Assembly: GCA_033980235.1 (NCBI GenBank)
Contig: CM067065.1
Span: 26,862,336 to 26,926,335, forward strand
Source of the DNA: Diadema setosum
Lineage: Eukaryota; Echinodermata; Echinoidea; Diadematoida; Diadematidae
DNA length: 64,000 nt
Direction of reading: 5' to 3'
The translations under genes were made by a program, and so were the position numbers. Below, one piece after another: positions 1 through 64,000 of this stretch. How positions within the stretch are numbered: position 1 is the first letter of the stretch; every line of letters begins with the position of its first letter. Under the pieces are notes generated by a model. The model saw nothing but the letters and a program-made list of their open reading frames with translations, did no database searches and was not told the origin of the DNA.

Positions 1-566
1 GGGTTACAATCATTTAAAAAGTCAGGTTAAGAGGTTTTCTGGGTCAAGGAATTCGAATCTGAAGTTGTTTTTGTGGTTTGAGGTCAATTTTTCCTTATAA
101 GGTCACCTTAAGATCATATAGGGGTCAAGCCATTGTATTCATAACAGTTTATTGAAAAAAAATGGCTTGCCCATGTTCAATATTCCAGGAATGCCAGCCT
201 TAGTAATAGAATTGCAGTTGTCGACGGCTGAAAAAAGGCGTATTTCTTGTGAAGGGCACCCTCCAGGGCCGCATATTTGCAAAATCCAATATGGCTGCCA
301 CCTACGTTTAAAAGCCAGTATAACAATTAAAAACCTTTAAAGTGTTACAATGATTCGAAAAGTCAGTTGTAGCGGTTTTATGGGTCAAGGAATTCGATTC
401 TGAAATTATTTTTATGGTCTGATGTCAACTTTTCCTTATAGGGTCTCCCTAAAGGTCACTTGGATTTTATATTCACAATAGGTGATTTAGACTCTTGAAA
501 TGGCTTGCCTATAGTCAATATAGGAGGAATGCCAGCCCTGCTAATAGAATTGCAGTTGTTGAGGGC
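1..566. repeat. Tandem duplication of a ~345-bp unit
   Basis: Bases 3-232 recur at 347-566 with moderate divergence. Shared landmarks are GGGTCAAGGAATTCGA, TTTTTCCTTATA, a GGTCA run, ATGGCTTGCC and GGAATGCCAGCC ending in TAATAGAATTGCAGTTGT. The first unit has an extra ~110-bp tail with CAATATGGCTGCCACC. The start is cut by the window edge, so more units may precede it. No coding capacity is credible. Confidence 0.85.
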
Positions 567-844
567 TGTGAGAGAGGGAGAGGTGGGCTTTCTCTCGAGT
601 AACATCAATATGAATTATCTGCTTTCGTGTTAAGATTTCAAACACTAGGTATACACTCATGAATTATAATAAGAACCCCTTTCTGAGAGTAATTAGGTTT
701 AAGGGATCTTACTCAGATCCTTATTTCACAATTAAATTTGAAGACTTGGTAACCCTTCAATTTCATTTTTAATGATTACTTACGGTAATTTTTTTTTTTC
801 TGCATCATTTCAATTATGGCCTGTTATAATATGGCTACACAAGC
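567..844. other. Unassigned spacer
   Basis: AT-rich spacer between the tandem repeat and the 3' tail of the LINE. No gene, TIR or tandem repeat is visible. Confidence 0.6.
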
Positions 845-1353
845 TTTATTTATTTATTTATTCCGTTTTATTTTCACAGGGTAGCCCTTTCAGTTAAAAA
901 ACTGATTTACAAAGGGGCCCTGCATAAAAACAATACAAAATACAGTACATACAATGTTCAATACAGTAATACAGTAAATCCAAAAATAAAAAAGTACACC
1001 ACACATGACTTACAAACTCAATACAAAATTAAAAAAAAAAAAAAAATGTATGCATATATGCATTTACAACCCACATAATACATTGAAAGAGGCGTAAAAA
1101 GCCTATTATACCCGCCCGGCTGACACATAAGCTGCCGAAATGAATTGCCCGTGCGAGCATCTCATGAGCTACAAAAGGTATGTACACGCCCCCCCCCCCC
1201 TTCTGAAGCGCCCTCCCCGTCAAAAAGTGGGCAGGCAGAAAACCCACGTGATAACCAATAAGGCCCTAAACAACCTTTGCTGTCATTATATATTCACTTC
1301 AACTGACTTTAAACATAATAATATCTCTGTCACTTACAAATGTATACAAAATA

Positions 1354-4300
1354 TCATAAACGGTCAATAATAGAGAGGATTTTATATTGCTTTTTAAACA
1401 AAGATAGTGATACTACATTTCTAACATGAGGGATATTATTCCATAAGATTGAACCATGATACTGAAAAGATTTTTTCATATATTCTGTTCTGGGTTTGGG
1501 GACATATAATGGACAAGTTACAGCATATCTGGTTAATACCTCACATGTTCGGTATACAAATAATTCTTTCAAATAATATGGGGTAAGACCATTTAGAACT
1601 TTGTACATATACAATGCAAACTGATATCTTACTCTTTGGGACACAGACTGCCAATTCAATTCTCGTAATAACAGTGTATGGGGTGTGTAAAAATCCGCAT
1701 CCAGTACCAGCCTCGCGTACTTGTTTTGAAGACGTTGTAGTTTAACAATGAGGTACTGAGAAGATAATCCCCATATTACCAGACCGTAGTCAATGTGTGG
1801 GAGTATAAGACTATTATACAACATAATCAGTACCTTTCTTGGTAGGTACTGTTTTAACTGCCTTATGTAACCAATAATTCTTGAAATTTTACCACAACTC
1901 TTTTCAATGTGTTTATCAAATCTAAGAAAATTATCAAAAATAACACCAAGATATTTAAACTGATAAACTTGTTCAATTCTATAACCTTCATACTGTATTA
2001 ATAATGGTTTTGCGTGAATTCTCTTACGAGTTCCAAACAATATTGTTTTACACTTATCTATATTCAGTTGCAGTTCATTCATATGTACCCATTGCATTAT
2101 CTGATTAAATTCATACTGTAAACTCATCTGCACAGATATATTATTTCTCCTTTTACAAAATAATGCCACATCATCAGCATACAGACACAGTTTGGTATTT
2201 TCTTGATAATTCAAATCACATATGTCATTTATAAAAATGACAAAAAGCAACGGGCCAAGTATTGACCCCTGGGGTATTCCAACCACTACCTTACGAAATA
2301 CCGACAACTTTCCATTATAAGATACACATTGTGCACGATCCAATAAATAATTTGTAAACCATGTTAACTCAGAACCACTGACACCATATTTTTCCAGTTT
2401 ATCAAGAAGAATACTGTGTTTGACCGAGTCAAATGCCCTTTTAAAATCAAGAAACAAAGTGCCAATAACATTCCCATGATCAATATTCTTATAAAGATAA
2501 TCATTTACATCAATAAGGGCAGTGGCGGTTGAAAATAATGGTCGAAAACCAGACTGACAATTACTTAATATACCATTAGATACAAAATACTCATAAAGTT
2601 GTTTATGTATAGCCTTTTCAAATATTTTCATGACATGACACAACACTGATATAGGTCTATAATTGCTAGCAAGGTCTTTGTCACCAGCTTTGTGTATTGG
2701 GGTAACTTTTGTTTTTTTTTCCAGTCTTCTACTGTAACCCCTGTTACAATTGATGCATTAAATAAATGTGTTAAAGGTTTACTTACAAATGGTGCTGCTT
2801 CCTTCAATAGACGAGGATGAATACTATCGAGACCACTCGACATGTTAACAGACAGAGTCATTAACTCTTTGAAAACAAATTCCTCAGTTATCTCCTTAAA
2901 ATGAAACTGACTTCTTACAACAGGGGTAACTTTAACGCACCTTTCTGAACTTATATCATTGTCTTGTACAAAATACTCATTAAACGCATTGGCAACATCA
3001 ATATCATCCGTTAATATACCAGACTCAGTGCGTAAGCCTGTACAATTAGAGGCCTTAGTCTGTCCTGACAAACTTTTTAAAGTTTTCCATGTTCGCTTTG
3101 AATCACTTATATTCGCGCCAAATTGTGTAATATAATATTCTTTCTTAAGACGCTTACTCACATTATTAACTTTATTTCTCACTCGTTTAAACTCACACCA
3201 AAAATGCATATCACCCGATTCAACAAACTTGCGTTTAAAATAATCACGTTGTCTTGATAACTGCAAAAATTCATCAGTCAACCATGGAACACTATTTACT
3301 CTTTTACGCACTGATACTAGTGGTGCATACTTATCACACAATTTTAGAAATGATCCTTTGAAATTATTCCACAAATAATTCACATCATTTATCTCATAAT
3401 AATCTAATCCCAAAAAATTTTCACCAGCCTTAACAAATTCAGAAGCATCAAAATTTCTAAAACTCCTAAGTTTAGAAACCAAAGGCTTACACTTGACTCG
3501 TAGTCCTTTGAGGTTAACATACACAAGTGAGTGATCGCTTAAGCCTATTGATGCTATGCCATAATCTACCTCTTTCAGTAATGTTGATACAAAAATTAAA
3601 TCAATACAGCTACTACTATGTGGAGTACAACGAGTTGCACCTTGTATCAACTGCTTCAGATTAAACATGGAACACATTGCCTTCAGCTTAGAGTGTAACG
3701 GATTATCACTCAAAACATTACAATTGAAATCACCGATTAAAATAAAATTCTGAGTTATCTCACTAACTTTCTCAATATTGTTTTCCATACTTGTGAAAAA
3801 ATCAGCCTTGGAAGATGGTGGTCGATACACAATACCAATCAACCAAGATGATGAATTCGGTACCCTGATTTCAATCCACATGACCTCAAGGTCACCACAT
3901 TCAAGGTCACTTCTACGTGAATAAGAAATAGTTGATTTAATGTAACAACCTATACCACCACCTTGACGGTTTCTGTCTTTTCTCTCAAAAGAGTACCCAC
4001 TGACCACTAAACTCAGACTGACACTTTCATCCAGCCAAGTTTCGGACACAGAAAATATATCTATCTTGTTGACAGCCAAATACTGTGTGATCTGATCGAC
4101 CTTATTCCTCAAACTTCTCACATTCAAATGAGATATTACAAAACCATTTTTCATCCCTATTTTAACAGTACTATTTAACTCTTCCAACAATTTTTGATTA
4201 TCATCATTAAGATCAGATCGGACTTCGTTTCTGGGAGAGACCGTTTCATGGTCGATATCAAACAGAGGTAATAACTGTGAGTCACTATCATAATAATCCA

Positions 4301-4574
4301 AACTGTTATAAAATGGCAGTTCAGTGAATGTACATTTCTGGCAAATCCAGTCCACGTTACTTTCAAAGTCAGTAATGGGGACTCCACATTTGACGTGACA
4401 CCACATTTGACACCCTGCACAGAGGGCAGCCTTCTGATTCTCTCTAACTGAAAGATTACACATTAAACAAGGATATTTTATATTTGCCTGTTGAGAAATA
4501 TTTGATTTATGTGCAATCATTAAAAATATATATATTTTGTATATTACTACACATTTAACATACAAAAGATACAT
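1354..4574 (-). pseudogene. LINE ORF2: PHD finger, endonuclease and reverse transcriptase, one frameshift
   Basis: The first ATG in frame is at 4574-4572, 12 bases past the ORF1 stop. The N-terminal part has CLMC, CAGC, WCHVKC and CQKC, a PHD-type C4HC3 finger. The endonuclease follows with VSETWLDE, YRPPSS, LIGDFNCN and SDHSLV. The reverse transcriptase carries FLDFKRAFDSV, GIPQGSILGP and the catalytic LYADD box. Between the EEP-linker and the RT the frame changes at a homopolymer (nine T at 2712-2720 on the plus strand), and the downstream frame runs 2646-1354 without a stop. One indel in about 1,070 codons suggests a recent insertion, or a sequencing error in the run. Confidence 0.88.
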
Positions 4575-4585
4575 AACGATCAGTC

Positions 4586-5392
4586 TCACATATTTTTGAT
4601 GTCCTGTGCAGATGAGATTCTGACTCGCTTGGCGTCTTTGTTGAGGGCGAAAATGATGCCGTCTTGTGTCCAGCAGGTCTTTGCCTTTCTGCTACTGACA
4701 AGCTTCCTGTAAAGTGCGGCTCGGCTAGCAGTTAGGTCCTCTCTGATGAAGATCTTGGGTCCTTGTATGTCCTTCAGTCGAGTGCGGGCTTTGTAGACAT
4801 CGCTTCTCGCGTTGTAGCGGCTGAACTTGATGATAATCGCTCGAGGTCCCTTCCTTCTGGTTGCATCTGCGTACGATGGGGTTGGATCGTAAGGCGCGTT
4901 GCGATCATCGGCGGTGTTATCCTGCCATGGCCGTGGAGTTATACGGTGGCTGCGGTCGATCGCATCAGGAGGTATTTGTAGGCCCATTTTGGAATTGAAG
5001 AGGTCAAGCAGCAGTTTATCAGTGCGTTCATTTGGGTCCTCTCTGACGCCGTATACTCGCAAGCAATTCCGCCTGCTGTACTGCTCGGCATCGTCACTGT
5101 AATCGTTGAGTTTTTGGATGTCCCTCTGCATATCTGAGATTTTCTTTTTCATGGCGTCAAGCTCGTCAGCGTGCTTTTGAAGGTCCAAGGACACAGCATC
5201 ATACACTTTGGACGTTACACGCTCTTCGAGCTTCGCAGCAATCACCTCAAAAACTTCGTTGGCAATCTGTTTGACAAGCTCCGGTGAGCGCAGAGAATGC
5301 CCAATTTGGCGTTCAATGGCGTCTTTCAGCGTGCTGTCGAAGCTATGGCTGCTTGACTGACCAGCTGGAGTTGACTCCTCGTCTGAGCTCAA
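4586..5392 (-). CDS. LINE ORF1 RNA-binding protein (start codon missing)
   Basis: About 268 codons are open. The N-terminal half is acidic and Ser-rich, followed by a heptad-like coiled coil (about residues 70-105, EERVTSKVYDAVSLDLQK then MKKKISDMQRDIQKLND), then RRNCLRVYGVRE and IDRSHRI, typical of LINE ORF1 proteins with an RRM and C-terminal domain. ORF1 proteins trimerise and coat the element RNA. The frame is open back to a TAA near 5420 without any ATG (the first codon counted is TTG), so the true start has been lost or lay on a missing 5' part. The last codons are ATG TGA, next to the start of ORF2. Confidence 0.8.
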   Translation of the reverse strand: MSSDEESTPAGQSSSHSFDSTLKDAIERQIGHSLRSPELVKQIANEVFEVIAAKLEERVTSKVYDAVSLDLQKHADELDAMKKKISDMQRDIQKLNDYSDDAEQYSRRNCLRVYGVREDPNERTDKLLLDLFNSKMGLQIPPDAIDRSHRITPRPWQDNTADDRNAPYDPTPSYADATRRKGPRAIIIKFSRYNARSDVYKARTRLKDIQGPKIFIREDLTASRAALYRKLVSSRKAKTCWTQDGIIFALNKDAKRVRISSAQDIKNM

Positions 5393-5455
5393 GTTCGATT
5401 CATCGGCCCCGGGCTCACCGGCTTATGAGGTTCATGCAAGCCTCGCTTTGAAGTA

Positions 5456-6210
5456 AGGTTCTGTCCAAAGCTATGGAATATCATAGTTCATACCACAATC
5501 ATTTCAATAATTATTTTTACATTACAGGCGCTAAGAAGAAATGTCCTCACCGACTGGTCATATTTGCGGGATTCAGTATATTTGCATTTGCTTTAATGTC
5601 GGCCAAAAGAGCTAGTTAGAAATATTGGTAATGCCCTTTCAAAGAGTTTTCAAGATTTGATTATTGGATTATTATTTTCATCTTCATCTGCAAGGAATGC
5701 AATAAAAACATACATATATGAGAAATAGATTCCTATTGCTACCTAATATATTAGTAGTTTAGCAATAAGGGGAGGTGGCTACTCTCTATATTACAAGCGT
5801 TCTTGACGTTGCCACTAAAAAGAGAAGTGTTTTTATTCCTCTGTTGCAGTTCAGGGATCCTCAATCACAATAGATATTCATAATTCAGATTCAAATTCAG
5901 TGGAATAATAATTATGAAGATCACTGTTAATCTGGATGAAGAAAGAAGAAAAATCTGTCGTGTTTAAGGGAGTTTTTAGTACATCAGGTAGGCATCAATT
6001 TGCTATTTTCGAACTTGTGTAAGAAAGTTCGACTCTAAAGTCCTTACAGGAAATTTTATGTGCCTCCACAGCTAAATATGCCGTTCAGAGAACATGAAGG
6101 TCCTGGTGACGCCATGTAGGGAACAAGCATATTTCACAGGTGCCACAGTGACACCATTAACAGGGTACAGATTAGATATGCTATAGTACAACTTCATGAC
6201 ACCTTCTAGG
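5456..6210. other. Unassigned spacer
   Basis: AT-rich sequence with no open frame of note. No TIRs, tandem repeats or splice-bounded domain were recognised. Confidence 0.5.
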
Positions 6211-6379
6211 GTCTATTGAGATTCTATCCAAAGTGTTTGGACGCAAATTGGTATGATATCACAGGACTTTATAAGTTGGTATCTCGTTGGTCTGAAGACT
6301 ATAGGTTGCAACTCTACGCATCTAGAGACGAACCCAATCTCCAGGATTTGCCGGAGATTCGAACATTTTCGATTTTTTG

Positions 6380-6720
6380 CAGAGACTATTTTCGTCTTCC
6401 AGCTTGTCTCCGAGACGTCTACGAGACGTCTCTGAGAAGTCTCCATCTATGTGGCCATGTCGTGGGGACTAAATTTGTCTGCAACATCTTCGAGATGTCC
6501 CCGCATATTGTGGAGGCCGTAATAACGTAATGGCGACGAGACGGAGAAGTCGCTGAGAAAAGACGTCTCTGATAAGTCCCTGCGACTGCAAAAGTCGTGC
6601 CAACATCCCCGTGACTTCCAAGCAAATAAGTTGTCCCTTTGTTTGAAGACGTCTTGGACGTCGCCCTGGAAATCGGTTTAGTTGTGATAGCGAAAATAAT
6701 TTCTTCGAGACGCTGGCATT
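6380..6720. repeat. GACGTC-rich degenerate repeat patch
   Basis: Variants of GAGACGTCTC and related AGTCTCC, GAGATGTCCC, AAGTCGCTGAG and GACGTCTTGGACGTC recur irregularly on both strands across about 330 bp. Because the core is self-complementary, both strands show open frames here, which look like by-products rather than genes. The origin is unknown. Confidence 0.55.
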
Positions 6721-6845
6721 GCGACAATGTTCCTCCCGTCAGATAGGCCCTCAATTCCCTCCCCCACCCCCACTTTAAGTTTGCAGCAATATCAATCTAC
6801 TGACCATGGCTCATCTGACAACTGCTCTACATTGTGCATTTTCAC

Positions 6846-6886
6846 ATTCATTCATTCATTCGTTCATTCATTCATTCATTTCATTA
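6846..6886. repeat. (ATTC)n microsatellite
   Basis: About ten ATTC units with one CGTTC interruption. Confidence 0.9.
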
Positions 6887-6998
6887 TTTTTTTCCATTTC
6901 CATGTTTTCCACCTCCCAATGCATGACTTGAAAAAGCTGTGGTGCAGAAGAATGAAATTTGGTACTGAAGCATTGCGGAGAGTGGCTGATAGTACTAG

Positions 6999-7509
6999 CA
7001 ATTGAGTATATGAATATAAGAACGACCCAAGTCCATGGAAGATCATTTCGAGTAAACTAAAGAAAACTTCATATCTTTTTTATTTGTCCAATAATATTCT
7101 ATTTAACTGTGATGGGAAGGCAACATTGTATATACAAATTAGAACATATATTATTATGACAATTAACATTTACATTAATTGTGGAGAGGCCATTTTGTGT
7201 GGTGGACTTGGGTCGTTCTTTGATTCATATGGACTTGGGTCGTTCTTTGATTCATATACATGATATTCTGCTATAGAGATGGGAGAAGGATGAGAGAGGG
7301 CGCTATTATATGAATGTAAGAATGACCCAAGTCCTTCATTCTTACGTTGATATAAGATTTAACTCATTCATTTCAGGCGCTTCCGGGGGTAATTAGGATT
7401 TATCATTTACACACAAGATGAGTCCATGCATAAGCTACAATTTCCCATGTCAAACTAAATTTGGCCAAAAATTGGACTTGGGTCGTTCTTATATTCATAT
7501 ACTCAATTG
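6999..7509. mobile_element. TIR element, 'ACGACCCAAGTCC' family, copy 1
   Basis: A ~511-bp element whose ends are inverted repeats of about 38 bp: CAATTGAGTATATGAATATA... at 6999 and its reverse complement ending at 7509. The core GAACGACCCAAGTCC recurs inside (near 7207-7255 and 7323), giving sub-terminal copies in both directions. No transposase is present. A second copy in opposite orientation is at 49.81-50.56 kb. Confidence 0.88.
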
Positions 7510-8734
7510 CCATGTACCTGTGCCATCTTTCCTCCAACTCCACTCCCTGAAGTCGGGGATCACATCATGACCCATGCTGTCATGATTACAGTAGAAACTC
7601 ACTTGCAGCAGCATTCATCTCCGAAATGTTGATACAGCGCCTCTTGAGCAGATAGGGTGGTTTCTGATGATCTGCTCCCACGTTATGACGAGATGATGCC
7701 TACCCTCGTTGACGCTGGCTGCCCCATAAACCTTGTTGCTCATCAGTCCTTGCTGGACATGAGCACGATTACTAAAGTAGTTAATGTGTCAGTGAGCTTT
7801 GGTTTGCTGACCCATACTACTTAGGCATTTTGCATTCCACATCAAAGCAAGTCTGAAGTAATGTCGCACCGTGTCAGTGCCTGATGTTGTGCTCTGGAAG
7901 AGAGGTATGCTGTACAGGAAAGACCACGACCCACCCGTAACTCCCTCAGATCAAAGGGATTAAAAAAAGCACACTACCGAAAATGTGATGTTATGCTCAT
8001 CCGTGCGACTGTATACTGTTTTCAGAAAATGCTTTCAGAAAACATTATGTCATCCTTTGTAAGGATATCTTTGCATAGATCGCATCTAAGATGTTGGAAA
8101 GCTGAAGGGTTGTGAGATCATATTCCTGTTGGATATTTCCGTCTCGAATCAGGTGGTCAGGATGAGTTGTCCGTCCAATTTATTCTTGGATATCTGTGCG
8201 CTGATAAATGAGGACAGTTCTTTATTTTTCAATCGTAATTTTCAGGAAGACGCTACGCTCTTCCAATCATAACTTGAGATTTGAGTGGTGCCTTCACCAT
8301 CTCTTGTCAGAGGACTGCACAGTGTTGCTGCACAAAAATGTTAAGATTATTTTCTTCAGGATCAGTATCCCATACAACATCAATAGGTGTTCAGTCTCCC
8401 TAGTCATTTGCGCTTTCAGTAAAGAAACGGTTCCGTTTGATAAAAAGAGAATTAAAGAAAGATAAAAAAAAACCTTCAGCCACGTGTCAGCTGAATTGTC
8501 TTTACCTACTCTGATAAGATACTGCCATTAAAAGACTTTAATGATCGAATTTAGTTAACTGCGCCTATAGAATACTGGTTTGACCTCGATTGAGGAGCTC
8601 CATTCCCTGGGAGCTTCGGCCATTGCTTCCTTCTCTGAAGAAGCAGACGCTGTCTTGTCAAGGGAGAACAGGCATACACCAATTTCAGCAGGAGGAGAAT
8701 CATATCGCTTGCCAGCTGGAAAGATTGACCATGA
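7510..8734. other. Spacer, possible decayed coding relic
   Basis: Base composition at 7550-7960 is more balanced than in the surroundings, as in decayed coding DNA, but no frame or motif can be followed. No TIRs or tandem repeats seen. Confidence 0.35.
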
Positions 8735-8737
8735 AAG

Positions 8738-9055
8738 GTGACGAGGTGGCTCAGTCGTTATAGCGTATGGCTTGCGGTCTAAAGACTTGTGTTCCGGCGC
8801 GGGTTCGAATCCCACTTATCTCAAGTCTAGCTGAGCAATGGTGTGTGTATTAGAGGTACAACACTTTGCGCCCCATCACTTGGATATAAAAAGTGGAAGT
8901 CCCTTGTGTGTAAGAATCACAAACCCAGACAGATGGAGATCCCGAATCGGCATTCCGTTATCGGAAAACTCAAGGTGCATGAATTGGTAAAGTGGTCCAC
9001 CCCAAGTACATACAACTGACCAGCTAATTGTATACGGGCTATACAGCTATCTCGT
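8738..9055 (+). mobile_element. tRNA-derived SINE-like sequence
   Basis: The head (about 8741-8815) looks like a degenerate long-arm tRNA: GGTGGCTCAGTCG and TAGCG resemble an A box, and GGGTTCGAATCCC at 8802-8814 is a strong RNA polymerase III B box. The anticodon arm does not fold cleanly, so it is not annotated as a functional tRNA. A tRNA-unrelated body continues to about 9055, ahead of a (TA)n tract. Confidence 0.6.
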
Positions 9056-9158
9056 CAGAAGGAAAAAAGAAGGCAAAATAAGATTAGGCGTGTTATTACC
9101 CTCTTTGCCATTGATTCGGCACCTTGGAATAGGATGGCGGCCGTATTTAAGCATGTAT

Positions 9159-9165
<7 letters not shown>

Positions 9166-9188
<23 letters not shown>
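9166..9188. repeat. (TA)n microsatellite
   Basis: Dinucleotide run. A second, longer (TA)n run is at 9319-9364, and the 130-bp segment between them shares GAAAACTTTGAGCAAAGAAAA with the SINE region at 63.2 kb. Confidence 0.9.
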
Positions 9189-9189
<1 letters not shown>

Positions 9190-9318
9190 GTATATATTGA
9201 AACAACGAAAGGAAAAACTGACCAGAAACAATTGATAAATAGTGAAAACTTTGAGCAAAGAAAATAAGAAAAGAAAACTAAACCAATGGAAGCCCGTTTT
9301 CTGTGCTCAAAGATTTCA

Positions 9319-9366
<48 letters not shown>

Positions 9367-9639
9367 TTATATCTTAAATATAATTTTTTCATTTATTTGT
9401 CATAATCATTATTGATATGTAGGGGGATAGAACCGCTCTTGGTCCTAATTGACCACTGAAGGAGTATGGAAGAGGTGACAAATGGGACAAAATAGGGGTA
9501 CCAGTGAAATGCAGTTGAATGCTCACAGACCTTGAAAGTGACCTTGAGAGGTGAGAGTGACCTTGAATTGCAGAAATGATATTTAAAATCACATTCTCTA
9601 ACCCCGTAAAATCTTCCACATGGGATTCATAACATTAAT

Positions 9640-9960
9640 CAACCTTTTCAATTTGTAACTGCAGTTGACCTTTAACCCGGATGGCGGCCATATTGGATTT
9701 CACCAATATGGCGGCCCCAAGGGTTTTTAGTCTTGGCGCCCATCAAAAATCGAAAGAGTATGGTACAAGGGACCTATGAGCCAAATTTGGTGCTTTTGGA
9801 AGAATCTGAACCAAACCGCCCATTTTGAGCCCTTAGGCCCCCAACTAATAGCAAATTTGGGACCTGAATCTCCACATCGTGATTACGAAATTTTGATAAA
9901 TATATTCGTTCTAAAGGATGGACTACGTCACCGAGATTACACGTACGTTTGTACATTTAT
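9640..9960. repeat. Dispersed repeat with ATGGCGGCCAT inverted repeat
   Basis: ATGGCGGCCATATTGG and its near reverse complement CCAATATGGCGGCC flank a short spacer at 9681-9717. Similar AATATGGC(G/T)GCC motifs occur at about 290-305 and 49.26-49.31 kb, suggesting a dispersed family. No gene is seen. Confidence 0.5.
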
Positions 9961-10061
9961 TTACAAGTGATGGAAAAAGTGTTTTCTTTGATTCCTCAGA
10001 ATGGAAAGATAAACAAGCTTTTATAACTGATATTTGGTTATATTTATTTATTATTTTGCAG

Positions 10062-10210
10062 AGGAGTTTGTTCTTGACATGAAATCGCTGTTTGTTGTGA
10101 ATAGAATGCGTTTCCAACTCAAGAGAGCTGCATTGTTCAATATCTTGTTTCTTCCGAACGTCCGTGAGCTATATGCGAAACTTTGTGATGAAAACTATGC
10201 AATGTTTGTT
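10062..10210 (+). other. Weak candidate upstream exon
   Basis: An open stretch follows TTATTTTGCAG and ends near a GTAATA donor-like site. It contains ELYAKLCDENYAMFVG, loosely like part of a lectin fold. In the phase fitting the gene (1) it would end in phase 2, so a further exon is needed before 12423. The splice sites are ordinary and no domain is recognised. It may equally be chance open frame. Confidence 0.15.
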
Positions 10211-10615
10211 GGGTAATAGAGACTGCCTAGATCAGATACATCTTAGAAAAAGTATCGTATTATTTGGGAGTAAGGATTGAAGTATGGGATAATGAAATAA
10301 GGGGTCGAAATATTGAGTTTCTGCAAAATGCGCGTAAATTGAAGAAGAAATTAGCGGAAGAGAAATATTTTAACAGAAATGACGAATTTGGTTAAATCAT
10401 TAGTTGCCTATCATTACGTACAAGTAAAAAGTACAAGCCTAATATTCTGCCAACACATACACATGTCCCTTAAGATATTTCGTTGCGATTTTGAACTGAA
10501 TCACATCGTTGCAAGCTATGTCAAATGGTATTCAAATGTATGTGCAGTACTATTCCCCACGGACGTTCGCTGTTGTGGACATGGTAAACTTCCGCGGTGA
10601 ATAAAAACTTGTTCC

Positions 10616-10758
10616 TCTGGGAAAATCCCAGTATAATCGGGTTCATATTAAAGCTTGAGTTATACTCTTTAAGGTAAGATAAATGATTTGGAGAATTTCC
10701 TACTTTTTAAATTTTGCAAGGGTTTGGCTCAATTGTACATCGTTCAATATTCTGACCC
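10616..10758 (-). mobile_element. Solo end of the 3.1-kb TIR element family
   Basis: Reverse-complement of this stretch matches the left end of the element at 17514. It starts GGGT, has CGATGTACAATT within the first 30 bases, and about 120 bp further contains AACCCGATTATACTGGGAT in both copies. The opposite end was not found nearby, so this is a truncated copy. Confidence 0.75.
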
Positions 10759-10767
10759 ATATATATA

Positions 10768-11016
10768 TGAAGAGTTTGTTTGCAAAAACCGATAAGTCCA
10801 TATTTGTCAAATGAAGAAATTTGCGATTAAAGGTCAAGAAAAATAAAGAGAATAATAAGGAAATTTTTCCTTCTTTTAACCATAACTTAAAAAATATACC
10901 ATTATATGTAATGATCAATATATCATTTAAAAGGTATTATTTTGAACTTTATGACAGAGATCGCACTTCAAAATCTTCAAACATGGACTTATCGGTTTTT
11001 GCAAACAAACCCTTCA
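10768..11016 (+). mobile_element. 249-bp TIR element (TGAAGAG family), copy 1
   Basis: TIRs of at least 34 bp start TGAAGAGTTTGTTYGCAAAA and end with the inverse. The interior reads as one open frame in most copies. It is flanked by TA on both sides and abuts a Tc1-like element. Copies 2-8 are listed below. Confidence 0.93.
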
Positions 11017-11020
11017 TATA

Positions 11021-12062
11021 CACTCAGCAAAAAAAGTAAGTTCCCCCCTAACATTTTTGGATATATCTCAAAAGTATTTTAAGGATGTTCATAATTCGAA
11101 CGGGAATGGATAGGGAATTTCATTACTCATAACATGAATGGCACATCATTGCCACCAGATATCATTATTGGTGTAAAAAAATCGCATTTTATGTCAAAAT
11201 GCATGGGGAAAAAGTTGCACTTTAGGCCATAGGAAGCATATTGTATACATGTCCTATGTAAGTTAGCAAATGATCTTTTTAAATTGTGTAATTCTCAGGA
11301 ATTTCTTCAGGTACAATGTGCTTCCCTATTAAACAGATGTTATGCATACTTTTTTAATAATAGGAGTTCACAATATGAAAATATTGGTAAAAGCCATGTG
11401 ATTTGTAATGCCAATTTAGGTTGATCACATTAATGTGCCTGTGGGCATTTTGCATCATGCCCTCAAGTTGTAATTCAGTTTGCTGAGGGAAATGGCATCG
11501 AACGTATGGAGTGGCCTGCAAGATCCCCTGACTGTAAGCCAGTAGAGAATCTTTGGGATATCATGAAGTGGAAAGCGAGCAAGAAATTGAAAGATGACAT
11601 TTCACTGCAAGAATTTCAGCGCATCTTGCAGAGAGCATGGGCCAACATTAGCAGCGTCAAGTACAAACTTTAGTTAACAGTATGAGGAGGAGATGGCGAC
11701 TGGTTATTGGGGATGGTGGACATAATTATCAATTATCAAATACTTCACTGTATGCTCATGAAAAGAAAGAGATAGAGAAATATGCAATAACCCATGCTTA
11801 AATGTTCAGAATCATGAGTGATTGTTTGATTATTTGTGTAAAAGTCATTGCAAATCGCTACAGTGCAACTTTTGTTTCCATGCATTTTCACATAAAATGC
11901 ATTTTTTCACACCAATAATGATATCTGGTGGCAATGGTTTGCCACTCATGTTATGAGTAATAAAATTCTTTATCCATTTCCGTTTGAATTATGAAAATCG
12001 GTTGAACACTTTTTGAGATATATCCACTAATGCTAGGGGGGAACTTACTTTTTTTGCTGAGT
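11021..12062 (+). mobile_element. Tc1-like transposon relic, copy A
   Basis: TIRs begin CACTCAGCAAAAAAAGTAAG and continue through TTCCCCCCTA to an ATATATCTCAAAA motif. The right end is the inverse. Between 11480 and 11690 the plus strand encodes the end of a Tc1/mariner transposase, including the ARSPD.NP.E.LW block that carries the last catalytic Asp/Glu region, but stops and frame changes break it and the rest is deleted. TA flanks both ends. A sister copy in the opposite orientation is at 62082-63097. Confidence 0.9.
11480..11690 (+). pseudogene. Tc1/mariner transposase C-terminal fragment
   Basis: Residues equivalent to MEWPARSPD, PVENLWD, SLQEFQRILQRAW are readable with frame interruptions. 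This is the C-terminal part of the DDE domain of Tc1-type transposases. It is non-functional. Confidence 0.8.
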
Positions 12063-12422
12063 ATGCATGGGCTAAAGAGACCTTTCTATAACTCCATTTT
12101 CATTTGTTTTCCTAATCAGCGATACTCCCATATTATCCAATTCTCAGTCCAAAACATATATTTTGTATGCAAAAAGAAAAAAAAAGTTCACATTAGATAA
12201 GTATATCATAAATAAAGGACTTTTCTTTATAATCCTTGGTTTCCACATTTCTCCCTCCTGTCCATGGGGTTTGTTTGTTTGTTTGTTTGTTTTTTGGTTT
12301 TTTGGTTTTGTTTTTTTGTTTTGGGTTTTTTTTTTAATCTCTCTCTCTCTTCTCATTTATATAATATCATACTTAGCCTGGTTTTAATCACACATACTCC
12401 TTTTTTGCTATCTCGCACGCAG

Positions 12423-12800
12423 CCGTTGGAGTGGACAGCTTGCTTGCCCGGCGAATAATAAACCCAAATAACTTCAACCAGACCGCCGACATCCGCTTGG
12501 TCGGAGGTGAGCTACCATGGGAGGGCCGCGTTGAGCTATTCTATGACGGGGAGTGGGGTACCGTCTGCGACAACCGATGGGATAAATCTGATGCACGAGT
12601 GGCCTGCAGAATGCTCGGTTACCTCGACGCTGTCGCCGCACGTTCAGGTGCATCCTTCGGGCAAGGCTTGGGCAATATCATCCTAGATGATGTTGAGTGC
12701 AATGGCGAGGAGTTAAACCTGATATTAGAATGTGCACATGACCCCATTTTACAACATGACTGCAACCACGACCAAGATGCCGGTGTGATATGCAAACCTT
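12423..12800 (+). CDS. SRCR domain exon 1 (group A type)
   Basis: A complete scavenger receptor cysteine-rich domain lies in one exon. The frame starts with an RLVGG motif followed by GRVE, then WGTVCDNRW and VACRMLGY, the standard first half of SRCR. Six cysteines are present (TVC, VAC, VEC, LEC, HDC, VIC), the group A number. The acceptor AG is at 12421-12422 and the donor GTAAGT at 12801. The exon is 378 nt and phase 1 on both sides, the rule for SRCR exons. The preceding exon, which should carry the signal peptide or another domain, was not identified. SRCR domains bind proteins or microbial polyanions. Confidence 0.93.
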
Positions 12801-12899
12801 GTAAGTTTTAACATTTGCTTTCCTTTCAGTAAGCTATACCTGGATGTTACAGAAAAAGCCCATTATCTCTCATTAATAGCTCGAAACTATACATGAATG

Positions 12900-13900
12900 C
12901 CACCTTTTCAATAGAGCTTTGCTGCAGTCCAAGGCACACGAATGCTTTATTAAAAATTCCTTATGGATTAGCCTGGGTACACTGCAAAAAGTCCGGTGTT
13001 AAATAGTGAGCACCGAGCTGGTGTTAAATTAACACCTCCGGGTGTCATTTCCAAATTTTAAACTGTTTTTTGAAGAGTTTCTTAGTAACTGTACTTCTTG
13101 TTGATTTTTTTATTTAAACAAGACGATCAAGAATTTTACATCAAAATACTAGATTTTTGAAAAAATATGAAAATAAATTTACACCAAAGTAACACCAGCT
13201 GGTGTGGTCTCTTATTGAAGCTGGACGGGTGTTAAACCATTGATATTAACACCAACAAATATCAAATCAACACCATGTGGTGTCATTTTTGAATTAACAC
13301 CAGTACAGTGTCAAAATAACACCAGGTACAGTGTCAAATTAACACCACGAAGTGCCAGGTGAACACTTTTCAACACCATCACAGTGCATTTTTAACACCT
13401 GTGGGTGTGGTCCTTTATTGAAGTTTGATCGGTGTTAGATTTAACACCCGTGGTGTTAAATCTAACACCGATGTTTTTACAGTGTACTGTTAATTAAAAT
13501 TCATGAAAAAAAGAGTAAAATGCATGCCCATGACAAAACAAAAAGTATATCAACCACATGTTTCCATGTTATTGCGTACACTACATTTCAGGATGAATAA
13601 AGACTTACTGTAACAGTGGAATTCCTCATGGATAAGTAACAAAACATTCAATCCCTAAGATGGACATTGTGTAGCTGTTAACCACACGATACACACCATT
13701 TGGCCCCTGTGCAAAATTACAGTTTTGTACAAAGGGTTGGATATTACCAAAACCTGAACCCAAACATAAAGATTGATATTGAAAATAGTAAAAATGATTT
13801 ATGATTTCATGTTCAAATCTCCAAATAAATTGTTCACTGTTCAGCTATTGCTCATTAAACTATCGGTGTTATATGATGTAGCTTTTTAAAGTATTAAAAA
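12900..13900. mobile_element. Relative of the mariner-like inverted-repeat element, interrupted
   Basis: 12905-12970 matches the inner left arm of the 57.5-kb element (GCACACGAATGCTT, TTATGGATTAGCCTGGG) and 13590-13890 matches its right arm (GTGGAATTCCTCAT, TTAACCACAC, CCCCTGTGCAAA, AAAGGGTTGG, TTCAGCTAT). The TIR element at 12978-13486 has inserted between them. The outer ends are eroded. Confidence 0.75.
12978..13486. mobile_element. MITE rich in GGTGTTAA/TTAACACC
   Basis: Ends are TACACTGCAAAAA and TTTTTACAGTGTA, an inverted pair, followed inward by inverted CGGTGTTA motifs. The interior is packed with inverted copies of GGTGTTAA and TTAACACC, so the single strand could fold extensively. 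No ORF is present. Confidence 0.85.
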
Positions 13901-14079
13901 ATGATTTATTTGTTTTGTAACATCTAGTACGATAATGACACTTTTGGCTGAATGAAAGTTTGACGCACACGCAACAATGAGGTATTTCACGGGGACATTC
14001 GGGTCATGTATAAACTTTATTGAAGAAATCAATGAATTGGCACATATGCCTACATTGCGTTCCTTAAAATTCAATTCAA

Positions 14080-14340
14080 TTCAAAGGTTTTATTTTCACT
14101 TCTTTCAACAGAATGTACAAAAAATATAGATTCGACATACGTTTGAAGGAAAGATACATAGATAGCAAAGGATAACATTTGTCAATAATCATTACAAATT
14201 TAGGCATTTTTCATACAGACATATTTATACATTCTGCCAAAAAAAAGTGGAGGTACCCACTCAAAAGACTATGCTTGTACAACGTGGGCACCTCACAGGA
14301 AGAAAAAAAAAGGTGAAAACTTAACTACAAGTGTGCGGGA
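14080..14340 (-). mobile_element. LINE 3'-end fragment
   Basis: Matches in layout the 3' region of other minus-strand LINEs in the window. It holds a stem-forming block GGAGGTACCCAC...GTGGGCACCTC at 14250-14297, like those near 880-921 and 30408-30453. No RT sequence is attached, consistent with severe 5' truncation. Confidence 0.6.
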
Positions 14341-14607
14341 TGAAAAAAAGAAGTGGAAAAGGGGAAAGGGAAGAAGCATACAATACAAGTAAAATGAAGA
14401 ATGCATGTTTCCCTAAACTGAACAAAACTTGCATAATTTATTTCCATGTTATACCATTTTTCCGATTGCAAACGATGATACAGGGAATCATTAAGGATAT
14501 ACTCTGCCATTCATGTCTTTGCTGTACAATACTCAAATTGGTTCTTTACCAGTGATTAACAGATGATGTTATTGACAGAGTCCTATTATGGATATTTTTT
14601 TCCTAGG

Positions 14608-14627
14608 GGAGGGGGGGGGGGGGGGCG
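14608..14627. repeat. Poly-G run
   Basis: A G-rich homopolymer of about 20 bases, prone to sequencing error. Confidence 0.85.
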
Positions 14628-15100
14628 CATCGAGGTTGACAGAAGAAATATAGCACCACAATTATGATATAATCTACCAGGCATATATTCACAAGAATCT
14701 ATAACGATACAGATGCTCATAGTATTACGAATACATACTCGGTAATCTGTATTTGGATTTATCTGTCCCGCCGTATATATGTATGTGTGTGTGTGTGTGT
14801 GTGTGTTTATTTTAACTTCCCTGAATGACGTAACAAGCTGCTTTAAATGGCATGAGAAAACCTTTCATTTTCCAAATTAAAGGGCAGTTTGTAGAGGAAT
14901 TCATACTCAATATCTGCAGCTATTATTATCATTATTGTGTGTGTTTGTTTGTTGTTGTTTTTTTGCCAAACTACATTTCTGAATCTTAATTATTGGTTTT
15001 TTTTTTTTCTTCATTTACTTTGGTAATTTGGGTTAAATTTTGTGAAGCGGTCAGGGACATTCCTTTTTAATTACAGGTGTGAGCCTTCAATCGCGGACTA

Positions 15101-15292
15101 GGGGCCCGTTGCATAAAACTCCAACCTGATTTTTTTCCGGTTGAAATCATAAAATTCCGGTTGGAAGCTCCCAACCAGAGTTTTTATGCAACGGATTTTA
15201 CATTCTTAGATTAGCAACCTTAAAAAATTCAGGTTGGGCAAATCCCAACCAGAATTTTCTAAGGTTGCTAAAAAAGTTTTATGCAACGGGAC
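15101..15292. mobile_element. Short MITE with CCCGTTGCATAAAACT ends
   Basis: Left end GGGGCCCGTTGCATAAAACT, right end AGTTTTATGCAACGGG. The interior has further inverted copies (CCAACC/GGTTGG blocks). It is about 190 bp with no coding content and lies in the intron before SRCR exon 2. Confidence 0.85.
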
Positions 15293-15530
15293 ACAGGAGT
15301 TTTGGTGACAGTTCGGACCGCGTGGGGCGTATTTAATAATGTCACAAGCCTTCCCCTGTTCCCTATTCTGCAGCGATAGTCAGCAAGTTGCATTACCAAT
15401 AGCAATTAATTGCGCACAATCAGCAAAATGACTGAGCCTTTCAATAATGTTAATTGCAGCTCGTGAGAAAAGGAACCCTCACTTCAAAATTCTGACCATA
15501 TTAAAGCTTCTGTGGGCATTTATCCATTAG

Positions 15531-15866
15531 GGGCTTCTGAAATTCCTGTACGTTTGGGCGGAGAGGAACGTTACACTCCTTGGGAAGGTCGCTTGGAGAT
15601 ACGGTACGGCAATATGTGGGGAGCCGTTTGCGACGATGGTTGGGATATGGTTGCTGCCGATGTGGCTTGTAGAGAGCTGGGATACGACGGAGCGGAATTT
15701 GCTTGGACCAGATCAAAATTCACCGACTTCTCAAACGCCATCCCTATCGTGCTGGACATTGTGAGCTGTGATGGAACAGAAAGCAGCATCCTAGACTGTG
15801 ACCACCTCCTCTCCTATGAACACAACTGCTCCGAGTTTGAATACGCAGGAGTATCATGTGTGCCAG
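15531..15866 (+). CDS. SRCR domain exon 2 (group A type)
   Basis: This is the second complete SRCR domain in a single phase 1-1 exon (336 nt). Visible landmarks are VRLGG, GRLEIRY, WGAVCDDGWD, DVACRELGY, SCDGTE and the closing GVSC. Six cysteines match group A spacing. The acceptor is ...CATTAG before 15531 and the donor is GTACTA at 15867. It is the most canonical of the three SRCR domains. The adjoining SRCR exons are in the same phase and can be joined or skipped without changing frame. Confidence 0.94.
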
Positions 15867-16932
15867 GTACTATACCTGTAAAAACAATACATGAAAATGA
15901 ATAATCATTATTTGAGAGGACAGGAATGAAATTAAGACGGAACGCACTGCTGCTTTGTTACTAAAGCGCAGTAAATTGTATTACATACATAGATATATTG
16001 CGCGTCAGCCTCGACCGTAAAGAATCCGTGGGTAGAACAATGACGAGGTGTATCAATTATTGTTACTCTTCATCATAAAACCAACACAAACATAAATTTT
16101 GAATTAAGGACAGATTCTGAAAAAGAGCAAACATTAAAACTGAACATGATGTACAACGTAATTCAAATTGACCCTCCTTAGCGTCTAAAACATGCTCGAT
16201 AACAATTTACTGTGTAATGAAGAAAAAAAGGGTTCCGCAGCAACAGTTCTGTTCAGGCGCCTACTTTTATAACATGAAGCCATGCTTTATTTAGTATGAA
16301 ATGGACAAAAAAGTATGTAAAAACATTAGAAAAATCAAGAAGGATTTATCACCTTAAGTTGAATAAAACATGCTCTGTTACCACAGTGTATAGGCCTGAA
16401 TGGTCATTACCAACTTTCAAATTCAATCCCGTTTCAGTTTTAGTTTTGTTTTCTTATTTCTCGACACCGAATAACAAGTATAACAAAATGTGAAAGAGAT
16501 AATACTCAAACGCACTTCTTATATTAGTGTTATTATAATTAAATGGATGTGAGTTATTTTGATGATTATCAGAAACTTGCTCCGAGAGACGACTCACGGT
16601 ATTTGTTTTATTGTATTTTGTTTTGTTTTGTTTTTCGTTTTTAATGTGACTTATCCAAAGGGACACGGTGTTGAGGCAGGATGGTGGCTTGATATGATAA
16701 AATCTTTGTTATGAGAAAGTTGTGGCAACTCATAACGCGTAAGAGACCAGTTGTGCTCTGCCCTATATTGAATGCAATCTATCTCAAGTTTGGTGTCTGA
16801 AGCTAACAAAGTTTAGCAAAAATTAGGCTTTGTACATAGCGAATTTTGAGCACATTTGTTGGAGGAGAGAGCCCAATAGAGTATGGAATGTTTACCTTGT
16901 TGTTATTCTGTATATGCCCCTTAACCCCACAG

Positions 16933-17346
16933 ACACCCGTCTTGTTGGTGGAACAAGTCCAGAAGCGGGCGTGGTTGAGATCTTCTACAACGGGTCATGG
17001 GGAAGCGTGTGCCTAAGGACTGACGATTCCACTGTGACTTTTCATGATCTTCACGCCACCGTATGTCATTCCATTTATTCCGACATTAATTACGCGAAAT
17101 ACGTACCCACGCCATTCAGCGATGACTTGTTGGACAATGGCAATGACTTCATTTCTTTCGGAATTGCCTGGCAACTTCCATACAGTGAGCTGTACGCGGA
17201 CAACTTCTTTCCCGTTAATTTCCGCTGCTACTCAATCGAGAATTCTTTGGCTGGTTGCTTGTATTTTGACCCTGAAGACTTCCATTTGGACGCAGCCAAT
17301 TGTATTGAGTCGAATACAATTTACGGTATCTTTTGCTTTTCTCAAG
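16933..17346 (+). CDS. Divergent SRCR domain exon 3
   Basis: The exon opens with TRLVGG and VVEIFYNGSWGSVC, clear SRCR strands, but the middle has drifted. The usual VACRxLGY is replaced by an HATVCHS segment, and a longer acidic and aromatic loop follows. Six cysteines remain (SVC, TVC, FRC, AGC, ANC, IFC). The exon is 414 nt, phase 1-1, with acceptor CCACAG at 16927-16932 and donor GTAAAT at 17347. Retention of all six cysteines despite loss of the core motif argues for a folded domain under changed selection rather than a pseudo-exon. Confidence 0.85.
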
Positions 17347-17476
17347 GTAAATTTAGTAGAATATAAGCTCACGATTTTTCACCTCTTTTCCTCAAAGAAT
17401 TGTTTACTCTGTTATACATAAACTACCGCCCGGTCACCCTTTGTGAATGTAGAATAAAGCTTTTTATCTCTGTGAA

Positions 17477-17489
<13 letters not shown>

Positions 17490-17513
<24 letters not shown>
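17490..17513. repeat. (TA)n microsatellite
   Basis: Dinucleotide run at the left border of the 3.1-kb TIR element. A matching (TA)n run at 20611-20641 lies at its right border. Confidence 0.9.
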
Positions 17514-20500
17514 GGGTGAAAACGTTATACGATGTACAATTGGGCAAATCAGGGGTCAAAATTAAAAAAAACGTCACTCACTGATATAAATATATCTCAG
17601 GCAAATGTCATTTATATCAGCTTTCTTGGAAACCCGATTATACTGGGATATCTCCAAGGGTGTTGTTTTTATTCAAGATTAGATAGAACTGTGACATATT
17701 GGAGAACGTCTCTGACTAAAATAAACATTGTTTTAGTGAAAATTCAAATGAAGGGTGAAAAAACATTCAAATGAATATATTTTCATCTTGTTCATGCTTT
17801 TCAAGACTGTGTTAATTTGTTCCTAAAATATTGTTTACCTCCTGTGAAGTTTACAAAAGCTAATACACACGGAAGTTGAAGTAAAAATGGAGTTTTTGTC
17901 ATTTAAGCAGAGATTTTTATATTCTTATCTTTACTTTCATCTCATTTGAACAAAACATATAGCAGGGGTCTCATTTGTTTAAATGTTAATGTTCACTAGA
18001 TACTAATAATGAATTTAGTGCATTTCGTTTGGTCAAATCCCCATAAAAGCCCTTTACAGATGCTGAAAGTAAGCCATGTTTTGATCAGAGACGTTCAGGT
18101 TTCACTCATAGACGTTCCTCAGACATAGACAATAAAAACGATGTCCTTTGATCCATAATTACGAGGTTTGTGAACAAACAACATTATTCTTTTATTAAAC
18201 ACATGTGTATCTTTTGTGAACAATTCAGAATGGTAATTTCAACTTAAATTATTTTTCATAATAACCGATTGTAACTACAAACCTCCAAATTGTAAGAGGA
18301 ATTTCGATTTCTACATCAAAGATCAACAACAAACCTTTCCTTGTTATATTATTCATATCTTACAACACTTTTGAATGACAGACAAATAAAAATTACATTA
18401 AATACTTGCAATTTTGACTACCTTACCTAAATTATTTGTTTATATCAGAGGCATTTGCTTTTCCATCAGGGACGTTTCGGCTGTAAGTTATCACTAGAAT
18501 TAAACACCAAACTCCCTATTTTAAAAGATGCTCGTAACTCAACATTCCACATTCATTGAGAAATCATTTACCGAGGCATATGTCAAAATTGTTTTTGTTT
18601 ATCATGACCACTACTTTGTATTTCACCTTCCGGTGTATGCGAAGGTGTGCCCACATGCTATCAATATTGTATATGATTTCTTCCAAATGTAGTCCAAATC
18701 TATAGCAAAGGTAAACACGAATTTACTAATACTATTTTAATTTGACCACTATACCTCAAATATGATTGTATGTGTATGTCAGGCCAGTTCGGATTTTTAT
18801 TAGGGACCGTACCTGGGCCACTGTTATGATGTCGTCTTAGAAAGCTGTAATTAACCTATAACTCATCCTAGAAGCATCAAATTCCGCTGTGATTTTTTGT
18901 ATACTATGGCAAATATAAATTGTAAACGCCAAACTCAAAAGAATATCAACGGTGTGGTACAGCAAACGTTTGACCAAAAATGAAATGAAAACCTCTTTCA
19001 AGAGGTTGACAATGATAACATTACAATATCACATTTTACCTGTCACATCGGTAGGGGATTATCAATCCTTCTTTCTACTCGAAGGCAATACATAAGTATA
19101 GTGTTGTAGAGGAAACTAAGTAAAGGTACATTCTTAATAGACATTTTCTTGTTTCATCATAGATGTTAGTATTTCTCCTTTTCTCATGTATTTGGCTTAC
19201 AAACCTCAAAAATAATACCACTAGAACATCTCACCTTACTTCTAAGAGAAAAGGAGTCATTACAGGGGAAATTCAGTCCAAATATCAGCTAGCCGCTGAT
19301 AAGAAAGAATAGAATCTTACGGGCTCAAGAAAAAAATAATAAAGTTATGACATTTTGAAGTTTCGCTAATTTTTCAGGAAACAGTTTTTGAACGGTCATT
19401 ATGAATATGCTAATGGCAAATTGAGCTTGTCATTCCCTCACAACTTGCCATAATGTTTGCACATAAACTTTTGAAATTTTCAGTTTTTCATTCAAACATA
19501 ATTATGCCCAAGGCCTCAATCCGGGTATATGTCACTGATTACTATTCTGAAGGTAATCAACCAGGAATAATATATATTTAATAAATAAATATATATACAT
19601 AATTTCACAAATGATACTGATTGGCAAATCTACGGAATAATAATTCTAATAAATCGGCACAAACACCAGGAAAGTTTTTGTTATTACTCACATTTTCAAG
19701 ATTTGTGGGCATATCTGTCGTTGAACTGTGCTGACTCGATTTCAGGATGGCTCGTCAGTGCGTAAAATAAGCACGCAAATAAAGTATCATGCAGTGCGAA
19801 AGTGTCAGATGAGGGAATATCCCTTCAGTGACTTTCAATCAGGGACATTCGTTTTGATCAGAGACATTCACCAATTCGGGTTTTCAACCAGAACTCACTT
19901 TTGTGGACAGAATGCTACTAAAGTTGCCAATCATCATAGTCGCCTGGCTCACACTGACATACTGATAACCACTTTTTATCTCAAGCATAATCCACTTTCA
20001 TTAATGACACCATTAAACAACTGAACATCTCTGATGGTTATTCAGTATAATTTTCTTTAATGAGCCACCACACGATTATTTCACACAGCTCACTCACAAA
20101 TTTTGATAGAATGGTGGTATGGATAAGACGCTAAATAAATATGGCCTTACATGTTTTCATAGTCATCCTGAATTTTTGGCGTCAATGAAAAGATAATTCA
20201 TTCAGAGACGTTCTTTTTCAGACATAAGTGAATTCAACGTTTCCTGATAAGATAAATAATACACACGTTCATGGCAGAAGTACTTGATTAAATAGTTGAA
20301 GTGTGTAGGCTTACTCACGAGGAAAAACAAAGCTGTAGAATTGCATTAGAACAAAAATTAAGACGTGTGATTCTGGGATTTTTTCCCAAAATATGCATTT
20401 TTGTCAATTTTTTTCAGCTTCAAGGCATTATTTTTTAAAGAAAATGCAGTAAGAACACTACAAAGTATATATTTTCTGAAAGGTGCAACCCTCCCCTACC

Positions 20501-20608
20501 AAATGATACCTAAAACCATGAAAAAATACCCCCAGGTGACAATTTTACAAGGGTTTGAATATCGAAAAGCTCGAAAATGGCTAATTGTACATCGTTCAAC
20601 GTTTTCAC

Positions 20609-20610
<2 letters not shown>
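17514..20610. mobile_element. 3.1-kb TIR element without visible transposase
   Basis: The ends are inverted repeats of about 30 bp: GGGTGAAAACGTTATACGAT at 17514 and its inverse (ATCGTTCAACGTTTTCACCC) ending at 20610. Each end abuts a (TA)n tract. The interior is AT-rich, has no frame longer than about 100 codons, and repeats variants of AGAGACGTTC (near 17705, 18089, 18105, 18470, 19846, 19863, 20207). It occupies the intron between SRCR 3 and the Cys-rich exon. It is non-autonomous or decayed. Confidence 0.85.
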
Positions 20611-20645
<35 letters not shown>

Positions 20646-20819
20646 AGAAGATCAGAGTTTCATATTCATAATTTGCCTTATGTTGGTGAGATCATACTGT
20701 GTACAATTAGTGAAAGTTATCAGACAGTGACAGAGAGAATGAGGGAGGAAAAGAATAGAGAATTCACGTGCTGTTATAAATTATGAAGGTGATTTAATGA
20801 AAATTGTTCATTATTTTAG

Positions 20820-20948
20820 ATCCCTGTGGAGATGGATTGTGTCCAGTAGATTCGTCCTGCGTGAGTTCGAGTCAGGGTCATTCGGGAGTGTCTCACTGCT
20901 TGTTCAACGACATCGAGCCACAAGAGGCAGCCTGTCGGGGTCTCCACG
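20820..20948 (+). CDS. Short cysteine-rich exon (EGF-like?)
   Basis: This is a 129-nt phase 1-1 exon after TTATTTTAG, ending at donor GTATCG. Its roughly 43 residues contain five cysteines (CGDGLC, DSSC, VSHC, EAAC) in an EGF-like rhythm, but no complete EGF consensus can be claimed. It sits between the SRCR block and the CUB-like exon, and its phases fit both neighbours. An alternative donor a few bases upstream would change only the last residues. The domain family is unassigned. Confidence 0.55.
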
Positions 20949-21559
20949 GTATCGAATTCATAAAGAAATGGACTGGGCCAAACCAGGGCCGACGGCAGTA
21001 AATTGGGGGAGGGGTAGCTTGAAAAGATATTGAAGTAAAATCATGCAGCCCACTTGCACAAAATGCACAATGAGGCTTTCCTTGAGTTGTAGCTGAAAGA
21101 TCCTTGATAATGCATAGATATAGGTATTGCGCTTGCATGATACTTTGAACCGTCTGTTTAAAACTAATTGTCCATTTTCTTCTACCTTTATGTTGAATAC
21201 ATTTTATGAAGGATTTTAAAGTTTGAACAAACAGGAAGAAATTACTGTCTGTATTTAATCGTATTTTGTTTTGCTTTGTTTTTTATCTTGTTTTTGATCG
21301 ATTACGTGTTATTTATTATTCTTCAGGAAGTAAAATCTACCATGATTTTAAAAAGGTTGTGGAATACAGAGCGGGAAAGCAACTGTTGCTGGTTTAATAG
21401 CTTCGGTTCACGATTAATCACACCTTTTACATCAGAAACATTCTATCAAAGAATGTGTTCAGAGTTTTATGGCATGAAAAGTGGGCTGTATAAGACACGC
21501 ATAATCACATTATTAAAAATGTATTCGAGAAAAAACTGCTAATCACACGATTTTCTGTT

Positions 21560-21725
21560 TGTTTTATGATCCCAAACTTCAGCATAATGTAGAAGAAGAG
21601 TCGCTCTTTCAAAAAGTATGAAAACTTGACATTGTCTATGTTATTCCATTTCACCTATTTTCCGTCCTCATGACACAAACTGCGTGCGACTGTTTGTTGG
21701 TCTTGTGAAGCACGGTCACACTTTT
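21560..21725. repeat. Dispersed intronic repeat, copy 1
   Basis: TTTTATGATCCCAAAC, a GATGTA.A..AGAAGAAG block, and CTGTTTGTTGGTCTTGT recur at 40262-40375 in the same order and spacing. The family is unknown. Confidence 0.6.
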
Positions 21726-21793
21726 TTTTTTCTCTCAAACACTTGTCATTCCTTTTTTGTGAAGTTTCATTCCTGTGAAACTAGTCGTTCATT

Positions 21794-21797
<4 letters not shown>

Positions 21798-21833
<36 letters not shown>
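21798..21833. repeat. (TA)n microsatellite
   Basis: Pure dinucleotide run in an intron. Confidence 0.9.
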
Positions 21834-21837
<4 letters not shown>

Positions 21838-22382
21838 CACATGATCGGGCCTTTAAAGCAACCAAAGCGTGTTTTCGGCGTTTGCTTACAAATGTCCTAT
21901 TATCATTGTCCGTTCGCGTTCGCGTGGAACCATTGTGGTCAACAAAGGGACTCGTTTTTTGATGTGTCTCCCAGAGACTAGACGGTAGAATGAACTGAGC
22001 TAGATATTTTTAAATATCTGCAGTTGGTTTGAATAACACACCGACGTTCTAATTAATTCTGCCATGATGTGGTATACCTTATTTGCTTTAAGTCAATTTT
22101 TGGACAGTTAAGCAGGCATCCGGGGCTAACCTGCAGCGGAAGCAACACGGCAGATGTCTACATTTTCATAATGTAGTTTCCACTTTAAGCCCTTCTTCTC
22201 AGATATTATACTTCGCTCGTTTAATTAAAACCCTCTTAGCTTTCGAACAAACACCGCCGTTTCGTAAAATGGCATGTATAGTTTATGAAATTATAAACTG
22301 TCTTCGTAATTTTACAATTATCTGCGGAATGCGCAAAAAGGTGGATGCAACAGCTGCCTGCTGAATGATTATTTCTGTGTTC

Positions 22383-22779
22383 CTTTAAAGGAATGGTACA
22401 GTATTGGTTGAGGTCAGGATTTGGCTTTTAACTTTTCACGAGATACCAGAAAACACTTATGAAATGGTACAGAGCATGCCATTCTAAGCGGTATTCAAAC
22501 CTTATTTGATAAAAATCGGTTTTGGAATAGCTGAGACATCTAAAAACAAAGTAAAACATAGCGATCGTAATAAAATATGGGTGCGACACTTTAATAGTAT
22601 TGCTCTGTTTTGGAAATCTAAGCCATTTCCTAACGAATTTTTGTGAAATAAATGTTTAATTCTACTTGCAATTACATGCTCTTTCATATTTCATAAGATA
22701 TTTCTCATTATCTCCCCCGCCCATAATGTGAAAAACCTGAGGTTAGGTCTCAACCAAAACTACACGAGAACTTTAAAGC
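22383..22779. mobile_element. TIR element of the 'TTTAAAGG..GGTACAG' family, copy 1
   Basis: The left end CTTTAAAGGAATGGTACAG then TTGGTTGAG is mirrored at the right by CTCAACCAA and CTTTAAAG. The interior contains TTTGATAAAAATCGGTTTT and GCGATCG, both also found in the copy at 54.1-54.47 kb. It is non-coding and ends about 115 bp before the CUB-like exon. Confidence 0.8.
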
Positions 22780-22893
22780 ATACCTTGTTGTTAGGCCATG
22801 TTGTTACTGTGTTGATCAAGCCTTATTAGATGTTTGCTTGTTTGCCTTTTAATATGCATGTTTATTCCTTTCATTTTTCGTTTGTTTTCTCAG

Positions 22894-23250
22894 TCAGAGA
22901 GGACAATAATGGTCGATCGTATGCTTCGGCGGACTACGTTCAGTCAAGAATGACAGGTACCCTACGACTTCCTAGATTTGATGTACCTCTGTTGCAGAAA
23001 TGCTCCTACCTTCTTCTTCTGCCTAGGGCCAGTCGCTTTGCCCTGCATTTTGAAGGCAATAGCACTATTCTCCTGGGTATTCGCATCAGCAGAGGATTCA
23101 CATATTCTTCAGCTCAACTACAAGAGTACGTCACCGTCCATGGATCCGCACACTCGACGATTTTAGTACATGATAGCAGCGTCTGGATGGATGTGGATTT
23201 CTTCCATCCGAAAATCGGTCCAGTGGACTTTGCAGTGCACTATGTAGCAG
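22894..23250 (+). CDS. CUB-like domain exon
   Basis: A phase 1-1 exon of 357 nt, with acceptor TTTTCTCAG and donor GTATGC. The translation has a lone cysteine followed by alternating hydrophobic strands (CSYLLLLP, FALHFEG), then EYVTVHG and a final VDFAVHYVAG, resembling the second half of a CUB sandwich. The canonical four-cysteine CUB pattern is absent, so this is a divergent CUB or another jelly-roll. The next recognised exon is only the tiny 27756 one. The donor lies 92 bases before a palindromic transposable element. Confidence 0.65.
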
Positions 23251-23341
23251 GTATGCAAAAGGGCAATGTTCATGAAGATATAGTGTGTGATGTGTTTCAA
23301 AGAAAAATGTACAATTACGCCCTCAGTCAACAAGAAATATA

Positions 23342-23590
23342 TGAAGAGTTTGTTCGCAAAAACCGATAAGTCCATTTTTAAAGATTTTGAAGTATGGTCT
23401 CCGTCATAAAGTACAAAATAATACCTTTTAAATGATATATCGGTCACTACATATAAATGTACATTTTTTAAGTTATGGTCAAAAGAAGCAAAAATATTCT
23501 TATTATTCTCTTTATTTTTCTTGACCTTTACTCGCAAATATCTCCATTTGGCAAATATGGACTTATCGGTTTTTGCAAACAAACTCTTCA
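23342..23590 (-). mobile_element. 249-bp TIR element (TGAAGAG family), copy 2
   Basis: Full-length copy flanked by TA. An in-frame open reading frame spans it on the minus strand and joins flanking sequence into a 142-codon frame, which is a by-product of the element. Confidence 0.93.
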
Positions 23591-24329
23591 TATACAGCTA
23601 AAAAGAAAATCATCGCGAAAGAGAAGATATGTTCGAAAGTACTTCTAGTGCAGTTCATTTGATTTTAATCTATATCAAATTAAACAGGATCTAGTTCACA
23701 ATGGATAGAAATCACACTTTGCCAGAGCTGCCACCCCAAGGAAAAACGCAGTATCTACATCCAGCTCCATTTCTAAACAACCGAGATATTCACCATTTTA
23801 TATTTTTGCCAAAGCCCCAGGTAAATATACTCTTTTGAAAAATTCCTTCATTGTGGAATTTTAGTCTATCTAGCTACCAATTTTCCTGGAAAATATCATT
23901 TTGTGTTTTTGTTTTGTTTTTCAGTTATTGATGAAAATGTAGATACTTTGGGGAAACCCCACGCAATTGACTGATTTCCCCAAGGAAAAACGCAGTATCT
24001 ACAATGGAACGAATTTCCCCAAGGAAAAACGCAGTATCTACAGCGGCATGACTAGGATTAATCTTCTGCCATAATTATGTATGCATGTATACATCATTGT
24101 TCAAGTATTCTCTGGCCCTGGGGGATGCATCCTCCATCCCCCCCCCCCCCATTTATGCCCTGATTACAGAGCAGGCTTCATAAGATTATTAAATAACAGA
24201 TCGTTCTTGGAACGTTTTGCTTAAAAGTGTATCCCAGACCGATCTTGCTGTAGGCCTAACGTTACGTCGATACGTGTTTAATATGAAGCTTGCCAGGGCT
24301 GTAATGTGATGCTACATGGCCTAGCCGCT

Positions 24330-25340
24330 AACTAGCATCTAGAATACTAGATCTAGATCTGTACAGTCTAGGTTACAGTCTGCCTAGACCAAAATAAATC
24401 TAAATCGGATGTCTGGACCTAGATCGATCTAGACTAGGTCTAGTTTTTATATCGTTTATTCTAGGCTGGCTACGTAGCAGGCTACACGAGTCTACCGCCT
24501 CAGGCTATGTATGCACGATGCTCACAGAAAAAAAAATAGCCTAACGTTAGAACTGCAGAAGGTTTAAGCCCTACACGAGCCAGGACTCTTTGATTAGAAA
24601 AAAAAATAATCTAGAACCGGTCTAGAATGAAGTGACATCCGCTCTCTAGGCCTATTCCTTCTAAGTTTAACGTCATGTACACTTGTAATGTAACTTTTTT
24701 TACTTGTAAGTTATGTAGCATGCAGCATGGGACCATGCATGCATTTTACGCAACCCAGTGTCACTAGGGTCTAGACACTGTCTAGATCCGATAAGAATTA
24801 AAATAGGGCCTACAACTTATTCTTAACTGTCTGTATTTTGCCCATTTACCGTGGGTAGGTCTACCTATTTTTCACATGGACCCTAATCTATTGTCAACTA
24901 GGCCCCCCTATGTAATTTTAAGACAGTGTGGTATGGAGTAGATAATTGAACATTGACACTTCACTAGACTTAGGATTCTAAAAAGTGGTTAAGTTTTAGA
25001 CTTCTTACTACAGGCCTGCCCTAGAGTAGGCCCTAGGCCTATTCAAGTCCTACACTAGATCTTTCTTTAGACTTTCGGAATACGGACCCTGAAAGTTCTG
25101 ATTAACGTTAAGTCTAACATTAGAAAAGAGATGCAAGACTCAAACGTTACTATCTAGACAAGTCTAAAAGACTTAGGCCTAGGCCTAGACTTAGATCTAA
25201 GGGAGGGTGTAACATGTTACATAACCTGACGTTTATCCGATACAACACAAATAGATCTAGGCTAACCGTTATTGCCTTTCGACAAAACTTTCGGATTCGG
25301 AGCCTGAGGAATTTTGACAAGGGTCTAGGCCTAACAAAGT
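24330..25340. repeat. CTAG-rich segment
   Basis: I counted about 28 CTAG tetramers in roughly 1 kb, often as TCTAGA, CCTAGG or AGATCTAG, whereas about four would be expected by chance. No regular period is evident. It lies inside the 2.5-kb element. Confidence 0.8.
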
Positions 25341-25402
25341 TACTTCACAACAAGTTAATATTGAAATAGTACGGATAATGTTCATCATTGAGGTAGAATA
25401 TA

Positions 25403-25550
25403 AAAGAATAAAGCTGATCGTTTATCACACGAAGCGAAGTAGGCCTAAACACAAATGTATGCATTTGTGTTTAGGCTACCTCGCTTCGTGTGACAAACAT
25501 GCATTTGTGTTTACTTCGCTTCGTGTGACAAACAATCAGCTTTATTCTTT
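25403..25550. repeat. Nested hairpin (inverted repeat)
   Basis: AAAGAATAAAGCTGAT then CACACGAAGCGAAGT on the left is matched by the inverse at the right (ACTTCGCTTCGTGTG, AATCAGCTTTATTCTTT). An inner stem around AAACACAAATG/CATTTGTGTTT is present with one partial repeat of an arm. Confidence 0.85.
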
Positions 25551-27266
25551 CAATATTGAAATAGTTTTGAATAACTTACTCATTATCTGCAGATAAATTT
25601 TCCTTGAGGGCTAGGCTCACGAGTAATTTTCCCCACGACAACATTTTGTTTTATTCCAAGTACACACTCCCACTGTATGCTGACTAGCCGGGCCCTGTGC
25701 TGACTGCATTGTGCACCACAGCATCAGTCAGTGCAGCTCTAGCTGCAAGCTGTAATTGTGTTGTATTGTTTAATGTGCACTCGGTTAGTCTTAACCACAC
25801 ACTGTGTTTTATATTAGGATCACGATCTCATCAAAATATTTACTAATCAGTATTGTTTCGGTTAGATATTTTGAACATTATGTCTTATTATTGAGCAAGT
25901 ATATCTAAAGAAAGTAATTTACGTTCAAATTACAGAACAACCGGCAAAGAATTCACATATATAAATAACAGTGTCTGGTAATTAAGACTAGCTTTGTAGA
26001 TACTGCGTTTTTCCTTGGGGAAATATTCATCATGTAGATACTGCGTTTTTCCTTGGGGAAAGTGCAAGTTAAGTGTAGATACTGCGTTTGGCAGTTACGG
26101 AAAAGTGGCTTTCTAAACATTTTTTTCAAAAATCTGAATATGTCATATGAAGAAGGTTTGGACACTGACTATATTTATGCAAAAAAAGTGAAAATCGCCA
26201 AAAATCTTAGATACTGCGTTTTTCCTTGGGGGGGGGGGGGGGGGAGTGTGTATGCTAAAGATTCACAGGAATACCCCGTGTGGGATTGACGTGGGTGGGG
26301 ATTGTGACCCCTTATTTACACTTTTGGGAATAAACCATCAAAATTTTCCCATCACATGTTTTATGACGGGAAGATAAGAAAACTACCCCGTATTGAAGGA
26401 AAAATCCCAGTTCTTGCATAAACAAGAACACGAAAACATATAATAAGAGACGTCCTCATGATGAATATGGAAGAGAGGATGTAGGCCTACGTTTAAGGTT
26501 TCAGACTAAACCTGTTCGGGAAGCTATTTTAGAGTTGTCTTGGAACATTATGTGACAATGCACCGTAACGCCAGCAAAAAGTCGCACACACTGCGTCTAT
26601 GAGAGCACTCAATATAGATGAAAAGGTTCAACTTAGTCATTATTTAATTTTTCATATTTTCCGAAAGACTTATTCTCTTCCACATTTCTCTATAGTGTGG
26701 GATTAAAAGAAGAATTTTATTTTAGCACATTTTGTTAATTTCACTTACTTGTAGAATAGTCTGATTAGCCGTGTCTTACAGTTCCCTTTACATTTCTTGA
26801 ATAAAAAAAAAATCTTTACAACCTCTTCATTTTCAACACTTAAAAATTTGAAAGGAGAGTGTGACTGTGTTAGAAGTTAAAACTATTGATGGATAAAATG
26901 TGTTGATAGAGCATACTCAGTTTTAGCTTGATTTGATCGCCCTTTACTGTTGCTATAGAGTTGTATTTCCTTTTTCCCATGCATTGCACAGATCACGGTT
27001 ATTAAGGTTTTCTCTTTTATTTTGTCTAGAGCTTAATTTTGTTTTAGTGACTGCATTATTGAACAACTGTAAAAACTTGTAAGATTTGTATTATACTATT
27101 TACTCATTATATGCATGCTGAAGGGAAATATGGGCGACCTCTTTATGTTTCTAACTGTTTATAATAATCATGGTGCCTATTAATATTGTCGTCTCCTGTG
27201 ATCTACTCATATTAAAACCTTTCTTTGTCTACTTTTTTAGAATATTTATAGTGCGGTATGTACATA

Positions 27267-27270
<4 letters not shown>

Positions 27271-27321
<51 letters not shown>

Positions 27322-27326
27322 ATATA
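27271..27326. repeat. (TA)n microsatellite
   Basis: Abuts copy 3 of the 249-bp element. More TA-rich sequence follows at 27577-27676. Confidence 0.9.
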
Positions 27327-27575
27327 TGAAGAGTTTGTTTGCAAAAACCGATAAGTCCATTTTTGAAGATTTTGAAGTACGGTCTCTGTCATAAAGTACA
27401 AAATAATACCTTTCAAATGATATATTGGTCACTACATATAAAGGTATATTTTTGAAGGTGTGGTCAAAAGAAGCAAAAAAATTCTTATTATTCTCTTTAT
27501 TTTTCTTGACTTTTAAGCGCAAATATCTCCATTTGACAAATATGGACTTATCGGTTTTTGCAAACAAACTTTTCA
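27327..27575 (-). mobile_element. 249-bp TIR element (TGAAGAG family), copy 3
   Basis: Full-length copy embedded in a (TA)n tract, with intact TIRs. The minus-strand frame through it is open. Confidence 0.93.
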
Positions 27576-27645
27576 TATATATACATATATATATATATAT
27601 ATAATATATATATAATGTATATATATTATATGTATATATAAAACA

Positions 27646-27676
<31 letters not shown>

Positions 27677-27755
27677 ATTATATTTTTTTTCATGCATGTT
27701 TCCTTCTCACAACATGTTTCTTAATGTAACACCTACTGCATGTTTGCTCTCACAG

Positions 27756-27782
27756 AGTGTGTGGAGGATGACAGCAACGAAG
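27756..27782 (+). CDS. Candidate 27-nt microexon
   Basis: The segment is bounded by CTCACAG and GTAAGT and is 27 nt long. In the phase used throughout the gene (1-1) it encodes CVEDDSNE plus the split flanking codons, and it preserves frame. A short acidic linker between the CUB-like and first F5/8C domain would be plausible. The call rests only on splice signals and phase, so chance is possible. Confidence 0.4.
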
Positions 27783-28189
27783 GTAAGTTTTAACAATAGC
27801 AAAATCCAAGTTTGACTACTTAGAATGTTCAAGGTCAAGTTGATTTATTTCATTTCCAACAAACAAAATAATTGGAAGTACAATCAAACATTCGTATATA
27901 CAGATGTGAGAAAATCAGTACCACAGTGCGATGAACAGAAATAACATTGTAAAAAAGATACAGGTAAATTATCACCAGAGATACCCCAAAATAACTGTTA
28001 TGTCACTGTGGTAAATGCATAAACAATATTGCTGGAAACTGAGAAAAAGTACATTTGTAGGAAGATGAAATTTAACTTTGTTTACAATACCTATATTCCT
28101 TGAAATAACACGACATACAGAATGAATATGCAATCCCCAGGTAAGTTTATTGTCCAGAATGAAACCTAAAAAATTGATGGAAGAGACTT

Positions 28190-28840
28190 CTATGACCGTG
28201 TCTTCCAGAAAAAAAAAAAAAAAAAAAAAACATTTCTTGGTAAATTTTCAAGCGAATTACTGAACAGCATACATTTAGTTTCTTGCAAATTTATTGACCG
28301 TTTGTTCGTTCTTATCCAATGGAGTAACTTCGTTAATTCACTGTTTAAAGTATCAATTAATCGATCAGAATCAGAATCAGATAAAAACATATTAGCATCA
28401 TCCGCAAATAAAGAAAGAGAGAATGTTTGAAAAAATTGACATATCATTGATATAGAGGATAAATAAAAGGAGACCTAGTAGGTTTCCTTGAGGAACACCA
28501 CAGTTAACATTTTTCATAGTCGATGCGTGACCGTTAATAAATACTTGTTTTCGATTAGCAAGGTAACTCTTGAACCACTCCTAGGCCTTTCCCCGATACC
28601 GTAATGTGACGATTTGTGAAGTAGTATGTTGTGGTCTATAGTACCAAAGGCCTTGGAGAGGTCCGGGAAGACTCCAATAGTATGATGAAATGTATCTATC
28701 GTTTTTGAAACCCTGTCAAGAAAGGTAAGGATTGCATGAGATGTGCAATGCTTTTGCCGAAATCCGAATTGATGATCAGAAATAATTGTATGAGTGTCTA
28801 AGAACTTCAAAAGCCTGGTGTAAACAACCCTTTTTAACAT
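28190..28840 (-). pseudogene. Reverse transcriptase remnants of the degraded LINE
   Basis: Two minus-strand pieces carry the QFGFR and DLSKAFGTIDH regions and then the FADD catalytic box (YADD-type), separated by a frame change near 28450-28510 and a poly-A stretch at 28208-28230. Non-functional. Confidence 0.8.
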
Positions 28841-30189
28841 TTCGAAACGGAGGTTAGCAGGGATATTGGTCTATAATTGGAGATATCTTCCCTTTCCCTT
28901 TTTTTATGGACAGGAATTACTTTCGAGACTTTTGAGACTTTCATAGCCTCAGGGACAACACCGTTAATTACAGACAAATTAAATACATGTACAGGTGGAT
29001 CAACGATATAATCAATAATATATAATCAATATGATTATCAATGCGGTCATAACCACAGCTTTTTTATTGTTTAAATTCTGAACTATATCTAATAATTCAT
29101 TTCTGTGCAAAGGCATGAAAAACAATGAGCTAGGATTGGGGACTTCTAAATAATCTTGAAAATTCAGATGAGTATGTGGAATATTTTAGGATAGATTACT
29201 TCCTATTTGTGAAAAATACTGATTAAGAATATCAACTATATAATGAGGAAACATCATCAACAAATAAGTCACCGTATTTGATAGATGTAATACGGGGTTT
29301 GTCCTTATTTTTTGTTGATAGCCATATTGCTAACTTTCCAAGTATTTTGAATATCATGTAAACAAAGTTATCTGATTAGTAAACCATTTCCGTATGTCAT
29401 AACGTAACATTTGTGTGAGGACGTTTTTATATCAAGTGTATCTATCATGAAATTGCTGGGTACGTTTTATTTTGTCAGCATAATACAAATTATTCTTTTT
29501 ATTGATCGATCGCAGTAAAGACCTAAATATCGATGGAAATCTAGGAGATCTTTTATAATTTCTACAGTTCTTTTTCAACAACAGGAACATGCTTATACAT
29601 AAGCGAAATTAAAGTACTCATAAACGATTCATAAGCATCATTTGTATTTTCCGTATTACATACAGAAGAACAATCCACATTATTTCAATACCATGGTCAT
29701 TTTGCAACCCCTCTATATTTCCAGGTTTCACCTTCTGGAAAGTTGACAGAAAGTTGACACCGGGTCATTCATGGTATTTTTTTTTTCTGAAGGGGTATGT
29801 GAGTGAAAAAAGGGTAATGGTCTGATAAATCTGAAAGAACAATACTAGAGACCGGTAATGGGTTAATATTACCAAACATACTATCAATAAGAGTTGCCGA
29901 GTGATTGGTTTCTCGAGTTAGTTTGGTTATAAGGGGTAAAAAAGATGTGGGCATCATAATTATTAAGAAAAGATTGAGCAGTATTCATTGTTTGAAAATT
30001 AGATAAATCTACATTGTATATTGAAATCCATAATATAATAGTCTTTATTATGAAATACTGGATTATGAAATAACATTTGAAAACAACCTAAAAAATCTTG
30101 GGTGTTAGAATTAGGAGGTCTATACATCATAAATACAAGTATGTTTTTGGCATGGGCGACCTTGATTTCAACACATAATTCATTATTTT

Positions 30190-31070
30190 TTTTTTTTTGC
30201 AATTCAGTTCAAAGCTTATTTCATTTTTGGACAAAACATATGTTTCACTTCTTTTGGTAACAGAGAATGAGGTAAATAGAACATAGTGAAGTGAAAAGAC
30301 TGTACAACACTTGAGGACCAATAGTAGTCATACATAATATAGTACAAAAGAAACAGAAGTGATCAAAGTAAAGTACATGTATACCGTTGCATAAAGTGCG
30401 AAAAATGGAGGGACCCACTAAAAAGACAGAGCTTGTAGTGTGTGGGCCCCTCTGAATAAGAACATCGATGGAAAGATAAATTGAATCATCTTAGATACAC
30501 AAAATAACAAAGTGGAAGAAGTCTGGAAGCCCACTGAAAATTAGATTACCAGATATACACTTTCATAGACGCGAACAAACATGAAACAGGACTAGACAAC
30601 AAGATAACTACTGAAGAAAAGGTTGTACAGGACAAAACGGGATGGACAAGACTGACAAACTGAAGACAAAATAGCAGGCAAGAATGCACAACAGAAACAG
30701 AAACAGAACAGCAGAAACAGCGATCTTCGGCAGAAGCATGCCAAGAGAAACAGAAGATAGTTGTGGGGAAAAAGTAATATTTTGACGCCTGAAGAAAAGA
30801 CGAAGAAATAGAAAATAGAGGGACGTATGAACAGGAGTAACATAGTCAACTTCAAGACGCTATGGGCAAAATGGCATAGATGACAACATTGCGAACATCC
30901 AGGAAAAAAAAAATACCATTAATTATACGTAGAGGCATAGATGACAACAGTGCGAACATCCAGAAAAAAAATACCATTAATTCTACGAAGAGGGGACAAA
31001 GTGAGCAGGTCATTATGTAAGAAAGAAGGCCAAATGGTTAATGACTCGACGACTCCGTTCATGCACAATA
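30190..31070 (-). mobile_element. Insertion inside the degraded LINE
   Basis: Sequence breaking the endonuclease begins at 30185-30200 with a poly-T run (a poly-A-like tail on the minus strand) and contains a LINE-type 3' stem block at 30408-30453 (GGAGGGACCCAC...GTGGGCCCCTC). A ~60-bp direct duplication is at about 30872-30992. The most likely explanation is a 5'-truncated LINE copy inserted in the same orientation. The upstream end is approximate. Confidence 0.55.
30872..30992. repeat. ~60-bp tandem duplication
   Basis: GGCATAGATGACAACA(T/G)TGCGAACATCCAG, an A-run and TACCATTAATT(A/C)TACG(T/A)AGAG occur twice in a row with few differences. Confidence 0.85.
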
Positions 31071-31759
31071 TTTGTGCATAACGTAATCAAAATTTTGTTT
31101 GAAGTATAAACCAACACCTCCGCCCATTCTATCGCGTCTATTATTTTCTATAAAATCATAGCCTGGAAGAGAACATGCGGAAGCAGAATTCTGAGTAATC
31201 CATGTTTCACTAAGAGCTACTATAGAAAAAGATATATCATGAGTATTGTCCAGAAAACAACACAAATTATCAAAATTCTTGTTCAAACTCATGTTCAAAT
31301 GCAATAATGAAAAACAATCAGTGAGTCCGGTTAAAGATTTGAACTGATTCATAGTATAACACGTGGAACTGAAATATTGTTTATGATTATCCTCATTATA
31401 TTCTACATCTGTTTTTTAAAAAAAAATCGAAATCATAAACAGCAGGATACTCACAATTTTGGGGGTCATTAATTGTATATGATACTGGTTCTTGATGAAA
31501 CCTGTCAAAAAATTCGTCGTTATTTAGTGAACTGAAAGCGAAGTTTTCAATTCGCATCATCTGAAATATAAAGGATGAATGCCAAGACCGAACTCGAGTT
31601 TCAGCGAGAACCCTGCAAAGTGCGTTCGAGTGCACAAGGCGATAACCCAAAGAACAGAAGAAAAGGGATAACGGAAGAATGCGAGCAACGCTGCGGAAGG
31701 AATGAAGTAGGAATAGTACAAGGCGGAGAGGGAAGCAAGAGAAGACAAGGTGCAAGGGT

Positions 31760-32990
31760 TACAAGAGAGCAGAGTACCGATAATAAACGAGGATAACACA
31801 AAGACAAGAAAAAATACAGCATATTATGCATAATTCTATAGCTCTTATTCATGAGTAGTGAACAACATGCAAGAAAGAGAGCCCTCCCACCCCATCAAAG
31901 TTTGCCGAACCCAAACTATAAATTAAATTATTATTATTCGTCAACTTCTGTAGTTAAATGTTTTCATGACATAATCATAACAACCAAGCAATTGATCGTA
32001 AAGATGAGAAACAATACACAACGTCCACAATACAAAAACAACAACAACAACAGCAAACAGGTAGAATATGCAAGTTATGTATAAAAATGAGACCAATAAA
32101 GTACAAACTGATCGACAGGTTAACGACAAAATCACGTTGATTTGACCGCTGGACTTCATGTTAAAATCGTCTCTATAGAAGATCAGAATAAGAAGAAGAA
32201 GAACAACAACAACAACGAAATTATAATATTCACAATCACAATAAACATGGTAATAAAACATTAAATGGACGATTTCAGCACGTTGTCGCGGTAACTTAGT
32301 TTGAAAGATTATGTCATATAAAACGAGGCTATACAGAATCGCTTATTTTTTTTTATCCCATCAATATCATTACACCAACATTTTTTTTTTTTTTTTTTTT
32401 AACGAGGCCTATGTCCCAGACTGGATCTACCATACAGATGAAAGACAGTAGGTCCACGTTCGATCGCATATTGATCAATACTGTGTCCTCTGTAATTATA
32501 GGAGATGTGTTTACGTCGGTGGTCACTTTTCGCCACCCCCACATAATTACATAAGCGATGAGGCATAGCTGCATGGGAAAACAAATACGGAACGGAATTT
32601 CCAGATTAAAAACAGAAACTCAACAGGAGGACTACTCAACTGTGTCTCAGTAAGCTGGCATACTGCCTCAGGGAAAAGAACGTGCATATACATGTATAAA
32701 ATCATGATTTTCGTGTGTCCAAATCAACCGGAATAATGCCTGAATTGCTTTTCTATGAGGGAAAATTCAATATTTAAACACATTAAAAACAAGCAGCTTC
32801 TAATATGTCTGGATATAATTCCTGACAGGATTAATATTTCTTTTGTATTGTTATCATTAGGTGAATATTCATTTGAGTTATTCTCAAAAGAAGCAAAGTA
32901 TACCTGACATAATGTAAAATGTTGAATTGAAGCACCAGATTGATCAGAAAGACGATGGTATCAAATCACTATCATGAGAGGCAAAAAAAA
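31760..32990. other. Spacer with low-complexity runs
   Basis: Holds AAC and AAG trinucleotide-rich stretches (about 32037-32055, 32190-32215) and a T-run at 32381-32400. It may be the 5' part of the degraded LINE or flanking intron. No domain was recognised. Confidence 0.4.
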
Positions 32991-33000
32991 AAAAAACATT

Positions 33001-33597
33001 TGTGACCTGCTCCAACTAAAGCATCCGAAAATCTTGGAGGGCTGAGCCGAGAAAATCTACTTTGAAGTCAGATCACCAAAATCAGTCAAATCAATCTAAT
33101 TTGGTTTTTTGGGGAAAGTAATTTGTAGTTTTAGTGTATCGTTTATCCGCCACAATTTCGAAGCTAAATGATGAAAAGAAAAGCAGAGCCATGACTTTTA
33201 CGGCTTTCAAATGAAGAGAAACGTGCCCGAAGATTTGGATTTATCGTCGCAGATAGACTCCTCCCCTAAGCAAGGAGGGAGTGATCTCATTGGTCAGTAT
33301 GTGGCTTCCTGGTTACTGATTGTTCGTGCGAAAACCGCTGACGCTATAAGCTCGTATTACCTCCCCTTGATCACGATTTCGTCGGAACGAAAACTTTGGA
33401 GGTGGTTTTCTAGAAATGCTGATATCCTAAACCACTCGGTATGCGTTAATAAAATCATCGATACCGTTCGAAATCGAGTACATTAGTGATGTTATGCATA
33501 TGAATATTAAAATGTAAGATAAAGGAAACAATGTCATGGCATTTTCAGAAAATCAACCTCCCTCGACTTCCGGATCTTTTTGTTGTAGCGGGTCACA
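33001..33597. mobile_element. ~600-bp TIR element (TGTGACC ends)
   Basis: Left end TGTGACCTGCTCCAAC, right end GTTGTAGCGGGTCACA, imperfect inverted repeats, with further inverted similarity around GCATCCGA/TCCGGATC. A 91-codon frame inside (33211-33486) has no recognised domain and is likely incidental. It sits just upstream of the first F5/8C exon. Confidence 0.75.
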
Positions 33598-33793
33598 TTT
33601 GTGAAATTCTGACTTCAATCATCAGTAAACTGACAACTGTTGGGATAAATATAGTCATAACAGTAGGAACTCAGTTTTTTTTCAGTTACTTCGGTATGAA
33701 CAAATCATAGATATTCAATTAATGTTTGAGCCTATAAAGGTCTGCTGGTCTCTTTGAGTTTTTGATATCGCTATTAATATTCGGTGATTTCAG

Positions 33794-33972
33794 ACGTGAA
33801 TACTGAACTTTTGGATCGCGCCTTCCCACTTGGGATGGAAGCGTATTGGATTCATGACGAAGAAATCTATGCAAGTAGTATATTAGAATTTGACCACGGC
33901 CCGCATCATGCCCGACTCTATGGAGCGTCGTCTTGGATTCCGGATCCAAGCGATCCAGACCCATATTTACAG
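33794..33972 (+). CDS. F5/8C (discoidin) domain 1, exon a
   Basis: First of three exons of a coagulation factor 5/8 C-terminal domain. The segment PLGMEA then IYASS, HHARLYG, SWIP, DPYLQ is the classic N-terminal half of the family, in which LGMESG...I.ASS...ARL...WLQVDLG is typical. Acceptor GATTTCAG, donor GTAAAG, length 179 nt, phase 1 to 0. F5/8C domains bind phospholipid, glycans or matrix through surface loops. It follows the 28-32 kb LINE debris in the intron. Confidence 0.93.
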
Positions 33973-34212
33973 GTAAAGGTTTGTCCGCATGATTTGGCAT
34001 GCAAAAAGTTAACAGCCAGTCATGTTTGTTTGTTTTTTCCCACATGATAAAGTGTGTACCTAAAGATAAAGTAAACGTTACTGTTAACTGTTGGGAACAG
34101 TGATTACAAAAGAAAAAGAAATCCGTGTTATAAAAATTGATGCATATCTTGTATCACAAGCTTCCTGACTTGAAATGTAGTATTTCTGCATGAAGCCTTA
34201 AATACAACGCTA

Positions 34213-34459
34213 TGAAGAGTTTGTTCGCAAAAACCGGTAAGTCCATTTTTGAAGATTTTGAAGTACGGTCTCTGTCATTAATTAAAAAACAATACATTTT
34301 AAATGATATATTGGTCACTACATATAAAGGTAGATTTCTGAAGTAGTGATAAAAAGAACCAATTTTTTATTATTCTCTTTATTTTTTCTTGACCTTCAAT
34401 CGCAAATATCTGCATTTTGCAAATATGGACTTATCGGTTTTTGCAAACAGACTCTTCAT
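34213..34459 (-). mobile_element. 249-bp TIR element (TGAAGAG family), copy 4
   Basis: TA-flanked copy of 247 bp, more diverged internally, and the frame open in other copies is interrupted. It lies in the intron between F5/8C-1 exons a and b. Confidence 0.92.
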
Positions 34460-34869
34460 ATATTTATCTTTTTTTTTTGTATAAAACCACTAAACTGTAG
34501 ATCGTTTAGTTAATTATAACTACTGGTCATGTTAAGAACATTTAACGAAATGCTGATTGTGTTTCGATAACTATCTCACATTTAAAAAATATTTCAAAGA
34601 ACTAAAGCCAGATTTTTGTTTAATCAGCAAAAGGTAAATGATGCCATTAAATTCGCAAATAAAAACAAACGAAGATACAGAGAAAGTAATCATGAAAAAG
34701 ATAGAATGTCCAATCTATTTACCTTTTTGAATTTTATGGCAGTACTTAAAAAAAATGAAATTAAAACGTGTCGGAGCTGCCGTGCGTATGTTATTATGTC
34801 AATTCGAGTCTCATGAAATTCAACATTATTTGTTTTGTCTTGCTTTGTTCTGTGCTTATTTTCTCTAAG

Positions 34870-35025
34870 ATAAATCTGCAAGAGATGAAAAACGTGATCG
34901 GTCTTATCTTACAAGGTGGTGGTGCAGATGCCCCCTATTGGATGAAGTCATTCAAAATAGAGTATGGAATCGGAGACATATTTGTGTATGTACTTGATAT
35001 GCACCAACCATTTACAACGCCACAG
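34870..35025 (+). CDS. F5/8C domain 1, exon b
   Basis: Middle exon of the first discoidin domain, 156 nt (52 codons), phase 0-0, acceptor TTCTCTAAG, donor GTATGC. It encodes VIGLILQGGG, then WMKSFKIEYG and IFVYV, equivalent to the family's VTGVITQG...WVTSYKVxYS strands. Splice borders are clean on both sides. Confidence 0.93.
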
Positions 35026-35464
35026 GTATGCCTCCTAAATTATACTAATGTTGCTGTTTTTGTTGTTCGTGTAACTCTCATTTTTTGAAAAAAAAAATTG
35101 TGTGCTTATGTGTGTGGCTTATGGTGGTTTAAATTCAAAAAGCAATTGATGGGTAAGGTATTGAGATAAAACATGTTTCTTTGTGCATACGCATAGAAAT
35201 ATGTAGTGCATTTTGGAAATTGAAATTCAGCAAATCCGCGCACGCTTTGGGTAAAATACTGTGGCATCCCCCCCCCCCCCATAGAAATTCATGATAATGT
35301 ATCAGCAATTATTGGCGGGGGAGGGGGGTAGTGAGCATTCCTTTCTCGACTCCCTAGACTATAGGCTATGTTGTATTTTGTACGTCTTATGCCTTTCCTT
35401 CGTATTCTTATTCTTTTTATTATTACTATGCTTATGTTTGTTTGTTTTTTCGCCAATACTCCAG

Positions 35465-35606
35465 TTGTTTACAGGAAACTCAAATTATTATTGTGCAAAA
35501 ATCGTCCACTTCCCTGCACCTATTACGACGGATCGCCTTCGCCTGAGGCCTGCGCAAGAGACACAGACCGCTCTACGCCTTGAAATACTGGGCAGCAGCT
35601 TGTATG
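35465..35606 (+). CDS. F5/8C domain 1, exon c
   Basis: Closing exon of the first discoidin domain, 142 nt, phase 0 to 1. FTGNSN followed by IVHFPAPITTDRLRLRP and LRLEILG matches the conserved FPxPIxxRYLRIxP...LRxEILG end. Acceptor TACTCCAG, donor GTAGGC. Confidence 0.93.
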
Positions 35607-36545
35607 GTAGGCCCTGTGGCGCATGTACAGTTGTTGCGCAATAAAGAGGCTGCTGGATTTTTTTTTTCGTCATTCTTCACCACGTAATGTCACTTTATTC
35701 TAGGTTCACTAGTTTATGAAAAAATAGCAAGACAGTGTAATGATAACAGAAGTACATGTAATAGTTACAAAAATGAAGACATTGGAAGTTTGCGAAGTGC
35801 CCATTCAACCTATAAAGTCGCAAGACCACATTACCGCGACGAGTTACTCAAAATAGGTGAAAGTGGTTAATCTATTCTATTCTTGTCTCGTTATATTTGT
35901 CTGCTCGCAGTAGTCATGGACAGAAAATTATTAAGGAGTATGTTAGATTTCAGTGTACTGCTATTTTTCTTTTATTGTAGTTGTCACTGAGTTTTTGTTT
36001 TCTATTTTTGGTCTATTTATTGCTCCGTTGAATGAGACTAAACATTTAAATAGAATTACCCGACTGCAAATCCTTCTTTGTCATATTTCTATACATATTT
36101 TTACATCATTTTATCAATCTTTCCTCTAACGAAATATAAGAATTTGGGGCATGTTTTGCTAATTCTGTGATCACGAGTAACATAATTTTATCTTAAATCA
36201 CAGGAAAATGAAAACCTACACCTGATATACGAGGTTCCCGTAAGGAACTCTTTAATTGAACAAGGACTTAATAACAATAAATAGCGTTTGAATGCTCTGA
36301 ATAAACCAACACCAATTTTACTGATATGGTGTAATACCTCTTCCCCACTCACTGAATTGACGTCATACATGTACTTGTAAATAGCAGTGGCATACGTTAT
36401 CGTGTTAACCCCTACAAATGCGCACACGATTTCTATTTACACGGATGTACAATATGTAACTAACGAAATAATTGTAAAAGCATAGAACTTCTTCTTAATA
36501 GTTATTTGTAACAATTTAAAATCGTTGTAAATTTCATGTAATTTC

Positions 36546-36548
<3 letters not shown>

Positions 36549-36581
<33 letters not shown>
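36549..36581. repeat. (TA)n microsatellite
   Basis: Pure dinucleotide run about 40 bases before the acceptor of F5/8C-2 exon a. Confidence 0.9.
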
Positions 36582-36585
<4 letters not shown>

Positions 36586-36620
36586 GATTTTCTTTGTAAA
36601 TTTGTTCATGTTTTCTCCAG

Positions 36621-36736
36621 GCTGCGATTATCCGTTGTTCAATACTGCACCAACGTCAAACCAAATACTGCTTGATTGGATGACGAGGTTACAAGAAAAT
36701 CAGTATGAAAAGGGAAATTCAAGCTCCCACATAGAG
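36621..36736 (+). CDS. F5/8C domain 2, exon a
   Basis: This 116-nt exon (acceptor TTCTCCAG, donor GTGAGG, phase 1 to 0) has the position and phase of a discoidin first exon and starts CDYPLFN, equivalent to the Cys plus PLGM start. It is about 20 codons shorter than exon a of domain 1 and lacks an obvious ASS or ARL segment. It is assigned mainly because the two exons that follow are clear. Confidence 0.75.
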
Positions 36737-37221
36737 GTGAGGTTATTGGAATAACTGTGCTATATTCCCTGCTTGCTGAACATGATGATGACTAAGTAAA
36801 TATGTGAAGATTACAATTCGATATAATACAATTAATTTCTAAAGCATTGTTGTTCGGTAATTTTACGTAATTTTGTAAGGAAATGTGCCCTACTGGGAAG
36901 AATACATGTCACGTAGTGTGATCACAGTATGTTCACATAGTGGACTATGTGAAAACGTCGTTAGTTTTGGAAGAATAAACCTAAAGCAAATTAGTGTTGG
37001 GGGGAAGTAGACAATTGATTATGTTATTTTTGATATAAAAACATACAAACACCTTGAAGGGTAGCAAGAATGCATTTACCAAACTGAGGGTTGCACGGCA
37101 ATTGTAAGCACATTTTTGCGCAAGGATCCTAATTAAGCCTCTTTCTCTACTGTCTCGCTTTCATCTTCTCATACACCAACAATTGGCGTATTTCCATGCA
37201 TGCTTTTCGGTTGATACACAG

Positions 37222-37344
37222 ATAACGTACTCGGGTCTCGTTACGGTAACTCGGATTGTGTCCAGAAAGTGCCTCGAACAAGATGGTCTTAAGTCCTTTT
37301 CTCTTCAGTATGAGGGCTCTGCGGGTTCTGAGGGTGAAACAGTA
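37222..37344 (+). CDS. F5/8C domain 2, exon b
   Basis: Phase 0-0 exon of 41 codons, acceptor GATACACAG, donor GTAAGT. It encodes GLVTVTRIVSRKC then LKSFSLQYEG, aligning with the vTGvvTqgR...SyklqYS middle strands of discoidin domains. The size and phase mirror exon b of domain 1. Confidence 0.85.
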
Positions 37345-37554
37345 GTAAGTCTAAATGAGCGAAATCATAATCTAATGTGAATCGTGAGGAAAAACAAACA
37401 AACTATCATCTATGCATGTGTTTTGTATGGATGTTTGTATTTACGTAGGTACCAAAGAAATTTGCCTAAGGATTGGAATAATGTTTTTTTGTTTTGTTTT
37501 TCGGGTAAAACACAAGATACCCAAACAAAGGCAATGAATGAATAAATGAATAAA

Positions 37555-37803
37555 TGAAGGGTTTGTTTGCAAAAACCGATAAGTCCATTTTTGAAGATTT
37601 TGAAGTACGATTTCTGTCATAAAGTACAAAATAATACCTTTTAAATGAAATATTGGTCACTACATATAAAGGTATATTTTTGAAGTTATGGTCAAAAGAA
37701 GCACAAATTTTCTTATTATTCTCTTTATTTTTTTTGACCTTTAATCGCAAATATCTCCATTTGGCAAATATGGACTTATCGGTTTTTGCAAACAAACTCT
37801 TCA
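37555..37803 (-). mobile_element. 249-bp TIR element (TGAAGAG family), copy 5
   Basis: Full-length with intact TIRs. The left flank is an (AATG)n-like stretch and the right flank an AT-rich array. The minus-strand frame is open throughout. Confidence 0.92.
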
Positions 37804-37935
37804 AATATATAAATAAGTAAATTTATAAGTATATAAATATATATATATAATTATATATAATTATATATATATATATAATTATATATAATTATATATATAT
37901 TTATATATAATTATATATAATTATATATATATATA

Positions 37936-37978
<43 letters not shown>
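37804..37978. repeat. TA/TAATTATA-rich microsatellite array
   Basis: Alternating (TA)n and TAATTATATA units, strongly self-complementary. Confidence 0.9.
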
Positions 37979-37981
<3 letters not shown>

Positions 37982-38950
37982 GACCTTTGATCGCAACACC
38001 AACCTAAAATGTGCAGATATGTATTTTAAGTAAATTTGCAGATTCTGAAAGAATCGACTTGAGGCTTTAAATGTCGTAAGCATATAACTTATTTTTCCAC
38101 TTGTTTTAGGACTTCAAACTTGAGAATATTTTTTATATTTTTTCATATTTTATGAAATATGAAAAATATCAAACAAAAAACTTTTGACTATGTTGATCCT
38201 CTTCAACTCGTTTGAGACCTCATGTAGACCTTCAGTGTGCAACTTTTTCTTTGATCTGAGATGCACGTTCACGTATATATGAATCAGAAAGCTGTATATT
38301 GTAAATTTAGACGGGTCCATTTGGCTTTGGCTTCATTTTGGTGTTTTTTGTTTTTTTTTTTTTTTTTTGAAAACGCTGTCTCTCAGACCGATTAAGCACT
38401 TTACGTGTTAAAAGTAATCAGGAAATATTTTTTTTTTTCATTTCCATTCAAAACCAATAACGAGCCTAATTTAAAACTCTGGAGGTGTAAACAACATCTA
38501 AGCAGAGGAAAACGAATATAAGTCAATAATTTGCTGATGGCTTAGGATTTAAACCGAAAGAATTATTCATGTGATATGTTTTATGTTTTCGGGTCCGAAA
38601 CATGACACATCCGTGTTCACTTGGGTAATGGTATATAGAATAATACAGTGGAATATGACATGGGGATTAATTTTTATTTCTTTTTTATAATCAGTAATTA
38701 CACTTATCTTCATCACATCAAACCCAACTGGTGTCTTGATATATCAAGAAGGTAAAATATGAATCATTTCAACAAAAGTTTAAAAATCTTTTAGATTTTT
38801 GCTTTTACAAGTACCTTTCCAATTGTTGACTTAGAACCCTCCCCAAACAAAAACAAAAAGGAGAGAAAAGAATGAAAAGAAGATGTAATAATGCTGTTGA
38901 GCAAATGCTGAAAAAAATCCATGTATCCCTACTACATATTACTGACCTAG

Positions 38951-39095
38951 GTTGACTTGGAGTACCGCAACACTTCATGGGCTATGCACGTATTCGAGTT
39001 TCCACTTACAAGCGTCAGGTCATTGAAGGTGTTTCCCATTACCTGGATGACATCTCAAAAATGTGTCAAACTGCAAACGTTTGGATGTCCGTTGG
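38951..39095 (+). CDS. F5/8C domain 2, exon c
   Basis: Closing discoidin exon of 145 nt, phase 0 to 1, acceptor TGACCTAG, donor GTATGC. FEFPLTSVRSLKVFPITW and LQTFGCPLG match the terminal FPxPvxxRxLrIvPxtW...lrvElfGCplG signature, including the final Cys that pairs with the first-exon Cys. Confidence 0.92.
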
Positions 39096-39429
39096 GTATG
39101 CCAGAATGCACATTCAAGTCCGTTGTTTTTGTGTCTATTTGTCTGTTTGTTTGTTTGTTTGTTTTTTTACAGCAAGTCGTGACAAAGTTTTAGATCATTA
39201 GTGGAAAAATGAGTAAAGAAAATGGAAATCCATCAGGATTAAATCTTTACCTTTTTTGAAGTGATTATGTACATGTTCGTGTGTTTGGTTGAATGTTTCT
39301 TTGTTGCTGTTTTTTTTTTTATCAAAGTAGTACAACATCAGGGTAAAAATCTTTCTCCGACCGTTTGCTTTTAGATATATGTGAAAAAAATGCAACTTTT
39401 ACAAAAGTATTCTTTCTCTAATCGCCTAG

Positions 39430-39552
39430 TAGCAGCTGACTATGTTACCCTTGATGTAAAGCGACCATGGCGACTGACATTCCTTTCGCGATGTTCAAGA
39501 CTAGAAAATGGCTTTATTATAAAGTGGGCCTTATTATACACTGGGCAAAGCT
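39430..39552 (+). CDS. Short beta-rich exon, possibly a reduced F5/8C domain
   Basis: Phase 1-1 exon of 123 nt after a pyrimidine tract and CGCCTAG, donor GTATAC. It reads DYVTLDVKRPWRLTFLSRC then GFIIKWALLYTG. These resemble the WLQVDLxxP...vTgi...VxSykvxYS strands of discoidin, but fused in one exon and without separate N- and C-terminal exons. With the first 20 residues of the next exon (FHRLEIPVEAVTC) it could make a module of about 60 residues. It is either a shrunken discoidin domain or a domain with undetected exons. Confidence 0.6.
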
Positions 39553-39798
39553 GTATACTGCTACTCAGCTTAATGACATCAAAGCCTTAATTCCTAATAT
39601 AGGGCTGATACCATTTTAACGTTTAATATTTTCAGTGTAGTGGTCAACACAGCCTATATACACCATACATTTATTTAGAACCATTGAACATGAAATCCAT
39701 CACTTCCCTCACCTTTTTGTTATTGTAAAAACACTTTCTTTTCTTCATATTCATTATGGCATGACAGAATTGGTAATATTGCACTTATTTTGTTGCAG

Positions 39799-39945
39799 AG
39801 ACTTCGGACGATTCATTCCATCGTTTAGAGATTCCGGTGGAAGCTGTAACCTGCAGTGGATGTGATATTGACACTCTCCCACTGTCTAGCATAGACGCGA
39901 TTGGAGATAAAAACGCTACGGGATGTTTGTTTTCTCCTTCTCTAC
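39799..39945 (+). CDS. Linker plus F5/8C domain 3, exon a
   Basis: Phase 1-1 exon of 147 nt, acceptor TGTTGCAG, donor GTAAAT. The second half (TCSGCDIDTLPL, then SIDAIGDKNATG) corresponds to the Cys-PLGM...I.D..ITASS start of a discoidin domain, and the first half may close the previous module. Unlike domains 1 and 2, the junction to the next exon is phase 1 rather than 0. Confidence 0.68.
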
Positions 39946-40261
39946 GTAAATGCTTTAAGCGTTTTATTTTTTTGGATGTAAAATAATTTGAGTTATATTG
40001 CCCTTCTTTCGCAAAGGAAGCGAGTGTATTTTATTAATATTGACTTTTGTGTGTATTAAATGAGCATATTTACACCTCCTTGTACTTTAGCAATCAAGCA
40101 CAGTTCCTAGCAATTACATGTACAAACCGATGGATCACTATGATCAGATGATGTATGCATAAGAGTGTGTACAGGGGTTTTCTCACTTGAAAGTGGGACA
40201 TCAAACACACCTAGTCACACTTTTCAAAAAAAAAAAACAAATGAAAAGCACTATTTCCTGT

Positions 40262-40375
40262 TCATTTTATGATCCCAAACATTGGGATGATGTACAGGAG
40301 AAGAAGAAGGAAAATTTTCTTTTTTCACACAAAATGAATGCGCACAACTTTTTGTTGGTTTTGTCCCATAATAAC
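40262..40375. repeat. Dispersed intronic repeat, copy 2
   Basis: Partner of 21560-21725 (shared TTTTATGATCCCAAAC, AGAAGAAG and TTTTTGTTGGTTTTGT blocks). The surrounding 159-codon frame (40187-40666) has no recognised domain and is considered incidental. Confidence 0.6.
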
Positions 40376-40927
40376 CAGATGAATAACCGACTCGTCTTCT
40401 TCTTTTCTGACAAGCAGATTTTACAAATATGCCACTATGGGTCAGCACAGATCAGCGAATTTTCATTGAAAAAAAAAAAAAACGAGAGAGGAATCCTTTC
40501 ATACCATCCCTTTATGGGTCCCAAAGGTCTTCCAAATATTGCGCTAAAAATGGCGACATCCTCCCATAAATCCTACGCTTTCGGGTTCCCTTTATTACCG
40601 TTGTTGTGTTCGTTTTTGTTTTGTTTTCAATTTGTAATGGCGGTACGTGTAGTACTTGGTTTTTAGCCGAACTAAACTGACTGTATAGTGCCTTTTGGAA
40701 ACAAACCAATGTTTAATGTCCTTTGTCAAAATCGTTTTATGTGGAAATTCAGCAGTTTATTAGTAGACATAAATAAATCTACTGAAATCCATTTTGATAA
40801 GAATTAGATGCAGTTACTGAGAACGAGGTCTTTAATAACCTTTAAGGAAAGAAAGCAAACGGATTATAAAATTGTTTTAAAAAAATGACATGGGATTTCT
40901 TTGATTTTTCTACCTCTGTCGTCGAAG

Positions 40928-41133
40928 ATACGTATTACAAGCAGTGGATACAGGTGACCTTCACTGGGTTTGTTCACATACAAACGCTCTATGCCCTGTC
41001 GGGTACACCAACGTATCCGATTGACACCTTCTACGAAATTAGCAAGATTTCATACACCTTTAGTATAGCGTATCGACCGGTTACAGAGGTAGGGGCAAAT
41101 AGCTTCATCACTCTGCCATCTCTCATATCGTGG
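40928..41133 (+). CDS. F5/8C domain 3, exon b
   Basis: Phase 1 to 0 exon of 206 nt, acceptor GTCGAAG, donor GTAAGT. KQWIQVTFTG and VHIQTLYALSG followed by ISYTFSIAYRPVTEV match W(L/I)QVDLG...vtgv.tqG...sYk.aYs of discoidin domains. The exon merges what in domains 1 and 2 is the end of exon a and all of exon b. Confidence 0.85.
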
Positions 41134-42256
41134 GTAAGTTGTGCATTAAAAGGGATGAGACAACAGCAATGGTCAATATACCTCTCCTAATAACGCAATA
41201 TTGAAATGGAGTTAAATGAAAGGAAATAAAATAAAATGAAGTGGACTTCTCTCAAAATTCCTCAAATTCACAAGATTTAGATGAGGGGAAAATCCAACAC
41301 TGCATTGTAAATCCTTTTCAATTGAATTTTATTGAATCGCAGCGATTTCTGTAATTCTTAAGTTTATTTTTTTTATTTGTCTCTAAACGACAATCAATCT
41401 CATAGATTGATAACTAATCTAAGGAACTTCGAGAATATTCACATATGAGAGTACATATGTGTTTGTATGTCTGTGTGTGTGAATCTACCTTAAAAAGCAA
41501 CAACTAGAAGTCTGTAGACATCGACCTGTACTTATGGGCAGATTTTAAAATATTTACGGAGATATAACTTAATACAACTGGACCTTTCCTGTGGTCACTT
41601 GTCTAAATATTAGGACAAGATAGTCCACAATCTGTAAAAGCGTTAAACAGTACTGAAACTCCTGGTTAAAGTCACGGTTAAGGTAAAATTATCCACACTC
41701 ATCAGGCATTTTCTACCCATGAGGATTAACAACATTGACATGAAGGAGATTTCTACCTTTTCAAAAGTTATCAAAGTTGCAAGTGGCGAGTCAGTGTGGG
41801 AAAGATTTTTATGACATTACACTGACTCTTAAGACAAATCCCTTCATTCCATCAAACAACAAAATAATGTGTGATCTTTAACAGTTCTATTCACTTAATC
41901 AACTTAAACTTCAGAATGATTTACTCGAAGATTATTATTGTTCTTCAAGAAAAAGCCAAATACATATTGGCTATTAAAGGTCACCTTTTCTTGAACTATA
42001 TGCGATAGCTGGCTTGTCGGTCATTTATTAAACACTGGCATTCTTGTCATTGTAATGCTAACCCTTTAAGAGTGAATGCATCAGGTGCTTTTATGTTGTG
42101 TAGAAAAGAAGACGAAATTTTGGGACTTCACCTGCCGTTCCTTTGTCGACATATCTACTTTGGTTCGGTTGACACTATTTCGTACTACCGATACGGAAGT
42201 ACGTAAATGCACGCAGTCATAATAATTCACTTGTTCCTCCGCATTCCTAGCCTCAG
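41134..42256. other. Intron without recognised content
   Basis: The intron between F5/8C-3 exons b and c. No TIR element, ORF or tandem repeat of note was seen. Confidence 0.6.
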
Positions 42257-42383
42257 CGACCCCTTACGATCTCGACCATTACCCTGGCTCGAATAACGAC
42301 AAATGTTATTAGAATTGTACCGGTTCGAGATAACGTCTGGCTACCAAGTCGTGTGTCATTTGCATTCGGAGGACACCTTAAAG
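42257..42383 (+). CDS. F5/8C domain 3, exon c
   Basis: Phase 0 to 1 exon of 127 nt, acceptor GCCTCAG, donor GTAAGA. ITLARITTNVIRIVPV, VWLPSRVSFAFGG corresponds to the last strands of a discoidin domain (P..aRyiRi.P..w...i.lr.e..G). The usual terminal Cys is missing although exon a has two cysteines near its start. No ORF start lies in this frame, so it was found by reading around splice sites. Confidence 0.85.
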
Positions 42384-42535
42384 GTAAGATTGGCCAAAGT
42401 CATCGCGACATCATTAGTAATATTGGATAGTACTGACATATTGTCGTTCTTGGAGAAAATTTCTGAAAAATAAATTCTTAATCATAAGCAGAAGATCCCC
42501 CTCCCCCCGAGAGACGGGACGAGAGAGAGAGAGAG

Positions 42536-42583
42536 TTTATTTTTATTATTATTATTATTATTTTTTTTTTTGGGGGGGGGGAT
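42536..42583. repeat. Low-complexity (TTA)n, poly-T, poly-G run
   Basis: Short (TTA)n followed by about 11 T and 10 G, after a GA-rich run at 42517-42534. Confidence 0.85.
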
Positions 42584-43259
42584 TGCATAATGCCCAACCC
42601 TTCGTCACATGATCCACAATTATTGCTTACCTATTGCGCCTTTTAGACCACTCGGGTGCTTCTGTATCTTAGTCTTTGTCGTCTGAAATAGGTAAACCTT
42701 GCCAATTGTTCATTTTTTTAAACCATAAAATGACTATACGAAGTGTTCCGTCATTTACATCTAAATTTGTTCTTTTGTGGTAGTGAAGTGTGTGGAAGTA
42801 TCAAAACATGGACATCCAGTAGTTCTAAGGGCTGTCATTCCCATACATTTAGATATTTAATGTAGTAATACAATTCTGATAATTTGATTATCATGTTTAT
42901 GAACAGTTTTTCTTTGCGCCTCGCGAGAGGCACGATTAAGCGCGTGACGCTTTCAAACGCACAAACCTCATAGGCATACAATGTGTCATTTTAAATCGAA
43001 ATGAACATGTCTCCTTCCATGTTTTTAATATATTATTTCTTTGTTAAATGTTTATGCAAAAGTAACAAGGAATAGAGAAAATGAGATGAAAATTGGATGT
43101 GTACTTAGTGTATTAAGAAATAACAGTATAATATTGTATCTAATTATATTTTTTGGTCGTATTTTCAGGAATGATAATTCATACCATACTTTCATTATGT
43201 GGAATACAGAAAAAAATAACAACAACGAACACCTCTTTTTTGTGTCCCCTCTGTCGCAG

Positions 43260-43473
43260 GAAAATGTCCTCATTCTAGCACATATTTCAGTAATCAATGC
43301 TACAGTATCATTGATACTACCATCGACCTCGCAGAAGGGTGCCAGACCGCACTCCTGGGCAGTCACCTGGCCAACCTAAAGACCACCGCACAGCAGCAGT
43401 TCGCCAAGCAGTTTGCTTTCACAAGCCTTACTACGCCTGACCCAGTGAGAATCGGCTTGACATTTAATGATGG
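43260..43473 (+). CDS. C-type lectin-like domain 1, exon a
   Basis: N-terminal half of a CTLD (214 nt, phase 1 to 2; acceptor CTGTCGCAG, donor GTAAGC). Landmarks are CPHSSTYFSNQCYS, a Cys in the first helix region (GCQTALLGSHLANL, the usual C...GghLa.i), and RIGLTFNDG where WIGLnd.. is expected. It is completed by the exon at 46182. CTLDs bind glycans or proteins. Confidence 0.92.
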
Positions 43474-43633
43474 GTAAGCTTTACAGTATTTGGGAATTTC
43501 CGAAATTGTACAGGAAGAATTCACGGATAAAAGACCCACATGTGATTCACAAGTCATATATCTTTTTTCCATCAGTACACAGACAGACAGGCAAACCAAC
43601 ACACTCGCACACACACACAGATGTATTTTTGTT

Positions 43634-43636
<3 letters not shown>

Positions 43637-43668
<32 letters not shown>
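43637..43668. repeat. (TA)n microsatellite
   Basis: Follows a (CA)n stretch in the intron of CTLD1. Confidence 0.9.
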
Positions 43669-43671
<3 letters not shown>

Positions 43672-43912
43672 CTATGCATATTGTATATTTACTATGTAGC
43701 ATATTTATTGTCAATTTGTTTGGATTCAATTATTGATTGTGATGTGTCCTTTTTTAACAAAGCATCAAAACATGCCCAGACCTTTTTCCTTTCCCTCCAA
43801 TGTGAATCCCTATTCGAATGGACGCTCCCAACCTTTCTAAATATTGAAAAGAATGATTACAATAAAGTGTGAACTGAGGAAAGAGGCTCCAAATTATAGA
43901 ATATATTCAAGC

Positions 43913-44130
43913 GCCGTGTCTTTACCAAGACGTGCTAAATGTACAGTAAGTAGGACAAAAAATAGGTGTAAAGCGATTTAACAACAATGAAGGGATAAGT
44001 AAGTTGAAATGAATCGAATGAAATTTGTCCTTCTTTCTATCAATTGATCACTTTGACTTTTTATTGCAGTACTATCATCATTTCCAAAGTTGTTAGAGTT
44101 CAACAAGTGTGTGAAGATATTTTCCCCATT
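43913..44130. repeat. Dispersed intronic repeat, second family, copy 1
   Basis: Shares an ordered set of blocks with 52545-52760: CCA(A/G)GACGTGCTA(A/G)A, GGACAAAAAA..GGTGTAAA, AACAATGAAGGGATTA, then a pyrimidine tract, CAG and (T/C)ACTA(T/G)CATCA. The acceptor-like CAG is conserved in both copies. No domain follows. Confidence 0.65.
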
Positions 44131-45454
44131 TTCTTAGATCAAAATGGACTCCAAGACGTACCTGATCACAATAATCAACAAAAAGCGTTCTAGAACCAAT
44201 ACTCGATCTCAAACTGCAGAATGTTACAGAAGAAGAAAAGCTTATTCAGAAAATATAAAATACTCAAAATTTATTAGGTCAACCCGTTGAACTGTTTTAC
44301 TCCTGATGTAAAATCAATTAATGCGACTTTATGTTGGTTTTGTGATGCACCATCACAATGTAACATAGAAAATGTAGATGAAAGCCTGAAGACTAACATA
44401 CTGAAATTCTTTATGTATAGACATTCCCATTTAGGAAGTATTGTTTGAACGTTGACGTTTCCACACTTAAGATTGTTCATTGTCTTACTCTACGTTACTT
44501 CTCAAAGGATACCTTATTTTGTATGAATGTTAAATGAATCTTGCACAATATTAATGGGGAATTAATAACATTATTAAAGTTGAAATTTTAGAGAATCTAG
44601 AAATATGACAAGTTTGATATCTACGGCAACCTAAGAAGCTAGTTAACAAAACTGGATATCTTTTAGACGATGTAACTTTACCCCCAAACTGATTTTGAGA
44701 TTGAAAAAAAAAAAACACCCAATTTCCATGACCAAACTGACATTTTGGTATCATGTTGTAGGGAAAATGATTGATATCAACATTTGGAAATACAACCTAC
44801 AAAATGTGGAATTTTAAAGAGAAAAGTGGGATGTCAATCTCCAAAGTTGGCCAAAATCTTACGTCTAAAGACCAAATCGCCTTCGCTTATGTCGAAAATG
44901 ACTGTTCTTTTGGCGATCGTGTCTTAGATATTCTGCGTTGAACCCTGACACATTTGGTACCTACAGAAAGCTCTACCTCTGCTTGTTCCAAATATGGTCA
45001 TGGTATGATGTCATGCTACTCACTTTCATTCATAAATTCGTCTGAAACATGCGTAAGTTTATGCAAATCGTCTCCCAGACGCGTAAACAGCCTTGTTACC
45101 AAGACACGTGATCGAAATACGTGTTCACGATTGGTCAATTGCGCCGAGGACCCCCTTGTTTACAAGCAGCCTACGTGTTATACTATGGGGATTGCTGCAG
45201 CAGCGCGCGGTGCATGCATGCAACACGTGTATCGTGACTGCTGCTCAGCACGGGAATGTTGCAGTTTCCCGCTTTGTTAGACTGTTTTTTTAGCAAGTTG
45301 AGATAGAAATTAGAATTTAAACCAACACACAAGAGAAAAAGAAGGTCACATTTATCTAACAAACCTTCATCATGCCATTTTGAAGAAGAATCAAGCTGAA
45401 ATCACGGCATCAAGGAATACCTTTTCACTGCCGATTCTGCTGGTACTGTTGTGC

Positions 45455-45795
45455 AAACACCTGATCACGGCGATCGCGAATCTTGAGCTGATTACGGTAG
45501 GTTTTGTGCTTTTCAAACGCCGTATTTCCGTAAATTTATGGGTGTAGAAATGATTTCCAAGCCAATCAATTACAGCTCTTTGACTTATTTATCATCATTC
45601 ATGAGTATGTAAGATTACCTCAGCTATACGCAATTCCCCCACAATGATCGATTTGTTGTGTCAATAATAACAGCAAATTGTGGCTGTACGAAGGAACAGC
45701 TGATCACGGCGATCGTGAATCTTGAGCTGACGATAGGATTTGTGCTTTTAAAACTTTGTTTTTCCGTAAATTTATGGGTGTAAAAAAATGATTCC
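45455..45795. repeat. Direct repeat pair (~95 bp, ~240 bp apart)
   Basis: CTGATCACGGCGATCG(C/T)GAATCTTGAGCTGA, TTTTGTGCTTTT and TCCGTAAATTTATGGGTGTA occur at 45460-45560 and 45699-45795. Confidence 0.85.
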
Positions 45796-46181
45796 AATGA
45801 ACACGAACAAACAATTTCACGACGTGAATATATAGTTTTGGCGGACGATTTATTCTAGATTGACAACAAATTACACACTAATTTCCTGAAAAGTGCACAC
45901 AGTTTGCCTATAGATACGTAAATCCCACTGGGTTGCATACACATTTGGTGACGTCGCAGATTTGGCACTTTTCGTAGCCGCATCGAACTTTTTCCAGTGC
46001 TCAAATTTGGTAAAAAGAAAAATTCTTAGCTTCAAAGCAGAGACAACTTTATTACATGATCTATGTCAGAAATGAGTCAAAATAACATTAAATGATGGCA
46101 AACAGTCAATTTATATGATATTATTTCCTAAAAATTTCAACTTTAAGACATTGAGGTTTTTGATTACATGTCTTTACACAG

Positions 46182-46339
46182 GTGGAGATGGCTTGATAAT
46201 GTGCCTGCCGAGGACTTGTTTAACGGGTCAGTGAATTTCACCAACTCTCATTGTGGATTTTTGACTCCGGACTCTTGCTACGACATCTCTGCAGACAACT
46301 GCACGCAAACATCATCTTACTATGCCATATGCCAAGCAG
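46182..46339 (+). CDS. C-type lectin-like domain 1, exon b
   Basis: C-terminal half of the first CTLD (158 nt, phase 2 to 1; acceptor TTTACACAG, donor GTTTGG). WRWLDNVP followed by NSHCGFLT and the final Cys in YAICQAG match W.W.Dg..........C......dw.C....yiCe. There is no EPN or QPD and no WND triplet, so the canonical calcium/sugar site is not visible. Confidence 0.9.
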
Positions 46340-47373
46340 GTTTGGAATCTCATATAGACCTCGGAAAGCGCTGAATTCACCCTCTCCAGACAAAATTGCA
46401 CTTTATCTCACTAGCACATGGGCCGATATTTTCTATCAGTAGTCATTTATAAAATCTCATTAAGCTTTGCTGGTTATATCGGTTATACACATGGCTGAAT
46501 CCTTTGCTCGACTGATACACCCCAAGTTATAAGGATATTTATCAAACTACGTACTTATCATTTATCTTGAATCTTTGAAGTAATTTGGCATCTGATATTA
46601 AAGGTTAAGTGATGATAACTTAGTAAAGCATTCTCACCTTGTAATGTGCTGAAATGTCGGGGATACTCTAAAAGTTACCGACTAAGAATGATGCAAAAGA
46701 CGAGATTGAAGGAAATATTGAAATTATAAAAATATCGGTATCAACACACCCGCTGATTTATTAGTTGTTCAACAATTTGCAACCTGAAAAAAAAAGAAAA
46801 TTTACTTGTTAGCAAAGGATTATAATAGGCTGTATGCAACTATACCTTGTACTCTCTAGAAGAATTATGATTTTACTCTAGGGATCTACTAACTGCAGGC
46901 GAAATCAACATGCATTGGCCAGACATGCACATGCTGTAAAAGGTTGTGAAGGTATCGCAATTTTTGATATACATCAGAACGAGCGCATTTTAAACAATGT
47001 CAAGTGTGAACGAAGCTATATCCCCTGTGTTCAATTCCCTTGATGTTTCCTGTTTTCATTGTCTTCGAATGCGGGATGTGTAGGGTGTATCTGTCTGTTT
47101 TGAGGTTAAGTGGAACTGGAGTTTACTTTTTTTTCAAAGTCATTTACTTGAGTGTATATCTATATAGTGATTCCATGTTTCGCTGATCTTTAAAATTCAG
47201 AAGCTTAATCAAACACACACAAAAAAAACCCAGCCCAGTTACCATTTGAAACCATGGCATTTTAATGGAAAAAAAAAATGCAGATGTGTTGTAGTGTGAT
47301 TCATACGATCAATATTTTCATTATCAATTTCTTTTTTTTCTATATGCGTTTTCTTTTTTTCTTCCATTTGCAG
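46340..47373. other. Intron without recognised content
   Basis: The intron between CTLD1 and the EGF exon. AT-rich with short A- and T-runs. No repeat family was identified. Confidence 0.6.
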
Positions 47374-47496
47374 ATATCAATGAATGTCTTGACCACCATT
47401 TTCACGACTGTTCACATTATTGCGTAAACACACCGGGATCGTTTTACTGTACTTGCCCTTACGGATACTATCTTTTCAACGAACAGCAGTGTACAG
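47374..47496 (+). CDS. Calcium-binding EGF domain exon
   Basis: A textbook EGF_CA domain in one 123-nt phase 1-1 exon. DINECLDHH leads to Cys residues in HDCSHYC, then VNTPGSFYCTCPYGY and QQCTG. The DINEC start and the NTPGSFYC segment mark calcium binding and likely Asn/Asp hydroxylation. Acceptor CATTTGCAG, donor GTATAT. It separates CTLD1 and CTLD2. Confidence 0.96.
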
Positions 47497-47791
47497 GTAT
47501 ATTGAATTCTTGTACATTTAATCGTTTTAGGAGGCGTTTTATCGGGTCTGTGTGTGTGTGGGGGGGGGGGGGGGTACCAGTGGTCCCAGTTCATATTTCT
47601 AGCTTGTATAGTTCTTCGTGCTAAAAGACACTTTCAGATATATATTACGCCTCATAATACCAACAACAACAAACTGAACAGAAACTTCCTTTTTAAGCCA
47701 AACCTGGCATGTCACAGTCATCAATAATTTCTAGCATCAGCAGTCAATTTGATTTCATTTTTTTTTTCTTGTTTATTTTCGTGGTGGATAG

Positions 47792-47964
47792 ATATCTGTT
47801 CTGAGTATAATTTAGCTACATTGGCATCTCGGAACGGAAGTGAGAACGGAAGCGGACAATGCCTGTATCACGGACAAGACTCGTTCGAAATAGCTGTTAA
47901 AGATTGTTCATCGAACAATGGCGGCAGGATGGCTACTGGAGACGAACTGCGATTGCTTGGCATG
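47792..47964 (+). CDS. C-type lectin-like domain 2, exon a
   Basis: 173-nt exon, phase 1 to 0, acceptor GTGGATAG, donor GTATGA. It holds QCLYHGQDSFEIAVKDCSS then GGRMATGDELRLL, the first strand, helix and GgrLatidE-like region of a CTLD. It begins with a short ICSEYN linker. The intron to the next exon is nearly 3 kb and holds a palindromic element and a nested TIR pair. Confidence 0.8.
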
Positions 47965-48198
47965 GTATGATTTTGTTTTTCCTGTCATTTTTTGAGTGGT
48001 TCACAGCATATAGCTTGCTTTTAGTGGACCTCTCAATTTTTCTTTTTTCTCAACTGAAACATAACTTTGTACTTTTTTGCCAGTATGCAGTCTTTTGTTT
48101 ATATGTATCATTTATCTTTTGCAAAGTCGAATGTTTATGTTTATGATGTAATTCTAAATTTACAATGCGTTATGTTGGAAAAAGAAGAATGAAAAATG

Positions 48199-48224
48199 AA
48201 TGAATTGAATTGAATTGAATTGAA
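48199..48224. repeat. (GAATT)n microsatellite
   Basis: Five GAATT-type units. Confidence 0.9.
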
Positions 48225-48652
48225 TGAGAAATCAAATGGCTGAGTTAATCTGGAGATGTCAAAAATCATGTTTTCTTTTATTTAACTTCTGTTTCTATAG
48301 TTTCTGTTTAGTATAGATGTGTATCATTGCCTCTCAGTGAAATATGACTCCCTGTAAACAGCTCACAAAATTTGTCAGTAGTGTACTTAATATGTATTGT
48401 CTTTGTATACATTATTAACTCGTTCTATAGGGGAACTTGTTGACCGGTGTATTAAATCTATAAGGATTCCAGAAGGAGTTAAGGGGTTAATATTTTCGAT
48501 GAGGCTGGTAGCGTGTTTGCAGTGAGCTGCTCTAGTCTGGTCGCCTTTGTAACACCTGTTCGCAGGGCATTGCCTTCTGCCGCTGAAGACTCCTCTCCAT
48601 TTAACATGCGCTATTGTCTGGATTGCGGACTCTTTAGGATCCCAGGTCTAAT

Positions 48653-48903
48653 TGAAGAGTTTGTTCGCAAAAACCGATAATTTCATATTTGCCAAATGGA
48701 GATATTTGGGATTAAAGGTCAAGAAAAATAAAGAGAATAATAAGAAAATTTTTGCTTCTTTTGACCATAACTTCAAAAATGTACCTTTATATGTAGTGAC
48801 AAATATATCATTTAAAAGGTATTATTTTGTACATTATGACAGAGACTGTACTTCAAAATCTTCAAAAATGGACTTATCGGTTTTTTTGCGAACAAACTCT
48901 TCA
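48653..48903 (+). mobile_element. 249-bp TIR element (TGAAGAG family), copy 6
   Basis: 251 bp with intact TIRs. The flanks are AAT and ATT rather than TA. The plus-strand frame is open across it. Confidence 0.93.
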
Positions 48904-49391
48904 ATTGCAAAGACAAAGATTCCCACCATCTAAGTATGTTATCTACAGTACTCTTACGATTTCTTAAATCGGTCTGCATGTGAACTACAAAAAACCACTG
49001 AACGTCTTGTGAACGCTTTAGGATGGAGATGAAGACATTAAAGACTAAGACTTTGATCCAACCTGCACTAGGCCAGAACGACTGTCCTCCCGCAAACTTT
49101 AAAATCAACGACCATGTCCCAGAACTGTAGTAGAAAATTTCTCATATCTAGGGAGCATCCTTTTGAAAAACTGCTTCATGTGAAAAGTTTATTTTCCCCT
49201 GCTATCTTCGCAGCAGAATTTGTATTGTTACGAATCTAGTACGTCCCTATCTTTTTCTCGGGCCGGCCATCTTTTCAAGCAATGCTTATAATGGCGGCCA
49301 TCTGCATAATCGCTCGTTTACTACAATTGTTATTGTAATCCCTGCTGCATAGACATGCATACTGTATAATTATATCATTATTTTTATATAT

Positions 49392-49605
49392 CGTTGTTTA
49401 TGCACGTCAAACGACTCTGTGTTAAATTCACTTTGTATATTTCCTACACGTTCATGATTATGTAACTTATATATATCTTTGTTTATGCAAGTCAAAGCAC
49501 TCTGTGTTGAATTTACTTTGTATATTCCCTACATTTTCATGATTATGTCACTTTTGTACATTGATTTGCAGGAAATAAAGTACATGTATCTATAAAACAA
49601 ACAAA
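49392..49605 (+). repeat. Tandem ~83-bp duplication followed by a retroposon-like tail
   Basis: TGTTTATGCA(C/A)GTCAAA, CACTCTGTGTT, TTTGTATATT and TTCATGATTATGT occur twice in succession (49392-49473, 49474-49556). A GCAGGAAATAAAGTACATGTA tail follows, as at the 3' end of a plus-strand LINE. No RT is visible upstream. Confidence 0.7.
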
Positions 49606-49805
49606 ATAACGTGAAAAATGATTCAAGGCAGTCCACTTCACCTCGGTAAATTCCCGACAAACACTATCGTCTCCCGAGAAGTTGTCCTCTCAACTCCTAC
49701 GCTCGTGTGACCTAGACGCTGTGCCGCCATGACACCAAGCGCTTGAACGTTTCTAGCTATCCAAGTTGCGGCAGACCCGTAACATTCTATTAGAAGATAA
49801 CTGAA

Positions 49806-50560
49806 GACCTGAATATAAGAACGACCCAAGTCCAATTTGGGCCAAATTCAGTTTGACATGGGAAATTGTAGCTTATGCATGTGCCCATCTTGTGTATCTC
49901 CTAATTACCCCCGGAAGTGCTTGAAATGAATGAGTTAAATCTTATATTAATGTAAGAATGAAGGATTTGGGTCATTCTTACATTATAATTACAGCGCCCT
50001 CTATCATCCTTCTCTCATCTCTATAGCGGAATATCATGTATATGAATCAAAGAACGACCCAAGTCCATCACACAAAATGGCCTCTCCACAATTGATATAA
50101 ATGTTAATTGTCACAATATGTTCTAATTGGTATATACAATGTTGCCTTCCCATCACAGTTGAATAGAACATTATTGAACAAATAAAAAAGATATTCTCTA
50201 AAAAAAATCGAGTGAAAATTTTCACTCTAAAAAGAGTGAATACAAAAAAAGAGTGAATTTCGAGTGAAATTGGAGTGAATTTTGAGTGAAAATGCTCATT
50301 TTCACTCATTTTGGAGTGACGTCAGGGATCACTCGAAGATTTTGGAGTGATTCCTGACCTCACTCCAAAATGAGTGAAAATGAACATTTTCACTCAAAAT
50401 TCACTCCGATTTCACTCGAAATTCACTCTTTTTTTTTATTCATTCTTTTAACAGTGAATATTTTCACTCGATTTTTTTTTTTAGAGAGTATGATTTTTTT
50501 TTAAAGTTTACTCGAAATGGTCTTCCATGGACTTGGGTCGTTCTTATTTTCAAATACTCA
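49806..50560. mobile_element. TIR element, 'ACGACCCAAGTCC' family, copy 2 (interrupted)
   Basis: Inverted copy of the 6999-7509 element: GAATATAAGAACGACCCAAG at the left and GGACTTGGGTCGTTCTTAT at the right, with the internal sub-terminal GAACGACCCAAGTCC copy at about 50050. It is split by the GAGTGAA palindrome at 50194-50489. Confidence 0.88.
50194..50489. mobile_element. GAGTGAA-repeat palindromic MITE nested in copy 2
   Basis: Terminal inverted repeats start TCTCTAAAAAAAATCGAGTG, each next to TAT, a possible 3-bp target duplication. Almost the entire 290 bp consists of GAGTGAA and TTCACTC units arranged as one palindrome around a CATTTTGGAGTGA core. Comparison with copy 1 of the host element shows an empty site. 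Confidence 0.88.
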
Positions 50561-50887
50561 TTACTTTACCGACTACCATTAACCAAGCATGGGAGCCACC
50601 ACATTTAGTCATCGTTTCCTTGGGCAGGTCATCCTCAGTGAACACAGTGCTCGGATACGAGCTTTGCAGGAGCCAACAAATGTATGGGCAGGAATGTGTG
50701 CATATCAACACGTATTTAGTATTTTGTAGTTATGCTTTCTTTTGAAATATGTATAATTTATGGATCTGTATGTTTGGTTTTGAGTACATCGGATGTAGAG
50801 CTATGTTTGTGGGAGCTATCATATTTCCACATTCGTCCACCATCAGTGATGTTTGCATCTAGATAATTCGTCTTCTTGTATTGTCAG

Positions 50888-51017
50888 ATTGTTGACGGAC
50901 TTTGGTGGACAGGTGCCTTCAACGAATCTTTCAGAGATTGTCAAGCACATGACGTAAGCACAGGCGTGGAATCATGGTTCTCTTGCAACGAGCACTTCAA
51001 CTTTGCGTGCATTGTAG
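50888..51017 (+). CDS. C-type lectin-like domain 2, exon b
   Basis: Closing half of CTLD2 (130 nt, phase 0 to 1, acceptor TATTGTCAG, donor GTCAGT). WWTGAFNESFRDCQA and SWFSCNEHFNFACIVG supply the last three cysteines with normal CTLD spacing. The domain is short and again lacks EPN/QPD and WND, so calcium-dependent sugar binding is not supported. Confidence 0.85.
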
Positions 51018-51517
51018 GTCAGTGAAAACAGAAAACAAACATTAAAAGTGTTGATACTTTCTAGGTATTATTGATATTCGACAAACCTGTGCTTCAAAGT
51101 AGTGAAACACTTTACTATGCCAACCTCTCTCCTTAACAGCGATAAAGCACGCGATTATTGGAGACTGTCACGTCCAAGACTTATTCAAGCGTAAAATTCA
51201 TATATCAAGATTTGCAAAAATCCTGATGGGTATCTGATACAGAATGTTATTCACCATGTATGCTGTCTTAACCCATGTGAAAAAAGCCAATAATGTGAAA
51301 ACTGACGTTGATCAGGAAATGATTTGATTCTCCGCATATCAATTTACATTCTTCTTTTTAATCAATTTGGCTGATATTGACGACGTCTCTCCTATGAACT
51401 AACGTGAACTGAGAAATCATGTAAAGCCCAAACTATGCAGTAATGAATCACTTGAGAATAACTTGTCATGTAATTTTCATATTTACGTTCGTTGGTTTGT
51501 TTGTTTGTTTTTTCCAG

Positions 51518-51671
51518 ATTTTGGCTTCTTGCAGATAGATCAGGATGAGGATTTATCGACAACGAAACATATGTCGACTTCATTTGGATATATAGGGCTT
51601 TCAACCCATACAATTGCTGCTAATTATGAGCACAACATAATCATTCATGTCGATCACAAATTCAGTTTGAG
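51518..51671 (+). CDS. CUB domain 2, exon a
   Basis: First half of a CUB domain (154 nt, phase 1 to 2; acceptor TTTTTCCAG, donor GTAAAG). The strands GYIGLSTH, YEHNIIIHVDHKFSLR resemble ...W.I.ap.g..I.l.f. of CUB, although the N-terminal cysteine pair is absent. It is completed by the exon at 53857, with a palindromic element and a dispersed repeat in the intron. Confidence 0.78.
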
Positions 51672-51892
51672 GTAAAGTTATATGACTTTATGGTTAAAAC
51701 CTTCTTCAAATAGTTACATTTCCCTTGCTTACTCCTACATAATAAGTTTATTAGATTGGCTACGGTAATGTGTCCTAATTTGTTCATTTCGTCTAGTTAT
51801 TAGTTTGGCTATGGCCATTTGAATTATGTCCGACCGGTCTATCAACATTTGATGTAGTGTATTATCGTCCTTTAACCTGTTTGTGTAATATT

Positions 51893-52145
51893 TGAAGAGT
51901 TTTGTTCGCAAAAACCGATAAGTCCATTTTTGAAGATTTTGAAGTACGGTCTCTGTCATAAAGTACAAAATAATATCTTTTGAATGATACATTGGTCACA
52001 TATACATATAAAGGTACATTTTTGAAGTTATGGTCAAAAGAAGCAAAAATTTTCTTATTATTATCTTTATATTTCTTGACCTTTAGTCGCAAATATCTCC
52101 ATTTGGCAAATATGGTCTTATCAGTTTTTGCGAACAAACTCTTCA
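51893..52145 (-). mobile_element. 249-bp TIR element (TGAAGAG family), copy 7
   Basis: 253 bp, TIRs intact, T-rich flanks instead of TA. The minus-strand frame is open. It lies in the intron of CUB 2. Confidence 0.92.
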
Positions 52146-52544
52146 TTTGAGTTGTGTATTTATCATTTCTTCTAATTCGTACTTAAGCTGTACCTTGTAA
52201 GGTTAACCACGTGTCCACTAAGGCATTGTATTGATTTTATCGATCTTTAGGTCACCATAATTTCGGCACCCTGCACCACAAAACAACAAATGCCAGACAT
52301 GGATTTTTAGTTTCAGGACAGATTCTAAAAGAGTAGACTTTAAGCATTGAACTGATGCATAACCCAATATCAAGGGCACTCTCCTGCCGCATCTGAAATA
52401 TTTACAAGAAAACAAAATAACAATACTGTTGAATCGTGTATGTGCTATTGTTGTTTTTGTTTGGTTTGTTTGTTTCTTATTGTTTGTATGTATGTGTGTG
52501 TGTGTATGTGTGTGTTTCTAGTAAAGAGTATCTCAAGTATATAG

Positions 52545-52760
52545 GGCGCTATCCAAGTACTTAATCTTACCAGGACGTGCTAGAGGTGCAATGAAAGGGA
52601 CAAAAAAGGTGTAAAATTTCGCAGTATAAACAATGAAGGGATTATCAAATTAAGCTGAATGTTAACCCATTCTTCTGATGATTGATACTAACTTTCACAG
52701 CACTAGCATCACCCTTTCTAAACGTTATTATAGCTGAATGTTTAGAGGGTGTAAAGGATT
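52545..52760. repeat. Dispersed intronic repeat, second family, copy 2
   Basis: Partner of 43913-44130, see there. A plus-strand 64-codon frame (52682-52876) overlaps it but has no recognised domain. Confidence 0.65.
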
Positions 52761-52949
52761 TGGAAAAAAATGAAAAGGGGACTCAACCTATCCCACTATT
52801 CTACAAAGAAACTACTCTAGAAAAGGATCAAAACGTTACCATTGTGTTGCTAAAGTTTTACACTTTCAGAAAATAAATTATGAAAAACCTAGGATTGACT
52901 AAGTAGACCCATCTCGCCTATTTTGAGTCCTTACACAAAATTAGTGTCC

Positions 52950-53856
52950 GCCTTCCGATTTTTTTTTTTTTTTTTGGTGACGCACGGTCACATTAAGCTT
53001 ATAGTTTGTTTGGCTACATATCAATTTAATTAGTCTATTGACTAGTTTTTTAATGACCACTTAGTACAAAATATCAGTCTTCATACCATTTGTCCCTCAT
53101 GTTCATTTAGTCCACTGTCCACAACAATGTATACATACAAATATAATGGATGGACACTAGGCGGATGTCGGAAAATAATTGAGAGAGCGCGGTTGCGCTT
53201 TGCAATATGCGTCATTCCCTAGATTCATTCGGTGTGCAAGAGAATTTATCAACAAAGCATATCGCAAAAAATACAAATTAAGCAGACAACAATTTCTTTA
53301 GTGATGATTCGTGTCATGCTCGGGCATAACGTAGGATTATGATATAGAATGGACTTTCCAGTTTGAACAGAAACGAGCTGTAGACCTGCTGCTTAGCGAG
53401 GGTCTGCGCTTTCCGGGAATTTTCTAGCACTGTACGTCTCCGTTTCTTGTTAGTCGAGGGTCAGCATACTGTTCATTTCTACCGAACGGTGTCTGGTAAC
53501 CTTTTTTTTTTTTTTTTGATATTTTCCCACTGAGGTTATTCCAAATTACACTGTTTTTTTTCTCAACCGTCTTCTGATGTCTGGGCCTATTAGTTAAAAG
53601 ACATGCGTTCCCGTGATCCAGGGATCATCTTTCCTTTTGATCATAATGTTTTCTATGAAGACAAAGCGTTTTTTTTTTTTTTTTTTTTTTTAGTTAGTTT
53701 TAAATGACGTCAAGTATTTTCGAACAATGCGCTTAATGAGCGGATGATTCAATTCTCAGCAGTAATTATATCATTCAAAATATTTGTTCACAAATAACAG
53801 CAATTTGAACATTATTTATTCAGAGATTTTTGTCGTTCAATGCTTCATCTCGACAG
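52950..53856. other. Intron remainder without recognised content
   Basis: Contains three long T-runs (52960-52975, 53502-53517, 53670-53691). No repeat family or coding motif was recognised. Confidence 0.5.
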
Positions 53857-54077
53857 GTTAGTGTTCACCTTGGTGTCCATGCGGAAGAGTGTGCAGGCTA
53901 ACGAAGACTGTGTTGACTACGTCCGAGTCGTAGACAAGCTCACCTCAGCTAAGGCACATGATATCTGTGGCATATTTGATCAAATTGAATTTTTCGTCTC
54001 GCATAACATCGTCATTCAAGTCTACGCAGTGGACATTGTTCAACACACTCGATTCCAGTTGCTCTATCAGGCTGTTG
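53857..54077 (+). CDS. CUB domain 2, exon b
   Basis: Second half of the CUB domain (221 nt, phase 2 to 1; acceptor CTCGACAG, donor GTAATA). LVFTLVSM, then ANEDCVDYVRVVD, HDICG and VIQVYAVD...RFQLLYQAVG match CxDyvevxdG...lCG......i.f.sd.....GF...y. The Cys pair of the second CUB disulphide is present. Confidence 0.9.
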
Positions 54078-54100
54078 GTAATACATCCCTTTGATTACTC

Positions 54101-54474
54101 AAAAGGATATAGTAAAGTTTTGGTTGAGACCTAATTTCGGGTTTCTGGCATTTTGGTCAGATAATGAGAGTTCACTTGTAAAATATGAGAAAGGATGTAA
54201 TTCTAAAAGGAATTCAACTTTAATTTGATAAAAGTCGGTTTTCAATGGCTGATGTATCTAAAACAGAGCATTTCTGATAAAGGGTGGGACCCACCTTTTA
54301 TTGCGATCGCTTGGATGTCTTTGCAATTCCAAAAGCAATTTTCATCATATAAACTCTGGATTCGTTTTAGAATCGAATATGCACTGTACTACTTCATTGG
54401 TGGTTCCTTGGTATCTCGCAAGAAGGTAACTGAGCCCAATCCTCATTTCCACTAAAACTATACCATCCCTTTAA
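54101..54474. mobile_element. TIR element of the 'TTTAAAGG..GGTATAG' family, copy 2
   Basis: The right end ACTAAAACTATACCATCCCT+TTAAA mirrors the left end AAAGGATATAGTAAAGTTTT. The interior shares TTTGATAAAA.TCGGTTTT, ATGTCT/ATGTATCTAAAA and GCGATCG with the 22.4-kb copy. It starts 24 bases after a CUB exon donor. Confidence 0.8.
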
Positions 54475-54862
54475 ACTTTCTTCTATACAAGGATTAAAGA
54501 GGAAAGCGCTCTCGTCAGTTGAGATACAAAAGTTTGCCACATCCATTGTTTACTAAATTGATTGAAATTGAGAATATTTGTGCAGACCTGTATTGTCTAA
54601 TGTTCCTTTGATTTATAGAGTTATAAATCAATTCCTTCAATGATGTGAGAAAAAAAAGTAAAGCGACACCCTAACAAAACGATACAAAACAACAACGACA
54701 TCAAAATTTAGCACATGCTTTTTTGGCAAAAATAGAGTGTACTATAGTGTTATGCATGTACTCGAAAAGAAGGTGGTTGTCAATCTGTAATATTGCCCAT
54801 ATAATAGTAATTTCCGGATGAGTTCGTTCTTTTTTAATATTGTCATTCCAAACGCTCTACAG

Positions 54863-55035
54863 ACTGCAATATCACAGAATGTTTTACCGGCTGCGGCGAA
54901 ACACGTCTTCTTGAAAGCAACGGGACTATTGAGACCAGTCCGTACCCATCTCGGTTCATCCCATTTAGCTCGTGTTCGCTTGACGTCACTGTACCGCTCG
55001 ACCACTTCGTTCTGGTAGATTTAGAGGAATATTCG
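54863..55035 (+). CDS. CUB domain 3, exon a
   Basis: First half of a CUB domain (173 nt, phase 1 to 0; acceptor GCTCTACAG, donor GTTAGT). NGTIETSPYPSRF is the classic CUB GxIxSPxYPxxY motif, preceded by a Cys-rich CNITECFTGCGETR start and followed by the Cys and LDVTVPLDHFVLVDLEEYS strands. There is no initiating ATG in this frame, so a start-based ORF scan misses it. Confidence 0.92.
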
Positions 55036-55482
55036 GTTAGTTAAATATGATCTGACATATTTTGTTTCTAATATAATCATTTCGATTTTGTACCAAACTA
55101 ACGGGCATGGATACGTATATATTTCCTACGATTTGATGGATTTAGGCACATAAGTCTCATATCGGATGTTAATATCCAGTCTTAAATGTGGCATCGCAGG
55201 TGTGTTCAGTGACACAAAAGGCTCACCTCGGATTACGATGAGCTGACGTCTTCGTTTTGTAAAAGCATACAAACAGATAATAAACAAATAAAGAAACAAA
55301 AACTTCACTAATTAAACAAGCTAAGTGAGCGTGATAATTTCTTGTTTACGGTATTGTCCAAACAAATTTGTTTTGACTCAATAAAATAGCAGTGAAATTT
55401 CAAAAACAGTGTACATAACTGTAAACTGTCATGTCTACGTAAACGTAAACTGCTAATTTCAACCAATGTAAAGTAAATTGAA

Positions 55483-55501
55483 TAACCTCTCTCTCTCCCT
55501 C

Positions 55502-55532
<31 letters not shown>
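55483..55532. repeat. (CT)n microsatellite
   Basis: Interrupted then pure CT dinucleotides. Confidence 0.92.
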
Positions 55533-55537
<5 letters not shown>

Positions 55538-55548
55538 GTGTGTATATA

Positions 55549-55790
55549 TGAAGAGTGTGTTCGCTAAAACCGATAAGTCCATATTTTCCAAATGGAGATA
55601 TTTGCGATTAAAGGTTAAGAAAAATAAAGAGAATAATAAGAAAAATTTTGCTTCTTTTGACCATAACTTCAAAAATGTACCTTTAAATGTAGTGACCAAT
55701 ATCTCATTTAAAAGGTATTATTTTGTACTTTATAACAGACCCTACTTCAAAATCTTCAAAAATGGACTTATCGGTTTTTGCGAACAAACT

Positions 55791-55795
<5 letters not shown>
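55549..55795 (+). mobile_element. 249-bp TIR element (TGAAGAG family), copy 8
   Basis: TA flanks, a (TA)n tract at 55796-55830 on the right, and the last bases of the right TIR decayed (CTCTTTA). The plus-strand frame is open for most of its length. Confidence 0.92.
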
Positions 55796-55838
<43 letters not shown>

Positions 55839-56397
55839 GTCTACCATAGTCGTTAAAGAATTGAGGCACAAACATATATCCAATGACATCACGTATCCAT
55901 GAAATGATTATATCTAACACAGTCTTATGAATAGCTCCTTCATTCCATGGATAAGAAAAGGTCGTGGAATTAGGTCGTAAGAAAAGAAAAGTGGTTTGAC
56001 TGAATTTGGTTATGGATATAATAGTCCCCGCGAACGCCAGGGATAAAGACTTGCAGAAATCTTGTCATAATGGTTGCTGCAAATAGCTGAAATTCTGTTT
56101 AAAAAGGTCCAGATTCGAAATATATATGACATAATTCATGTTATTTAGAAACCCCCTCTGTTGTTTTATGTATACGCACAATGTATTGTCACCTTATCTT
56201 CAAGTCAATGATTTAAAAAAAAAAATCCAACGAATGGTATCAATATGAAATACTTTGCGTTTCAATACGTATGTTTCTATTGCCTATTTTTAGAGAAGCC
56301 AATACACTAGCCGATAACTTGTTCCGACTTATCTAGTGATTCACTCAAATGACGGATTGAAAATAAGAACTATAGATTTTGATTGTAACAGTTGCTG

Positions 56398-56400
<3 letters not shown>

Positions 56401-56449
<49 letters not shown>

Positions 56450-56450
56450 C
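56401..56450. repeat. (TTA)n microsatellite
   Basis: About 16 TTA units just upstream of the CUB 3 exon b acceptor. Confidence 0.95.
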
Positions 56451-56482
56451 ATCATCATTATCATTATTATTACTATTCACAG

Positions 56483-56669
56483 ATGCTCTCTGGAGATGAT
56501 GGCTCTTGCCAGGATAAAGTATCTCTTACGTTTGGCGACAGTGTCACGGAATTGACGTGCAACGAGATGACACGGCAGATTCTTCTTAACTCTACCAAAG
56601 TAACTGTAGCTGTAACTACAGGCAGAGAGTCCAAGTCCGAGGGTTTCCGTGCACGCATTATCCCCTCTG
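56483..56669 (+). CDS. CUB domain 3, exon b
   Basis: Second half of the third CUB domain (187 nt, phase 0 to 1). The acceptor CAG directly follows a (TTA)n microsatellite that occupies the polypyrimidine position, and the donor is GTAGGT. GSCQDKVSLTFGD, LTCNEM and VAVTTGRES..GFRARI correspond to C.D.v.v..g....lC.......v.f.t......GF.a.y. Confidence 0.88.
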
Positions 56670-57507
56670 GTAGGTTAAAAAGGGAAAATCCGCATTGCGT
56701 AAAGTGGATTTAGTAATACAACAAAAAAGAAGACAAAAGCTCGTAAAATACTCTCCGAAGTATTTGTGCAAAAGGATAACTTTGTTATAGACTTAACTCA
56801 TTGCACATTTTGCTAAATTGCCAAGTGATCGTTGTGCAATTGAAAATATCTCTGTCATTTTGGTTACTTTATTTCTTTTATGGCTTTCTTGAACATTCAA
56901 CATGAACTCTCTGATCAAGACCTTGGTGTACCTACGTAAACCTTTTAACATTTTGATATCCTCAGAATTTGCTACTGAGCTAATGCGTAAAATGTCTCCA
57001 ATAAGGGACAGTTATTAAAATAATTATATATTTTGTTCAATGGTTGTTTTGATAATGATCTGCTAATATACTCCCAGGTAATGATGAGTTCAGACAATCT
57101 TAGTGCATAATTAATTGCAGTAAATACAGGGTCCAGTATATTTTCCTTACGAGAGGCACTTAGTTAGCTGCTGTGAAGTCTTGCAGTTCATTCCTTTTTG
57201 GTCCTTTCTCGAAATTGAAAGCCAAGAGAAAATTTTGCAGTGTCCCAGTCCCATAACGATTTGAACATGCTGCTGGTTGAATTTCACAAGTTCGCCTTTT
57301 CTGGGACCCTTCCAGAGAAGTCATGGCTTATCATTCTCTAAAATCAGAGGAATGGAAAGAAAGTTGAACTTTCCTTCTGTCCTGCAGCATCTTTCCCCCA
57401 TCGTCTTCTAATGTTTCTCCTTCTCTCTCTCATTCAGTCTTTTCCTCATGGCGTGAAGATAGATCGAATACTAAGCGTATACAGCCTACAGCGGCATTTC
57501 TATTCTA

Positions 57508-58666
57508 CTAGGTGTTTCAAAAAACATTTCCCACTTTTGATCATTAATAGTTCAAAAACTATTCATCTGATAAAACTGTCATTGATATGAGTAATAGCTG
57601 GATAGTGTACAATTTGGTCGAAGGTGATTTGCACGTGAAAGCATAAATCAGTTTCATTAAATCTAAGATTGATTTTGAAGAAAGGTTTCAGATTTTGGTC
57701 AAATTTTAACCCTCTGTACAAAAATTGAACTTCGCACAGGAACCAATGATGTGTATGTGAGTGTGTGCTGACAATGGCCCTGAACAATGGACATGCCTGA
57801 AGCACATGTTGACTAGGCGTCAGTTTCGCGCTCCCTGGCACATGAATGCTTAATCAATAATTCATGTGGATTGCCCTGGGCACTTCTAGTCTGAATTCAT
57901 TCACGGTAAAGTGCTTGCAAACACCACATTTCATTCCAGCTGGCAATCATTTTCAAATTTTGCTTCTCATGTCACTAAATTTGGGATATAAATAAGCATG
58001 AATGATCTAAAGTTCCTCATTTTAATACAACTGTCTATTAATTAAATAGTCTGACAAATTTGTCGCTTTTTCTATAAAAAGAGATCATTTTTGGTAAAGA
58101 GTTCTGCAGCATTTGTCATTGGGGCGATTTGTTTCAGAGTAGATTTATTTAAGGCTCCATATACACAAGTGTATATACTCTAATTGATTTTCCTTACTTC
58201 CTGTCACCACGTTTACCATAGAACAGAATGTATTCATTGTAATTTTGTTTTTTCAGAAGTAGGGAGAGCATCGACAGCCGTTTGACTTTACACAGATACC
58301 GCCAGAGGCTGAATAAAGACTAGTTGTGATAGTGGAATTTCTCATAAATAAATAATGAAGCATTCAAACCCTGGCCATTGTTCAGGACCATTGTCAGGGT
58401 GTTAACCACACACTCCCATACAAACCCATTGACCCCTGTGCAAAGTGAAATTTTGTGCAGAGGGTTGAAAATAGAGCAAAGTCTGGAACCTAACTGTGAA
58501 ATTAATCATGGATTTCATGAAACTTACAAATGCTTTCATATTCAAACTAACTTCAACCAAATTGTACACTATTCAGCTATCACTCATATCAATGACAGTG
58601 TTATTTCATATATAGTTTTTGAATTATTAAGAATCAAAAGTGGGCAATGTTTTTTGAAACACCTTG
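57508..58666. mobile_element. Mariner-like element with long inverted arms
   Basis: Ends are CTAGGTGTTTCAAAAAACAT and the inverse, flanked by TA on each side. The arms are about 330 bp each and remain alignable well past the TIR (GTCATTGATATGAGT, ATAGTGTACAATTTGGT, AACCCTCTG.ACAAAA, CCTGAACAATGG). TIRs of the GGTGTTTCAAAAA type with a TA target are typical of mariner elements. No transposase remains in the ~450-bp middle. Confidence 0.85.
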
Positions 58667-58740
58667 TATTTGCCATTTTTTATGGCTATGCCAAAGAGTG
58701 GAATTCTGAATGAAAGATGTCACCGCGAAACTCATCCCCC

Positions 58741-58741
<1 letters not shown>

Positions 58742-58770
<29 letters not shown>
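58742..58770. repeat. (CA)n microsatellite
   Basis: Pure CA run. Confidence 0.95.
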
Positions 58771-58776
<6 letters not shown>

Positions 58777-59011
58777 CACATACAGAGCTCTAAATATTCT
58801 TTTTATGCATGATAAGTGACAGGAAAAGAGAAGTGTAACTTGCTCGTTTCGATTGGTTTTGTTGGTGAATGTGCCTGTGTGCTTGTCCGTATGTGTGGGA
58901 GGATGGGGGAACTTACACTTGATACGTGTATAGCGATGCACGTAACATTCGGTCCATCAAGCATGAATTTATAGAATAATCATTTCATATTTGTCTGATT
59001 TCCTCCCACAG

Positions 59012-59425
59012 CTGTTGCAGGATGTGCATTCAACACGGATCTCCACAGCCATGATCATGTCTGCACACTGTCCTCAGGCATTATCGCGTCCCGATACTAT
59101 CCCAACTTTGCACCGGCAGGGTCTCGTGAAACGTGGAAGCTGGTTGCGCCACTAACGTCATATATTCGGATTAGGTTCCTTGAAATAGATTTCACAACGT
59201 CAGAAGACTCTTGTGGGACACAGTTGACTGTTAATAGATTTGGCCAATCCGACCAGACCATTGCTGTTTTCGACTGTGCAGGCGCAAATACTTCAGACAC
59301 TACAGTTCAAAGCGACGTCAACTTAGTGAAAATTAGTCTTCAAGTTGATATCACGCAGGCAAGCCTAAGCAGGTTCCGGGCAGAATACACTTTTATCGAC
59401 ATTGCGGGAACGAGTGTCGTAAATG
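59012..59425 (+). CDS. CUB domain 4, whole domain in one exon
   Basis: A full CUB domain in a single 414-nt phase 1-1 exon (acceptor CTCCCACAG, donor GTGATT), unlike the split CUB domains before it. A Cys-containing start (GCAFNTD, HVCTLSSG) leads to GIIASRYYPNFAP (CUB GxIxSPxYPxxY), ETWKLVAP, IRIRFLEIDF, a central Cys pair region and RFRAEYTFID at the end. The intron difference suggests separate origin or intron loss compared with CUB 2 and 3. Confidence 0.92.
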
Positions 59426-60024
59426 GTGATTACAGCTCTCTATAAGTTATGCCTTTAACTGTAGATAAGACGCGTGAAGTGGCTACGTGTTGTGTATTCA
59501 TTGTCGGTATTACAGACTAGAAGGCCTAATATATATGCTGCAAATCGGCAAATTGACAAATATCACATCATGGATTTTGGAATATCAATAAAATGGTTTT
59601 CGAGAGAAAGTTATGAACGAGAAACACAGAGACGAGATTTCTGTCTTTTGGTGTTTTTGGTTTTTGTTAACTTTTTAGCTGTGCTTCAATATTCAAAAGC
59701 CTGTTAATTCTCTCATTATTTTAGTTTGGAGCTTTATATGAAAGGATTGGTTGTCACGTAACACGACAGGGACACAATAACACGGTTCTCAGCTGGACAA
59801 ACCTAATGAAAATAAAAGGTACAAAGTAGAAACCATAAAATCCATCAAAAAAAAAGTGCAAAGCAAACCAAGAAGAGAAATTAAACGCCTTTCTTTTGAC
59901 TGATAAGACGTCAAGAAAATTTTAGAATGGAAACGATTGATGATATTGTAATGCCGCATAATCCTAGGCAAAGACCCGTGATTTTTAACGTCCTAGAAGG
60001 TCGTTTCGAGTACAAATTTATTTA

Positions 60025-60110
60025 GATGCCTCCGCCACGAATTGTCTCCGCAGGCATTATATTATTTCCTAATTGTCCTTCAGTCCGTCCGTCCATCCGT
60101 CCGTAATCAC
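60025..60110. repeat. Dispersed repeat with CCTCCGCCACG and (CCGT)n
   Basis: GATGCCTCCGCCACG, GGCATTATATTATT and a (CCGT)n stretch at about 60084-60103. It looks like a fragment of a dispersed family; the ends are not defined. Confidence 0.4.
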
Positions 60111-60743
60111 TTTTGTGGACAGAGTAACCTACATAACTCTTAATAGTTATCTTGATGACATTTAGCGTAATGGTATACAGTACGTACGGGTGAACGAAGT
60201 CGTGCCTATCGACGTTAGGGTGCACATACTCAGTGTCAAAGGTCATTGAAATTGCAAACATTTTACTTTTTCCTCCAAATTTCTGAGATGGCTTATGGAG
60301 ACTTCATGAAAGAAAATACAAGTGAATGTACATTCCTGCCAGTGATATTTTTAGATTCGTCGTGATTTTTTTTTTTCCGGAGGTCATAAGGTCAAAGTTC
60401 AAAGACGAAAGTTCATGTTAAATGCTAAAGCTCTACTCTATAATGTTGAAATGTACACTTTTTCTGCATACATTGGAGATTATTCAAACAAGGAGTATTC
60501 AAAGGTCAAGTAAGAAAAAAATCTTACTATTTGTTCCATATTTTGAAATAGCTCAAACTATTTTCCTGAGAATTTGATGTTACCAGTTAGTGACAATTAA
60601 TATTGATGATTTCATAACACTTGGTCAAAGGGCAAGAGTTTGATGTCAACTTGCAATTTACTGAGTGGACATCGAAGCCAATTGAACCTTTATAGGAAAG
60701 GGAATACGTGATACATTTGTGACAAATATGTCATTTCATCTCC

Positions 60744-60792
60744 TGTGTGTGTGTGTGTGTGTGTGTGTGTTGTTTTTTTTTTTTTTTTTTAA
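60744..60792. repeat. (GT)n plus T-run
   Basis: About 13 GT units followed by about 18 T. Confidence 0.93.
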
Positions 60793-60913
60793 GGATTAGG
60801 GGGCAATGTGATACTGTCATTTCACATTGTCGAGACGTGCCGTAGCAAAGCTCGTGGTACGGCAAGATTATTTGGTTATTTTTATTTCCCTTTTTATCAC
60901 GGGGGACATGTAG

Positions 60914-61141
60914 GAATCACCTCCAGCCGCCCATGTCCTTCAGGATGGGATGTCTACGGGGTAAACTGCTACAATTTCACATCCGTATATGAAAAATCCT
61001 GGAACGACGTTGAGAATCTCTGTGGATCACAAATACATGCCGGTTCCCACTTGGTCAGTATTCTTGACCAGGAAGAGGCAGACTTCATACATCGGATGCT
61101 CCTGTCGCAGTGGTCCGAGTTTGGAATGGCGATGTACATTG
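60914..61141 (+). CDS. C-type lectin domain 3, exon a
   Basis: Start of a canonical CTLD (228 nt, phase 1-1; acceptor ACATGTAG, donor GTAGGT). RPCPSGWDVYGVNCYNF is the long-form CTLD opening, followed by SWNDVENLCGS, HLVSILDQEEADFI and a MYIG ending (yWIGL position). It is the most typical lectin domain of the three. The acceptor has a G-rich stretch close to it, so the exact border is slightly uncertain. Confidence 0.92.
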
Positions 61142-61708
61142 GTAGGTGCCACGAAGGGTGTAGATAATGATGTCCTTTTTTTTTCTTTTCTTCTCAAACA
61201 AATTACCTTTAACCCGTTCATACGGGAACCCGGTGACCGTGTTAGGTCCAAATTTGAAGTAGACAAAAAAAAAATTGCATTTTCCATTATGTCATCAAAA
61301 AGGAGGACGATGATAGATACATGTATGACTGATACATGAATAAATAAACTGACAGATAGCTATAGGGGATCCAGCAAAAGACCCACACAATTTATTAGAT
61401 AATCGTTGTATTTTAAATCCTAGTTGAGAGATAAAGGAGAGATATGCATGCAAGCTTGACGTTGTGCATATGGTTTCACTCTGTGACAAGTAATTATATA
61501 CAATGTACGAACGATTAAGAAAGAGAAATAGTAATGGCAGGTAAATTTCATGAAGATTATGTTTCCAATGATATTACCAACTGATAACTGTTCAATTAGA
61601 TCCAATCCAAGCAGCGGAAGCTGGCAACTTTGACCATGTAGCAGGAGGCGAGCCAGCTGGCTTTATTGACAGATGGATTGTTTACCAAATATGAATCTCT
61701 GTTAATAG

Positions 61709-61793
61709 GTCTGGGCTTCCGCACCGATGCAAGTGTGTTTCATTGGACTGATGGCTCCCCAGTGGCGTACACCGATTGGTTCATTCAAAACTG
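61709..61793 (+). CDS. C-type lectin domain 3, exon b (domain continues)
   Basis: 85-nt exon, phase 1 to 2, acceptor GTTAATAG, donor GTAAAG. FHWTDGSPVAYTDW is the conserved CTLD W.DGs.v.y.nW loop. The remaining exon with the WND region and final cysteines was not found in the last 2.2 kb, which is filled by (TA)n and a Tc1-like relic. It probably lies beyond the window, unless the domain is broken. Confidence 0.88.
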
Positions 61794-61875
61794 GTAAAGA
61801 TGGGCATAAACAAATCTTGAGTGGGTACATTTGATTACTCACCCCCCCCCCGCACACACACACACACACCCACAT

Positions 61876-62080
<205 letters not shown>

Positions 62081-62081
62081 A

Positions 62082-63097
62082 CACTCAGAAAAAGAAAGTA
62101 AATTCCACCCTAGCATTTTTGGATATAACTCAAAAAGAATTTAACCGATTTTCTTAATTCAATGCCACCAGATATCATTATTGGTGTGAAAAAAGGCATA
62201 TTATGTAAAAATGCATGGAAACAAAAGTTGCACTTTAGTGATTTTCAATGACTTTTACACAAATAATCAAACAATCACTAATGATTCTGAACATTTACGC
62301 ATAGTTTATTGCATGTTTCTCTATCTCTTTCTTTTCATGAGCATACAGCGAAGTATTTGATAATTGATATGTCCATCATCCGCTACAATGACCAGCCGGC
62401 ATCTCTTCCTCATACTGTTAACTAAGCCAGTGTAAGGTTTGTACTTGGCGCTGCTCAATGTTGGCCCATGCTCTCTGCAAGATGCGCTGAAATTCTTGCA
62501 GTGAAGTGTCATCTTTCACCTTTTTGCTCGCTTTCCGCTCAATGATCTCCCAAAGATACTCTACTGGATTACAATCAGGGGATCTTGCAAGCCATTCCAT
62601 ACGTTAGATGCCATTTCTCTCAACAAACTGATCTACAACTTCAGCGCATGATGCAAAATGGCCATAGGCACATTAATTTGATCAACCCAAATTGGAATTA
62701 CAATTCACATCAGGTTTCTACCAACATTTTCATATTGAAAAGGCTATTGTTTAAAAAGTATGCATAACACCTGTTTAATAGGAAAGCATATTGTACCTGA
62801 AGAAATTCCTGAGAATTACACAATTTAAAAAGGTCATTTGCTAACCTACATAGGAAATTTATACAATATGCTTCATATAGCCTTAGGTGCAACTTTTTTC
62901 CCATGCATTTTGACATAAAATGCGTTTTTACGCAATGATGCGTAAAATTTAATGATATCTGGTGGCAATGATATGCCATTCATGTTAAGAGTAATGAAAT
63001 TCCCTATCCACTCCTGTTTTGATTATGACAATCCGTAAATTACTTTTTGAGATATATCAAAAAATATTAGGGGGGAACTTACTTTTTTTGCTGAGTG
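62082..63097 (-). mobile_element. Tc1-like transposon relic, copy B
   Basis: TIRs CACTCAG...GCTGAGTG flanked by TA, the same family as copy A at 11021-12062 but inverted. The minus strand holds the transposase end (about 62450-62640). Confidence 0.9.
62418..62600 (-). pseudogene. Tc1/mariner transposase C-terminal fragment
   Basis: A 60-codon uninterrupted piece: MEWLARSPDCNP, EYLWEIIERKASKK and SLQEFQRILQRAWAN, the last catalytic block and C-terminal helix of the DDE domain. The N-terminal DNA-binding and first catalytic Asp regions are absent. Confidence 0.88.
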
Positions 63098-63170
<73 letters not shown>

Positions 63171-63182
63171 TGTATATATATA
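63098..63182. repeat. (TA)n microsatellite
   Basis: Abuts the right end of Tc1-like relic B. Confidence 0.95.
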
Positions 63183-63202
63183 TAGCGAAAACTTTGAGCA
63201 AA

Positions 63203-63283
63203 GAAAATGGGTTTTCATCGGGATTCGAACCCGAGACCTCCGGATTACTAGACCGGTGCTCTACCGACTGAGCTATTGAAAGC
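63203..63283 (-). ncRNA. tRNA-Thr(AGT)-like sequence, probably a SINE head or pseudogene
   Basis: On the minus strand TAGCTCAGTCGGTAGAGC gives a clean D arm and A box, the anticodon loop CTAGTAA carries AGT (Thr), and TCGGGTTCGAATCCCGA forms a perfect T arm and B box. The acceptor stem has a mismatch and one extra base before the D arm. The flanks share GAAAACTTTGAGCAAAGAAAA with 9.24 kb. A retroposed SINE-like unit is more likely than a working gene, but the arms are good enough that function is not excluded. Confidence 0.6.
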
Positions 63284-63299
63284 CCTAGATCGGTGTTCG

Positions 63300-64000
63300 T
63301 CCCAAACCCTTAATTCTCTTTGCTCGTGTGGTCAGAAGCTATAGTGTGTGTATGTGTGCCACACACACACACACATTAACCTGACATAAACCCAAATGAT
63401 GTAAATCAACTTTGGAGTAAATGTGAGGGATCGCCGAAGCGATGCAACTTTTTGTTATATATTTTGAACCCAACCCCCCCCCCCTCCTCCCCCTGGCGGT
63501 GACTGATGCTTAGATTAGGCCAGGGTCAAGAAACAGGTGTTTTATATCTTTGGTTTTTAAGTCCTTGATTGCTAAGATATACACTGGCATTGTCTACAGG
63601 GGTGTAGCTTCTTCAAACGAGAGATTTGCCTCATGTTGTTTCAAAATATATTGTATACTGTATATATAATGAATACATGAAAGAAAGTATACAGCAATAC
63701 TTTTGGTTTGGTTTCCTAATTTCATTGTCCTACGTGGTTGTGATAAGGCATGCCTAGGAGAATCGGCATATGTTGGAGCTGAAAGTGAATTGCTAAAATG
63801 TCTGCAACTTGTGATTTAGATTCGTCTACCTTTACCTGTCCAGGAATAGTGCAGTTGCTCTACAAATATTGATAAATAAATAAAGGAATGTTTAGACAAC
63901 GAAATGATGTCCCCTTTTAGTTTCTACACTTTGACGAATGATTATACGCGGTATAAATAAGGAAAGCTTTTGCGAGTACACATGTCGAATTCATTTGGTT
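63300..64000. other. Window end, no exon recognised
   Basis: Contains a (CA)n run at 63361-63374 and a C-run at about 63471-63484. The final exon of CTLD3 expected in phase 2 was not found here. Confidence 0.5.

Follow-up and report, generated by a model that had tools for sequence, protein, structure and literature searches.

A GRL101-like receptor gene of the echinoid Diadema setosum with a mosaic ectodomain and a probable SRCR head

GRL101 is an orphan receptor of the type C2 LGR group (PMC11863921). Lymnaea GRL101 and the type C2 LGRs of ambulacrarians share multiple LDLa modules, LRRs and a rhodopsin-type 7TM domain (PMC8286064, PMC11863921), and the ambulacrarian receptor has been drawn as LDLa, LRR and 7TM, with one gene per species (PMC8286064). 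Type C2 LGRs are described as carrying LDLa and LRR modules only; the terms "lectin", "SRCR" and "scavenger" are absent from the searched text of PMC8286064. Type C1 LGRs (RXFP1/2, LGR3 and LGR4) feature one LDLa module, or one or two in starfish (PMC11863921). The GRL101-like receptors of the Biomphalaria sudanica SudRes2 region, which has been linked to parasite resistance, occur as clustered copies and, like the Diadema receptor, combine C-type lectin, LDLa, LRR and GPCR domains; unlike in the Diadema receptor, SRCR, F5/8C and CUB domains are not mentioned in the accessible part of that report (PMC12297450). N-terminal SRCR domains, together with lectin, CUB or LDLa domains, have been found in amphioxus adhesion GPCRs (PMC2246102), and SRCR is among the listed domains of two starfish adhesion GPCRs (P0192 and P0200).

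The kind of receptor proposed here for D. setosum is already known; its SRCR-headed form would be new. We analysed a window of 64,000 nt (contig CM067065.1); coordinates are window positions, all features lie on the plus strand, and exons past the edge are numbered onward in the same way. The initial annotation described a series of 28 exons running in frame from 12,423 to 61,793. A stop-free, phase-compatible chain with AG/GT borders was confirmed over this interval, with 25 exons accepted inside the window, while the end at 61,793 proved to be an artefact of the window edge, which truncates the gene. Traced through the next 24 kb, the exons run on to ~87,364. The complete chain comprises 42 exons and 2,704 aa, has no internal stops, and shows AG/GT borders and compatible phases throughout. 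Beyond the window, it completes C-type lectin domain 3 and continues with seven LDLa modules (64936-71348), an LRR block (71723-75360), a rhodopsin-type 7TM domain (77455-78198 and 83048-83298) and a tail with a stop codon (86377-86642 and 87188-87364).

Every domain, SRCR1 through the LRR cap, opens with a phase-1 acceptor (22/22), the one at SRCR1 without a recognised partner exon upstream; introns within domains are in phase 0, 1 or 2. The proposed assembly of one large mosaic ectodomain by phase-1 exon shuffling is borne out by this pattern. Low-scoring splice sites in the model are donors 39945 (score 1.8), 54077 and 64344, and acceptors 60914 (score 2.9) and 68778. Spacer exons in a first dynamic-programming chain, among them 45,079-45,209, were discarded, as in-phase joins from domain to domain work without them, and donor 41,088 was replaced by 41,133 on alignment with a Lytechinus pictus protein (P0001).

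The gene most probably encodes a GRL101-like (type C2-like LGR) GPCR, of which the window holds the outer two thirds. In Pfam, the LDLa modules score 125 bits in 7 stretches, LRR_8 33 bits and 7tm_1 107 bits; four LRR exons of 72-126 bp, in phase 2, follow one cap exon identified by eye. Among 471 PDB matches, relaxin receptor 1 ranks first (187 bits), followed by LHCGR (135). The 7TM domain retains the CWxP and NPxxY motifs, and DRY reads DRF. The seven LDLa modules set the receptor apart from type C1 LGRs. SRCR-bearing adhesion GPCRs feature 7tm_2 and GPS domains, whereas the Diadema receptor has 7tm_1, and neither GPS nor 7tm_2 was found in a Pfam scan of the LDLa-to-tail part (E <= 0.5). 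A kinase-like cytoplasmic tail was considered and dropped, as the L. pictus and Holothuria tails have no Pfam kinase match.

Among proteins, the LRR-7TM part matches best to L. pictus LOC129265611 (P0001, an uncharacterized protein of 2,237 aa), with 70% identity across the whole 341-aa stretch. From the first F5/8C domain to the tail, exons occur in the same order in both species: all 38 exons from 33,794 on are collinear with P0001, exon by exon, and a single BLASTP match joins residues 15-2203 to 1-2220 (44% identity, 1,814 bits). The 7TM domains are 74% identical, and P0001 is the sister of the Diadema receptor in the tree, with 100/100 support. The P0001 model begins within the first F5/8C domain, at an internal methionine, and has no SRCR or CUB-like part. 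In a tree of 47 rows, which includes neither Lymnaea nor vertebrate sequences, the receptor groups with echinoid GRL101-like proteins; rows named GRL101 or GRL101-like are split, some lying beside the receptor (P0002 and P0003) and others in a different clade, with relaxin-receptor-like rows (P0025, P0030, P0042 and P0054). The architecture had been regarded as matching no named protein family, and the molecule as one for recognition or adhesion. The LDLa-LRR-7TM continuation and the L. pictus protein of the same order point instead to a GRL101-like receptor rather than an unmatched adhesion molecule. The full order would likely be SRCR x3, CUB-like, F5/8C x3, CTLD, EGF, CTLD, CUB x3, CTLD, LDLa x7, a short LRR block, rhodopsin-type 7TM and tail.

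Among 120 GRL101-like proteins listed, SRCR occurs in two, both from crinoids (P0016 from Anneissia and P0018 from Antedon), and the CUB-like exon in none. As in Diadema, SRCR sits in these on an LDLa-LRR-7TM receptor; however, the crinoid proteins form a separate clade in the tree and their listed domains do not include F5/8C, lectin or CUB. The gain of SRCR in crinoids looks independent of that in Diadema. Queried against proteins, the ectodomain stretch that begins with the CUB-like exon and ends with CTLD3 gave a single match, a Nematostella protein with F5/8C and lectin domains (32% identity over 11%).

Support for the ectodomain modules was obtained from Pfam, run on joined exons, and from profile-profile comparison by hhalign. 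SRCR1 (12423..12800), SRCR2 (15531..15866) and the divergent SRCR3 (16933..17346) are single exons of phase 1-1. SRCR1 scores 106 bits, and SRCR2 110 bits jointly with SRCR3; SRCR3 matches SRCR1 in hhalign (96.8%) and is supported, though below the reach of Pfam. F5/8C-1 (33794..35606; exons 33794-33972, 34870-35025 and 35465-35606) scores 54 bits over its three joined exons, which share 24/46, 26/52 and 25/47 residues with P0001. F5/8C-2 (36621..39095; exons 36621-36736, 37222-37344 and 38951-39095; 5/37, 20/41 and 15/47 identities to P0001) and F5/8C-3 (39799..42383; exons 39799-39945, with the weak donor, 40928-41133 and 42251-42383) both match F5/8C-1 in hhalign (90%, E 2e-7); neither they nor their L. 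pictus counterparts have a Pfam hit.

CTLD1 (43260..46339) consists of exons 43260-43473 and 46182-46339, joined in phase 2, with 24/71 and 18/52 identities to P0001, where the counterpart lies barely over the Lectin_C cut-off (22.7 vs 22.6 bits); CTLD1 itself falls below the reach of Pfam but is supported by this counterpart. It is followed by a calcium-binding type EGF domain (47374..47496; phase 1-1; EGF_CA 32 bits). The weak CTLD2 (47792..51017; exons 47792-47964 and 50888-51017; 14/53 and 11/42 identities) was assigned from position and, by eye, from its cysteines; hhalign gives 0.1% against CTLD3, the L. pictus counterpart has no lectin match in Pfam, and a starfish counterpart scores 17.5 bits, below the cut-off. 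CUB1 (51518..54077; exons 51518-51671 and 53857-54077; 14/49 and 27/74 identities) is also weak, matching CUB3 in hhalign at 35% (E 7e-5). CUB2 (54863..56669; exons 54863-55035 and 56483-56669) and the single-exon CUB3 (59012..59425) account for 48 bits of Pfam CUB in two stretches. CTLD3, which spans the window edge (60914..61793 in the window, exons 60914-61141 and 61709-61793, with a third exon at 64166-64344), scores 50 bits for Lectin_C on the three joined exons and retains a QPD...WHD motif. The domains initially listed were largely upheld (SRCR x3, F5/8C x3, CTLD1, EGF, CUB2, CUB3 and CTLD3), CUB1 and CTLD2 being weak; the CUB identity of the CUB-like exon was not.

As judged from sequence, the 5' block at 12.4-23.25 kb (SRCR x3 and the CUB-like exon) is real and under purifying selection. 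SRCR2 shows dN/dS of 0.19 and 0.23 against two paralogs, and values range from 0.19 to 0.51 for the SRCR exons, with 0.40 for the CUB-like exon. Comparisons with L015, L016 and L019 (saturated; loci in the other orientation) and of L017 with SRCR2 (not its counterpart) were dropped. In each of the three loci with the closest 7TMs (at least 82% identical), namely C25 (-), C13:18.1M (-) and C13:17.45M (+), paralogs of both SRCR1 and SRCR2 are found upstream of the 7TM and share its strand. Identities fall in this order for both the 7TM (90, 84 and 82%) and SRCR2 (79, 74 and 64%); SRCR1 ranks differently (64, 57 and 61%). SRCR3 has paralogs in C13:18.1M and L035, and the order SRCR1-2-3-CUB-like is collinear in the C13 plus-strand paralog, the one locus followed further.

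The CUB-like exon (22894..23250; phase 1-1) has a paralog in L035 that is 64% identical (E 8e-45). DNA similarity spans 22874-23253, ending 3 bases beyond the donor, which is kept; both features indicate that the exon is spliced onward. No significant CUB match was obtained by Pfam or hhalign, and a single-sequence AlphaFold model (pLDDT 53, eight strands; top match a bacterial lysozyme inhibitor) was too poor for use. CUB domains are found among the many weak beta-sandwich matches of this model. On sequence grounds, the exon at 22,894-23,250 is genuine and conserved, with a putative CUB assignment. Two nearby candidates were rejected: a conserved patch at 25,403-25,557 is a palindromic repeat found at other loci too, and a cysteine-rich open frame at 20,820-20,997 with a match in a C13 paralog was taken as a repeat, because another frame matches better.

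The initial caveat that two genes might be present applies only to the 10.5-kb gap that separates 23,250 from 33,794; everything downstream is one gene. We consider it quite likely that a single gene is present, with the SRCR/CUB-like block spliced to the downstream receptor. Alternatively, an SRCR x3-CUB-like protein, secreted or anchored (12.4-23.3 kb), might neighbour a GRL101-like receptor starting near F5/8C, the two having been duplicated together. Such an arrangement seems unlikely, although P0001 has no SRCR (its model beginning inside the first F5/8C) and distances from SRCR1 to the 7TM in the paralogs (~150, 347 and 478 kb, vs 65 kb here) are variable and long for one gene. Moreover, neither the CUB-like exon nor F5/8C occurs in ~72 kb past SRCR3 in the C13 minus-strand paralog, and no F5/8C exon lies within 5.8 kb past the CUB-like exon in the plus-strand one. 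Reading through the CUB-like exon reaches a stop at 23,369, and no terminal-exon candidate in the region scores better. Against this, the donor of that exon is conserved, no other terminal exon stands out in 17,347-33,790, where candidates number 4.8 per kb, compared with 3.97 per kb in five introns from the proven portion of the gene, and F5/8C-1a, the next supported exon on the same strand, takes the matching phase. As a separate gene, the block would fit a DMBT1-type protein, with SRCR repeats and no 7TM; conserved onward splicing and synteny argue against this. In a search with the SRCR region, the best 120 of 710 proteins are mostly of DMBT1 type, include two SRCR-bearing adhesion receptors and, by their listed domains, no 7tm_1. 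Exon-candidate lists inspected by eye for the 42 kb upstream contain only a LINE and no other gene, and poor candidates only, with no convincing signal-peptide exon, were seen in 2.0-12.4 and 17.35-33.8 kb. Decay of the whole copy into a pseudogene could be imagined for one of several near paralogs with a few low-scoring splice sites; it is very improbable given 42 exons without stop or frame break, the dN/dS values of the SRCR and CUB-like exons, and intact CWxP and NPxxY motifs.

SRCR, F5/8C, CUB and lectin-type modules belong to classes with affinity for glycans, microbial surfaces and matrix. In the single-gene receptor, the distal modules would capture a ligand, the LDLa-LRR-hinge region would relay the binding event to the 7TM domain, by analogy with relaxin receptors, and the 7TM domain would then activate a G protein. 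Recognition of surfaces, glycans or microbes would be the likeliest use, at roughly even chances, and likelier than dedication to an insulin/IGF/relaxin-type hormone, because of the module kinds, the QPD...WHD motif of CTLD3 and the multiplication of these receptors: 20 places in the genome, its own locus included, match its 7TM at E <= 1e-50. The present copy has as many as fourteen additional modules, an unusually long series. The same receptor might instead be a second receptor for an IGF/relaxin-type peptide, with the extra modules as co-receptor or scaffold parts. This is possible but doubtful: Veenstra has proposed IGF as a GRL101 ligand (PMC8286064), and RXFP1, the closest solved structure to the 7TM, shares the LDLa and LRR architecture; yet only ~4 LRR exons follow the cap, and there are many diversified genome copies, not one conserved hormone receptor.

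Within the recognition reading, we tentatively suggest a pattern-recognition GPCR: SRCR, F5/8C and CUB domains and a sugar-binding lectin domain, each a classic recognition module, would be combined on one rhodopsin-type receptor that signals directly via G proteins. It would come from an expanded, shuffled echinoid set, its SRCR head having arisen independently of that of crinoids. Were the SRCR head borne out, scavenger- and lectin-type recognition would feed directly into a fast G-protein switch in an animal that lacks antibodies. Several such genes are recorded in databases as "uncharacterized protein", with N-termini beginning inside a domain, and hence annotation may lack the real heads of the family.

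The contig that carries the window measures 42.8 Mb, in an assembly of 885.7 Mb (96 contigs). Pfam searches of read-through frames from 12.0–21.7 and 33.2–62.1 kb revealed two SRCR domains and a fragmentary third one, an F5/8C fragment, one EGF, one CUB and a partial C-type lectin domain; the remaining domains are divided among small exons. An exon model was built by listing candidate exons from splice-site and codon scores and chaining them by domain logic and phase, using in addition 80 kb of sequence downstream and 30 kb upstream of the window. The accepted model places 25 exons within the window. The window cuts the gene, which extends downstream: candidate exons just past position 64,000 complete the third lectin domain and go on to encode LDLa repeats and a 7TM domain of the rhodopsin type. 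The LRR block adds one cap exon and four small exons of phase 2, and the full chain ends in a stop at 87,364. All 42 exons feature AG and GT borders (the last has a stop instead of GT), all phases are compatible, and internal stops are absent. The model, with one donor corrected, encodes 2,704 residues.

When the LRR-7TM part was searched against proteins, 179 matched at E ≤ 0.001. Among the best 120 listed, the top match (70% identity) is the Lytechinus pictus protein LOC129265611 (P0001; 2,237 residues), which gave a single match in whole-length BLASTP (44% identity, 1,814 bits). The exons had been picked before this protein was known; it later settled the choice between two donors of one exon. 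LOC129265611 aligns serially with 38 of the 38 exons from 33,794 to 87,364, and by this collinearity the exons from F5/8C-1 onward are assigned to a single gene. Alignment is weakest in the first exon of F5/8C-2 (5/37 identical residues) and in the CTLD2 exons (14/53 and 11/42). The cytoplasmic tail, at 86377–87364 (2377–3364 of L006, a stretch fetched outside the window), shows conservation with L. pictus (34/89 and 20/58 identical residues) and matches no Pfam family, bar one chance-level match in the L. pictus copy.

Domains were assigned by scanning the first version of the model, split into ten pieces of joined exons, against Pfam. SRCR was matched, as were F5/8C (54 bits), EGF_CA (32), CUB (48), Lectin_C (50), LDLa (125 bits in seven stretches), LRR_8 (33) and 7tm_1 (107). 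The piece carrying F5/8C-2 and F5/8C-3 had no Pfam match, and the sole match of the piece carrying CTLD2 and CUB1 was a weak Lin-15B. Profile-profile comparison supported F5/8C-2 and F5/8C-3 against F5/8C-1 (both 90%, E 2e-7) and SRCR3 against SRCR1 (96.8%), was marginal for CUB1 (35%) and did not support CTLD2 (0.1%). Because the CTLD1 profile is possibly contaminated by CTLD3 members, we relied instead on the L. pictus CTLD1 segment, which scores 22.7 bits in Pfam (cut-off, 22.6). In L. pictus, the segments corresponding to F5/8C-2, F5/8C-3 and CTLD2 have no matching Pfam family, and the one corresponding to CUB1 matches a CUB family at just 15.7 bits, below the cut-off. The CUB-like exon (22894–23250) reached at most 0.1% in profile-profile comparison with every domain tried; its z-scores in alignments to N-terminal regions of six relatives range from -0.6 to 2.6, and its own sequence is no proof of CUB identity. 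In the sister receptors P0009 and P0012, inspected by eye, apparent CUB repeats precede the F5/8C domain, which makes a CUB-like module 5' of F5/8C-1 an expected neighbour; the first 130 residues of P0012 match Pfam CUB at 28 bits.

The SRCR block (SRCR1–3 and the CUB-like exon, 12.4–23.25 kb) may be compared with paralogs in the same genome. In all three loci with a 7TM domain at least 82% identical to that of the window (contig C25, and the minus and plus strands of contig C13), SRCR1 and SRCR2 paralogs are found upstream on the same strand. In the order C25, C13 minus and C13 plus, 7TM (90, 84 and 82% identity) and SRCR2 (79, 74 and 64%) rank the loci alike, and the SRCR1 ranking (64, 57 and 61%) differs slightly from that of 7TM. 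In the C13 plus locus, SRCR3 (E 8e-35) and then the CUB-like exon (64%, E 8e-45) are found in the 10 kb after SRCR2, in the order seen in the window. DNA similarity between the two CUB-like exons ends three bases past the donor site (score 9.2 in the window, 12.9 in the paralog); similarity that ends at a kept donor argues that the exon is spliced onward, in phase 1. Sequence comparison points to purifying selection on the block, dN/dS being 0.42, 0.19 and 0.51 for SRCR1, SRCR2 and SRCR3 versus C13 minus, and 0.29, 0.23, 0.30 and 0.40 for SRCR1, SRCR2, SRCR3 and the CUB-like exon versus C13 plus. Inspection by eye of the exon-candidate lists for the 42 kb upstream of SRCR1 revealed no gene other than a LINE, and between 17.3 and 33.8 kb the sole above-background terminal-exon candidate is the read-through of the CUB-like exon itself.

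Against one gene stand the SRCR1-to-7TM distances in the paralogs, of about 150, 347 and 478 kb. In C13 minus, the 72 kb that follow SRCR3 yielded neither a CUB-like nor an F5/8C exon, and in C13 plus the next 5.8 kb downstream of the CUB-like exon yielded no F5/8C exon. The L. pictus model is also devoid of SRCR domains; it starts within F5/8C-1, and its front end is therefore missing. Taken together, the SRCR block and the receptor probably form one gene. The database models of P0001, P0019, P0020, P0009 and P0012 all begin within a domain, with no signal peptide seen by eye. Since these long relatives start in this way, the annotation of the receptor family may lack the true N-terminal heads.

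Among solved structures, the 7TM domain is closest to relaxin receptor 1 (187 bits), followed by the LH receptor (135). CWxP and NPxxY motifs are present, and DRF is found in place of DRY. The window is sister to P0001 (100/100) within a group of echinoid sequences in a tree built from 47 7TM sequences, picked out of 121 to cover taxa and architectures; P0016 (Anneissia) and P0018 (Antedon), the crinoid receptors with SRCR domains, are placed elsewhere. Both this tree and the closest proteins suggest a sea urchin as the host. Sequences named GRL101 by their sources split, in this 47-row tree, between the window's group (P0002 and P0003) and another clade with relaxin-receptor-like members. Type C2 LGRs are referred to as GRL101 homologs in excerpts of PMC11863921. 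The receptor features the architecture of the GRL101-like, type C2 LGR kind, a class assignment based on architecture and not on orthology to GRL101.

Excerpts of PMC8286064 describe ambulacrarian GRL101 as LDLa, LRR and 7TM, with a single gene per species. In contrast, at least 20 places in the D. setosum genome, the window's included, match the 7TM query at E ≤ 1e-50 among the 100 matches listed, the more distant of which may be other LGRs. A SRCR-F5/8C-lectin-CUB receptor of the GRL101 class was not found described in the titles, abstract openings and excerpts covered of the literature on GRL101, echinoderm LDLa-CUB-lectin GPCRs and SRCR-bearing GPCRs. The SRCR-less form is already deposited in sequence databases as uncharacterized proteins. 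Thus the SRCR-headed F5/8C-lectin-CUB form of the GRL101-like receptor appears to be new; the receptor kind and the SRCR-less form are already known. The starfish proteins P0192 (Patiria) and P0200 (Acanthaster) list SRCR, GPS and class B 7TM among their domains; these SRCR-headed adhesion receptors are a case of SRCR on a GPCR separate from the Diadema receptor.

In relaxin receptors, LDLa and the LRR-7TM linker serve as a relay or tethered agonist. In the Diadema receptor, the outer modules would bind the ligand, the LDLa-LRR part would relay the binding event and the 7TM domain would signal. The third lectin domain carries Q-P-D, then E, then W-H-D. Counting the commonest patterns only, a 34-row alignment of this domain features QPDG in 19 rows, QPNG in 4 and WHD in at least 17. 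We take QPD...WHD to be a putative sugar and calcium site, WND being the canonical C-type lectin form. According to excerpts of PMC12297450, GRL101-like receptors of Biomphalaria that carry a lectin domain are located in a region tied to schistosome resistance, and excerpts of PMC6267866 report sensory-organ expression of a starfish GRL101. Both are compatible with external recognition by the receptor, and are no proof of it.

A LINE-type retrotransposon maps to 1357–5422 on the minus strand; its reverse transcriptase domain (128 bits) and its endonuclease domain occupy different frames. Another open frame resembling a LINE, about 800 residues long and endonuclease- and reverse-transcriptase-like by eye, is found on the plus strand at 130192–132587 (6192–8587 of L010, another fetched stretch). 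A palindromic mobile-element-like repeat at 25403–25557 is common to the C25 and C13 loci. The two close C13 paralogs, at 17.45–17.60 Mb (+) and 17.76–18.11 Mb (-), form an inverted duplication in which they face one another, and the third near copy resides on C25, a small contig of 0.83 Mb. Two more 7TM paralogs (66–70%) map to 37.57–37.64 Mb of contig C1, with a same-strand SRCR exon (54%) in the interval, 5' of the second. At C13:11,238,000–11,340,000, near-identical SRCR exons, many spaced at about 740 bp, form an extremely long tandem array that accounts for most of the 150 SRCR matches scored in the genome.
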